From Bugula neritina (taxonomy: Eukaryota; Bryozoa; Gymnolaemata; Cheilostomatida; Bugulidae), in contig OZ037766.1 of assembly GCA_964035545.1 (NCBI GenBank), positions 3,342,501 to 3,406,500 of the forward strand: a DNA stretch of 64,000 nucleotides, written 5' to 3'. Numbering within the stretch: the first letter of the stretch is position 1; each line of letters begins with the position of its first letter. Of the stretch, positions 1-64,000 are shown piece by piece. Made by a program: the position numbers and the translations under genes. The notes below the pieces were generated by a model, which searched no databases, was not told where the DNA came from, and worked only from the letters and a program-made list of their open reading frames with translations.

Positions 1-2040
1 CACTGCAAGAGTGCTCACTGCACTATGACCCCTTCTACTCTGTTGCCAAATAACATGTTCCCATGCTTTAATATAACCATTATATTGCATGAATATATTA
101 GATGGTGTTTTGAACATGCAGTGCTAACATTTCTTAAGTCCAGCTTTGCTGAAAAGACACACATCCATTTGATTCACTGCATACAGAAGAATATGTACTA
201 TAACTTATATACACCAATTATATGAAACTGTCTTTGTTGATTATAAAATTATTCTAGTTTTTAATTGCACCCCTGCATGCATGTGTGTGTGATTCACAAC
301 GGGCAGCTATTTAGCTCTCTGACAAATGGCCATGGAATTGACAACCCTCACCCCCCCCCCTCCCCTGTTTTCAATCTAGTGGTTGAATGCTAAAATCTGA
401 ACCGATGTTTAATTCAAACAGAAAACATCTAGCTTTTCTTTCATAATTTGATATTCATGCAAGAGCTCAAACGGATTAAAGTTTTTGTGAATAATCAAAT
501 TTAGAATTTAGGAGAAATAATATTATATTACATTATATGATTACTTATAGTTTACACCAGAAATTATTAGCATAATATGCAAATTACTAAAATTAAGGAG
601 CATATATTATTATATAGGATCACCAAATGTCATGTATATATATAGTTAGCCTAGATTTAACTAACTTGTGTAAAGCTTGTTTCCTATAATATTTTACCTG
701 TTCACCTGCTTTAATTATTCATAAGCAATTTCTGGTTTGAATACTATAGTCTGGTATAGTGCTGTAAGTATTGTGAATTTGAAAACGTGCTGCTTTTCAT
801 TTTTATATACATACAACTCACAGTTTATAGGCATCACGAGTTTTGGTCTCCCCATGCAGCTTTCAATTTCTAGTGAGAGTTCCATGGTTATCTTATAAGT
901 CAAGTTGCAAAGAATTGCTAAGTTTTGGCTTTACACCAGCACTTGCTAGCAGTTGAATCTGAATTAAAAATTTGCGGTATGTTTTAAATTATATCTGTTT
1001 GTAATAGTACTAAATGTTTTATAACTTACCCCCATCAGTCAAGTATGAAATATGTGCAACTTAATAGGGATAAAAAGCGCAAGTTTACACTTTAATGAGT
1101 TATAACTTGTCATTTAATTATTGATATATGTCTGTTATAAAAAATGGATTAATAAGAAGCTTTGTGAATTAAAATTTGTAGAAAACATACTTCTATGCCA
1201 ATTTTCTCAAAAAATAAGTTGCTTTTTGCATTATGGCAATAATAATATTGAGGGATCGTTCCTTTACCCAAGTTTATATATTATACTTTGTTATTTTCAT
1301 TACTTGTAGTCATTAGTATATTTCTAGACCTATAATGACTTGCTAGTGCCTGAAGTTGTTGTTATTTCAGCGAAAGTAAAACAAGCTAATTTGAAGAATA
1401 TATTAACAAAAGTGACATATCATATGGCACAATATTTTGTTGTAAATCAGTTGCTGTTCTTAGTTTGCAGTTTGATAATTCAGAAAAAGCTGTTTAATAA
1501 AAGGATACGCGGAATAACTTATTATATTGCTAAGCTGATATTGGACCTTCTTCTCAATAACAATTTTAGGACCCTAATATAAAAACCGCCAGCGTTTTAG
1601 AGTTAATGCGTATAGCTAGCCTAATAATTATACAAGATGCTGTAGCCTCTGTAATAGAAGTATAATTTACGTTGATAATGATAGTTCTCATGGTCATTTT
1701 TCAATTAAAAAATTATTATTTGGGAAGTGACTATATTAATCATGTGAAAAGGGGCAGTTCAAACAGTGACTGTGCAAAATTCTTAGAGAAAAGAATATTT
1801 CCTACAAAAACCAGAACATTCTAGTGTGTTTTAATTAATTTGACATGATTATTAGGGAAGCTGATTATACATGATTAATGGAACTACGCAGTGCCCTTTA
1901 TATTTATAAAACAAGAAGCTATATATATGTTTATCGTACCACAATTTTTAGGATGTTGAAACACTTTATATCCGCTATATACTTAACGACACACTTAGAA
2001 TTTGACACACACAGTAATTAATATTATGTTGATCAATGCC
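1..2040. other. Gene-free AT-rich stretch
   Basis: I see no supported gene here. The short open frames of 60-80 codons have AT-driven composition, no recognisable domain and no splice or promoter context. A C10 run lies at 351-360. The stretch ends at the TATA box of the secreted-protein gene. Confidence 0.6.
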
Positions 2041-2050
2041 GGTATCACAG

Positions 2051-2130
2051 CATATAAATAGAGTTGGAGTTGACTCAGTTATTCAGAATCTACTTTCTAG
2101 CTGAACTGTACGCAAGCTGTCTACAGATAA
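2051..2130 (+). promoter_or_regulatory. TATA promoter and non-coding leader exon of the secreted-protein gene
   Basis: A TATA box (TATAAATA, about 2053-2060) precedes a short leader with an AP-1-like TGACTCA at 2071-2077. The leader ends at a donor GTAAGT starting at 2131. The matching acceptor (TTTGTAG) ends at 2410, giving a 280-bp 5'UTR intron. The same plan, TATA then untranslated leader then intron then coding exon, recurs in the P-family genes further right. The transcription start is inferred, not seen. Confidence 0.65.
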
Positions 2131-2426
2131 GTAAGTATTTATATATATAGTTATATAGTGTAGCATTTATAAAATATAGAATATATTAAATAATGTTATA
2201 TTTTAATCAAAGATTATAAATGTTACCACTCAATCTTTGCATATATAGCATGCATAAGCTATTTATTTTTAATTAAAGCGGGCAATTACAATATTGTTGT
2301 TTAAAAACTAAAATGCTGTGAATTTATAATTTATTTTAAAAAGTAAATATCTGCTAATACCAAACTTGGTAACAGCTAGTGTTGATTTAGCTAACAATTA
2401 TTGTTTGTAGTTAAAAACTCAGAATC

Positions 2427-2729
2427 ATGAAGGTCATCGCAATCCTATTGGCTGTCTGTTTGGCACTTGCTGCTGCTGCCAACTATAGAGGGTATCCAAG
2501 CAGAGGCAGCTACAACAGACCAGCTCACTACAACAACAACTACAACAACAACTACAACAGAGGATACTCCAACACCAGACGAGGTTACAACACCCGAAGA
2601 GGTTACAACACCCGAAGAGGTTACAACAGCTACAACAGAATAAGGTCTGGTTACAACAGCTACAACAGAAGGAGCTCATACAGTAGCTACAGACCTGTAC
2701 GAAGAGTATCTTACAACACTCAATACTAA
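2427..2729 (+). CDS. Small secreted Tyr/Arg/Asn-rich repeat protein
   Basis: The 100-codon frame starts with a clear signal peptide: Met-Lys, then a hydrophobic core (VIAILLAVCLALAAA, residues 3-17) with a likely cut after the Ala run. The mature part of about 80 residues is very basic and built from short repeats: NNNY units near residues 36-44, then RRGYNT repeated three times, then GYNSYNR twice, ending in YNTQY. It has no cysteine after the signal peptide and no known enzyme domain. The ATG is the first in exon 2, 16 bases after the acceptor at 2410. A donor at 2741 (GCATG|GTAAGT), 11 bases past the stop, leads to a 3'UTR exon. Such Tyr/Arg-rich secreted proteins are often matrix, adhesive or antimicrobial, but the role here is not known. 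The opposite-strand Cys-rich frame is a shadow. Confidence 0.8.
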   Translation: MKVIAILLAVCLALAAAANYRGYPSRGSYNRPAHYNNNYNNNYNRGYSNTRRGYNTRRGYNTRRGYNSYNRIRSGYNSYNRRSSYSSYRPVRRVSYNTQY

Positions 2730-2960
2730 TAACTCTGCATGGTAAGTTTGCATTTAATTTATATATAAAGTACTGTTTCAATTATCTGTATATATACTAA
2801 AGATAAAATGTAATGCAAATATTATCCAGTTATATACAATAGTATAAAATGATTAGTTTTACATATTGTTAAGGAGTTATGCGGAGGAAATTATTTTGAT
2901 TTCAGTTTTTTCTAACCACATCATATATTTATAAAATCTAATTATTTTTATATATTATAG

Positions 2961-3165
2961 AACCTAATGAATGAAACACCGAAGATTCTCCCCAAATGAT
3001 GAACTCGACTATGATCATATAACTTCTTATTACAACTTTTTTGTTGTTGATTTAATTGTTCCCATCTTTACTTAACTGTTAATTTTGTTGTTTACAAATA
3101 TAATGCATTGAAAATTATCAACAGGCTTAGCTTTTGCTAAATAAAAAATTAAAATTTATAATTTA
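2961..3165 (+). other. 3'UTR exon and poly(A) signal of the secreted-protein gene
   Basis: The acceptor TATTATAG ends at 2960, pairing with the donor at 2741 (220-bp intron). An AATAAA lies at 3140-3145. A diverged copy of this exon follows the broken gene copy at about 6.3-6.47 kb, which supports its being part of the gene. Confidence 0.55.
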
Positions 3166-5805
3166 GTATATATAATAGAAAGTTTATATGTGCTCTATAT
3201 AATTTCTGATAATTGATATTGTAGCACATGAAATAAGCCAATGAAAATATCTTCCTACATATTAAAACTGCATGTAACAATCTATGTCAACTTTGAAAAA
3301 CTGTCTAAATATCACAAAAAGTATTACAATTTTATTCAAATTATTGTATTCACAAAACTTTGAAAATATCTCAATATACTGCGTAAATGAAAGGCATTGG
3401 AGCTTTATTTTGAGAAGCAGCTAAAAATTTAGATTCTCATGATAGTTTTTATATACTGTACTTTATAATGTAAGCATCAAATAGGGCTTACCTATTTATA
3501 AACTTGAAAAGCATAAACATTATTGAAACTGTTTATTGTTAAAAAAATGCTATGCCAGGTGAGAAAATTCATAAAAAGCTGTTGATGCATACTCTTACTA
3601 TTGCAATTCAGCAAAGATGTAATATCTTTTAGAATGCAAATGCATTATCGCAAATAAAATATTTTTTAAATGTTATGATATTAGGGAGATTTGATATGGA
3701 AATAATTTATTATATAGAAATATATTAAATCATGCAACTCCTGAAGATATTATAATATTGCAACAGGAATTTGTAATATCAAGTTGAATAACTATAAGCA
3801 TATATAACTACTTATAAACATACACTATAGTAAGACGTAGTAAGGGGCTTCACTACCATCATCATGTATGAAAACTGTTTGAAATTACAAGTCAAAATTA
3901 AAATTGCTATACAATTAAAATAATAATCAAGCCTGGTTTAGAGAAAACAACTGTATATATATTTATATCTGACAATTTTATCATGACTCGCAGTACAGCA
4001 CTATATTGCGCCATTGACTTTTAATCTATTAAAAGAAGTATAATCTGCATATTATATAATACTGGCATGCTGAAACTATAAAGTTGTTTACAAATAAAGA
4101 AGCATAAAAAGTTACTTGTGTTTTGTTAAACACTAAATTGAATTAAGTTTCTCTAATTAATTTACATTTACCAATACTTTTGATATTGTCATCTAAAGCA
4201 TTGCATTTTTTTACATGATTTTTGAGTAACGGTCATTTTACTTTTTAGTACGTCGCCATACACGCTAGCAATTTAGCAAATTTACTAAAATGTCTTTTGA
4301 TTTGTTTAATTTTTTGTACTATAAAACAAATTATTATGTAGTCTGTTTTGATTTATACGCACAAAAAGAAAAAATGATAGTTGTACCCTATAATAAATAG
4401 CTTTTTAAGTTTTTATACTTATAAAACTAACATCCAATACATAATTTCTATACATATATATTTTTTTATTATATTAATGATGAAATGACTTTTTTGACAA
4501 ATACAAATAAAAAGAGAGTAATAAAACTCTGTGCATATATATTTATTTTGCTTCCACATTACAGTTTGAAACATTTTTAGATGCCATTAGTACAAGGTAA
4601 CATAAATGCTGATTTCATAGTTAAAGGTAGCAGCCAGAGAGAATTATTTGTGAATACATAACTCAGCAATAGAGCTATTGCGTTCTTAGTTTTTTATCCT
4701 AATATGCATGAACTGCACTAGCGAGATTAAATAAAACTTTACTTTCTCTACATACGCTTCCCAAATAAAAACCACGTATGCTATCACAGCAATGATCAAA
4801 GATAGTTATAGGGAAAAAAGCAATAGACAAGCACAACAATTAGCTAAAGTAAATATATTTCCTATAGAAAAAAAATTCAAATACAAAGCAAAGCTTATAT
4901 ATAGTAAGTTATTGTAACTTGAAGAAAGTTCTCATATATAGCAATTTGATGCAACGTTTCAACAATATTAAAGTCTCTTAACCTCATAAGACCAGACTCA
5001 CATGAAGTGATGTTGAAAACAAATTAATATAATGATTAAAATTTCTTCACACTATTTCTAAATTAATTGCTCAAACATTAATTATATGTTTGATGGTAAG
5101 ATTTCGCAATAGCATTTGTATTTAAAGAACAATCGAAGGATCATGTTTTACATGAAGCAGCATGGTGTTTGTGATGCCAACATTGTGAACAACTATATAA
5201 TAGAGAGTGCAACTATAGGATATAAAACATAATATATGCTATTTATAGAAATAGGATTTGTAACTGCAACGTGCTAAACTATTATTAACTAAATACAAAG
5301 TATCTCTATACTAAGCATGCATTATATTTTTGTTGCTGTTCATTTTTAAATCAAAAGGCACAGCAGCTATAACATCATGAAGCATATATTCTAAAGGTTT
5401 TTGAACAGCTTAAATTTTTTTAAGGGACTTTTGGAATTTTTTTAACCGCTACTTCGTTAAACAAATTCCAAAAGCCACTTACTCATGACTTTTTCTAGCC
5501 TGTTTCCAAATAAGATGCATTCGTATTAAATAACTAATATAGCTTTGTCCACGAGCTTTCAAATTTCACGAGATTTAAGTTTGCTATAATAAACAGAGTA
5601 TACCTTGCCAGGTTGAACATGTACTAAGTATAATACAAAACAGATAATCTTCGTTGATTGGGCAGGTTTCACTATTTATAAATTGGCAAAATGCTCCTAG
5701 ATTACAGGTTCTGGAATTTTATATTGCGTAGCTAAAAATTCTTTTTTAAGAAAAATTAAGGAATTTTAGACATAAACTGAACTTAACTGCATGAATATCT
5801 AATCT
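3166..5805. other. Gene-free AT-rich stretch
   Basis: No coding frame, TIR pair or tandem array that I can support was seen here. Confidence 0.5.
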
Positions 5806-6475
5806 CAGCTACAACAGCTACAACAGAAGGAGCTCATACAGTAGCCACAGACCTATACACATGCAGGGTTTCTTACAGCAACCATGCAGTACTAAAAATC
5901 TGGTAAGTTGTTAATTGGAGCAAAATTGCCTTGAGTAATTTAACATTAATCAAAAATACACTAATGTATATATTATAAGCACAAAACATGTCTAAAATTT
6001 TAAAAAATATTTTAATAAATTATTACTTTGCTATACCTCCTTATATGCTAGCCTTTTTCGAGTTTTAAATTATCAAAAAATATAATCTCACATAAATTGT
6101 AAATGTATCACACCATAAATGAAAATAACCTATTATTTCATTTTTATTTGCACATTATGTTCTGTGCAAATTTTGAGTAAAGTTTAAATGATCCAACACC
6201 AGCTCTTAATCTCAAAATGCAGAATAATATATATAATGTTTTTTGGTTAACAGGCTTTAGAAAATGGGTGGAAGGCAGAAATAATAAAGATTTAGAGAAA
6301 CTGACTTTTCAGGATTATGGAACCTGATCATGGATCATAAAATTAAATTCTTTAACATTAAAACTTCTTGTTTGTTGTTTTTTATTTCATATTCACTCAA
6401 ACTGTTTCTTATTATTTTCACCTTTTTAAATTGTTATTAACTGTTATACTTTTTTTGACAAATAAAATAATTAAA
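5806..6475 (+). pseudogene. Broken copy of the secreted Tyr/Arg/Asn-rich gene
   Basis: From about 5809 the sequence matches the last third of the coding exon at 2427 (the GYNSYNRRSSYSS part) and runs past the stop into the conserved donor-like TCTGGTAAGT at about 5900. Indels after the RPV-equivalent codons destroy the frame, and the signal-peptide part and promoter are absent. At about 6.28-6.47 kb follows a diverged copy of the 3'UTR exon with AATAAA-like signals near 6460. The upstream ATCTCAG could be an acceptor, so a transcript is possible, but no intact protein. Confidence 0.6.
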
Positions 6476-7491
6476 ACAAACATAACCTATACAATTGCAA
6501 TAAAATTATGAGGCAATCAAAATGATTAGCAAATCAATGTAATAGCTAGGATATACAATTTGCATGCTATAAACTATTATTCTAATTATTAAGGTAAAAT
6601 CTGTATACAAGTTTATTAGAATTATTTGATCTATAACTTTCAAATAAGACCTTATTCTGATCAGTTTTGCCTATTACATATACATAAGTAGCTTGTAAAA
6701 ATAAGCATGAAAACAAAAAATATAAATTCATCATCTAAAAAAATTACATATTCAAAATATTATATATTTATTTATGACAAATATTATGCTTTAGCAATAA
6801 TATTAATCTAAAAGAATATTCATACAGTTGGAAGGCTAGTTTTATTACTATATCAGAGTTGTGTTTCCTTAACTCTGGTCTTAAAAAAATCAATTTTACA
6901 TGCTTCAATGGCTTTTAATGTCAAACAAATCATTTTCTGCATAAGTTTTTAATATGACTCATGAAAATTTCTTGGACATAAAATAAATGAACTGGACTGA
7001 AACTGAGCTGAAATGAAAAATAAATGGACTGGTAAATACGTAATTCAACTAATATATGTGTGTCAATATAATATATGGAGCGGCAAGTGGTTTCAGTATA
7101 CCTATATATTGTATCTCATTATATAGGCTTACATGCAGTAAAGTATTTAGCCATAATTCTTCCTCATATACTCACAAAGCCATCTCATAGGTCCATATAA
7201 TTTGCTCTCATACCTATCATTATTTATGCTCTTATAGGTCTGCGGCTAATAGCAGAGATTTTACATTTATCATTTTATTCAACATTTTGAGCATATTTGC
7301 AGCTTAAAGAGAAAAACACAGTTTTTCTCTTAAATGCACAATTATTGGCTGCCAGTAAAAAAAGAGCTCAATAAGTCAGATATACTACTTTCAAGTTATC
7401 TGGTGAAAATGAATAATTACTGTATAACTATTAAAACAAATTTATTTAAAAATAATTATACTGTTGCTAGGTTTTTTAAATTCCATCTTAT

Positions 7492-7495
<4 letters not shown>

Positions 7496-7577
<82 letters not shown>
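7496..7577. repeat. (TA)n microsatellite, unit A
   Basis: This is a run of TA dinucleotides with one TATG interruption. The same locus in unit B (about 20380-20456) has its own length, as expected for a microsatellite after duplication. The open frame across it is only a Tyr-Ile repeat artefact. Confidence 0.95.
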
Positions 7578-8658
7578 CAGAGTATAATAATATATCTGTA
7601 AGTAAATGCATGTCAGCAAATGACATGCATGTACTAAATTTTTGCTTGAGTGGTAATATTTTTATTTACATGCTGATTATAATGCATGCAAATTTTGTAT
7701 ATAATTCCCTATATGTGTAAGATTTTGACTTTGTGTACATGCAGACTGGTACTAGATCCGTGTCAATAGATGTTCTACAAAAGCTGCTGTCATTCGATGG
7801 TTGAGAAATTAAAGCTTCATTGCTGCCTGAAAATATCCTTCAATCGTTTATCGTACAATTCAATTCTATTCTATACAATAAAACTAATTCTCATTAACAT
7901 TGAAACAAATAGCAGTTCAAAAGCCCATTAGAATGAATTACACAATGCGTCAATTGTTATGCAAACATAACAAAACAAACTTTTTCTCACACCGCGGCGT
8001 TTTAATATAAGGAAGGGAAAAAATTTATTGATTTCAACTATATTATATAGTAACATGAGCATACTAATCTTTGCACGAAAGGCCACTCCTTAGCTTTATT
8101 AATTCTCCCAATTCCCATATAAATTATCTTTAACTGCTTAATGCTTATAGCTTTTATCAAAATCATAACACCATTCACTATTTAAGCCAGGAGCGTTGGC
8201 AGTTTTTAGATTTAGCCTTTATAGATTTATTCAATCTTTTCTTTGCATCTCGTTAAGGACTTCTGAACTCTAGCTAACCATTTTATTAATTGAAAATTAA
8301 TCACTGCAGGTATAAACTGATTCACCGCAGCCATGTGCATGGTTAGCAGAAAGAATAGAAAGTTTCTGTTTGAATGGTTCATTATTCTTCTCACTGAATA
8401 TTGTAATCAAGTATTATCATAGAGTAGGTTCAGTTCTTGTTTGCTACATGCTAATTATATCTTATACAAAGTTCCTTATATCACAACACTTCACGGCACA
8501 ATTGCATTCGACAAGATTACATTCAACTTTTATTGCTATGACCTAAAAAATGGTATGACCTAGTCAACATTTGTCCAAACATACCAATTATTATGGCTAG
8601 GAGCCTGGTGTTTGTAATGTTTTTTCAATGAATATTTTATCAACTAGGAAACTAATTC

Positions 8659-8926
8659 ATGACTCAATACTGGTCGAATAAGCCTTTGAAAGTTATATAT
8701 AAAACAGAGAGTATAACACTAGGCAATGCATTAGTCTACATCCATTCAACTTGTAAAGAGGATTTCTCACATTACTTAAGTTTCAACTACTTATTTTATA
8801 TCTTACTGTGTATATATCACAACATTATACTGTATAGTTATATATATTATATACATACAAGCTTGGTAATAGAGCTTGCTGACAGCAATACTTATACAAG
8901 GAATAGAATCAACAAAAACATCACAG
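8659..8926 (+). promoter_or_regulatory. P1 promoter and leader exon
   Basis: An AP-1-like TGACTCA (8660-8666) lies about 30 bp before a strong TATA box (TATATATAAAA, 8694-8704). The untranslated leader runs to a donor CACAG|GTATGT, with the exon ending at 8926. The intron is 8927-9234 (308 bp). The open frame that crosses this leader is not conserved as protein in unit B, so I read it as non-coding. Confidence 0.6.
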
Positions 8927-9243
8927 GTATGTGTAATATATACAATCATATAAATTTTATAACTATTTTTGCATTAAAACATGCCAATTTTCCCTCACTG
9001 AGATTAGAACCAAAGTTCTCTGGGTTACTTAAGCTATCGAGTTTACAATTACACTGCAAGGGCCACTGGGTAATCTCCAGGCTTTGTAATGAGACTAAAA
9101 AAAGGACACACTATAAGGCAGTTGGGGGTGTATATGCAATATAACAAAGTCTGTAACCAGACAATCTCATCATAAAGAAATTTGTGTTGAATACTTTTAA
9201 TGGCTATTTTTATTTACCTACTATACTCTTTTAGGCTACAGAA

Positions 9244-9390
9244 ATGGCAGAACCCAACACAAATCAGGAAAACCCTGATGATGGTGGAACAGAAGTGGAG
9301 GAAACTGAGCCTGTAATTAACAGAGTATTTGAAATTCAGGACAGCCGGAGTAGACTTATGACTCAAAATAAACTATCTTTGTTCCTATAA
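9244..9390 (+). CDS. P1: tiny acidic protein of the AEP/NQE-DDGG family
   Basis: This is a 48-codon frame in an exon that starts at 9235 after the acceptor CTCTTTTAG. The context is a good Kozak (purine at -3, G at +4). It has no signal peptide, membrane segment or cysteine. Residues 3-20 hold the family core AEP..NQENPDDGGTEVEE; residues 25-31 hold a second shared motif, INR..EI; a 17-residue tail follows. P1 and P2 differ at seven codons in the 13-codon stretch QENPDDGGTEVEE, all synonymous, which argues for selection on the protein. A poly(A) signal AATAAA lies near 9449. P4 (25852) is its copy in unit B. I do not recognise the family and give no function. Confidence 0.75.
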   Translation: MAEPNTNQENPDDGGTEVEETEPVINRVFEIQDSRSRLMTQNKLSLFL

Positions 9391-9459
9391 TAAGCTGCAC
9401 AGGGTAGAAATGAAAATTTAGAAATTGGGATTTAAAAGCTAAAAAGACAAATAAAGCAA

Positions 9460-11370
9460 TAGCTATAATGTCGCAAAAAGTTAGGATCGTGTTTTGTTAG
9501 AATATAATATACAATATGATCATTATTCTCTAGCATATCATATTTTGCCCAGTGTGTTGAATTTTTTTTAGCTATAAATGCTCTCCATTTGCAATTTTGA
9601 GACTAATATAGTGTAAGAGGCAGACTAATGATATTAAAAATAATCCACAGTCTCACAGTTGTATATATAAGTATATTTCATGTGTATCTTTTATATGTGT
9701 GTTTATTTTCTTCTACAATTCTAAAACATGCTTCACAAAAACTCTAATAGTTTATTTCACTGTTGTACTGAGCAATATTTATATAAACAGCTATAATCAA
9801 TAGTACAAAGTATGCTGTTATACATACAAACAAAATTATGAATAAGTTGGACAAATTGTGACTTGATGAAAATGGTTCTATATACATTGTATATTCCTAT
9901 AATAGCTTCTTATTATTGCAGCTTAAACCAGCTATCGTGAGAATAAATGGTATTTATAAAATAGCAGCTACAGTTAATCGAAAACTTGCTAAAACGCATA
10001 TTTTGTTTTCTTTATTTATTTAATAAATTGCTTTTGACACAAATAAACAAAATTTTGGAATAATTATGAATTATTTTGACAAATTTTGACCAAGTGAGTT
10101 CATGCCTAAACCCACTATTGATTTTTACTTGGAGATCAACAGCTTATTGTTTATCGATTATTAAGAATGTATAATTGACTGCCTTTTCTTATTACAGGTG
10201 CCCGTAGCGATGCTGTGTGCAGATTTTATAACATTATATAGTACAATCATACATTGTATGTAGAACAATTTTTATTTTCCGATGGTTTCCTGTGACAAAC
10301 TTTAAACTGCAAGTTGTTTCTCTCATATGTGTGAAGGCTATGTGTAGAGAGTTTGGACTTGGTTTGACTGAGTCAACACTTTTCAAAAATCATTCACTCA
10401 CTGTATATAACTAAGAACAAAGGTTTTTGTAGATAGAAGATGGAGAGTACGATAATAATTTATGATAACATGCACATATAATATTTGTCTGTAGTAAGTG
10501 TTGCTATTGCAGCCATCAGTTCTTAATGGTTACTGTTGGTCCAACAAGGCCGATATTTTAATATGTGCTCTTCGGTTGAGCAACATGTTATTAACACTAT
10601 TAGTAGAGTGCAATGATGTGCATTTTGTGAAAACCTGATTTATATATCAAAACAATAAATGTAATTTTTGTTGTTTATGTGTAATTTATACATTAATGAA
10701 CACAAAATAAACATTAGTTATATTAATATTCAATGAACTATATTATGATAATAATTAAGAATCTTTTCTGCGTTCCAAGTAAGTTTAGGGCTAAAAATGG
10801 GACATGGTGTGCAGATTTTCATGCGAATAATATGCTGAGCTCGTGTGGGTTAATGATTTAATTGGCTGATTACCATTTGGTGAGCACACTATTTTTATTA
10901 CAATTTACGTTTTAGCTTTTAGAGAACTGAATTAAAACAGTTTCCTATAGTTTGCATTTCTATTTTTATAACAGTCAAAGTCACTTTGCCGATGACGTAG
11001 TTTAAAAACAAACGTTTCTAGGCGAGCAGTAAAGTTAGACTCCAAGATCATTAGCTAATAAATTTCCGCACTTACAACACACGCGTTGTGTGTGGCAACT
11101 AGGTCGCTTCCAGGACGAGATTTCAAAATTTTTGAACTCTTTTTGGATAAGCCACCTTGTGTGGCCCTGTATAGAGCGAAATGTATTATAGTGCAATGCA
11201 CAAGCAAAAATGTATCACAGCCATCTATTCTCATATCATTGTCATAATAATAGCTAGCTCAACACTCAACATATGAATAGTTGGATTTACCCATGCATCT
11301 ATAATACGTGTTTCAGTATATGCATTGGAGGGAATCAAGAAAGTATTGTGTTGTCATGGTCATATAATAT
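9460..11370. other. 3' flank of P1; no gene supported
   Basis: This is duplicated in unit B at about 26.05-29.08 kb. The frame at 26829 in unit B (76 codons) is broken here by a stop and indels, so it is not a conserved protein. A perfect dyad TTGACTGAGTCAA lies at 10364-10376 and again in unit B at 26991-27003. Confidence 0.55.
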
Positions 11371-11371
11371 G

Positions 11372-11740
11372 TTGACTGGGTCAAAGGATCAGTTCAGCTT
11401 TTGCTCACTGTTCTGATACTGTGGCAAGCACCAAATCCAAATCAATTCATGATCCTTTATCCTACTTCCCTGAGCTAGATTAAACTATATATACATGTTA
11501 TATATACATGTTATGTATAAATAGTGACAGAACCTAAGTACACCCAGAGCAAGGCAGAGGTGTAAGGAGAGCAAATTACTACTTATTATTCAAGAATAAT
11601 TATATTTTCTACTATAGGAATAGCTATATCCTACTATAATATAATACAGGAATATATTCTTTGGAATAAGAATCATTGTATAGGTAACTATAGGAGAACC
11701 ACATTACAGCACGAAATTATATTATCAACTGCCCAATCAG
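11372..11740 (+). promoter_or_regulatory. P2 promoter and leader exon
   Basis: The dyad TTGACTGGGTCAA (11372-11384) lies about 140 bp before a TATA box (TGTATAAATA, about 11514-11523). The untranslated leader ends at CAATCAG|GTGAGT, with its last base at 11740. The intron is 11741-12168 and carries a SINE. The same arrangement occurs for P5 in unit B. Confidence 0.65.
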
Positions 11741-11852
11741 GTGAGTAGAATAAGTAAGTTATAATATAATGGAGAAAAGATGTATAGTTACTATTTGGTA
11801 TGTTCTATAACGTTGCATTATGTAATAGAGTAATTATCTGGTGCAAATCTAG

Positions 11853-12057
11853 GAAGCAGCCGTGGTCTAGGGGTTAGAGCTTTTGCCTATTAGGCACAAA
11901 ATTATGGGTTTGAGCCAAATTTGTGATGTTAGGAAAAGCATGCAGTTATATAATTGCTCTTGTGCCTCATCTGAATAAGTTCTTAGTACAATTTAACAAA
12001 AACGTCTTCCATCAGGGGTTCTCACAGGGATGGTGACTATATAAACTTGCGTGAGTT
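11853..12057 (+). mobile_element. tRNA-derived SINE inside the P2 intron
   Basis: The element starts with a tRNA-like head: box A-like GTGGTCTAGGGGTTAGAGC (11862-11880) and box B-like GGGTTTGAGCC (11906-11916). A tail of about 130 bp includes GTTAGGAAAAGCATGCAGT. It is flanked by a 19-bp target-site duplication (11834-11852 and 12058-12076), 18 of 19 bases equal (TTATCTGGTGCAAATCTAG against ...CATATCTAG). The unit B copy (about 29562-29768) has the better box B GGGTTCGAGCC. Insertion therefore came before the segmental duplication. Confidence 0.8.
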
Positions 12058-12176
12058 TTATCTGGTGCATATCTAGCAATCAAATCTAGTTGGCACACAC
12101 TGTTTCAAGTTAATCCATTTTTGAGAAATTTTATACAAAATATCATAGAACATTATTTTATACTATAGTATACAAA

Positions 12177-12293
12177 ATGGCAGAACCTATCAAAAACCAG
12201 GAGAATCCAGATGATGGTGGTACAGAGGTAGAAGAAATTGTGACTATAAACAGAATGTCAGAAATAAACAACATCTGTGTCGGCAGAAACTGA
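12177..12293 (+). CDS. P2: tiny acidic protein of the AEP/NQE-DDGG family
   Basis: This is a 38-codon frame in an exon starting at 12169 after the acceptor ACTATAG, with a good Kozak (CAAAATGG). It carries the core AEPIKNQENPDDGGTEVEE, then a VTINRMSEI segment with the second motif INR..EI, and ends in a short Asn/Cys/Arg tail (one Cys at residue 34). It has no signal peptide or membrane segment. The N-terminal half is strongly acidic and the tail slightly basic. P5 in unit B is identical except for an Ile-to-Arg change at residue 30. Function unknown. Confidence 0.75.
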   Translation: MAEPIKNQENPDDGGTEVEEIVTINRMSEINNICVGRN

Positions 12294-12962
12294 AAGAAAA
12301 TAGGCTATACAGCATATTATGTAATAGAATGAATGAAAAAATTGACTAATTTCTAATATTCTCCATTATAAATTGTGCACTACAACTCAAAACTCAAGCT
12401 ATAATAGTTATAAGAATATATTAGAAATTAAGCTAACAATTTATTAAATCTCTAGGACCTATATTTTAGGTAATATGTGAATTGTAATAATTGCATGCTT
12501 ATAGTAAACTAGCTATTGCGTACCAGTGATCATTGGCATCCTTGCCTACAATAGTCATAACTTTCATGCTATCTGTGTTTTGTATGAGCATTGAATTTTT
12601 CTTTTAGTTTATGAAGTGATGCAATACTACATATAATACTGTTAGCTTTAAATTCGTTATTTTAACTGTAGCTTTATTTTCACTTTTCCATCTTTTTGTA
12701 TATATAACATGTAGAGATATTATTGTCAGCTACACATGAATAGCAGGGTGAATGTGAATATTAAAGTATAGAAAACTGATTTAGTATTCTTTGAATAATT
12801 GAATAGGATAATTGAATAGGATACAAAGAATAGAAAAACTGCTTAGGTAACTTTGCTTGGTTGAGTACACAAATAAAGTCAACACATAAGTGCTCTCAGA
12901 ATTTCGGAATAGATAGCTTAAAACTGCCAACTCCTGGTTTCTCATCTGAATAACACACCACA

Positions 12963-13112
12963 TGACTCAATAAATAACAAATGACATCATTCTCTCTCTA
13001 ACCTCAGGTATTGTCAGTGTGTAAGAGTCTATTTGGAGTTGTGTTACCTTGAATTAGATGAGTTTCTTAAGAAAACCTTTCAAGTTTACACACTGCAATA
13101 TTTATATAAAAC
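12963..13112 (+). promoter_or_regulatory. Conserved block with AP-1 site and TATA, no coding exon
   Basis: The order is TGACTCA (12964-12970), then ATTGTCAGTGTGTAAGAGT, then ATTTGGAGTTGTGTTACCTT (from 13031), then a TATA-like TTTATATAAAA (about 13100-13110). The block recurs in the same order at about 19.12-19.22, 30.67-30.83, 37.44-37.61 and 42.47-42.64 kb. The frames across it are not conserved, so it looks like a promoter or control block rather than coding sequence. Confidence 0.45.
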
Positions 13113-13267
13113 GTCTAACCTACACAATTCCATAACATTTCACTACACTGCACTCTATATGATACATATTTACATTTATCTCTCATTACTTTGGAGGACA
13201 TGCAATAAAACTGAACTGTTTCTTTCTTAGCAAAAACTACAATTACAGTTTTTTAAAGCTGCAGTAT

Positions 13268-13301
13268 TGACTTGGTCAACATTTGTCAAACTCGTTCATA
13301 C
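13268..13301 (+). promoter_or_regulatory. TTGACTTGGTCAACATTTGT element
   Basis: The dyad TTGACTTGGTCAA is followed by CATTTGTCAAACTCGTTCATA. Near copies occur, all in this orientation, at 8554, 14245, 19404, 21456, 30988, 31969, 37777, 38502, 42787, 43552, and (with CAAACATTTAGAA at the end) 41011 and 53358. Repeated TTGTCAA half-sites within one element (14245, 38502, 43552) suggest protein-binding arrays. Confidence 0.5.
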
Positions 13302-14244
13302 TTTTCCCCATTCAAATAGACAAATATATGCTAAGGTTTGTTATTTTTATAATATTATAATTCACACTTTTCACTTCAATTAAATATATTAGGTCCGCTT
13401 GCATGATGCAAGTCCACTTGTCAATACTTACACCCCTATATAGGCTAACATCTTTAAAAAATATACTGTATTATAAGCTATATATTAGATAAGAGGCATT
13501 ATATAATGATTATTATAAGAATAAACTCTAGAAAAGAAATGATGATGCACTGCCAATATAATATTAGTATAGTTTCATCAAAAGCAAAATAAAACAGAAT
13601 AAATTAATTTATATGTTAATGTAAACAAATAAATGTAACATATATAACTAAAAACCATGCAAATGCAATAAAATATATGAGGACAGTAATCTGAACAGTA
13701 GATAATAATCCATAAGACTATGCTCATTGTCTTATGATTCTACATTGATAAACAGTGTCTTAACATTGGTAAGTAAGCTTGTCAAATAATTAATTTTATA
13801 TACCTTTATATATTACAACTGTTTTTTTATCCTGTATGTCTTCCTGTATTAGCCAATGCAATGCCTGTTTAGACAGTCTGAAAAAAAACTTTTTTTTGAT
13901 TAACTAACATACCTTACAGTCTAAGTCTTGTATCTAAAACCATTTTAGCCTAATTTACTAAATGTCAAAATGATCAAATAAATCATATAATAAATTTAGA
14001 ATTTGCCCACAAAGCTGTGCTATAATTTTTAGATTAAATAAATGTATATATTGAGAGATTCACCATCATATATGCCTACACAAAATTATACTTTTATAAA
14101 ACCTGAAATTTTATATTTCTCCTGCACTTTATTTTATAAACTCTCTGAAATATGATGAATAATGTTTAAATAAGAACAAATAACAATAATAAATAAACTA
14201 TAAGCCAGCCCCCAATAAAAAGAATATAATATAGACTTGATATA

Positions 14245-14302
14245 TGACTTGGTCAACATCTGTCAACTCTTGTCAACATTTGTCAAACTTGTTCATAACT
14301 TT
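14245..14302 (+). promoter_or_regulatory. Extended dyad-led element with repeated TGTCAA half-sites
   Basis: GACTTGGTCAACATCTGTCAA is followed by a second TTGTCAACATTTGTCAAAC and then TTGTTCATAACTT. It is the second member of a pair about 1 kb apart (with 13268). The same pairing occurs at 30988/31969, 37777/38502 and 42787/43552. Confidence 0.45.
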
Positions 14303-15063
14303 ATACTTTTTTGCATTGAAATATTATTTTGCTTCTACATTTGTCTTTTTATTTTAAGATCAGCATAATAAGCAATGAAGTTGCATTCTATACTAAAAAC
14401 TTCCCTTTTTGTAAATTATTTGTCGTAAGACGGAAAATTTCTATATTTTAACTGTTGCTATTTTATACTTTTTCTTGACAGTGTATTGTTGTCGCCTGTA
14501 TAACAACAAATATTCGTGATGAATCATTATTATTAATTAAAATTTGCTTACCAAATAAATTTTAAAATTTTTTAGCATAAATCTATAAATTCTGATTGGT
14601 TTGTTGGTTTTTTTTTTAATTTGCTTATCTTATAGCCCAAAATTGAATATAAATGTATACTGAAGAAAATACGTACTTTAATTAAGGTATTATACAATTA
14701 CAAATAATCATGCAGACAATGTTTAGCTGGTAATAATTTGCAAAATGTTCAAGTTTTATTATTTGATCAATGATCAAAATCATGCAATAACAGCGCTGCA
14801 AGAGGTAAACTCATTTCATAATTTAATACCATCTATATAAGTTGCTCGAACATTATTATAGTATGATTTTTAGCCTAGATATTTAAAGTGGTGTTTTAAA
14901 TTAAACTTACATATATTGAAATACAAATCATCAAAATAAGTATTTAATAAATTGCAATTTCCTATAGACAGTTTATGTCCCATCTTAAATAAAAATAGCT
15001 TGTAACTCCCTATAATGCGTAGGGGCATCATATATCAGCATTATATATTTATATATTGTATAC

Positions 15064-15093
15064 ATTGTAACTCATCTATAGATGAGTTACAAT
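15064..15093. repeat. 30-bp perfect palindrome
   Basis: ATTGTAACTCATCTA is followed at once by its reverse complement. Unit B keeps only the right half (around 32.70 kb), so one arm was gained or lost after duplication. It could form a hairpin or cruciform; no role is evident. Confidence 0.8.
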
Positions 15094-16025
15094 TAATGTA
15101 CACTATAGGGCTTTCTAATATATTATTATGTTCATAGAAATACTTTAACAAAGTTATCTTCCCTTGATTTATTTTGTGCTACAATCAATAGATTTTTACT
15201 ATTGATAACATAGCCAAATAATTTTCTTAATAGAAAAACAACCCATAAGGATCTCTTGAGTTTGAAAACAATTACTTTCCAGCTCTTGAAAAATAATATG
15301 GCAGCTGTAATTGATATCTTTCAAAATCAATAAACCTATAAAATGTATGTTATATAGAAGATTTCAACAGATGTTTACAAAAATCTTTAAACTCATAGAA
15401 TAATGTTCAATATATAAATTTTGCAATAAACTGCACTGTTGCTATATAACAGCATTATGATTGTATATTAATTATGTCTTCCATATTTTATAGAATCAAT
15501 TTGCTGCAAATAAGTTAGTATCCATACACAAAATTATAAAAGGTAGTTTTATTTCCATATAAATTGCTGATCTATAAGGTGTAGTTCAAATTTTAATATC
15601 AAATTAGTCTAGAGTGCTACATTGTTGTTTACTATTTTTGATTTTGTTATTAAACCCTAATAATTATAGTCCACTGCAGCTATAATCCATTTCTTATAAC
15701 AAAAGCTACACTTTACAGCGACATGAATTCTGAATTCAAATTAATTTAATTAAAACGCTATGCACTTATATATTTTTCTTCTGCAGTATAATAATATATA
15801 GTTGTTCAATACTTGAGGTGAAGTCAATGACAGTTATATGTTTTACTTGTTCATAACTGAGGTATTTGGTTAAGCTAACATTTCATCATCTAAACGTTTT
15901 GCAAAGAGACTCAATGAGAGCTCAATAATTCGGTAAGTATTTTGAATAATCACACAGCCTAGCAATCTCTATTTCTTGTGCAGATTATATTTTCCTTTAA
16001 AATCATCAACTTTTAGCAACTATAC

Positions 16026-16061
16026 TTGTGACTCAGACAATATATTTGTTGACTGAGTCAA
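16026..16061 (+). promoter_or_regulatory. Composite AP-1-like dyad element, P3 distal promoter
   Basis: TTGTGACTCAGACAAT is followed by a perfect dyad TTGACTGAGTCAA (16049-16061, containing TGAGTCA). Matching elements precede other leader exons at 33670, 44692, 48067 (looser), 48791 and 51090. It lies about 190 bp before the TATA box at 16249. Confidence 0.55.
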
Positions 16062-16212
16062 AAGTTTAGATTCAGGAATGCTTCTAAACTATAATTATAC
16101 ACTTGTGTTTTAACTTATTCTTCAACAACTATGTATTGCAACGGTGTAATGCATTACAGGTTTATCATGGTTTGGGAGAGATTTGATTGGCCAACAATAG
16201 CAAACACATCAC

Positions 16213-16408
16213 TTTATTGGTTATAGTTGACTGACATCACTGGGTTCATATATAAAACATATAGAATTGAAAGCAAGCAGCTGTGTATATTTACTACCTT
16301 TGGAGTATAGAGAAACAGACACATCTTTGAATACTCAATAATAACAATATTGTCACATCTTATAGTAAACATATAATTGGATAGTTCATGACTCAACAAA
16401 TACTGCAG
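16213..16408 (+). promoter_or_regulatory. P3 distal promoter and leader exon
   Basis: An inverted CCAAT (TATTGGTTATAG, about 16213) and a TATA box (TATATAAAA, 16249-16257) precede a leader that ends ATACTGCAG|GTAAAA, last base 16408. Its nearest coding exon is P3 at 18340, which also has a proximal leader. This one is therefore best read as an alternative first exon. Copies end at 34067, 38942 and 45058. Confidence 0.5.
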
Positions 16409-17404
16409 GTAAAAACCTACACTATATATACTATATTATGTTATGATATATTATATTATATAGTATGTATTAGATAGGAAACACTAGTATACAGCATATT
16501 ATAGTATTAATAGTGATGAGTGTCCAGGTATTTAGATAAGATTTCCTAATAGAATACTGCCTATACCCTTTCTGTAAGTTGATGATATATAATATAGTCA
16601 CATTGGATATGACAAAATAGACAAAGTATATTCTAGCTTTTAGTAAATATTTTTAGGTGATGTTGCTCCCTCTTGCTACAGGCCAGCACCTCATGCTCTA
16701 ATGAATAGAATTGTGTTAGGCTACAGTCTATAAACAATTATAAGCCGCAGTGTCAATGTATAATAAGTGGGCTGAATCACTCACACACTAGCTGCAAAGT
16801 CACTACATTTTACTCTTAGCTGACATCTTATATGGCTCCTATAAATTTTTTTAAAAGGCAAGTAATGACTGATATTGCGCATGAGCAATGTTGGAAAATC
16901 CAATATACCATACAGTTACAAAACAGACAGAATTGCTCAACACCGTTTCATTGCCTTATCTGACGACTACATTACAATATTGTTGGATGACTTCCAATAA
17001 GGAAGTCAACTTGGTTTAAATCTGTCAGAGTATAGCTCACAACAATAGAGTTGTTTACTATAAGCTTACACCCCTCATCCTGACTTCCTGACTAGTGTTG
17101 CATAATATAGAAAAACCGGGTATTTCTTGCCTCAATTGATGAGCCAAAAGAAACATTAATTGTATGAAATTTTTTCTATTACAAAGCAATATACCATATA
17201 ATATATTTATACTCCTGTAACACTTAACTAACCGTACTTTTATAAAAACAAATCATACTTTTTATAGAATTATAAAATTATAAACAATGGCAACAAGTGT
17301 CGTAAAAATAAACATGCACTAGCTTATTTATAGTAAGCCATAGTTTAATAGGGTATATAAGTAACAATTGATCACCTAATCTTACAATTCTACTCAATCG
17401 CATC

Positions 17405-17640
17405 CGATCGCACAAGTTGGAAAAGCAAGCTATAAAATGCCATCTCACAGCTGCAGGGAAGAAAAACTTCTCAGTGCAGTTACTGAAAACAGGGCATGCA
17501 GAAGGGCTCAGGTCACCACCAACAGACCGGGTCCACTTACAAGTGTAACCTTTGTGGCAAGGACTACCACTTACACATTGGTCTGCCCAGCCACAGGCTC
17601 TGCTGCTCAGCCTAATCATAAGGTGCATTCCATGCGTTGG
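17405..17640 (+). mobile_element. LINE 3' end fragment (non-LTR retrotransposon)
   Basis: In one frame GATCGC... reads DRTSWKSKL before a stop. Further on, in another frame, a zinc-finger-like KCNLCGKDYHLHIGLPSH appears. Both are hallmarks of the C-terminal end of many LINE ORF2 proteins. Frame breaks between them show decay. The copy in unit B (about 35.58-35.77 kb) carries a further deletion. The 120-codon frame starting at 17437 is in the wrong register and is not a gene. Confidence 0.65.
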
Positions 17641-17746
17641 AATCTACTAAACTTTCTGACAATCTATAATGATATAACTTGTCAGGCTACATGCAGTCTA
17701 CACACTTCTAGTAGTTTATATTGTGTTGTCCTGGTCAAACATTCTG

Positions 17747-18087
17747 TTGACTTGGTCAATCAATCTAGTGGGGGTTATTCCACGTTATGTGTGAGTTAAA
17801 TGGTGAAATACATTTTCCTATTGACAAACAAAGACAGTCTACTTTACTACATACTCATACTACTCACACTGGCTGCACTAATCCTTCATCACTTCATTCC
17901 ATTCATTTCATTCCAAGGGTGAAGTGAGCAAGCTATACTATACATGTTTACTATATCTGCAGGTAATGCTTTATAATTTATATTAATATAGGAACAGTAT
18001 AAAGCTATACCCTGAAACAGTGAATAGTCTGTAATAGAAGAACTATAGACGCAAACAAATAAATCCTAACAGTCACATTCAGCTCAG
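17747..18087 (+). promoter_or_regulatory. P3 proximal promoter and leader exon
   Basis: The dyad TTGACTTGGTCAA (17747-17759) lies upstream of a leader GAACAGTATAAAGCTATACC (from about 17991) that ends CAGCTCAG|GTGAGT, last base 18087. The intron is 18088-18339 (252 bp). The same dyad and leader occur before P6 (39910; exon end 40267), P7 (45761; 46086) and the coding-less unit B copy (35880; 36268). Confidence 0.6.
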
Positions 18088-18345
18088 GTGAGTAAAATAA
18101 GTTCCTATATTATATAATACAGTGACGGTATATTGTAGTTAGATTGGTGTAATATGTTGGTTTATATAATATATGATATAAATTATAATATATAGATTGT
18201 ATATGTTTTCAGTAATAGAATACTCACCGCTATATTAGTTAACTCATTTATAGAGAAGTGCATACATCTTATTATAACATATTATCATTTTATACTGTAG
18301 CTGCAAATATAACAGCACGTGTTATACTTTATGCTGTAGTTCAAG

Positions 18346-18462
18346 ATGGCCGAACCTACCAAAAACCAGGAGAATCCAGATGATGGTGGTACAGAGGTAG
18401 AAGAGATTGTGACTATAAACAGGATGTCAGAAATAAACAACATTTGTGTCAGCAGAAACTGA
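18346..18462 (+). CDS. P3: tiny acidic protein of the AEP/NQE-DDGG family
   Basis: This is a 38-codon frame six bases into an exon that starts at 18340 after the acceptor GCTGTAG, with Kozak CAAGATGG. It differs from P2 at Ile5 to Thr and Gly36 to Ser; the core through GGTEVEEIVTINRMSEINN is the same. An AATAAA lies near 18588. Its counterpart in unit B has been deleted. Function unknown. Confidence 0.75.
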   Translation: MAEPTKNQENPDDGGTEVEEIVTINRMSEINNICVSRN

Positions 18463-20374
18463 AAGACAATTATAGACAGCATATACAATTGACCAATCAT
18501 AAGCATGCTGATATTCCTTATTATATTATATATTTCTATATATAAAACCAAGTACCTTGCTATTTATGGGATAGAATATTATTTATGTTGAATAAATTTT
18601 ACTATAGTAATTTAAGACAATAATATACTAGATAAGCTGCTATTTCATAAATTTATCCTTATATCAAATTATGAAAAATCATACCATGCATGCAGTTATA
18701 TAGCAAAAATAACAATTATTGTAGAAGTTCACACCGCCTGCTCCTTAGATATATGAACTATTAGTTACATATAATAAAATTGTTTACTTCAACTTTTCAA
18801 ATTTAACTGTGGCTTTAATTTCAACTTTCCAACTTTTTGCATATCATAGGATGTTAGAAATATACTATTGTGTACATATGCAGTAATTATTAGCAATTAT
18901 ATAACATGCATATGATATTAGTATAGAAAACTGCCCCAGTACTCTTTGTTTCAATCACACTGCATGGTACACAAAATGAAGTCCACAAATTTACTCATGA
19001 TTTCAGAAATAATAGCTCAAACTTGCCAACTATTGGTTTACATCTGAATAACATTGACATAATTATATTACTGAACTTTCAATAAATGAGATCGTCCTCT
19101 CACTAATTCCTAAACATAATATTGTCAGTGTTTAGAGTTTATTTGGAGTTGTGCTAACTTGGATTAGGTTAGTTTATAATAGCAACCTTATCATATATTT
19201 ATACATATATGTGCAATGTTTATATAAAATATCTCACCTTATTATACATATATTTTTCATATAACATTTTACTACACTCTATATCATGATGCATTCTTAT
19301 ACATGCATTGATATATCATTATTCTTTATGATATAAAAACCTATATTGTTTATCTCTTCACAAGCATGCAATGACTGTATATATAGTAACTTTAAACTTG
19401 TGCTGACTTGGTCAAGATTTGTCAAACTCGTTCATATTTTTGTTCAAATGCTCTAATTATTAAGGTAAAATTTGTATACAAGTTTATTAGAATTATTTGA
19501 TCTATAACTTTCAAATAAGACCTTATTCTGATCAGTTTTGCCTATTATATACACATAAGTAGCTTGTAAAAATAAGCACGAAAACAAACAATATAAATTC
19601 ATCATCTAAAAAAATTACATATTCAAAATATGATATATTTATTTATGACAAATATTATGCTTTAGCAATAATATTAATCTATAAAAGGAATGTTCATACA
19701 GTTGGAAGGCTAGTTTTATTACTATATCAGAGTTGTGTTTCCTTAACTCTGGTCTTAAAAAATCAATTTTACATGCTTCAATGGCTTTTAATGTCAAACA
19801 AATCATTTTTTGCATAAGTTTTAAATATGATTCATGATAATTTCTTGCACATAAAATAAATGAACTGATCTGAAACTGAACTGAAATGAAAATCAAATGA
19901 ACTGGTGAATATAGTAATCTTCAATTTAACTAATACATGTGTGCGAATATATAATATATGGAGCAGCAAGTGGTTAAAAGTATACTTATTGTATCTCATA
20001 TTATATAGGCTTACATGCAGTAAAGTATTTAGCCATAATTCTTCCTCATATACTCGCAAAGCGATCTCATAGGTCTATATATATAATTTGCTCTCATACC
20101 TATCATTATTTATGCTCTTATAGGTCTGTAGCTAATACCAGAGATTTTATTTATCATTTTATTCAACATTTTGAGCATATTTGCAGCTAAGGGAAAAGCA
20201 CAATTTTTCTCTCAAATGTATAAATATTGGTTGCCAGTAAAAAAAGAGCTCAATAAGTCAGATATACTACTTTCAAGTTATCTGGTGAAAAATAAATAAT
20301 TACTATATAACTATTAAAACAAATTTATTTAAAAAAAATTATACTGTTGCTAGGTTTTTTAAATTTCATCTTTT

Positions 20375-20379
<5 letters not shown>

Positions 20380-20456
<77 letters not shown>
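20380..20456. repeat. (TA)n microsatellite, unit B
   Basis: This is the counterpart of the run at 7496, ending in TGTGTGTGTA instead. Confidence 0.95.
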
Positions 20457-20464
<8 letters not shown>

Positions 20465-21593
20465 ATAATAATATATCTGTAAGTAAATGCATGTCAGCAA
20501 ATAACATGCATGTACTAAATTTTTGTTTGAGTGGCAATATTTTTGTTTACATGCTGATTATAATGCATGCAAATTTTGTATATAATTCCCTATATGTGTA
20601 AGATTTTGACTTTGTGTACACACAGACTGGTATACTATAGCTCCGTGTCAATAGACGTTTCTACAAAAGCTGCTTTCATTTGACGATTGAGTTATTTATG
20701 TGTAAATCAAATACAAAGCTTTATTGCTGCCTGAAAATATGCTTCAATCATTTATTGTACAATTCAATTCTAGTCTATACAATAAAACTAATTACCATTA
20801 ACATTGAAACAAACAGCAGTTCAAAAGCCCATTAGAATGAATTACACAATGCGTCAATTGTTATGCAAACATAAAAAACAAATTTTTGACCGCACCAAGG
20901 CGTTTTGATATAAGGATGAGGGGATAAAAGTTATTGATTTCAACTATAGTAACTTGAGTATACTAATCTTTATATACAAAAAGCCACCCCTTAACTTTGT
21001 TAATTCTCCCAATTCTCATATAAATTATTTTTAACTGTTTAATGCTTATAGCTTTTATCAAAAACATAACACCATTCACTATTTAAGCCAGGAGCATTGG
21101 CAGTTTTCAGATTTAGCCTTTATAAATTTATTCAATCTTTTCTTTGCATCTTGTTAAGGACTTCTGAACTCTAGCTAACCATTTTATTAATTGAAAATTA
21201 ATCACTGCAGGTATAAACTGATTCACCGCAGCCATGTGCATGGTTAGCAGAAAGAATAGAAAGTTTCTGTTTGAATGGTTTATTATTCTTCTCACTGAAT
21301 ATTGTAATCAAGTATTATCATAGAGTAGGTTCAGTTCTTGTTAGCTACATGCTAATTATATCTTATACAAAGTTCCTTATATCACAACACTTCACGGCAC
21401 AATTGCATTCGACAAGATTACATTCAACTTTTATTGCTATGATCTATAAAATGGTATGACCTAGTCAACATTTGTCCAAACATACCAATTATCATGGCAA
21501 GGAGCCTGGTGTTTGTAATGTTTTTTTAATGAATATTTTATCAACTAGTAACCTTAACCATGACTCAATGCTGGTCGAATAAGCATTTGCAAG

Positions 21594-21831
21594 TTATATA
21601 TAAAACAGAGAGTATGACACTAGGCAATGCATTAGTCTACATCCATTCAACTTGTAAAGAGGATTTCTCACTTACACGTTAGTTAAGTTTCAACTACTTA
21701 TTTTATATCTTACTGTTTATACATCACAACATTATACTGTATAGTTATATATATTATACACGCAAGCTTGGTAATAGAGCTTGCTGACAGCAATACTTAT
21801 ACAAGGAACAGAATCAACAAAAACATCACAG
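21594..21831 (+). promoter_or_regulatory. P4 promoter and leader exon
   Basis: A TATA box (about 21594-21604) and a leader ending CATCACAG|GTATGT (last base 21831) match P1 closely. The AP-1-like TGACTCA is kept at about 21560. The intron now spans 21832-25842 (4011 bp against 308 bp in P1) because of the transposon inserted in it. Confidence 0.6.
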
Positions 21832-23535
21832 GTATGTGTAATATATACAATCATATAAATTTTATAACTATTTTTGCATTAAAACATGTCAATTTTCCCT
21901 CACTGAGATTAGAACCAAAGTTATCTGGGTTACTTAAGATTTCGAGTTTACAATTACACTGCAAGGGCCACTGGGTAATCTCCAGGCTTTGTAATGAGAC
22001 TAAAAAAAGGACACACTATAAGGCAGTTGGAGGTGTATATGCAATATAACAAAGTCTATACACAGAGAGAAATATTAGTGCAGTGCTTGCACTAAAGTTG
22101 TTCAAAGAGCCTTTTATTGTCAGTATAGCCTGCACCACACCTCTAATAGTTGTTAGACCTGCACTTATTTTGATGAAATTGAAAATTAATCCGGTTAGTG
22201 TAAGCTGAAAAATATTTTGTAGTAGCTCTGAAACCACTTAGTTGTTAAGTCAATGCTACTTTTCACAAGTATTACGTAATTATCATCCCTAGGTCTTAAT
22301 GAAGCTAAACAGTAATTGATAGGAGCAGAAAGTGAGATCAATGCTACAACTACATATGTTCAAGCAAAATTTTATTTACATAAGAATTATGGAACAATCG
22401 GCAGTTGTTCACCTAACGACATTATTCATTCACATGTGCACTAATGATGATCACAAACCTTTATAGGAAGCTAGGATAGAGTTGAACCCTACATTTGGGT
22501 CATTTTGATTGGTGCTTCCCAGTTAGATGCTATTTATACATTTTACGTGCAATTTATTTGAATACTATTGAAATATATGTGCATTTAAATAAATTTGAGT
22601 CAATTGCTTTCTATAATTGGCACACAAATAAATTTTTTTGCTCTGCATAAACCTATTAATTTTGCATTTTCTATATTTTTTGTTTTTTGAAAAAATGTTA
22701 TTATTAATGCATTTAATGCTTTTTTTCAACACAAATTTGGAAAAATTTAAATATTATTGCAAATATATCATATTAATGGTTATTTTATTTTTAGCAATTG
22801 ATATGAAAGTTATTTAAGGGTATATAGGTATATAATACTTAGTACCAAAACAAAAATTACAACCTAACTGAGGAGCATATAAGTGAAATGAAACTCCCTC
22901 AACCTACTAGCTGTTTATGATTTCGAAATTTTTTTGAACCCAAGACATTTTCAAATAGCTTGTTACCAGACTACTATTAAACATTGCCCCACTCCGTTTA
23001 TCAAAGACTTAAGTTGAATTTATCAACAAAAAATTTCAACTGCACATATCTCTTGCATGGGTAGTTTAGGCTTCACTAGTCAATTTCATTCATGGAAAGG
23101 AAAGCCAACTAATTTAAAATGTGTGTAAAAGAGAAATCAGGGAGATGCACCATTAAACTCCAATGTACTCAGTTATCAGCAAATGTGTTTCAAACAAGAA
23201 GCTTAAAATTAACAATGAAACAAGCTACTGAATAGTCAATTGTGGATCAGGTGAACCACTTCAAAAGCCTTGTGTAAACTACCTGGTGGAACAAAAGAAG
23301 ATGTTGCATAACAGAGCTATAGTAAGGAAATATTTAAATTGTAATTCAAAGGCAAGAAACTGGCTTACCAAGCATCGAAAGCGCAAAACAAAGGTTATTA
23401 CATAACAGCACATAGTTTTCATTCACAGCTATTGACAGAAGAAATATTCTGCCGGCATAGTGAACACCAGAGGCTCAGACTAAGAGGTTGTGCTTTGAGA
23501 TTCAGTGAATTTGTGCTTCCAAACAACCTCACAAC

Positions 23536-24761
23536 ATGGAAAACATTGAATCATTTCATCACATGGGTAAAGATTGCAGCTACCTCTCAGAGATAGAAGA
23601 TGATCACTTTCTTTCAGAGTTAGGAACTGAAGTTGTCATTGCAGCAAAAGGTAAGCTCAATCATTTGCTCAACGTTGTCATTTTATATCATAATGACAGT
23701 ATGACTATTGCTGTAGACAGATAATTGAATTTGTGCAACTATAACTTTTAAGAGACCACATTACCTGATATTTCCCAAACTACTCTATTCCTATATCAAT
23801 TTGATACAAGTTTTCCTGTAACAATATATTTTCAAAAAATGTAGCGTTTTATTTCCACTTCACCTTCTAGCAATTTGTGCTAAATTCATTAATTTGAATC
23901 CCCCCCCCATTGTAGAAGTATTCATATTGTTAATAATGCAGTTTAGCAGCCTACAAGTAGTTATTAGCCTTAAGCAGCTGCCAAGCTAGCTTCTTGTTTT
24001 ATAGCTAAGTACCAAATTGCCAATATTAGTGGTGAGTTGGCAAAGTTGGCAAAATTTTTCATTAACTTCCTTGTCACCAGTTTATTCTTTTATTTATCTT
24101 TGCACAGCACAATTAAATATATAAAAACATGTTTAAGTAGCAATATTTTTCTTGGTAGTACTTTATTTGTTTTTCAATTTATAGACATACTGAAACTTAT
24201 CAATATCTGTTATCTCGATATGAGGGGTCCATATAAAATGCTGACTCTAGCTTAAATTGTGATTCACTGACATTTTGAGATAATTTTAATGCAGAGAAGC
24301 TTCTATTAACTAAACTAATTATGCCCAACAGCTCTTGCATTTGTAATTAAGAAAGGAGTAAAATAAAATGCCGGCAAAAATTGTTAGTAAATTTTGATAA
24401 GCTCAAACTAACACAAACACTACGCAACATAATGATCATAACTTTGCCAAAGCCTGTATGGTTATTCAGAATCAAACGATTGGTACTATGGTGCTGAAAA
24501 TATGCTAAAAGATTCATAGCTAACATCATTGATACTATTAGTTTTGGCCTTAGACTTCAGCTTCTTCAAAGTTGAACTTAATTCATTTACGCTGCTTGTG
24601 ATTGTATATCTTAACCAAATCTTTACTGTTTATACTAATACAGTTTAAATATTACCCAACTTTTATCTTTTGTTGTAGATCCCATAACATTTTTTAAGAC
24701 CATGCACTCAAAGATGCTGAATAGGAGCACAAAAAAGAATTTGACCGCTACAAAACTTTGA
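23536..24761 (+). CDS. Candidate two-exon small ORF inside the transposon
   Basis: Exon 1 (23536-23650) encodes 38 residues from ATG (MENIESFHHMGKDCSYLSEI...), acidic, up to a good donor AAAG|GTAAGC. An acceptor TTTGTTGTAG ends at 24678, and joining there keeps the frame for 27 further residues (basic, Lys/Thr-rich) to a TGA at 24759-24761, 65 residues in all. The match of donor, acceptor and frame is suggestive only. I do not recognise a domain; it could be a remnant of a transposase gene or a captured host exon. Confidence 0.3.
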
Positions 24762-25090
24762 ATCATGCTGAGACCTTCAGCCTGCAAGCAGGCGCACTCA
24801 CCACTACATTACAAGCGTCACTGGGTGCTCTCGTCACTACACCTTACCCACTTTTCAAGAACTCAGCTGCCTTTTTTATACTACTCCTTCAAGCTTCCCT
24901 GACCACTCAACTCCTCTCGGAGTTCTACCACACTTTACTAACCGCTGGAATTAGTTATAAAACTTCCTCCTCCCCCCCTCCCGTATTTGGGTTACTATCA
25001 CAGACCTCGGACTTGCACACAGGTGTGCTAACCATTACACAACGCAACTGCTTGGTTATCGCTACACTACAGAGCAAGAATGTAATGACA
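24757..25090 (-). other. GC-rich patch with tRNA-like segments
   Basis: Read on the minus strand, two stretches resemble tRNA 5' halves: one with GTAGTGGTGAGTGCGCCTGC and one with AATGGTTAGCACACCTGTG followed by GCAAGTCCGAGG. Base composition is clearly richer in GC than its surroundings. It may be an old SINE or tRNA-derived repeat. No complete cloverleaf could be drawn by eye. The plus-strand 131-codon frame across it is compositionally odd and unsupported. Confidence 0.35.
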
Positions 25091-25375
25091 CACACTATGG
25101 TCTTAGCAGGTTCTGCTAATATTGAGAAAAGTTTACTGAATTTACAGTCGTAGAAAAATTCTGCAAATGCTTATTTTCATGTTTTTTTTCTTATTTTAAT
25201 CTTTAGAAGTTATTTTTTGTTGCATTTCTTATATTCAACTATCATATACAATAAAATCCACATTACTATACTCTCATACTGGTTAGAAGTTATGACAAGT
25301 TAGTTCAGAGTGATCAGTAATAATTTTTGCAGAAGCTTATTTCCAACAAAAATTAGAGCAGCATGGAACATTTAT

Positions 25376-25573
25376 AAGTTCAGCTTTGAATATAACTTAG
25401 TTCAGCATTGAGCATATCTAAGATCATCATTGAACAGAAATAAGATCATCATTAAACATATATAATATCACTATTGAACATAAATAAGATCACTATTAAA
25501 CATATATAATATCACTATTGAGCATAAATAAGATCACCATCGAAAATATTTAAGCTCACCATTGAACATAACT
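25376..25573 (+). repeat. 22-bp tandem repeat, about nine units
   Basis: Units of the form AAGATCAYYATTGAACATAAAT repeat from 25376 in 22-bp steps with drift at the edges. It lies within the transposon about 170 bp from its right end. Confidence 0.8.
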
Positions 25574-25851
25574 TGGCTCATTGTGATAAATACAAAGAAT
25601 CAACTTCACAACTCTTGATATCAACATTGATCTAACATACTATTCACTGTGAACAGTACCTGACACTAATTTCTATTCACTGCTGGTCAATTTAGGGATC
25701 CAAAAAACGAGAGGTTTTAGTTGTCAGCTTATGTTCACTCTAACACTAATATTTCTCTCTGTGTAACCAGACAATCTCATCATAAAGAAATCTGTGTTGA
25801 ATACTTTTAATAGTTATTTTTATTTACCTACCACTCTTTTAGGTTACAGAA

Positions 25852-25998
25852 ATGGCAGAACCCAACACAAATCAGGAAAACCCTGATGATGGTGGAACAG
25901 AAGTGGAGGAAACTGAGCCTGTAATTAACAGAGTATTTGAAATTCAGGACAGCCAGAGTAGACTTATCACTCAGGATAAACTACCTCTGTTCCTATAA
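25852..25998 (+). CDS. P4: tiny acidic protein of the AEP/NQE-DDGG family
   Basis: This is the 48-codon unit B copy of P1. Its exon starts at 25843 after CTCTTTTAG. Residues 1-34 are identical to P1. The tail has four amino-acid changes (Arg to Gln, Met to Ile, Asn to Asp, Ser to Pro), so the core is held and the tail drifts. The gene is interrupted only in its intron by the 3.7-kb element. A poly(A) signal AATAAA lies near 26057. Confidence 0.7.
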   Translation: MAEPNTNQENPDDGGTEVEETEPVINRVFEIQDSQSRLITQDKLPLFL

Positions 25999-27732
25999 TA
26001 AGCTGCACACGGTAGAAATAAAGATTTAGAAATTGGGATTTAAAAGCTAAAAAGACAAATAAAGCAATAGCTATAATGTCGCAAAAAGTTAGGATCGTGT
26101 TTTGTTAGAATATAATATACAATATGATCATTATTCTCTAGCATATCATATTTTGCCCAGTGTGAAGAATTTTTTTAAGCTATAAATGCTCTCCATTTGT
26201 AATTTTGAGACTAATATAGTGTAAGAGGCAGACTAATGATATTAAAAATAATTCACAGTCTAACAGTTGTATATATAAGTATATTTTATGTGTATCTGTT
26301 ATGTGTCTATAATTTTCTCCTACAATTCTAAAACATACTTCACACAAACTCCAAGCAGATGCCTATATTTGTGTGATGTAACAGTTTATTTCACTATTGT
26401 ACTGAGCAATATTTATATAAACAGCTATAATCAATAGTACAAAGTATGCTGTTATACATAAAAACAAAATTATGAATAAGTTGGACAAATTGTGACTTGA
26501 TGACAATGGTTCTATATATTGTATATTCCTAATAGCTTCTTATTATTGCAGCTTAAACCAGCTATCGTGAGAATAAATGGTATTTAATTAGCAGTTTTAC
26601 AGTTAATCGAAAACTTGCTAAAACGCATATATTTTGTTTTATTTATTTATTTAATACATTGCTTTTGACACAAATAAACAAAATTTTGGAATAATTATGA
26701 ATGATTTTGACAAATTTTGACCAAGTGAGTTCATGCCTAAACCCACTATTGATTTTTACGTGGAGATCAACAGCTTATTGTTTATTGATTATTAAGAATG
26801 TATAATTGACTGCCTTTTCTTATTACAGGTGCCTGTAGCGATGCTGTGTGCAGATTTTATAACATTATATAGTACAATCATACATTGTAGAACGATTTTT
26901 ATTTTCCGATTGTTTCCTGTGACAAACTTTAAACTGCAAGTTGTTTCTCTCACATGTGTGAAGGCTATGTGTAGAGAGTTTGGACTTGGTTTGACTGAGT
27001 CAACACTTTTCAAAACTCATTCACTTACTGTATATAACTATAAACAAAGGTTTTTGTAGATAGAAAACGGAGAGTACGATAATAATTTAGGATAACATGC
27101 ACATATAGTATTTGTCTGTAGTAAGTGTTGCTATTGCAGCCATCAGATCTTAATGGTAAGTGTTGATCCAACAACGTCGATATTTTAATATGTGCTCTTC
27201 GGTTGAGCAACATGTTATTAACACTATTAGTAGAGTGCAATGATGTGCATTTTGTGAAAACCTGATTTATATATCAAAACAATAAATGTAATTTTTGTTG
27301 TTTATGTGTAATTTATACATTAATGAACACAAAATAAACATTAGTTATATTAATATTCAATGAGCTATATTATGATAATAATTAAGAACCTTTTCTGCAT
27401 TCCAAGTAAGTGTAAGGCCAAAAATGGGACATGGTGTGCAGATTTTCATGCTAATAATATGCTGAGCTCGTGTGGGTTTGATTTAATTGGCTGATTACCA
27501 TTTGGTGAGCACACTATTTTTATTTCAATTCACATTTTAGCTTTTAGCTAACTGAATTAAAACAGTTTCCTCTAGTTTGCATTTTTACTTTCAACAATCA
27601 AAGTCACTTTACCGATGACGTAGTTTAAAAACAAACGTTTGTAGGCGAGCAGTAAAGTTTGACTCCAAGATCATTAGCTGATAAATTTCCGCACTCACAA
27701 CACACTCATTGTGTGTAGCAGGTCACTCCTAG

Positions 27733-28239
27733 TGTAGTAGATTTGTGGGTTATAGAATTAAATCAGGCAGAGAACATAACTCCTTGCTATAGAAGAGACA
27801 AGAGAGAGGTGACTTCGTGTGTGTATAGTGATCTTTATTATAACAAAGATGTATACAGCTCGGACTCCAGTCTTGAAGTGCTGAGCTGGGCAAAAACGCG
27901 TGCTTTTATACTGACAAAAGACGGGGATTTGGGCCTTCCAGAACATTCCACCGACAGCGGAGCCGATGTTCAGCAGGGGTACTGACATTCGTCGTGTCGG
28001 TTACCGACACTGGACATGTTTGTAGCCGATATTCGGTCTGCCTGTATCCACCTGCTGACATTGGTACATCTGTCGGTTTACAAGTATAAAGAAAAGAATC
28101 AACCAAGAGTATTGTAATGAATGAAGAAAAGAAAAGAAAAGGGCAAACCATAAGTGTTATAATAACTGAGACTGTGTCTGTAATACTAGTTATGGGAATG
28201 GGGCAAGGGGGATAACTTGATATCTGGATATTTACTACA
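27733..28239. mobile_element. Solo LTR
   Basis: This 507-bp insertion is absent from unit A. It begins TGTAGTAGAT and ends TTTACTACA (TG...CA with inverted ends) and is flanked by a 5-bp duplication with one mismatch (CCTAG 27728-27732, CCAGG 28240-28244; unit A has CTTCCAGGACGAG). There is no internal retroviral coding sequence, as expected after LTR-LTR recombination. The frames across it are not genes. It is unlike the 121-bp LTR of the gypsy element at 59811. Confidence 0.75.
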
Positions 28240-28363
28240 CCAGGACGAGATTTCAAAATTTTTGAACCCTTTTTGGATAATCCACGTTGTGTGGCCCTGT
28301 ATAGAGCGAAATGTATTATAATGCAATGCACAAGCAAAAATGTATCACAGCTATGTATTCTCA

Positions 28364-28950
28364 TTGATTGATTGATTTATTACATATCACAAACATGACA
28401 ACACGTTGCAAAATTCAGTGTAAATACTGGCTATAATAAGTAGGAATGAACAAAAATAAGAGAAAAAAATCAAAACTCTGTTGGATTATTTAAAATAAAA
28501 GCTCATTTAAAGTATTTACAAGATGTCGCAAGAAGCTATCTCTGCCCCATGCCCCTTTATATTTGATGGTTCGATATCTTCCAGAAGGGCATTGACTCAG
28601 AAATTTATTGATGAAATGGTCATTGTTCATTATATATTTGATGGCAAGTTCTTTAGTGAGTTTCTGAATGTGCAAATCAATGTTTAGATACTCAATTCCG
28701 AGTTTTGAGCAATCTTTGAGAATTCTTCGAATAGCCTTTTTATCACTGGCATAGATACAAGTAAAAATAGTAGGTAGACAATAGGCGATGCGGAACATGA
28801 TGAAACTTTTGAATAACATATTTGCTAGAGGTTTAGAGCTAAGATACGCAACATTCTTCACAATATACATTCTTCTTGATACTGTTGTTACTACTGATTG
28901 TACATGTTCATGAAATCTCAAATTCTGATCCACTAACACACACTAACACT
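28364..28950 (-). mobile_element. LINE 3' end with reverse-transcriptase C-terminus
   Basis: A 149-codon minus-strand frame (28490-28939) reads like the segment after the RT domain of CR1/L2/jockey-type LINEs: LRFHEHVQSVV, then SRRMYIVKN, then a LFKSFIMFRIAYCLPTIF stretch, then KKAIRRILKDCSK. The 3' end carries (CAAT)n-type repeats (TGATTGATTGATT on the plus strand from 28364), typical of that LINE group. Unit A lacks it. Only a 5'-truncated tail end is present, so it cannot move on its own. Confidence 0.8.
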
Positions 28951-29086
28951 ATCATTGTAATCATAATAGCTAGCTCAACACTCAACATATGAATAGTTGG
29001 ATTTACCCATGCATCTATAATACGTGTGTCAGTATATGCATTGGAGGAATCAAGAAAGTATTGTGTTGTCATGGTCATATAATATG

Positions 29087-29456
29087 TTGACTGGGTCAAA
29101 GGGTCAGTTCAGCTTTTGTTCACTGTTCGTAGAGTAGTGAAACAAGTACCAAATCCAAATCAATTCATGATCCTTTATCCTACTTCCCTGAGCTAGATTA
29201 AACTATATATACACATGTTATCTATAAATACAGTGACATAACATAAGTACACCCAGAGCAAGGCAGAGGTGCAAAGAGAGAAAATTACTACTTATAATTC
29301 AAGAAAAAGTTATATTTTCTACTATCTGAATAGCTTATATATCCGACTACAATATAATACAGGAATATATTATTCTTTGGAATAAGAATCATTGTATAGG
29401 CAACAATAGGAGAACTACATTACAGCACGAAATTATATTATCAACTGCTCAATCAG
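29087..29456 (+). promoter_or_regulatory. P5 promoter and leader exon
   Basis: The dyad TTGACTGGGTCAA (29087-29099), TATA box (TCTATAAATA, 29221-29230) and leader ending CAATCAG|GTGAGT (last base 29456) are as in P2. The intron 29457-29879 contains the shared SINE. Confidence 0.65.
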
Positions 29457-29561
29457 GTGAGTAGAATAAGTTATAATATAATGGAGAAAAGATGTATAGT
29501 TACTATTTGGTATGTTCTACGTTGCATTATGTAATAGAGTAATTATCTGGTGCAAATCTAT

Positions 29562-29768
29562 AAGAAAACAGCCGTGGTCTAAGAGTTAGATCGTTTGCCT
29601 ATAGTTAAGCACAAAGTCATGGGTTCGAGCCAAATTGGTGATGTTAGGAAGAGCATCCAGTCATAATTGCTCCTATGCCCCATTTGAATAAGTTCTTGGC
29701 CCAATTTAACAAAAACGTCTTCCATCAGGGGTTCTCACGGGGATGGTGACTATAAACTTGCGTGAGTT
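29562..29768 (+). mobile_element. SINE copy in the P5 intron
   Basis: This is the unit B counterpart of the SINE at 11853. Box A-like GTGGTCTAAGAGTTAGATC starts near 29573 and box B GGGTTCGAGCC lies at 29620-29630. The right target duplication is at 29769-29787. It was inherited by duplication, not inserted separately. Confidence 0.75.
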
Positions 29769-29887
29769 TTATCTGGTGCATATCTAGCAATCAAATCTGG
29801 TTGGCACACACTGTTTCAAGTTAATCCATTTTTGAGAAAGTTTATACAAAATATCACAGAACATTATTTTATACTGTAGTATACAAA

Positions 29888-30004
29888 ATGGCCGAACCTA
29901 TCAAAAACCAGGAGAATCCAGATGATGGTGGTACAGAGGTAGAAGAAATTGTGACTATAAACAGGATGTCAGAAAGAAACAACATCTGTGTCGGCAGAAA
30001 CTGA
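29888..30004 (+). CDS. P5: tiny acidic protein of the AEP/NQE-DDGG family
   Basis: This is the 38-codon unit B copy of P2, in an exon starting at 29880 after ACTGTAG. The sequence equals P2 except Arg for Ile at residue 30; other base changes in the frame (for example GCA to GCC at Ala2) are silent. Function unknown. Confidence 0.75.
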   Translation: MAEPIKNQENPDDGGTEVEEIVTINRMSERNNICVGRN

Positions 30005-30009
30005 AAGAA

Positions 30010-33000
30010 AATATACAGCATATTATGTAATAGAATGAATGAAACAATTGACTAATATAATATTCTCCATTATAGATTGTGCGCTACAACTCAAAACTCA
30101 AGCTATAATAGTTATAAGAATATATTAGAAATTAAGCTAACAATTTACTAATTAATCTCTAGGACCTATTTTTTATGTAATATGTGAATTGTAATAATTG
30201 CATGCTTATAGTAAACTAGTCATTGCGTACAAGTGATCATTGGCATCCTTGACTACAATAGTCATAACATTCATGCTATCTGTGATTTGTATGAGCATTG
30301 AATTTTTCTTTTAGTTTATGAAGTGATACATTAATACTACATAATTATAATACTGTTGGCTTTAAATTCGTTATTTTAACTGTGGCTTTAATTTCACTTT
30401 TCCATCTTTTTGTATATATAACATGTATAGAGGTATTATTGTCAGCTACACATGAATAGCAGGGTGAATGTGAATATTAAAGTATAGAAAACTGATTTAG
30501 TATTCTTTGAATAATTGAATATGATAATTAAATAGGATACAAAGAATAGAAAAACTGCTTAGGTAATTTGTTTGGTTGAGTACACAAATAAAGTCAACAC
30601 ATAAGTGCTTTCAGAATTTCGGAATAGCTAGCTTAAAACTGCCAACTCCTGGTTTCTCATCTGGATAACACACCACATGACTCAATAAATAACAAATGAC
30701 ATCATCCTCTCTCTAACCTCAGGTATTGTCAGTGTGTATAAGAGTTTATTTGGAGTTGTGTTACCTTGAATTAGATGAGTTTCTTAAGAAAACCTTTTAA
30801 GTTTACACACTGCAATATTTATATAAAACATCTAACCTACACAATTCCATAACATTTCACTACACTGCACTCTATATAATACATATTTACATTTATCTCT
30901 CATTACTTTGGAGGACATGCAATGAAACTGAACTGTTTCTTTCTTAACTAAAAACTACAATTATAGTTTTTTTTAAACCTGCAGTATTGACTTGGTCAAC
31001 ATTTCTTGGTCAACTCGTTCATACTTTTCCCTATTCAAATAGACAAATATATGTTACGTTTTGTTATTTTATAATATTATAATTTACACTTTTCACCTCA
31101 ATTAAATATATTAGGTCCGCTTGCATGATGCAAGTCCACTTGTCGATACCTACACCCCTATATAGGCTAGCATCTTTAAAGATATATAACTGTATTAACC
31201 ATAGATTAACCTATTGGACAAAAAGTGTTACATATAATAATTATAAGAATAAAAAGAAAAGAAATAATTATGCACTGGCTATAATTAATTATGAGAGGAT
31301 AATAGTATATTTTCATTAAAAGCAGGATAAAACAGAATAAATTTATGTTAATTTAAATGAATAAATATAGCATATATATAGCTAAAAATCATGCAAATAC
31401 AATATATGAGGACAGTAATTTGAACAGTATATAGATAATTATCCACAAAGACTATGCTAATTGTTCTATGATTCTACATTGAAAAACAGTGTTTTAACAT
31501 TGTTAAGTAAGCTTTTCAAATAATTAATTTTATATACCTTTATATATTATTACAACTGTTTTTTTATCCTGTATGTCTTCCTGTATTAGCCGAAGCAAGG
31601 CCTGTTAAGACAGTCTGAAAAAAAACTTTTTTTTTATTAACCAACATACCTTACAGTCTAAGTCTTGTATCTAAAACCATTTTAGCCTAATTTACTAAAT
31701 GTCAAAATGATCAAATAAATCATATAATAAATTTAGAATTTGCCCACAAAGCTGTGCTATAATTTTTAGATTAAATAAATGTATATATTGAGAGATTCAC
31801 CATAATATAGCCTACACAAAGTTATACTTTTATAAAACCTGAAATTTTATATTTCTCCTGCACTTTATTTTATAAACTCTCTAAAATATGATGAATAATG
31901 TTTAAATAAGAATAAATAACAATAATAAATAAACTATAAACCAGCCCCCAATAAAAAGAGTGTATATATATGACTTGGTCATCATCTGTCAAATCTTGTC
32001 AAAATTTGTCAAAATCGTTCATAACTTTATACTTTTTTGCATTGAAATATTATTTGCTTCTACATTTGTTTTGTTATTCTAAGATCAGCATAATAAGCAA
32101 TGAAGTTGAATTCTATACTAAAAACTTCCCTTTTTATAAATTATTGTTCGTAAGACAGAAAATTTCAATTTTAATAGTTGTTTTTTTATACTTTTTCTTG
32201 ACAGCATATTGTTGTCGCCTGTATAACAACAAATATTGGTGATGAATCATTATTATTAATTAAAATTTGCTTACCAAATAAATTTTAAAATTTTTTAGCA
32301 TAAATCTATAAATTCTGATTGGCTTGTTGGTTTTTTCTTAATTTGTTTATCTTGTAGCCCAAAATTGAATATAAATGTATACTGAAGAAAATACGTACTT
32401 TAATTAAGGTATTATACAATTACAAATAATCATGCAGACAATGTTTAGCTGGTAATAATTTGCAGAATGCTGAAGTTTTATTTAATATTAATTTAATACC
32501 ATCTATATAAGTTGTTCAAACATTATTGGTATGATTTTTAGCCTAGTCATTTAAAGTATAGTGTTTTAAATAAAACTTACATATTATATTGAAATACAAA
32601 TCATTAAAATAAGTATTTAAAAAATTGCAATTTCCTATAGATATAGTTTATGTTCCATCTTAAATAAAAATAGCTTAAATAACTCCCATATATCAGCATT
32701 ATAATATAGATGAGTTACAATTAATGTACACTATGTGCTTTCTAATATATTATTATGTTCATAGAATTACTTTAATAAAGTTATCTTCCCTTGATTTATT
32801 TTGAGCTACAATCATTAGATTTTTACTATTGATAACATAGCCAAATAATTTTTTTAATAGAAAAACAACCCATATGGACCCCTCTCTTGAGTTTAAAAAC
32901 GATATTAAAACTTTCTGTAGCTCTTCAAAATTAATATGGCAGCTGTAATTAACATCTTTTAAAATCAATAAACCTATGAAATATATGTTAGAAGATTTCA

Positions 33001-33660
33001 ACATAAATTATGTTTACAAAAATCTTTAAACTTATAGAATAATGTTCAATATATTATACTTTTGCAATAAACTGCACTGTTGCTATATTATTATAACAGC
33101 ATTATGGTTGTATATTAATCATGTTGTTCATATTTTATAAAATCATTAATTTGCTGCAAATAGTTAGTATTCATACACAAAATTATAAAAGGTAGTTTTA
33201 TTTCCATATAAATTGATGGTCTAAGGTGTAGTTAAAATTTTAATATCAAATTAGTCTATAGAGTGCTACATTGTTGTTTACTATTTTTGATTTTGTTTTT
33301 AAACCCTAATGATTATAGTCCACTGCAGCTATCCATTTCTTATAACAAAAGCTACTTTACAGCGACATGAATTCTGAATTCAGAATAATTTAATTTAAAT
33401 TCCATGCACTTATATATCTTTCTTTATATGTAATAATATAGTTGTTTATTACTTGAGGTGAAGTCAATGACAGTTATATGTTTTACTTGTTTCACAACTG
33501 AGGTATTTGGTTAATCTCACATTTCATCATGTAAATGTTTTGCAAGGAGACTCAATGAGAGCTCAATAATTCAGTAATTATTTTGAATAATCACACAACG
33601 CTACTAGCAATCTCATTTCTTGTGCAGATTATATTTTCCTTTAAAATCGTCAACTTGTAG
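30010..33660. other. Non-coding spacer, unit B copy of 12.3-16.0 kb
   Basis: It holds the same elements as unit A: the conserved TATA block at about 30.67-30.83 kb and dyad-led elements at 30988 and 31969. No protein frame is conserved between the two copies, which argues against hidden genes here. Confidence 0.6.
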
Positions 33661-33669
33661 CAACTATAC

Positions 33670-34067
33670 TTGTGACTCATACAATGTATTTGTTGACTGA
33701 GTCAAAAGTTTGGATTCAGGAATGCTTACAAACTGTATAAAGTCTGAACTATACACACTATAGTTGTAACTCAGTTGGCTTCAACCAATATGTGTTACAA
33801 AGTGAAAAGTGTTCCAGGCTTATCATGGTTTGGGAGTGATTTGATTGGCCGATATTAGAAAACACATCATTTTATTGGTTATAGCTGATTATCATCACTC
33901 ATGAGTCCATATAATACATATATAATTGAAAGCATTAAGCAGCTGTGTATATTTACTAACCTTGGAGTATAGAGAAACAGACACATCTTTTAATACTCTA
34001 TAATAACAATATTGTCACATCTTAGTAAACATATCATTGGATAGTTCACACTCAACAGATACTGCAG
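33670..34067 (+). promoter_or_regulatory. Distal promoter and leader exon of the coding-less unit B copy
   Basis: The composite element (33670-33705, dyad TTGACTGAGTCAA at 33693) precedes a leader ending ATACTGCAG|GTAAAA at 34067. It is the counterpart of 16026-16408. Confidence 0.5.
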
Positions 34068-34710
34068 GTAAAAAACTACACTATATATTATAATATGTTA
34101 TGTTATGTTATATAGTATATTATATATTATATAAGAAACACTAGTATACAGTATATATATATCATATTAAAAATGATGAGTGACCAGATATTTAAATAAG
34201 ATTTTCTAATATAATACTGCATATAATAAACTCTTTTTGTAAGTTGTTGAAATGTAATATATAATAGTCACATTAAATATGACATGACACGAAATATCGC
34301 AAATATAGACAAAGTATATATCCTAGCTTTTGGTGAGTATTTCTAGATGATGCTAAGCTCCCTCTTGCTATAAAGGCTATAGCACCTCATGCTCTAATTA
34401 ATAGAATTGTGTTACTGAGCTTAATCTTTTTATTAGAAGCTAGCTATATATATATACTCTACTTTATTTTTAGTAACAAAAAAGGCTAATATAGTGGTGT
34501 TGTTAAATATTAAGAAAATTTTGATTTGCAGTAAATGTAGAAGCTATATAGTTTGCTTACATGTACGCATTATGATAGAATTGCTACTGGTTCAACTCAT
34601 ATTCTCATTAAATGTTATAGGTAAAAACAATTATAAGTTATAGTGTCAATGTATAAGGGGGCTGAAGGACTAGAACTACACAACAAAGTGAATTCAATTC
34701 AATTCATGAC

Positions 34711-35296
34711 TGCATCTTAGCTCCAATGTTTTTACAGGGTATATAGTGATCACTATTGGAAATTCCAGCCTTACTAGTTAAAAGGTTGACAGTGGCTCAA
34801 CTCAGTTCATTGCCTTATCTGACAAATACATGGCATTGTTGGATCATTTGCAATAACTTCCAACTTTTTTTACATCTGTCAGAGTACCTAGCTCACAACA
34901 ATAGATTTGTCTATACTATACTTTATATACCGCTCCTGACTATAGTGTGTTATACATAATATATTATAGAAAAGCCAAGTAATTCATATATTTGACTGGA
35001 TTTTAGCTCCAATGTCTGTTTACAGGGTATAGTGATCACTATTGGAAATTCCAACGTTTCTAATTATAAAGCTGACATTGGAAATTCCAGCCTTACTAAT
35101 TAATTAAAAGGTTGACAGTGCCTCAACACAGTTCATTGCCTTAGCTGACAACTACATAATATTGTTGGATCACTTCCAACTTTTTTTACATCTATCAGAG
35201 TACCTAGCTCACAACAATAGATTTGTCTATACTATACTTTATATACCGCTCCTGACTATAGTGTGTTATACATAATATAGAAAAGCCAAGTATTTC
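34711..35296 (+). repeat. Local tandem duplication of about 290 bp, unit B only
   Basis: The stretch from TTAGCTCCAATGTTTTTACA to AGAAAAGCCAAGTA occurs twice in a row (about 34.71-34.98 and 35.00-35.30 kb). The second copy also holds a small internal repeat of GGAAATTCCA. Unit A has a single diverged version near 16.8-17.1 kb. Confidence 0.75.
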
Positions 35297-35581
35297 TACA
35301 GCCTCAATTGAAGAGTCAAAAGAAACATTAATTGTATGAAATTTTTTCCATTACAAGCAATATACCATATAATATATTTATTATACTCCTGTAACACTTA
35401 ACTAACCGTACTTTTATAAAAACAAATCATACTTTTTATACAATTATCAAATTATAAACAATGGCAACAAGTGTCATAAAAATAAACATGCACTAGCTTA
35501 TTTATAGTAAGCTATAGTTTATGGGGTATATAAGTAATAATTAATCACCTAATCTTACAATTCTACTCAATCGCATCCGAT

Positions 35582-35775
35582 CGCGCAAGTTGGAAAAGCA
35601 AGCTATAAAATGCCATCTCACAGCTGCAGGGAAGAAAAACTTCTCAGTGCAGCTGCTGAAAACAGGGCACACAGAAGGGCTCAGGTCACCACCAACAGAC
35701 CGGGTTCACTTACAAGTGTGACCTTTGTGGCAAGGACTACCACTCAGCCCAACCGTAAGGTGCATTCCATGCGTT
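35582..35775 (+). mobile_element. LINE 3' end fragment, unit B copy
   Basis: This is the counterpart of the fragment at 17405, with a further deletion after the ACTACCAC segment. Confidence 0.6.
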
Positions 35776-35879
35776 GGAATCTACTAAGCTTTCTGACAGT
35801 TTATAATAATATAACTTGTTAGGCTACAGTCTACACATTTGTAGTAGTTTATATTGTGTTGTCCTGGTCAAACATTCTG

Positions 35880-36268
35880 TTGACTTGGTCAATCAATCTA
35901 GTGTGCGTTATCCCATGTTATGTGTGGGTTATCCCATGTTATGTGTGATCTGCGAATTAAACTACGTTGAAATACATTTTCCTATTCACAAACGTATGTA
36001 AACGTAGACTTTCTTTGTTTGTGTTTGTGTTTGTTACTCATACTACTCACACTGGCTGTACTAATTCTTCATTACTTCATTGCATTCATTTCATTCCAAG
36101 GGTGAAGTGAGCAAGCTATCCTACATGTTTACTATATCTGCAGGTAATGCTTTATAATTTATATTAATATAGGAACAGTATAAAGCTATACCCTGAAACA
36201 GTGAATAGTCTGTAATAGAAGAACTATAGACACAAACAAAGAACTCCTAAAAGCTTCATTCAGCTCAG
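35880..36268 (+). promoter_or_regulatory. Proximal promoter and leader exon without a coding exon
   Basis: The dyad at 35880-35892 and the leader ending CAGCTCAG|GTGAGT at 36268 are intact. Downstream, where unit A has the P3 coding exon, the sequence jumps from the GCATACATCTAG segment (about 36.9 kb) to the P3 3' flank. The unit is therefore a promoter with no known product. Confidence 0.6.
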
Positions 36269-36360
36269 GTGAGTAAAATAAGTTTCTATATAATAATATA
36301 ATACAGTAATAGTATATTGTAGTTAGAATGATGTATGTTAGTTTATATATGATAATAATT

Positions 36361-36808
36361 GAAGACCTCAAAGGAAAAATGGCATATGTCCAATTTTTCG
36401 AATTTTCACAAATTGAAAATTAAAGTTTGGAAACTTGCAACTGCTATCGATATGAATCAATTCTAACCAAATTTCATATTATGGTTTTTGAACATGTTTC
36501 AAACAACTAGACAAAAGGAAATTTGACCAAGTTTACATAAAATACATAATTTGCTAGCAATTTGCGCACCGTCATTGGTCAATTGTTATCACATGACTGG
36601 ACATAAGTTATTTTTCTTTTGTGATGACTGGACATAGGTCTTTGTTGCTTTGGGGTGGGTTTCAAATCCAGCCTTAAAACCATGGACAAAATTTGTTTTT
36701 TTCTTTGATAATTTTATGACTAAAACTTTAATACTTGAGCTATCCAAGGGAAGAAAAATCTCATTTTTTTTGAAAATGGACAAATGTCGTTTTTCTTTTG
36801 AGGTCTTC
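36361..36808. mobile_element. 448-bp MITE with long imperfect TIRs
   Basis: The ends are GAAGACCTCAAAGGAAAAA and, on the other strand, GAAGACCTCAAAAGAAAAA; inverted similarity extends for about 37 bp. It is flanked by AATT on both sides (36357-36360, 36809-36812), while unit A has a single AATT at the empty site (about 18.18 kb). There is no coding sequence. The superfamily is not recognised. Confidence 0.85.
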
Positions 36809-36879
36809 AATTATAATATAAATATTGTATATGTTTTCAGCAATAGAATGCTCACTACTACTATAGTTATAAACTCATT

Positions 36880-36950
36880 TATAGAGAAGTGCATACATCT
36901 AGTAATATGACAATACTATACTTTAAGTAATTATAGCTGCTATTTATAAT
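36880..36950 (+). pseudogene. Site of the deleted P3-like coding exon in unit B
   Basis: Aligning with 18250-18660, the flank up to GAAGTGCATACATCT and the flank from TAAGCTGCTATTT onward are kept, but about 0.3 kb with the acceptor and tiny ORF is missing. This is a loss by deletion, not by point mutation. Confidence 0.65.
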
Positions 36951-37519
36951 CTTTATATACTAATTATAAATTCATTCTTATATCAAACTATAAAAATTCA
37001 TATCATAAGCAGTTTGCAAAAGTAACAACTATTGTAGAGGTTCACATAATTATGCTGCCTATATATGAACTATTAGCTACATATTATAATAAAATTGTTC
37101 ACTTCAACTCGATTTTCAAGTTTAACTGTGGCTTTAATTTTAACTTTCCAACTTCTTGCATATCATGGCGTAGAAATACTATTGCGTACATACATTATAT
37201 GCATTGATCACAGTGATTGTTATTAGCAAGATGAAGGTGTATTAGAATAGAAAACTGCCTCAGTACTTTTTACTTCAATCACACTGCATGGTACACAAAA
37301 TGAAGTCCACAAATTTTTTAATGATTTCAGAAATGATAGCTCAAACTTGCCAACTATTGGTTTATATCAGAATAACGTTTATATAATTATATTACTGAAC
37401 TTTCAATAAATGAGATCTTCCTCTCACTTAAACCAAGATATATTGTCAATGTGTAGAGTTTATTTGGAGCCGTGCTACCTTGGATTAGGTTAGTTTAATA
37501 GCAGCCTTATAACATATTT

Positions 37520-37523
<4 letters not shown>

Positions 37524-37591
<68 letters not shown>
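37524..37591. repeat. (TA)n microsatellite
   Basis: A pure TA run within the unit B copy of the conserved TATA block; unit A has only a few TA units at the matching place (about 19.2 kb). Confidence 0.95.
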
Positions 37592-37596
<5 letters not shown>

Positions 37597-38501
37597 ATGT
37601 TTATATAAAATATCTCAGGCCTATACATATTTTCATAAAACATTTTACTACACTCTATATCATGATGCATTCTTATACATACATGGGTATCATTATTCTT
37701 TATGAAATAAAAACCTATCTTGTTTATCTCTTCACAAGCATGCAATGACTGTATATATAGTAACTTTAAACTTGTACTGACTTAGTCAAAATCTGTCAAA
37801 CTCGTTCATATTTTTGTTCAAATGCTTTTTACTATATATTTCACAAGCTTTTCCTAAACTAAAAATTATATCTGTTGATAAAGTGTTATAAAGAGTGAAC
37901 TTATATATAAAATCTATTATAGACCTATAACATATACATAGACCTATATATGTGGGATCTATATACTATATAGACACCGTGACTTACAGCTTTAAAGATA
38001 CATGGTTTATTAAAATATATATTATATAAGAAACATGTATTTAAAAATTAATACTAAAATTTTTTACTTTTTTATTGAAATGTGATACATTTGTATAATT
38101 AGTAATTAGTAATTAGTAATAGTATTTTTATCAAAGGCAAGATAAAACACAATCATTTTTGTATAAACTACTTTTTTACTATAATGAAACAATCCACAGT
38201 CTAAATCTAGCGTTTAAATCCATTTTTAGCATATCACTGGTCTCATGACAATCAAATAAGTGAAGCTAGATTACGTACACAAAGTTTATCCAAAGGTGTC
38301 AATTTATAGATTAATTATTGAAAATTCTGACTACCTATATATAACGCTACTGCATGTTTATACAAAACAGTAAATTCGGTATTTGCTACACATTTTACTT
38401 TATAAATTTTTATACAAGATAATAAGTATAAATAATAGAATAGTATCAAACAACATTAATAAAAATATTATAAAGTTTGACACCAAGAATTATATATTTA
38501 G

Positions 38502-38554
38502 TGACTTGGTCAACATTGGTCAAACCCTGTCAACATTTGTCCAACTTGTTCATA
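38502..38554 (+). promoter_or_regulatory. Dyad-led element with repeated TGTCAA half-sites
   Basis: TGACTTGGTCAACATTGGTC is followed by TGTCAACATTTGTCCAAC and TTGTTCATAACTT. It is one of the paired elements (partner 37777) and sits about 280 bp before the distal leader region of the P6 unit. Confidence 0.45.
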
Positions 38555-38779
38555 ACTTCAAAATACTTTTTTTGCATTTATACTATCTACAGTTCCATTA
38601 TCGAATTATGCATTGATTAACTATATAGTTGGATGGAAGCAAAACTGAAGCCCAAAATTAAATAATATAAACATGTATTGACTATTGTTACAATCAGGCT
38701 TTGAGGAATTTCACTGGTCACCTAATCAGCATATTTGACTAGGGTTGACTAACAACATTGCAGCTAGAGTGATTATTGA

Positions 38780-38942
38780 TATATAAACATAGAGGCAAGC
38801 AGTTGTGCATTATATATATTATATAATACCATCCTTGTATATAGTATATATTATAGAGAGAAGGACACATCTTTTAATACTCAATGATATAGCTGCATCT
38901 TAATAGATTTAATATTGGATAGCAAACTAACATATACTGCAG
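38780..38942 (+). promoter_or_regulatory. P6 distal leader exon
   Basis: TTGATATATAAACATAGAGG is followed by a leader with CACATCTTTTAATACTCAAT that ends ATACTGCAG|GTGGGA, last base 38942. It is homologous to the leader ending at 16408. No AP-1-like dyad is evident just upstream, unlike its relatives. Confidence 0.45.
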
Positions 38943-39909
38943 GTGGGAATTTCTATACACTACATCATACTATAATATATTTGATTAAATTACATTGTGC
39001 TATAGGAATGATCTATTGAGTTGGATTGCAACAAGTATGGAGCAACAATCTTAATCTTTGAATTTATTGTTCACTCCTTGTCTTGTACTCTAAATCAAAA
39101 AAATCAAAAATAGTTAGATTCTGTACGAAAACATATATATATACATATAAGTAACCTTCAAATAATATCAACAAAAGCAAAAACTTCAAAATTATGATGA
39201 CACTTACGAACATCAGCTCTTTAGAGCGTCTTCCTGGCAAGCGAAACTACTAACAATCAACTATAAGTTAATGCAAACCACAATTAATCGTAAGGGCATC
39301 CATACGCATTCATTCGCTTTCGTGGAAACGCAGTGCTTACATTTCTGCTTATAGCAGCAATCTAGCTTACAATTCTATAACATTATATATTATAATTGGA
39401 TCACTTTCAGCCAAAGATTTTAATAACCTTGGTCACAGCTGTGAGAGTAGCTAAAAACAATATAATTTGCTTGATTATATTACTTTAATCCTGATTATTT
39501 GTGCTGTGGCATAAATGGAATAACTTTACTATAAAATACTATTAATTATACTAAGAATTTATGTTTAGTGTTCTAAATTTAGAAATTTTATATGATTAGT
39601 TTAGAGAATTTGCTGCAAATATATAATTTTTGTATGAACAGTTACTTAGCTGTTGTGAAAGTAAAATTTTATGGTATAGTTTATAGGAGCAGAATTTTCA
39701 TCTCTACATAATTATTGTCAGTTAAATTGGATATCAGTGTACACTATACACAATAGCTAATATATGACTATCTTTTATGTATGAAGTTGTGGAGTAGTGT
39801 TCCACACTTCTCCAACATTATTATATATATATGTTTTAGGTTACACAAACACACTTATACTGCATAACTTGTAGTACTTTAGATTGTGTTTCCCCGGTCA
39901 AACATTGTG

Positions 39910-40267
39910 TTGACTTGGTCAATCTGATGCAGTGGGTTATTCTCATGTTGTGTGTATGTATGTGTAATGTGTATGTGTGCAATTTTGCCTTACTATTATA
40001 ACTTACAATATTACTGTGCCTGAGTATTATATATAAAGCTCTAAAGTATAAAAAAACACTCGCTGTAATCGCTTCATTCAGTGTCATTCTAACTGTGAAC
40101 AGGGCAAGTTACTGCTTACTAAATACATACATTTTGCATGATAATATATTATAACATATTAATGTATAGGAACAGTATATACAGTTATACCCTGAAACAT
40201 TGGATTATAGTCTGAAATAGAAGAACTGAACACAAACAAATAAATCTAAAAGTCACATTCAGCTCAG
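39910..40267 (+). promoter_or_regulatory. P6 proximal promoter and leader exon
   Basis: The dyad TTGACTTGGTCAA (39910-39922), a TATA-like TTATATATAAAG (about 40028-40039) and a leader ending CAGCTCAG|GTGAGT at 40267 match the P3 and P7 units. A second donor-like CTGTAG|GTAAGAG at 40384 matches the P8 leader end at 51395. The P6 upstream region thus joins two leader types. Confidence 0.5.
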
Positions 40268-40671
40268 GTGAGTAAAATATGTTCCTATACACAACTGAAT
40301 ACTATAATACAGTGAAGATACAAAATATTTAATGTGCTTCAGCTGTAAATCAATTATATGGTATTTAAAAATACATATACTGTAGGTAAGAGTTTAAATT
40401 ATACTAAATATTATATTATATATTAACCAATTTAACATTATCATTATATAAAGAAACAGTATATATATAGTATTTAGACTAATTTTCAGTAACTTGATAT
40501 GATGAAGAAAAGTGTATTATAATGTTTATAATATTTTCAACATTATTGTATCACTCAGACATACATTATGTGCGAGAGATTAATTTTTCTATACTTGGGC
40601 AAAATATACCCAATTTTTGTGCTGTTCAGATTTATTCCTAGAAAAATTAATTTTGTTTTAGAGTTTTCAAC

Positions 40672-40752
40672 ATGGCCTCAGCAGAACCTATCAAGAACCA
40701 GGAACAGCCAGATGATGGTGGGACTGAGGTGGAGGAAGCTGAGATTATATAA
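40672..40752 (+). CDS. P6: shortest form of the AEP/NQE-DDGG family
   Basis: This is a 26-codon frame in an exon starting at 40662 after TTGTTTTAG, Kozak CAACATGG. It begins MASAEPIKNQEQPDDGGTEV and then stops after a short acidic/hydrophobic end (EEAEII). Compared with P2 it has an extra Ser-Ala after Met-Ala and Gln for Asn at the E.P position, and it lacks the INR..EI part. An AATAAA lies near 40883. P8 is its close relative. Function unknown. Confidence 0.65.
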   Translation: MASAEPIKNQEQPDDGGTEVEEAEII

Positions 40753-41010
40753 GCAGGATTTCAGATGTATCTATTTTATACTCGCTATAACCTATATATA
40801 ATATACTTTACAAGGAACTGCAATATTTGTCCTCCATTCCATGTTTATGTTCTCATAAATTTCCTTATGATATGCACATCTAAATAAATCCTAAACTCAA
40901 GACTTTTATTTGTTATCAAATTTAAGTGCCCAACTTAGAAAATGATAATTACTGTCATTAGGTGGCAATCTGTGTCTTTTCTTATCAGCCACTATTCAAG
41001 ATGACAGACT

Positions 41011-41052
41011 CTGACTCAGTCAACATTTGTCAAACATTTAGAAAGCTTCGAA
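41011..41052 (+). promoter_or_regulatory. Dyad element in the P6 3' flank
   Basis: TGACTCAGTCAACATTTGTC followed by AAACATTTAGAAAGCTTCGA matches 53358-53400 downstream of P8. It combines the AP-1-like core with the CAACATTTGTC part of the dyad-led elements. Confidence 0.45.
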
Positions 41053-41177
41053 AAGTGCTATTTTGAGTTCTGAATTTAGTGCTGAAATGTCATTTAATAT
41101 AATATACTACCACGTAATGTTGACATTACAATAGAACACTATGCAGGATGCAACATTGCAATGCAGATGATGTAGAG

Positions 41178-41370
41178 CAGGGATGGGCAAATGTTTTTGA
41201 AATGGGGCCAGATCTCTAGATTTAAGGCGTAAGAAGGGCCAGGTAAATTCAAGGTACAATATGCTGCATTACCAAATGCAAATATAAATTGCTTTTTTAT
41301 GTTTCCTGGACTGTAAGTATAAATTGCAAAATGTGGATGCAGGGAGGGGGTCGCCATTTGCCCATCCCTG
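41178..41370. mobile_element. 193-bp hAT-type MITE
   Basis: TIRs CAGGGATGGGCAAATG and CATTTGCCCATCCCTG are flanked by a perfect 8-bp duplication ATGTAGAG (41170-41177, 41371-41378). CAGGG.TGGGCAAA ends with an 8-bp duplication are typical of hAT elements. The matching place downstream of P8 (about 53.49 kb) lacks it. The minus-strand frames across it are not genes. Confidence 0.9.
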
Positions 41371-41939
41371 ATGTAGAGTATTACTGGCCTTGCCCCTCTT
41401 TTGTGACTGCTGATTGTTGAAGTTGTCTTCTCTCGGTGTAGGGTAAATTGCAATCACTAAGTAAATGAAGTTTTTAGACTTTTATCATAACTTGCAGTTA
41501 ATTTAAACTTATTGGTTCAATTAATTCAAAACCGATTGGATCATTTGATTCTGTGAGCTTTTAGACTTTCTCTTTAGTTTTCAGTTTATGAATTTGACCT
41601 AATACATTTTCTCTTATAGCAACAGCAATTCTAACTTGTGATTAAAAAATTCTGGTTACAACTCGCAACATTTATAACAACACATTGCTTTGGTGCACCA
41701 TAAGTCTGCCGTGGTGTTATATTAATTTTTAAACAAGCCTAAATGAACTGTGAAATATTTGTGAAGAAATCAAATTTACTAAACTTTTATTAAAAATTTC
41801 TTCAAAAAAGTTCAAGCTTGTAAATGCAAACGAGACACTGGAGTGGTACTGGCTTTTAGTTTCTAGTGCTTCAATTAGAGAAAAGACAACTCACATTAAT
41901 TTTAAATTATTTATTATAATTAATAAAGTTTAATCCCAT

Positions 41940-42190
41940 GTTCTACAAGTTGTCTGCTCTTGGTTACATTCAGGTATTCAAGAAGATTTTCCTGTTGCTA
42001 AGCAATGCCGATAAAAAATTATACACTCGTTGGAGCAGATGACGTGTACAGTCAACACCTGAAGCCAAATTCTTATTTTGAAGTTGAAGCTTAGTGTGTT
42101 GCCAGGCAACCTACAACACAGCCAAAAAATTAAAAACTTTGTTTAAAGAAGTTGTCTGTTCTTTGATAAATTCAGTGTCAATAAACAAGT
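41940..42190. other. Conserved non-coding block with RFX-like sites
   Basis: This is a strongly conserved stretch shared with 54185-54450. It contains GTTGCTAAGCAAT and, at about 42099-42111, GTTGCCAGGCAAC, both X-box-like inverted repeats as bound by RFX factors. On the minus strand a partial frame can be read in both copies, but here it has an in-frame stop and most differences between copies would change amino acids. I therefore favour a control element over a protein. Confidence 0.4.
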
Positions 42191-42349
42191 ATAGAAAGTA
42201 TAGAAAGCTGCTTTATAGCATTCTTGGATTAATTGAATAAACACAATCGTATTGAAGCATTCGGAATCTCAAAATATGAAATGGTTTTGAAGTAATTTTG
42301 ATAAAGCCTACCAACCAGACTACTTTATATAGTTAATGCTTTAACTGAA

Positions 42350-44680
42350 GATAACACTGAAGTAACTTTGATTGATTGAGTACACAAAGTAAAGTCCATA
42401 CATTCTCTCAGAGTTTTTTCAGCCACTCTTGGTTTCTCATCATATGGATAACACATCACATGACTTTATCATCAATAAATAACAAATGACATCACCCTCT
42501 CACTAACTAGCTGAAGATATTTTCAGTGTGTATAAGAGTCTATTTGGAGTTGTGTTACCTTGAATTAGATGAGTTTCCAGAAACTGTTATAATAATATTA
42601 TTATGATTATACACATATAGCAGTATTTATATAAAACATCTCACCCTATACACATTTTCATATAACATTTTACTATACTGCACTCTACATTATACATATT
42701 TAATTTATACCATTGCTCTTCATGGTAGACAAATGGAGTTGTTTCTCACTTATGCTAATGAACTATACAATGGTCTTAGACTTGTACTAACTTGGTCAAC
42801 ATCTGTCAAACTCGTTCATATTTTCCATATTCAAATGCTTTTTATACTATAAATTATGGTTTATTACTTTTGTGATATAATTCATGCTTTAATTCTACCA
42901 CAATTAAATTTTAGATTAGCTCATAAAACGTACTGCATCATTTCCATCATTCGCATTACTCGAATGAACTTTTCATTTTTACTCAGACTTACATATATAT
43001 AATGACAATTAGCCAACATTTGCCAAACTTGTTCATATCTTGAAATATATTCTTTGCATTAAAATATTATTTTGCTTCTATATGTATTTTTTCATTGTAA
43101 TAAGGCCAGCATAAATAATAAGCAAAAATGTTGTACTGATCCTTGATATATAATACCTGATGCATGATGTAATATTCTGTGAGGAAGTCTAACAAAAAGA
43201 TTTTTCTAGTATACAGACCAATTCAATTCATGTGCACAGTCTAAATCTTCCATTTGAATCCAAGCATTTTTAGTTCATATGCCACATTAGCCTCATAACA
43301 ATCAATCAAATGAAAATAGACTATGTATGCAAAGTTTATCCAAAGGTGTTTAACTTATAAATTAAGTCAACTTATTGAAAATTTTGACTACCTATATAGG
43401 CAGTACTGCTTATTATATAAAGCAGTAAACTTGGTATTTGCTCCACATTTACTTTATACATTTTTCTACAAGATAATAAATAGTAATAGAATTATAGTAT
43501 CAAAGAACATTAATAAAAATATTATAAAGTTTCACAGCAAGAATAGTATTTAGTGACTCGGTCAACATTGGTCAAACTCTGTCAACATTTGTCTAACTTG
43601 TTCATAACTTCGAAATACCTTTTTGCATTAAAATCATATTTTAATTTTAAATGTATTATTTTTAATTGCAAGGCAAGAAAAATAAGCAAAGAGTTAGTAG
43701 GTATTTATACGAAAAGCTTTTTTTTATAAAATATAATCTGCAGGTATCATAAGAAGCAAATAATATTTTTTACTCTTGAGAGTAATTTATGTTGCCCTTA
43801 TATAAATACAAGTATTTGTGGACTTTTTATTAATTTAAATATTTCTATCAAATAGATTTGAGAGCTTTTCAGCATGAATTAATATTTTATAGATTCTGAC
43901 TGGTTTGATTGGTTTCTTACTTAATTTGTTACTATCGTTACTGCAATATGTAACAGAAATGTATATGCTAAAGAAACTGTGCTTTAATTAAAACAGGATA
44001 CAGTAACAGTCGTGCAGCTAATATATATAACTAATTTCTCTGATGATAATGCAAATTATTCAAATTTTTGGACTGCTTAAATAATGATCAAAATCATAAC
44101 AGCTAGTATATAAAAGGCGAAAACATTTTATAATTAAATACTTATTCATATTAATTGCGCTAAACATTGTTAGCATTACTTTAGCCTGGACTTTCAAAAA
44201 ATTATTTTAAATTGAAATTAATAAGTGAGATATCAATTCAAAATAAATACTTATTAAATTGCAAAGCTGCTTCAAATTATTTATGTTAACCACAAAAGTG
44301 TCAATTACCAGCATTATATGTACAAAAATTTACATTGTATCCTACACCATATGGGACTTTGTAATATCATGTTATGTTAATTTAAGATTACTTTAATAAA
44401 ATCGTTTTCTCCTGATGTAATCTAGACTACTATTATTAGATTTTTACTATTGACAAACATAGTCAGCAAAGCATATTCTTTTAATTTATTATAACCAGTA
44501 TTTACATTGAGTTTTGCAACATATTTTCATGTTTGTGATATGTAAGAAATAAATCAATCAATCAATAATAAAAAGCAACCCAGATCTCACCCTAGCTCTT
44601 CCCAGTTGAAAGACATTCACCAAAAAGCAAGCAATTTAGTCTATGAGTATTATATATCCCTTTAAAATTATCATCAACTT
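42350..44680. other. Spacer, third copy of the 12.8-16.0 kb region
   Basis: It holds the conserved TATA block (about 42.47-42.64 kb) and dyad-led elements at 42787, 43002 (weak) and 43552. No gene is supported. Confidence 0.5.
44485..44567 (+). mobile_element. LINE 3' tail fragment
   Basis: CCAGTATTTACATTGAG through TTTGTGATATGTAAGAAATA and (AATC)n matches, on the opposite strand, the 3' end of the LINE at 28364. Only the last 80 bases or so are present. Confidence 0.65.
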
Positions 44681-44691
44681 GTAACAACTAC

Positions 44692-45058
44692 TTGTGACTC
44701 AGACAATATAATATGTTGACTGAGTCACAAGTTTGAATCTAAAAAAATAAAGCACAGAAGAGGGTATTATTCACTGGAGCATACACAGCTTGTATATAAA
44801 CTGATTCTTGTTCCAAGGTTTTGAGGAATTTAATTGGTCACAAGTAGCAGGCTGTATTTGACTATAGTTGACTAACAACAATGCAGCTAGAGCACACTAT
44901 TCATATAAACACAAAGGCAAGCAGTTGTGTATATATTAAAAAGTACCATCCTAATTAGAGTCTTATATATAGAGAAGCAGACACAGCTTTTAATACTCAA
45001 TGATATTGTCACATCTTAATAAACATAATATTGGATAGCAACCTAACAGGAATTGCGA
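44692..45058 (+). promoter_or_regulatory. P7 distal promoter and leader exon with a weakened donor
   Basis: The composite element (TTGTGACTCAGACAATATAA, then TTGACTGAGTCAC at 44716-44728) precedes a leader whose donor reads AATTGCGA|GTAAG, where the other copies have CTGCAG|GTAA. The loss of the last exon base G may reduce use of this exon. Confidence 0.5.
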
Positions 45059-45760
45059 GTAAGAAGCTACACTATATATTATATTAGAATAAATTATATC
45101 AAATTGTATCATATTGTATTACATTATACTATATTATATTGTTTTATATACGAAACACTACAAGTAAATAGCATGCATAGTACTATTATTAGTACTATAT
45201 ATGGAAGTTATCCTGCAACTACAACTATAACACTGTATCAGAGCGTCAATATAGCTAAAAGCTGTGAAATTAGCTCACAACAATAGATTTGTTTCCTATA
45301 TTTAACCATGCTGGATTATATTGCTTATACCGTTTCTCACTTTAACTGTTTTAATTCAAATGACCTCACTACAAAAGACTGTTCATTATAATATAACTAC
45401 AAAGAATTTATGTTTAGTATTCTAAATTTATAAACTTTATAGGATTAGTTTAAAAACAATTGCTATACAAATATATAATTTCTGTTTGAAAAGTTACCTA
45501 TGGCTGCTGTAAAAATAAATTTTGGCAGCTTATTCGAGCATCAAATCATATCAATAAATATTCAGTTACAGAGCATATCAGCATACTATTACACAATATA
45601 GTTATATACAATCATATGTATATGATTATCTATTATACATAAGAAAATAGTTGTCCACACTTCCTGGCTTTATTACTTGTTAATAGTTTACAGTTTACAC
45701 AAACTACACACACAATACTGCATAACTTGTAGTTTTATATTGTCCTAGTCCTACATTGCG

Positions 45761-46086
45761 TTGACTTAGTCAATCCATCTAGTGTGGGTTATTCCCAAGC
45801 CCATTATGAGCTCAATGTTAGATAATAAATATTATATATACTTGCTTATACACCACAAGAGTGAGGGAATAAGTATAAGTACGTACAGTACACTGCTGAT
45901 TACTTTATTCATGTCATTCCAAGTGTGAGGACAGCAGTTCCCTTATCACTTATATAGCTACAGATATTGTGTTATAACATATTAATATAGGAACAGTATA
46001 AAGTTATACCCTGAAACAGTGAATATAGTCTGCAATAGAAGAACTGAACACAAACAAATAAATCCTAAAAGTCACATTCAGCTCAG
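45761..46086 (+). promoter_or_regulatory. P7 proximal promoter and leader exon
   Basis: TTGACTTAGTCAA (45761-45773) lies upstream of the leader GAACAGTATAAAGTTATACC (from about 45988), which ends CAGCTCAG|GTGAGT at 46086. The intron is 46087-46345 (259 bp). Confidence 0.6.
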
Positions 46087-46351
46087 GTGAGTAAAATAAG
46101 TTCCTACATTATAATATTATAGTGATGGTATATTGTAGTTAGAATGGTGTATGTATGATATATAAATTATAATGATATGTAGATATGTAGATAGTATAAT
46201 ATGTTTTTAGCAATAAAATCTTAATCGTTTACATCACTTGTTACAGTTGACCCAATTTTAGGAAGTGTATATACAACTTATTACGACGTATTATTTTTTA
46301 TATACTGTAGAACAAAATATCACATAATATTATTTTATACTGTAGTACAAG

Positions 46352-46489
46352 ATGGCCGAACCTACCAAAAACCAGGAGAATCCAGATGATGGTGGTACAG
46401 AGGTAGAAGAGATTGTGACTATAAACAGGATGTCAGAAATAAACAACAACTGTGTCAGCAGAAATTATACAATATTTGCAAGGGAATGA
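46352..46489 (+). CDS. P7: tiny acidic protein with an extended tail
   Basis: This is a 45-codon frame in an exon starting at 46346 after ACTGTAG, Kozak CAAGATGG. The first 38 codons match P3 apart from Asn for Ile at residue 33. The stop used in P2, P3 and P5 is replaced, so the frame runs on for seven more residues (YTIFARE) before TGA. The tail is again the variable part. Function unknown. Confidence 0.7.
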   Translation: MAEPTKNQENPDDGGTEVEEIVTINRMSEINNNCVSRNYTIFARE

Positions 46490-46799
46490 AAGACAGCCAG
46501 TTGACTGATCATAAAGACGCTGATATCTATATAACATAGCACATGCCCAATGAAAGTTGTTGTTTTATAGAAACATGTATATACTATCTTATTATCTATA
46601 TACTCTTTAGAATATAATTAAAGAAGTGAGCTCAAAAGGTTTAACATATTATTATACTTTTGGTTTTGTTTAGATTGCTTTTTTATACAAGCTGTAAATT
46701 ATGGTACATGTACATTACGTGTGTTTAGCAAAGATGTTAAGCTGCACCTTCTATATAGCCATATTTTACTATGATGTGTGAATCAAAATAGTGCCTGTG

Positions 46800-47172
46800 G
46801 CTGTGCAGACCATTGTGTGCTTAGTAGTCCTTGCCACAAAGGTTACACTTGTAAGTGGACCCCGTCTGTTGGTGGTGACCTGAGCCCTTCTGTGTGTCGC
46901 CTCTTTTTGGCAGCTGCACTGAAAAATTTTTCTTCATCAACTGTGAGATAATATTTTAGTTTGCTCTTCAACTCGTGTGATCAAATGAGACATCCCCCAG
47001 GACGCTGTATTGATGCCAATAGTCGTCATTTTCCTTGTGCAGACATCTTTGAAGTGTAGCTGAGGTCGCCCATGACTTCGGCTACTGCTGGTTAGTTCAC
47101 TATGTAGAATATCTTTGGGAATGCGTCCTTTGTCCATGTGTCGAACATGACCAAGCCATCGCAGTCAGCATT
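46800..47172 (-). mobile_element. LINE fragment with RT C-terminal signature
   Basis: On the minus strand the frame reads LRWLGHVRHMDKGRIPKDIL, then GRPQLHFKDVC, the well-known end region of many LINE ORF2 proteins. It is followed after breaks by the KCNLCGK finger-like segment, shared with the fragments at 17405 and 35582. The flanking sequence is ordinary AT-rich DNA. Confidence 0.85.
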
Positions 47173-47179
47173 TATGCTA

Positions 47180-48060
47180 TAAGCTTGAAAATATGTCTAA
47201 AATCACAATATAAAAGCTCCATGAGATCATATGTCTCGAAAAGTATAATATAATTATTTTTCAAGCAGTACATTTGAATGTGGATGGAGCTTTAATACAG
47301 GGAAATATACTAATTTATGATATTACTATGACACATATAAACAACATTGCTGCAGTGGCATATTGTTGTTTATGCATACTATATTTATGGTCAACTGCTT
47401 TATGTTTATATTGATCAAATACTGATAACTAGATTAAGCTGTAGAGTTTAGCAGTAGTACATATAACAATTTGTAGTTATAAATTAATATCATAGCTATA
47501 ATAACTATATAAGCTTAGAATGGAGATAGTTCTAAGGTGCTGATCATTTAGTAAGTATACTTAGCTAATATACACGAAAAAATAAGATATGATATATAAA
47601 GGTATCATAAATATTTAGAATTTTTTCAGCTTTAGCATAATATGAAAACAATACTATGTCTATAAGAATTTTAGCACACAACGTCCAACTCGGATGACAA
47701 TAATCATAGAATGTGTATGCCCCCCCCCCCCCTGATAACAGTATTATAATAATGCCACAGATTTAGATACTAATACATCAACATTATACTACATGTATTT
47801 TACATAACCTATTAATGATGCAATAACTCTCTTTAATTCAAAGCTAGTCTTTTGTCCCTAAACAGGCACTTATTGTGTATCATCGAAATTTTAACTATAA
47901 TCTGCATAATGTATACTATAATGCGATGTGAAAAAACAAAACAGCTTACACAAATTCATCATTTGAGGCTTTATCATTCATAAAACACTTTGGTTGTCTT
48001 TATTTGTTTTAATTCACATAGCAAATATATCTGCATCATCTCTGGTCAAAGTGTATAGAG
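47180..48060. other. Gene-free stretch with a poly-C run
   Basis: No gene seen; a C14 run lies at about 47720-47733. Confidence 0.5.
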
Positions 48061-48066
48061 AATTGA

Positions 48067-48424
48067 TTGGCTTAGTCAGTATATTTTTGACTCAGTCAAA
48101 GTTTAGTTAGTTTCACCCATTTAAACGTTCACTGATAGGTCACCATGAGCAGTTTTGTATTATATATTACAACTAAATAGCCTATAACAACCCGCATCAT
48201 ATTTCATATCTCACTCAATTATATAGTAAATAAAAGGGAGGACTGAGTTTTATTATATAAACAAGATAGCTAAGCGCACCCCTAAAAACCTTAGTATATA
48301 TAGCACATATATAAGTTTAATTCTTCAAATATAGAAATACACAAAACGATCACAACTAAATAAGATTAGCTTTAAAATATTATATCTTAAAAAGCAACAG
48401 AAAACTATATTATAGATATTGAAG
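48067..48424 (+). promoter_or_regulatory. Leader unit without its own coding exon (first of two before P8)
   Basis: The dyad TTGACTCAGTCAA (48087-48099) precedes a leader-like stretch that ends TTGAAG|GTAAGC at 48424. No tiny ORF follows before the next leader. It could be an upstream first exon for P8 or a dead unit. Confidence 0.35.
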
Positions 48425-48790
48425 GTAAGCAATTGTATTATTATAGTTGTATAAGCTACATGTGACGTAGTAGTGATTAAATATCGTTTTAATAGTGTCT
48501 ATAGGCTATTGTCTCATAAACAGAATTTGAAAAAAAATGTGATTATATTATCTTTTTGTAATTCTAACTGCATGTACTTATATATATCATAGTTTCAAAA
48601 TATTGTGCAGGTTAATACCTGTATAACATACATTTAAAAGAAGCAGTACATATATCAATGAAGTATAATGGCAGCAGTTATTACTATATCTATATTAGTA
48701 AATTAAATATAATTTAAACAGTTGTGAAACTGTTGGGTTTACAGTAGAGTGAGCTCGATTATAGTATGATAATTGCAGCGACTTTTGAAT

Positions 48791-49082
48791 TTGTGACAGT
48801 CAAAATATTGTGTTGACTGAGTCAAAATGAGACAAAATAAATTATAGTCTTAAAAGTACTGATATCACCGCATTATTCAACTAAATCAAAACATACACAG
48901 ACCATAAGAGCAAGAGCTCACACCAAAAATCACTAATAAGAGTTTGGCAGTGGCATATAACAGTCTACAATATTCAAAGTACGTACACACAGAAGTCAAT
49001 CAGGACTTGGTTAGTTGAGCTGTGACTTGTCTATATAATATAATATAGTAGATATAACTTGACAAAACAACAGACACTGCAG
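48791..49082 (+). promoter_or_regulatory. Leader unit without its own coding exon (second before P8)
   Basis: The composite element (TTGTGACAGTCAAAATATTG, then TTGACTGAGTCAA at 48813-48825) precedes a TATA-like CTATATAATATAA (about 49031) and a leader ending CACTGCAG|GTAAGA at 49082. Confidence 0.45.
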
Positions 49083-49944
49083 GTAAGAAATTAAGTATAT
49101 CATACAAATATTTATTATCTATATAATTAACCCAGGATAGTATTATTATGGAAAATCAATCTAATATTTACACTAATTCTTATTAAATAGATGAAGGTAA
49201 AAAGTTCAAATGAAAAATAAAGCTTAACATTAGAGATATTATGTGCAGTAGGTTAAATAGATAGGAGCAGTAAGTGAGAGAGATGAGTAGGCAAAAAAGA
49301 CATTAATAATTAGTAATCAAAAGAATTTTATTATAACACATAAACCTATGTCCTGTATACATAATATTTAAAAGAAATTAAAATGCAATTTAAAGTAAAT
49401 AAACATTGAGCTTACCCCAATTAATAACCAACTTATAAATCTAAAAATATTTTTAGTAAGTAACAAACAAAGCTACTCACATTACTGTTGAACTGAGTTT
49501 GTTACAATAAGAAATATAACTGAATTTCAACTACACTATAAGACTAACAGTAATTAGTCCACAGTGTGGCATATGTATTATAATAACAAAAGGAAGTTAT
49601 GTTATAAATATGCTGGCATAAAAAATACAAAAGTTTTATCACAATGTGCAAATGTGAAAAGCATACATTTTATAAGTATGCTGAGGGGGAAATACTACTA
49701 TTCTATTTATAAAGTTGGGTGGGCTGTTGTGTTTCAAATACATAGAGGTAAATGGGTAGCATGACAAAGGTTATATAAGAACCATTGTTAGAATCATAGT
49801 ATCTTGTTTTTTCATCAACTCTTTTGAATAACACTGCCAGCATACCTTGAGCTAGCTGAGCATAACAAAGCATAGCAGAGAGCAAAGGGCATTCTATTGC
49901 CATTAGGTTCTTAGAAAGTTTGTATATCTATACATGAGAGGAGA

Positions 49945-50610
49945 GTTTCAATATGGTAATTATACTGTATAGTGTGAAGGTGTCCTCACAATAATATTGC
50001 AATATTATCTCAATTGAGCTATCAGGTGACTATTATCCACTCCAGCTGAAAAATTATGGCAGAGGAATTTTCAACACTGCCAGATACATATATGTAATCT
50101 CATTTGTTATGTTAAATTCATAGTCATAGTCATTGGGAATTCCCTTCTATTACCTTCTACAGTAATCGACACTCGCAGTGATTGGCTGTATAATATAGGA
50201 ATTGCATTATAATGTATATCATGGTATGTTCTGTCGTGCAATACAGCCTTATACTATATTCTATTAGTATATAGTTTTAAATAATGTGAAATATATTCAA
50301 TAGTTTCAATATGGCAGCTACTGTGGTGTACTTTCACAATAATATTCTAATATTATTTCAATTGGACCAACAGATATCTAGCATTATCCACTCCTGTTTG
50401 AGAAATATCATGCTGCATGCATCACATGGCAGAACAACGCAGCTACTCTACTCCAATGCACTTCTACTTTGCTATTATTAGCCCCATTTGTTATATTAAA
50501 GAGGCAACTGTCATTGGGACTTCCCTTCTATATTATCTCATAGTACCACACCTCTCAGTGATTGGCTGTATAGAATTGCATTCTAATGTTATATTATATA
50601 TTCTATTATA
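49945..50610 (+). repeat. Diverged tandem duplication of about 330 bp
   Basis: Both halves (about 49.95-50.23 and 50.30-50.60 kb) share CAATATGG, CACAATAATATT, TTATCCACTCC, CATTTGTTAT, TTCCCTTCTAT and the block GTGATTGGCTGTATA in the same order. The frame of 103 codons over the right half is not kept in the left half. Confidence 0.65.
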
Positions 50611-51089
50611 TACACTACAGTCTTATATTATAGGTTGTATAGTAGTAAATACTTTTAAATCATATTATGTTATATTTAACTGCAATATAGTATTTTATGG
50701 TGCATTATATGGTAATCCAGAAATGTAATATATATATTATTTGGAACTTAATTACATTATGTTTCATCTTACTATAATAGTCAGAGTATTATGTTGTGCC
50801 TAATTAAATAATATAGTAGCTAGTATGATTAGTTGCACATTCTTATATAAATTAAAAAATATATATACAAATATTATATATTAATGGTAAAGGGAAGAAA
50901 TTATATATGAGTTAACCAATGGTATGCTTGCACAATTAGGCCATGGTAACTGCGTTATAAATTTGTGAAACCATGTGAAACTAAATAATGCTAATAATTT
51001 CTGCACTTTGATCATACTACATTCTACAGTTGTGTAGCAGTAGCACATGCAGGTGGCTATAACCTTTACAGCTTTACATAAGATTAATC

Positions 51090-51395
51090 TTGTGACAGAC
51101 AAAATATTTTATTGACTGAGTCAAAATTTTAGACAGCAAAAAAACTCTTGAGGGTACTGATCATTAACATCAATCAGCCAATAGTAAACACTTCATATGA
51201 ACTCACAAGCCATGTTTTTACTTTAGAGTAGATGAACCCCAGCTACTAATAGAAGAACAACACATCAAAAGACACCTAGCAAATTCTAACACTAGCAAAT
51301 AACAAACAAATATTGTAAGTCCTGAAACGCAAAAGGAGATTCCATGATTTATCAAGATCAGCTATAAATCAACAGCATTGTATGGTAGACTGCAG
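51090..51395 (+). promoter_or_regulatory. P8 promoter and leader exon
   Basis: The composite element (TTGTGACAGACAAAATATTT, then TTGACTGAGTCAA at 51112-51124) and a CCAAT motif (about 51179) precede a leader ending AGACTGCAG|GTAAGAG at 51395. No clear TATA box was seen. The intron runs to 52996 (1601 bp) and contains a TIR element. Confidence 0.55.
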
Positions 51396-51420
51396 GTAAG
51401 AGTTTAAGCTATACTATATA

Positions 51421-52738
51421 GGGGTAACGGGGGCACAACGGTCATAGGGGTACAAAAAGCCGGCCAAATTGTGAGAGAACTTATTAACTTAGAGTTGTGA
51501 TTTTTTTTTCATAAAAAGATATTGACATAATTATTCAGCTTTTGTAGTTTCAACACTTGCGGAACATACGTGTTGAAAAGGCGAGTAAAAAGCTGTTTTT
51601 ACCTACTTTTTGTAAATTTTTTAGGACGTCGTTAAAGCCTCATAACTTTTTACACTCAAAGGCAAGAAGCCTATAGATTTTACTAATATTGTTGCCATTG
51701 CTTGTCTCTACAATGCTCAACTAGTATAACAGCAAACACTGAAATAAAATTTCCTTGAGGCATATTTATTCTCAATTTGGCCACACGGGGCACAATGGGC
51801 CACGCTGACTGGGGCACAATGGGCCACCTAATTATTGCACCCTGATCACTGTTATTAGTTTGTTTGCCTAAAAAGTTGGTTGAACTGTTACTAAAATCTA
51901 TAGATATAGCCATTTCTGACCTTTTTGTAAAATATCAAAGACATCATGGTAAGACTACAAAACTACAAGTTGAAGCTCCCCTAATATATACATCTGGTGA
52001 GGTTAAAGCTTTGCAATTTTATACATAATACAAAACACTCTGCTGTTTCTACTAGTAGATTATAGTCATGATAATCATTATATATTACACCATTGAGGGA
52101 ATATACATGTATTTGACTGAAATAAATTGTGATTTGCTCATTTGCTTCCCCTCTCCCCTCCGTACTCCAGTGACAAACCTCAGTCATGCATGCACCTTAG
52201 CTACAATTCATAGAAAAAAGTCTACTCGGATTTTTGTAGTACACGTTACTGAAGTTTTTTTTTGATAAACGTTGCTCTGAAGTGAAAATAACAGAACATT
52301 TTTAGTTCTAAACAGTAGGTAATGATAATGGCACTGCAGAACCGAGTGACGTGCGTTTGATTTTGCCTTCCTCTGCTAACCGTAGTAACACAAACTGTAC
52401 AGCTAAAACATGAATTTTGCTGTAGATCTGAAAGAGAATCTTTATTTATTTGTAATATTAAATAAATAAAAATTAGATGTAACAAAATATACGCAAAATT
52501 TCAATATATATTTGTTGTGTCTCATTGTACCCCGGTACCGGGGCACAATGGGCCGATTTTTTTGTCGTGAACATTTCATTATTCTGAAAGTTGTGAGAGA
52601 GATAGAAACAACAAACTGATACCTGTAATAGACAACATATGCAGCATTAAGACTAAAGATTATTGAACTAGTAACTTGAAAAACAGACGAATGAGAGCAA
52701 CAAATGCAAAATTCGGCCCGTTGTGCCCCCGTTACCCC
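51421..52738. mobile_element. 1.3-kb TIR element in the P8 intron, TA target duplication
   Basis: The TIR GGGGTAACGGGGGCACAACG at the left is matched by its reverse complement at the right end, flanked by TA (51419-51420, 52739-52740). The P6 intron shows the empty site (ATACTAAATATTATATT). Inside, GGGGCACAATGGGCC occurs at about 51787, 51811 and 52540, the last as one arm of a palindrome around GGTACC (about 52522-52549). No transposase frame is present, so it is non-autonomous. Confidence 0.9.
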
Positions 52739-53006
52739 TATTATGTATTAGCCCATAACATTATTATATATAGAGAAATATTATACTATAATTTAGACTG
52801 CTTTTCAATAACTTGATGGTGAAGAAAAGTGTATATAAGGCCTATTTATATTTTCAACTTTATTGTATCATTCAGACATACATTATGTATTATGTATTAC
52901 ATTATGTATTATATTATGTACATTTTTTTCTACTTTAGCAAAAAACACCCCATTTTTGTGCTGTTCAGTTTTATTCCTAGAAAAATGTTGTTTTAGAGTT
53001 TTAAAC

Positions 53007-53087
53007 ATGGCCTCAGCAGAACCTATCAAGAACCAAGAACAGCCAGATGATGGTGGTACTGAGGTGGAGGAGATTGAGACAACATAA
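53007..53087 (+). CDS. P8: short form of the AEP/NQE-DDGG family
   Basis: This is a 26-codon frame in an exon starting at 52997 after TTGTTTTAG. It begins MASAEPIKNQEQPDDGGTEV and ends EEIETT. It differs from P6 mainly in the last four codons; core differences are silent (GAA/GAG, GGG/GGT, CAG/CAA). An AATAAA lies near 53250. Function unknown. Confidence 0.7.
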   Translation: MASAEPIKNQEQPDDGGTEVEEIETT

Positions 53088-53357
53088 ACATGATGTCAGA
53101 TTATGTGAACTATATGTGTACATTTTCTACCTATATTTTACATTTAACTACTTTACAAGCAGCTTAACTAGATATATACTACCACAATATTTGTTCTCCA
53201 TTCCATGTTTATATTTTCATAAAGCTCAGCTATATGATATGCGCATCTAAATAAATTCCTAAACAATTTATATTTGTTACCAAATTCAAGTGCTCAACCT
53301 TAAAAAAGGTAGCAATTTTGTCTTCAGCCGCATGTCACTATTCAAGATGACAGACTT

Positions 53358-53400
53358 TGACTCGGTCAATGTTTGTCAAACATTTAGAAGGCTTCGAAAA
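53358..53400 (+). promoter_or_regulatory. Dyad element in the P8 3' flank
   Basis: TTGACTCGGTCAATGTTTGT followed by CAAACATTTAGAAGGCTTCG; counterpart of 41011. Confidence 0.45.
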
Positions 53401-54184
53401 GTGCAATTTTTTCATGTGAATTTCCAGCCGAAACCTCCCTCAATATACTACCATGTAGTGTTAACATTACAATAGGACACCACTAAGAAGGATGCAAGTA
53501 CATCACAATGTTACACTATAAAAAATTACAGGCCTTACGTCTGTTGTAGCTGTTGATTTAGACACTTTATTGAAGTTTTCTTCTCTTGGTGTAGTGTGGA
53601 TTGCAATCACCAAATAAATAATATATTTCCTTTTTAATAATACAGGCTGATATTGCAAATAAAGTTTTGAGATTTTTATCATAATCTGTATTTAGTGTAA
53701 ACTTGGTTCAAGTAACTTAAAAATAATTTTCGTCATCATATTATATTTCATTATTGTTATAAGTATTTTTAGCTAGGCCATATAGCTTTGTATCACTTGA
53801 TTTTGTGAACTTTCAGATTATCGTATTATTGTTAAGTTTATGAGTTTGACTTAATACTTTTTATTTATAGCAGCAATAAGCAATTCTAACTTTTAATTAC
53901 GCAATTATATAGGATTGCATGCAACATTTACCAATACATTATTATGTTGTATTATAAGTTCATAGTGTTGCTATATTTGTTCTTAAACAATTCCAATTAC
54001 TCAATTGTGTGATATCTGTGAAAACATTAAAATTAGTAAACTTTTATTAAACAGTTTTTCAAAAGAAGCTCAAGCTAATAAGTGTAAATCAAACACTGAG
54101 GTGGTTATAGCCTTTATTTCTCAGTGTTTGAAATAAAGAAAAGACAACTTCACAATAATTTTGAAAACTTTTTACTCTAATTTA

Positions 54185-54450
54185 AAATTCATTCCCATCT
54201 TCTAAAGGTTGTCTGCTTTTGATTACATTGAAGTTTTTCAAGAAGATTTTCGTGTTGCTAAGCAATGCAGATAGAAAATTATACACCCCTTGGAGCAGGC
54301 GACGTGTACAGTCAACACCTGAAGCCAAATTCTTATTTCGAAGTTGAAGCTTAGTGTGTTGCCTGGACACCTGCAACACAGTCAAAACCTTAAAAACACT
54401 GTTTAAAGAAGTTATCTGTCCTTTGATAATTTCAGTGTTGATAGACAAGA
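54185..54450. other. Conserved non-coding block, P8 copy
   Basis: This is the counterpart of 41940-42190. GTTGCTAAGCAAT is kept, whereas the second X-box-like site is changed to GTTGCCTGGACAC. The 88-codon minus-strand frame is open here but interrupted in the other copy. It is not accepted as a gene, though a weak or lineage-specific protein cannot be excluded. Confidence 0.4.
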
Positions 54451-54459
54451 ATACTTGGG

Positions 54460-55470
54460 TTTTTAGCTTTATTCTAATAATTTTTAATGCAGCCGCTAAT
54501 TAATGGCAAAGTTTTATAAATAAACAGATTATTTTCATTGTTTATGAGGACTCCAAGATTTTCATCTCTGTGTTTAACAACTTCATGTTGCTTGCAAGTA
54601 TAAAACTGTTCATGTTGAAAATTAGATCAAATAATAGTATAAATCTGCTAGTTGAACTTTTATGGTTGAGAAACATAGCAATAATATATAGTAATAAAAT
54701 TATATTGTCACAACACTGATTTATAGTTGCAATTTATAACTATGAACCAATTAGAGGCTGACCTTTAATCATATATACTGAGTGAGCACATTATCGTTTT
54801 GTTATTATTTTATGCATGAAATCTAAAATTTCATAACTTAGTTGAAAAATAAGCTTAATTTCTTTAAACAATCATGAATATGTAGTAGGGATCAAAAGCA
54901 TTTCTAATTTTAAGATATAATCAAGTTCAAGTTCACACTAGGCTAGAACGATATTTTTTAGTAATACCTCAAAAGTATTATTGCTGCCACTGCTTATGTT
55001 GCAACTATTGCGCATGGTGTATATTAATTTGAGATGTATTTTTTTAAAGTAACCTACTTTTGAAACAGCCTACAAATCTAAATTCATTAATCAATGTATA
55101 TTTTATTTAATGTCATTCATCATTAAGCATTTGCAGTGTCATATGTGCCAACAACTCCTATATATAGATATTTGAAAGTTTAAAGGATCTACCAGTAAAT
55201 TTTTTGACTCATAGATCAACATTTATTTAGGCTTAGAAATAAGCATCTATCATGCGCTATATTAAATTTAAAGTTGTACAAATTATAATTATGAGGCAAA
55301 AGAAAACAATTTGAATAATGACAAATATTAGAAAAAATGGCAAAATTACAGGAACTTGAAAAAAATATTCTAATTATAGAACTAATGAATTTGTCAGATT
55401 CTCAAAAACATATTTTAGCATATCAGATATAATAAATTTGCAGCAATACAGTTCTATTGACTAACATTTC
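54460..55470. other. Gene-free AT-rich stretch
   Basis: This is the right edge of the P array; nothing is supported between the P8 flank and the minus-strand gene. Confidence 0.5.
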
Positions 55471-55483
55471 ATGCTAGATGGAA

Positions 55484-56679
55484 TTACCCACTTTTTCTCT
55501 TTTTATTTGGCAGTTCAAAAGCACCGGTTTCTGTATCATCCTCGCTTTTCATCTCCTCATCTTCTTTCCACCATTTTGATTTAGGCAGACACTTGGGGGC
55601 ACAATCCTTCCATGCCATGTTCACCAGCATTGGGTTGTATAAAACTTCTTGAAGATTTTCCTTGATTTCCATAACATAAGATTGTCGGGCTAAACACGCT
55701 TTATTGAATAGGTCAACTGGCTTACCATTACTATAATTATTGGAATTAATTTGCACGGTACCATCCGCATTCTCAAAGTTTGAGTTCTTCACATTATCTT
55801 TCCAACTGGTCAAAAAGAAAATAGCATTAGTACCCATAAGCTTATTTGTCTCTGCCATGAATGTGACGTCTGTTATAACACCCATCCTCGCAGCTACAAT
55901 CTCTTTGTAACAATTTTCTACATGATTTGCATATGCCTTTGAAGACTGCACCAACGCTACATAGTGTGGCAGATTGAAGGGAATGGCCCTTTCTTGAGGG
56001 TCTTCAACAATTAATTCTTGCAACAATAAAATGTACAGAGATCCAGCAATGATAAACACACCAAGTGTGGCGTACTTGCAAGGGTCTTCATACAAGCTTT
56101 TTACAAGAGGCTCGGCATATATAACAAATCCTGTAGCTAAACCAGAGCAAGCATCTTGCTGGTTGTCACAATCCCTTCGAAAGGGTATGTAGACATTCTT
56201 AATCCTGTCGACTAGTTGATTAATTTCAGCATTTATTTTATTCCTCCGATCTTCAGGCATGTTTTCTCCCATGTAAGCTTCTATATCCCTGCTAGCAGTT
56301 GTGAAATAGTCATTCATTTGATTTATAAAAATGCTTTCGACTGAATCCAAACCTTTGCATTCGATTATAGCCATAGTAAGATCATTGGCTATTTGTTGAA
56401 TCTGCTTATCTGCATCAGATGGTGTGGAATCTAAATAAAATAAAATACTTATTACATAACTCTATACTTAATACAACAGTTTCATCTAAATAAATAGCCT
56501 AGCTTGTTATTACTAAATAAAAAAAAATTGCTGATAGTCGGGTTCGAACCCTGACACTGTTTTTTTGCTAGCAGTCAAGTAAACATTGTAGAAGGATAGT
56601 CAAAACTTGATGTTGCAATAAATAGTGAGAAATAGTAACTCAATAAGCATAAATTATGTTCTATACACTTACCTGCCAT
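55484..56679 (-). CDS. Two-exon gene; protein resembling the delta-endotoxin helical domain
   Basis: Exon 1 (56679-56673) holds ATG and seven coding bases up to a donor G|GTAAGT. The intron is 56431-56672 (242 bp). Exon 2 (56430-55484) keeps the frame to TAA, giving 317 residues; 21 of them lie before the internal Met of the long single-exon frame. No signal peptide. The N-terminal 100 residues are polar and helical. Near residues 121-148 comes a hydrophobic YATLGVFIIAGSLYILLLQE helix; then a Y.H...CY.EI segment (about 175-195). The order recalls helices 4-7 of the pore-forming domain of Cry-type delta-endotoxins, where a Leu-rich helix precedes a Tyr/His-Cys one. This is pattern recognition only; the receptor-binding domains are absent. 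The C-terminus is acidic and ends in NKKRKSG, an NLS-like basic tail. Function not shown; it could be an animal homologue with a non-toxic role. Confidence 0.65.
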
Positions 56680-56689
56680 GTTGAAATCC

Positions 56690-56745
56690 TTGAAACGGCT
56701 GCACTACGAATAACTGTGATAGTGAAGGTCTATATAAGCAAGCGA
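56690..56745 (-). promoter_or_regulatory. TATA promoter of the two-exon minus-strand gene
   Basis: On the minus strand CTTATATAGACC lies about 55 bp upstream of the ATG, giving a short leader of roughly 25 bases. This supports the exon 1 ATG over the internal Met. Confidence 0.6.
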
Positions 56746-56749
56746 GCTT

Positions 56750-59700
56750 TATCAAGCAAGTATATAGCTAAAAAGCTTTCACAATCAGCAATGAAAACAA
56801 AAGCTTTTTTAGCTTAATTCTCATTAATAATTTAGACTGAGGTCCACATGTTACAATAGTCCCATCTTTATTCAAAGTTGCTTTTACTTGTTACGGCTTG
56901 AAAAAGTTTTCTATATAATATAACCAGTTTACATTTCCCCTTGCAGTTATATATAAAGCTGCATAATTATACAGTCTATATTATAGCATGCATTTCTAAG
57001 TCCCTTTTTATTTGGTTATTTTCAACAATATATTATTATAACTTAGCAAATAATATTTAAGTTTTTCTAAACTTACTCATTTCAGACATAAATTGTAAAA
57101 ATCATGCATTTTAATGTCTATGCAAAATCACAGTTCAGGTCAAAACATGTGGAATTGATTATTTGTTATTGTGATTTGAGTATTTTTTTATCTTTTCTTT
57201 ATATTGTCCACCTTTGCTTTCAGCAACACAAAGCTTTACCTAGCTTAAAACCTTCAATTTTCTTTAATAATTTAGGCTTGATTTGGTTTGAAACAATAAG
57301 AAAGGCTATCAAACTCCTACATAATTATCATAAGAAGCTATACTGTGCTATCACAAACAAATCAATTCTTCTAACCTTTACATATGACAAGGAGTCAACA
57401 TTAATCTATTTTATTCAGAGAATAGGAAGAGCAAATGCTTGCTGACATCTCATCTGTTGTACTCTGAATGTACTAATCTATTAATAGATCAGCAACTACA
57501 AAGTTTGCAGAAATGTAGATATATCAACCAATAACATAAGTAAAGACTTATAGCCAGTTAGGTGAATGTGAAACTTATTAAACGTGTGTGTCTGGTAAAA
57601 AATGCTATGCTTTGATAGCTCAGAATTCTCTTGCATATTTTAATAGTTGGAGTTGTCAGCACATTATATAATAGTTAAAGGTTAGAGTTATCTATCAGCA
57701 GTTCTGCATGCTTAGCAGATAACTCCAACTCTGCAAAAAGTTATGAAATACCCCATTTTGAGATACTATAATTTTGCAAAATGGTGGGCGTGGCCAAACA
57801 TCTCTAAAACCTGAAAAGATAAATCAAAATAAAACAAACAAATTTTAAATTTTTTGGGACAGCAAAGTTTGCATATTATAGAATAAACTAGATTTATAAA
57901 TTTCAGTTTTGTTGCCACTTTTCTACTTTTAAGTATGCGTGATGACTACTTTAAATATAACAGAAAGTTTTTGAATAAACATATAGTTTAGGGATAACTA
58001 GTTTAGAATTGTAGAAAAGATGCTACGTTATACTGCCAAACATCCTAACAATGAAAGTGGTAAAAGCTATGCTCACGTTGAAACAAAAGCTGTTGATTTA
58101 CAAAGTGTTTAGCAACCACATTGTCCTATGTGACAAACCAGTTGAATGTGGTAAAGATATTTCTATTTTTGGAAAATTTGATTTCCGTTTTTTCACAATG
58201 ACAGCTACAGATAAAATAATAATTAATAATAAAGAAGATGGAAGCATTTAAAAATCAATCTGTTGACTAAAAAGAAAAATTACTTTTATCTAAAGTCATT
58301 TCATGATTGCAACACCAAATACAATACAGTAACTCAAATTAATTTTATTTGTCACATTGAGTAATAAGTCATGAGCTATGAACAGCACTAAGAATTATAA
58401 TCTCATTTAATCTCTTAAAATTTTCATCATTTCCTGTGACCTATAGTTTTTTATGTAATTGTTTTACAAATCAATCTGCATTCTTTTTATGAGATACCCA
58501 AAAAGTTATTGTTATGGCAGCAGTTAATATACATTAAAATATTAAAATAATATGCACAATTATCTACTATTAAAATGCATTAATAAAGCATTAATAAAGT
58601 TGTAAAAAAGCAGTAGAAATATTTGGAAGATAATAAAATGATTAATAAAGTAAATCTAAATAAAATATTCAGTTTCAACTTTTCAGCCTCACTTTTCTGT
58701 CTACATTGAGCAGGTGAGTAAATTATATCCTAATGCCAGTATTACAAAGTCTGTGGAAAAATAGTATTTGGAGTAGGTTTTTAAACTACATGTATTTCCA
58801 TCTGTTAATAAAAGTTTATTAAAACTAGGCAAAAAGATGATTACGGTTATATAGCTAGCTACCTTATTGAAAATAGTTTTCTGCAGCTTTTCTATCTTAT
58901 CTTGGTTTTTCTGAATTATAGAGGGAGTACACCATTATATAGTTAACTTAATGGATTTATCACCACACATTATAACACAGCCTTAACGTTGCCAAAGTAA
59001 ACACATGTGGTCTGTCATTACGCATATACTTTGTTTTATAATATGTTTTGCTTAGTTAAATAGATTGAAATTACTGGACGCAATTGGTTAAAAATGGCTT
59101 TCTGATGTAAAAGACTATGTCATAAATCCAATAGTGAGTAAACTGTCAAAATATTTTCATTTTAGTGAAGTTTAAATGAGCAAACCTTAATTCTCTGTCT
59201 TAGAGCTATCGATTTTTATGAACTAATCTAGAAAACTTTGTTCATTTATTGAATATTGTAAAATAAACTATTCAAAGTTTAATAAAATCACAATTTAAAA
59301 TCAATTTACAAATTAAATTACTATAGCGTTTTTAGGCTATGGCATTATTATAATATAACATATCATGAACTAAAGTTTATTTCAAGTTTTTTGCCAAATA
59401 TGGCTAAATCGAAAAATTATTCTAGAACTTTTGAGGGAATAACATTACCTGCCAATGACTTGCTAAAATTTTGAAACATAGTTCTATCTGTAATGAAAAT
59501 AGTTTGTCCTTTAGCTGGACATTGAATTTCTGTTGTATCATGCAGCTTTAATTGAATATGTTGGCTTGTCATAAACTTGGCAAGTATATAAATTTTTCTG
59601 CCACACTTGTTTATCCGTTTTGAGCTTGATACATTATTGTATGCACGAGCTGCGTCTTTGCTACTAATAATAATAAGGTCATGAATTTTACTTCATAGTT

Positions 59701-59810
59701 TTGTCTGCAATAAAACTGATAGCTATGAGCTAATAAAAAGAGACAAGCGTTATTACATTTATATCAATATCTTTGACAGGTTTTAAAAAAATTTAAGTTA
59801 TATTACATAT
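56750..59810. other. Gene-free AT-rich stretch
   Basis: Open frames at 57104 (113 codons) and 58051 (66 codons) have no recognised domain or support. An imperfect hairpin of about 90 bp (AGTTGGAGTT...AACTCCAACT, 57647-57736) is the only structure noted. Confidence 0.45.
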
Positions 59811-59931
59811 TGTTATATTTTGGCTCCGCCCATTTATTCAATATTGTATATCCGGTTTTTGTTAGTTGTAACGCTGCGCATACCAGCGTGGTTTTATTCA
59901 ATTGAAAATATACCTCAGTGAATATATAACA
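59811..59931 (+). repeat. 5' LTR of the gypsy element
   Basis: The ends are an 8-bp inverted pair, TG...CA. Called from ends and from the adjacent primer-binding site; the partner LTR is not in the window to prove it. Confidence 0.65.
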
Positions 59932-59992
59932 AGCTGGCGACGATTGATGGTCTTTATTTTTATTATTTTGAACTCAATATTTTTCTCTAACT

Positions 59993-61219
59993 ATGCCCGT
60001 GGGCAACATAAGTGAATTCAAGCAGGACACAGAAGATTGGTCTACTTATAAGACCAGATTTACGTCATGGCTAATAGTGAATGATATTAATGAAAATGAA
60101 AAGCGAAAGGCAGCTTTTATTGCTATGCTTGGGAGTGAAGCTGTAAGCCTATTAGTAAGCTTATCAGCCCCTACATCAATCAACGAAATAAATTATACTG
60201 GCTTGCTGGAGCTGTTTGACCATCATTTTGGAGCTAAGAATGAGGTAGCAGAAGCGTATGTATTTGATACCAGAACGCAATCACCTACTGAGTCAGTGTC
60301 TGACTTTATTCTGGCTCTCAAAGCACTGTCTACACACTGCAACTTCGGACCCACTGAGCAGTTAAAACAAAAGCTACGGAACAGGCTTGTGGCTGGTGTC
60401 AGGTCTGACACAATCAGACAAGCATTGATAAGAGAAGGCACAACTCTGACATGGGATAATGCTGTGACTTTAGCGAAGCAAATGGACGATTATCAGTCAA
60501 GTGCTATGGCTAAACAAGCACTGCCATCAGAACCTGTGAATGCAGTCTATTCGGAAAGACAACCCACCAACAGAGGTCCTCATGCTTCAAGGTCCCAGGC
60601 CTCGAACAGTCACACAGCCCCACGCCTGGGACCGCCATTATTCGCAGCTAAGTATTCTAACAGTAATTATAACACAAAATGTTGGAGATGTGGTAGAGGT
60701 CATCATCCAGCTAGATGCAGGTTTAAAGATGCTAATTGCCACTCTTGTGGGAAAAGAGGACACATTAAACCCATGTGTAATGGAGAGAGAGTTCAAACAA
60801 ATATTGCTCAACAATATCATCCTGTACATTCATATGAAAGTGATTTATCATCAGACATGGCTAATATTGGAATAGCTAGCACTCTTTTGGCAGAAAAATC
60901 TAATTTATCTAATCCATATTCTGTTACTTTGCAAATTAATGATGCTAATGTCAATATGGAAATCGACACTGGTGCTTCAGTCTCATTAATTCCCTATTCT
61001 CTGTATCAGAAACATTTTAGCAATGTAAAACTTTCACCTTCTAATGTAAAATTTTGTAGCTTCACTGGAGATGTGGTGAATTGCAAAGGTAAAATGGAAG
61101 TGAATGTCAAACATTTGGCCAGACTAAACGGATGTGGCTTCATGTGCTTGGTGCATCAAAGTTTGCCCTGTTGGGAAGAGACTGGCTGGGAGAGTTGCAA
61201 ATTAATTGGCAAGCCATAA
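59993..61219 (+). pseudogene. gag: gag and start of protease, gypsy element
   Basis: This is a 408-codon frame. Residues 1-170 are a retrotransposon Gag of the DWSTYKTRF...W type with a capsid-like segment (LFDHHFGAKNEVAEAYVF). Two zinc knuckles follow: CWRCGRGHHPARC and CHSCGKRGHIKPMC (about residues 225-262). The protease active site DTGAS lies near residue 325. The end of the protease, with the expected LLGRDWL, is read in another frame (from about 61140), so the reading frame shifts between about 61110 and 61160. Since the break falls inside the protease, decay is more likely than a programmed shift. Confidence 0.85.
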
Positions 61220-62748
61220 AGAGCGTGGTAAGTTCATCGGTAAATGGCATAGAACAATTGCTGGCTGCGTACTCTGATATTTTTAAAGGTCAAGGTTTGC
61301 TAAAAGGTTCACCAGTCAAGCTTGAGTTGGTTGATGGCGCTACCCCCAAATGCTCTAAACCTTACAGAGTGCCTATTGCACTTCAGTCTGTAGTAGATAA
61401 GGAGCTTGATAGGCTAATTAATGAAGGAATTTTGACACCTGTTGAACACAGTAGCGGGTCCACTAGCTTACTCTTTATCCCCAAACCTGACGGCTCGATC
61501 AGACCTTGTGGTGATTTTAAGTCAACACTCAACCCTCTTCTTAAGGAAGTAGCACCACCTCAAATAAACATGGAAAATATTCTGTGTGGTTTAGCAGAAA
61601 ACAAATATTTCTCAAACTTAGATTTTGCCCAAGCATATAATCAGATGGTCATACATGAGTCATCCAAAGAGTTGCTAACACTGGTCACCCATAGGGGCTT
61701 GTATCAGTATAACAGACTGCCGTATGGTATCAAGACTGCTCCGTCCTTGTGGCAAAATGCCATATAACATGTGCTTAAGGGTATAGAGGGTGTTCATATA
61801 TATTATGATAACATATTGGTTGCAGGGCGAACTGTAGAGGAACATAACCATAGGCTAGAGTTGGTTTTCAAACGTATAAAAGAACATGGTTTGAAATTAA
61901 AGCACTCAAAATGTTCTTTTCTGAAGCCAGAAGTGAAATATCTTGGTCACATAATTAATGGTGAGGGCATTAGGCCAATTCCTGCCAAGTTAGATAGCAT
62001 CCTTGAAACTGAGGCACCTAAGGATAAATCGAAAGTGAGATTTTAAGTGGGCCTACTGAATTTTTACAGGCATTACTTGCCCAACCTTGCTGCGACTGTT
62101 GCCCCTTTGAATGCTTTGCTTGAGGCCAATGCTAAATTTGTTTAGGATAAGACGGCCCAGAATGCTTTTGAAAAATCTAAAAACTTATTGAGAGAAAGTA
62201 AGCTGCTAGTTCACTTTAACCCAAACTTGCCTGTGAAACTAACGTGTGATGCCTCAAGAGTAGGCATAGCAGCAGTTCTTTCACACGTTATTGATGATGT
62301 AGAACGCCCCATACAATTTACATCTCGAAAATTAACATCTGCGCAGGTTTTGTATCCACAAATAGAGCGAGAAGGTTTGGCTGTTGTTTTTGGGTTAGAA
62401 AAATTTAGGCATTTCTTATATGGGTGGAAGTTTACTCTAGTGAAGGACAATCAGGCTCTAAGTAGAATATTTGCCCCAGAGAGGGGGCTTCCGGTTATGA
62501 CAGCAGAGCGTATTCAAAGGTGGGCTTTAAAGCTTTCAGGATATGATTACACTGTTGAGTGGCGCAGAAGCAAAGATAATATGGCAGATTTTCTTTCCTG
62601 GTATCCTGATTCAGTAGCTGCTAGTAAATTGAATGAAGAACCCCATGCCTTTATTTTTAAAGTTGATATCTTGGACTTCCTATCACTTCCTTACAGGTTG
62701 CTAAGCTCACTGCTAAAGACCCAACACTGTGTAACGTATTCAGACTAG
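61132..62748 (+). pseudogene. pol: pol: end of protease, RT and RNase H, broken by stops
   Basis: In one frame this encodes LLGRDWL (protease end), then the RT with FIPKPDGSIRPCGDF, LDFAQAYNQM and LPYGIKTAPSLWQ. The active-site box reads YYDN (61804-61812) where YxDD is expected, so the second catalytic Asp is Asn. In-frame stops lie at 61765-61767 (TAA), 62044-62046 (TAA) and 62143-62145 (TAG). RNase H follows with CDASRVGIAAVLSH, the IEREGLAVVF helix and DN in place of the usual DH, ending in a changed ADFLSW box. The frame is lost near 62690. Confidence 0.85.
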
Positions 62749-64000
62749 TGAGAGAGGGCTGGCCTCAAAAATTGTGTGAGGCCGACTGGGATCTGAACCC
62801 TTTCTTTGCTAGGAGAAATGAGCTATCTATTATGTCAGGAGTAGTTATGTGGGAAAATCGAGTAGTTATCCCACGTTCTCTTCAAAACCCTCTGTTAAAG
62901 GAATTGCATGTTGAGCATTTAGGTATATGTAAAATGAAATCTGTAGCAAGGTCATTTATGTGGTGGCCAGGTTTAGATAAAAATATTGAAGCAACTAGCA
63001 GGTCTTGTGATTCATGCATGTCTATGAGTAATGACCCTAAAGCAGTTAATACACACCCATGGCTACCCACAACTCGACCATATCAGCGCATTCATATTGA
63101 CTATGCTGGTCCTGTAGAAGGTCATATGTTACTAGTAGTGGTGGATTCATATTCTAAGTGGCCTGAAGTGTGTGTTACAAAATCTACCACTTGCCAAAGT
63201 ACTATAAACATGCTTGGGTTAATCTTTGCTAGATGGGGTGTGCCTATGGAGCTGGTCAGTGACAACGGACCACAATTTTGTAGCGAAGAGTTTGAAGCCT
63301 TTTTGGCACATTTGAGCATCAAGCATAAGAAAAGTGCACCCTATCATCCAGCCACTAATGGTTTAGCAGAGCGGTTTGTACAAACAGTCAAAAGTGCTCT
63401 AAGGGTCTCTCAAGGTTTAGATTTACAGTATCGGTTAGACAGGTTTTTGTTGGCTTATCATAATGCTCCTCACTCGACTACTGGTGAGAGCCCTGCAACT
63501 TTAATGCTTGGTCGAACATTGAGAACAAAGCTTGATTGCTTAAAGCCTGACATAACATCAAAACTACATGATGCAGGTCCTATAGTTATACACCGTAAAT
63601 TTGACATAGGCTCAGATGTTTGGGTGAGGTGTTACTTTGGAACTGTTAAATGGAAAAAAGGGGTAATAATTGACCAGGTTGGCTGGTTGTGTTATTTCGT
63701 ACAGGTAGGAGAAAAAAAATGGAAACACCATGTAGACCAACTCAAGCACCGGGAAGTGAAAATAGCTAATGACCAAAATGAAACCACTCCTTTAGATATC
63801 AGTGTTCAGCCATTTACCGGTGTGCCATGTGATTTAATTTCTAGGAACACACCTCCTTCATTAAGCCATTTGCCGCCAGTCTCTGCACCTCAAACAGGTC
63901 CAACCTCTGAGCACATGGAGCCTCATCCTGATAGTTTTCAAACTCCTGCAACTGTGAGTACACCTTCAGCACCTGTCACCACACCTCCAGAGCCAAGGCG
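62690..64000 (+). pseudogene. Integrase and C-terminal tail, gypsy element, open at the edge
   Basis: This frame is open from about 62690 to the window end, shifted relative to the RT frame. It shows the zinc-binding region (LHVEHLG...MWWPG...CDSC), then the catalytic core with Asp in HIDYAG, Asp in VSDNGPQF and Glu in NGLAERFVQ, so the DDE triad is intact. A GPIVIH...VWVR segment and a Pro/Thr-rich tail follow. A separate frame joining it to RT is missing, so it cannot be made as part of one pol protein. Confidence 0.85.

Follow-up and report, generated by a model that had tools for sequence, protein, structure and literature searches.

The 64,000-nucleotide stretch analysed here (the window) lies on chromosome 2 of Bugula neritina and carries on its plus strand an array of eight short open reading frames, all in frame from ATG to stop and 26 to 48 amino acids long. 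The copies are A1 (9244-9390, 48 aa) and its recent duplicate A2 (25852-25998, 48 aa); B1 (12177-12293, 38 aa) and its recent duplicate B2 (29888-30004, 38 aa); C1 (18346-18462, 38 aa) and C2 (46352-46489, 45 aa); and the shortest form, D1 (40672-40752, 26 aa), with D2 (53007-53087, 26 aa). The motif AEP..NQE.PDDGGTEVEE, by which a preliminary description had recognised eight frames of 26-48 codons, is present in all eight. Each unit holds a single ORF, neighbouring ATGs are 2.9-10.8 kb apart, and the array was built by tandem duplication. Blocks of 0.4-0.7 kb between the genes are 70-76% identical between old units and occur only in the array. AATAAA or ATTAAA was found 3' of the stops, with no chance control, and is a weak signal in such AT-rich DNA.

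The eight genes are as first described, but the array is larger: a ninth gene without coding exon, Cx, lies near 36.3 kb. It has a block of TATA, exon 1 and donor (36132-36294, plus strand, donor GT at 36269), and no counterpart of C1 positions 18280-18646 was found in it. The Cx intron contains an element (36344-36824, plus strand) that spans about 480 bp and is bounded by terminal inverted repeats. Thirteen other copies match over about 440-464 nt at 89-97% identity, and partial copies exist. The stretch in the Cx unit is mostly a dispersed element, but one that was inserted later into the Cx intron.

A leader ending in a perfect donor was located for five of the eight genes (B1, B2, C1, C2 and D1), as well as for Cx, all on the plus strand. 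For B1 (11651-11740, donor GT at 11741) and B2 (29367-29456, donor GT at 29457), the non-coding exon 1 is given as the 90 nt before the donor, its start not being mapped. Blocks of TATA, exon 1 and donor, like that of Cx, are seen in C1 (17951-18113, TATAAA at 17998, donor GT at 18088) and C2 (45953-46112, donor GT at 46087); hence, a TATA-type promoter is visible for these three genes. In D1, the block comprises exon 1 and donor (40140-40289, donor GT at 40268). The conserved block ends in CAG/GTGAGT in all six genes (the slash marks the splice site). B2 matches the profile with E 0.0014, and B1 has only a weak profile match (E 0.38) with the C/D block. The C-type (C/D) exon 1 block occurs at only four places genome-wide, all inside the array. 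Perfect MAG/GTRAGT sites number seven on the plus strand, six of them being the leader donors, and one on the minus strand; 200 first-order Markov replicates averaged 0.89 such sites, with a maximum of 3. In this comparison, copies that arose by duplication do not count as independent. The B/C/D profile detected no exon 1 for A1, A2 (in the 250 nt searched), E1, E2, F, G and H1-H5, nor in the 1.5 kb upstream of D2. A donor-like site recurs in four of the five H copies.

At the other end of the putative intron, the splice acceptor and good Kozak context claimed for each frame are present: [TC]AG is found 6-10 nt ahead of the ATG, and a purine occupies position -3, in eight of eight copies. Of the 1192 ATGs in the window, however, 374 also have [TC]AG 3-13 nt upstream, so that the acceptor by itself says little, and the conserved exon 1 donor is the stronger evidence. 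With the acceptor assigned by rule as the nearest [TC]AG 3-13 nt upstream (in A and H, a further AG sits 2 nt upstream of the ATG), its distance to the ATG in types A to H is 9, 8, 6, 10, 10, 10, 8 and 11 nt, or 0, 2, 0, 1, 1, 1, 2 and 2 modulo 3. Because this phase varies, the ATG is most likely the start codon.

The same observations bear on a reading in which each ORF is a coding exon of a larger protein: the last exon, preceded by other coding exons, or a first coding exon spliced onward from an internal donor. In favour of it, only [TC]AG sits just upstream of the ORFs, and the B, C, D and E copies have GAG/GT within GTEVEE. However, the phase from acceptor to core differs between types, also with the closer AG of A and H as the acceptor, and the 90 nt 5' of the mapped donors contain no ATG in six of six genes and have stops in two or three frames. 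Moreover, types A, F, G and H lack the G before the inner GT yet retain EVEE or EVVE, the codons of EVEE show silent changes, and the units revealed no further long conserved coding exon. Larger proteins were rejected on the phase and the ATG-less leader, and are considered very improbable.

Silent sites of the core have diverged almost without restraint, yet the amino acids are retained. Between A1 (from 9244) and B1 (from 12177), seven of the 13 codons of QENPDDGGTEVEE differ, and every change is silent, exactly as had been claimed; by the Nei-Gojobori method, this pair has pS 0.89 and pN 0.05. Their cores are identical at 49 of 60 nt, against 47% in a 150-nt stretch whose end lies 10 nt ahead of the ATG, and 47% across the 200 nt 3' of the stop. 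A codon model of 12 distinct 17-codon cores gave an omega of 0.110, with a log-likelihood of -309.8 against -335.9 at omega 1, a gain of 26 log units. When the same number of changes as observed was placed at random, an equally conservative outcome arose 7, 0 and 5 times per 100,000 trials for A1-B1, D1-E1 and A1-E1, respectively. The H pairs are less clear (B1-H1, pS 0.40 and pN 0.26; C1-H1, pS 0.34 and pN 0.28), and some relatives carry core substitutions (G14D in P0001, E17Q in P0012; P0017 is also changed). The dN/dS check proposed earlier, run across the copies of the B. neritina genome alone, thus gave a value of 0.11, not near 1. These measures and the relatives outside the array agree with the selection on the peptide that had been suspected: strong purifying selection on the core is supported, with the first ~20 residues the most constrained. 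At 26-48 aa, these are ORFs of fewer than 100 codons under purifying selection as peptides. Antisense coding was provisionally rejected, as the silent changes at plus-frame third positions would be at first positions in the antisense codon-by-codon frame.

Relatives are found elsewhere in the genome, at no fewer than ten further loci outside the window array. Two of these form a pair at a distance of 0.7 Mb, chromosome 5 carries two single copies, and chromosome 3 has an array of six copies, one of them broken, that encodes longer proteins. Peptides of ~59 residues are encoded on chromosome 3 and by one of the chromosome 5 copies. In total, at least 18 loci are spread across three chromosomes of the 215.8 Mb genome, 16 of them in three tandem groups. 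A transposable element was rejected on these grounds and because the C-type exon 1 block and the blocks between genes are confined to the array; high-copy dispersal was not found. The distribution also speaks against the idea of a non-functional repeat whose copies are alike only because they were recently duplicated or converted, since relatives lie on three chromosomes and the family is not a dispersed repeat. The array was indeed made by tandem duplication, and C1 matches C2 at 60 of 60 nt of the core; as this identity includes silent sites while the adjacent intron is only 72% identical, gene conversion may also keep copies alike. Nevertheless, among nine representatives, pS is at least 0.60 in 27 of the 36 pairs and pN lies between 0.00 and 0.31 in all of them, the core omega is low, and flanks are only 33-58% identical between types. 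A non-functional repeat is hardly credible.

Outside the core, conservation is looser. The tails of types A and D are frame-broken, and P0013 and P0014 have an A-type core followed by the A1 tail in two other frames. In types B, C and E, the tails are in frame and partly constrained, and recent pairs have no excess of silent tail changes (E1-E2: 0 silent, 3 replacing). The long forms of two subfamilies have a helix-like tail in common. The AlphaFold model of one of these relatives (P0007), poor overall with a mean pLDDT of 66.2, places a helix at residues 25-45 (block means 81-85, against 55-62 in the first 30 residues). A PDB search with the long form L020 gave only weak helix matches (best E = 0.012, to 'm4D2'), and Pfam gave only chance-level matches for the same protein. 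Beta-thymosins, PKI and similar acidic regulators are small, charged, largely disordered cytosolic proteins that act through short motifs. The bryozoan peptides are similarly small and charged, putatively disordered and cytosolic, and endowed with a short motif. They differ in that the short forms scanned (A1, B1, D2 and F) matched nothing in Pfam at E values up to 10, and neither did P0009 and P0011. As partner motifs, a CK2 site, B56, KEAP1 and LC8 were weighed, and, to our knowledge, none seems to suit all members.

Taken together, the array probably consists of genuine two-exon microprotein genes, each encoding a single intracellular peptide with a short binding motif as its core; the probability of this reading, judged from sequence, is roughly 0.7. 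The course from transcription to motif-type binding may be inferred as follows. A TATA-type promoter would drive a short pre-mRNA, whose leader exon without ATG would be spliced to a second exon over an intron of ~250-430 nt (where both ends could be placed). The predicted junctions join 11740 to 12169 in B1, 18087 to 18340 in C1, 40267 to 40662 in D1 and 46086 to 46346 in C2. The second exon would begin 6-10 nt 5' of the first ATG of the message, so that the ribosome would start at the conserved MAEP or MASAEP and produce one peptide of 26-48 residues per gene. In line with the preliminary description, no signal peptide is apparent when the sequences are inspected by eye, and the peptide would thus be expected to remain in the cytosol or nucleus. 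Function would reside mainly in the first ~20 residues, with the acidic, probably disordered motif NQExPDDGGTEVEE. This motif most likely binds a conserved surface of a larger protein and may block this partner or change its targets. The helix in long forms could be a second contact or a dimer handle, and the tandem copies might provide dosage or stage-specific control.

Alternatively, the peptide could act only during its synthesis, as a nascent chain or leader ORF controlling the ribosome, or the RNA could be the product and the peptide a by-product. The ORF is short and 5'-proximal, types A and D have lost their tails, and the array-only blocks between genes suggest that some non-coding part may matter. 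On the other hand, no long ORF was seen 3' of the copies as a candidate regulated frame, the constraint falls on N-terminal amino acids, the long forms of two subfamilies share the helix-like tail, and no Rfam match was found in the window at gathering score. Both versions are unlikely, and the microprotein genes are retained as the preferred reading.

Pri peptides are not known to carry a signal peptide. According to PMC11475943, Pri (Tarsal-less, Mille-pattes) peptides of arthropods are intracellular, 11-32 aa long and without predicted structure, and share one short conserved sequence, LDPTGQY, encoded by four ORFs per polycistronic mRNA. By that account, the bryozoan forms resemble them in being tiny, putatively intracellular and built on one short conserved sequence; they differ in having one ORF per unit, with its own leader exon in five of eight and no polycistronic arrangement, and a different acidic motif. 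Reading through the eight ORFs and the relatives listed revealed no LDPTGQY, and no sequence relation to Pri peptides is claimed. By analogy, and as a rather doubtful extension, the family might form a peptide switch, arisen independently of the arthropod peptides, in which one 20-residue acidic motif titrates or re-targets a single essential intracellular partner, as Pri re-targets Ubr3. The motif would come from at least 17 open genes, located at five places in the genome and bearing exchangeable tails, short forms being the bare motif and long forms the motif plus helix, with antagonistic or graded outputs.

A literature search on bryozoan small open reading frames gave nothing on topic, judged by title. 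Few bryozoan genomes exist. Annotation easily misses a multigene family whose peptides have 26-48 residues and are clearly constrained at the codon level, although such a family is directly testable. Furthermore, the retention of a very short motif, while other protein parts drift through frames in some copies, bears on the minimum size of a functional protein.

The preliminary description had also held that the family was real and apparently undescribed, and that annotation would miss it. The core sequence was not found in print in the literature search, and database searches found the short array forms of the window under no name; the claims fall short for a longer relative, which is annotated and has an uncharacterised entry. 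The string 'DGGTEVVE' in four plant papers, NAD-malate dehydrogenase in the one examined, was judged a chance match. Nineteen database proteins match the family, one of them being named, EB796_017616, a hypothetical protein of the B. neritina draft genome. It is related to the chromosome 3 subfamily, sharing 90% identity with the L027 ORF over 98% of that ORF, and has the PDDGGTEVVE core of that subfamily. It differs from the array peptides in being a long form, and its ten extra annotated N-terminal residues would be partly intronic under the proposed exon model.

All eight conserved small ORFs of the preliminary description were found in the window, where they form four types: A (ATG at 9244, 25852), B (12177, 29888), C (18346, 46352) and D (40672, 53007). 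Sequence comparison within the window reveals that the A-B-C stretch recurs 17-18 kb downstream; hence, the array was built by tandem duplication. The predicted products are acidic, with a pI of 4.05-4.40 for the six computed (A1, B1, C1, C2, D1 and D2). As judged from sequence, the family probably consists of translated microprotein genes acting as peptides (probability roughly 0.7).

The family is not confined to the window (C2:3342501-3406500). Searches of the same genome with B1, A1, G, F and H1 recovered at least 18 loci, a lower bound that counts the eight in the window; 17 of the 18 are open. The type E pair lies at C2:2.624 and 2.627 Mb (42 aa), type F at C5:4.126 Mb (40 aa), type G at C5:2.4385 Mb (59 aa) and six copies of type H at C3:28.767-28.781 Mb (59 aa). 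One H copy is broken, being split into two pieces, one of which contains two TAG. Type E belongs firmly to the family (E 1.2e-8). On E-value alone, F and G match the array weakly (best 0.029 and 0.11, respectively), and G and H match each other at 5e-5 to 6e-5. F, G and H were assigned to the family on three common features: the DGGTEV core, the small size of the ORF, and an acceptor placed 8-11 nt upstream of the ATG. The sequence searched comprises 215,847,546 bases in 295 contigs, versus 320 scaffolds published, and small scaffolds may be absent; C2, C3 and C5 measure 33,575,671, 32,418,041 and 17,720,077 bases. For the assembly tzBugNeri2.1, the published figures are a span of 216.00 Mb and 33.58, 32.42 and 17.72 Mb for chromosomes 2, 3 and 5 (PMC11480708).

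Beside the type E pair, at the far end of L006 (C2:~2.628 Mb), a frame is visible on the minus strand. By eye, it resembles a testis-specific serine kinase.

The preliminary description also proposed that selection acts on the peptide, which the dN/dS analysis bears out for the 17 open copies of this one genome. With their 12 distinct cores as input, a GY codon model yields an omega of 0.110 (lnL -309.83; fixing omega at 1 on that tree lowers lnL to -335.93), for a core that is short and copies that have a common history. Over the 17-codon core, A1 and B1 differ by nine silent and two replacing changes (pS 0.89, pN 0.05; 0/2/9 at codon positions 1/2/3), and D1 and E1 by nine silent and no replacing changes (0/0/9). 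Random placement of an equal number of changes, with trials creating a stop scored as not conservative, was as conservative in 7 (A1-B1), 0 (D1-E1) and 5 (A1-E1) per 100,000 trials. Among the 36 pairs of nine representatives, pS is at least 0.60 in 27 and pN ranges from 0.00 to 0.31; the picture is least clear for pairs that include F, G or H (for example, C1-H1, with pS 0.34 and pN 0.28). Forced alignment of different types over the 150-nt segment that stops 10 nt upstream of the ATG gives 33-58% identity. The cores of C1 and C2 are identical at 60/60 nt, which suggests gene conversion between them.

A 179-nt block, 227-405 nt upstream of the C1 ATG, has four genomic copies, each of them within the array: at C1, C2, D1 and a ninth unit, Cx, near 36.3 kb. 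The aligned block contains TATAAA (TATACA in D1), then the leader, then the donor CTCAG/GTGAGTAAAATA. In B1 and B2, the corresponding donor is CAG/GTGAGTAGAATAAGT; the profile matches leading to it are weak (E 0.38 and 0.0014), but the donor sequence itself is not. Of seven perfect MAG/GTRAGT sites on the + strand of the window, six are the exon 1 donors of B1, B2, C1, C2, D1 and Cx, vs. one site on the minus strand and a mean of 0.89 (maximum 3) in 200 first-order Markov replicates. The six donors are related by duplication and therefore do not represent six independent events. None of the six has an ATG in the 90 nt preceding the donor, and the donor-to-ATG distance is 258-436 nt. The family ATG is most likely the translation start, because acceptor-to-ATG lengths vary modulo 3 between types. 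Acceptors were assigned by rule; in A and H, another AG sits 2 nt upstream of the ATG, and the phases are unequal with either choice. AATAAA or ATTAAA lies within 163 nt past the stop in seven of the eight genes and first at 472 nt in B2, a count with no chance control.

The B/C/D profile did not find exon 1 for A1, A2 (250 nt searched), D2, E1, E2, F, G or H1-H5. Type H has its own donor-like site, recurring in four of five copies. The genes without a detected exon 1 may use a different leader, or some may be decaying. Cx represents a lost gene in which promoter, exon 1 and donor survive. A repeat bearing terminal inverted repeats has entered the intron, and no counterpart of C1 18280-18646, coding exon included, was found.

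Beyond EVEE, the types differ in tail behaviour. Type D stops six codons past GTEV. The database relative P0013 (ETEPIQLTEYLKVRTARVDL) matches the A1 tail translated in another frame (LTEYLKFRTAGVDL), and the end of P0014, NSGQPD, resembles NSGQPE, the A1 tail in the third frame. The tails of B, C and E keep their frame, likewise in relatives P0001 and P0002, and their first 12 codons look partly constrained. Over these codons, B1-E1 gives pS 0.77 and pN 0.26, and B1-C1 one silent and no replacing change; very recent pairs carry no sign of tail constraint (E1-E2, no silent and three replacing; A1-A2, two silent and four replacing). A helix-like tail is common to G and H (WENIMKAYLEKY, WERMIEIYLRKY); over 11 codons, its pS of 0.48 and pN of 0.34 do not clearly indicate selection. 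The G-type relatives P0018 and P0019 retain the core and have lost this tail. The AlphaFold model of P0007, an H-type relative (20 sequences), has a mean pLDDT of 66.2; residues 25-45 form its single helix, and confidence is low in the core.

Protein database searches at E up to 10 yielded 2 proteins from 2 candidates, 19 from 29 and 18 from 3940. Together these are 19 distinct proteins, of which only EB796_017616 of B. neritina (P0009) is named; the remaining 18 are JGI sequences without names that may be Bugula host DNA inside symbiont metagenomes. By reading of the aligned relatives, close relatives of types A, C, D, E, G and H are present among the 19, and none of type F. No named relative from any other animal was seen in the protein databases searched, which may lack other bryozoan assemblies. 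The B. neritina draft genes are AUGUSTUS predictions with transcriptome hints (PMC7576161), which is no proof that EB796_017616 itself is transcribed. The 14-residue core string has no match in the literature searched. The four texts matching DGGTEVVE are plant papers, the passage checked concerning plant malate dehydrogenase, and none matches DDGGTEVEE or EB796_017616. A single paper connects bryozoans with small open reading frames, and its title points to another subject. The literature searched contains nothing that joins Bugula neritina, transcriptome and small protein.

The sequence evidence establishes a gene anatomy and a peptide under selection. As for the mechanism taken alone, the chances are about even that the 20-residue core, acidic and probably disordered, with a tail dispensable in some copies and no apparent signal peptide, acts as a short linear motif. 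Such a motif would bind a larger protein. The nearest precedent in kind is the Pri peptides (PMC11475943). The array family does not belong with them on two counts: it lacks the Pri motif, and its layout is not polycistronic.

Array-specific blocks between the genes (12847-13317, 14245-14957, 18967-19441, 42362-42836 and 43554-44264) are 70-76% identical between old units in the three comparisons made, and the introns adjoining coding exons are far more diverged. No common long frame was seen in these blocks; they are possible conserved non-coding elements. Fragments resembling non-LTR reverse transcriptase were recognized by eye in the array at 46790-46990, 17398-17601, 35571-35740 and 28493-28942 (minus strand). 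The first is ~82% identical to the second and third, in inverted order.

A Gypsy-like retrotransposon, spread over several frames, occupies 59972-63998: reverse transcriptase and RNase H exceed the Pfam cut-offs, gag and protease parts fall below them, and an integrase-like frame was judged by eye. The 116 nt at 59811-59926 have a 99% identical copy just past the window end (L025:166-281), possibly part of the other terminal repeat. An unbroken 296-aa ORF at 55484-56374 (minus strand), hydrophobic in the middle and basic at the end, matches neither Pfam (up to E = 10) nor PDB sequences (up to E = 1). At 2415-2726 (+), a repetitive Asn/Tyr/Gly/Arg-rich protein with an N-terminal hydrophobic stretch looks secreted and has no Pfam match; an 82% identical DNA copy lies upstream of the window (L024:3910-4272). 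Directly downstream, L025:1683-9900 contains a tandem duplication of ~4 kb, 86% identical.
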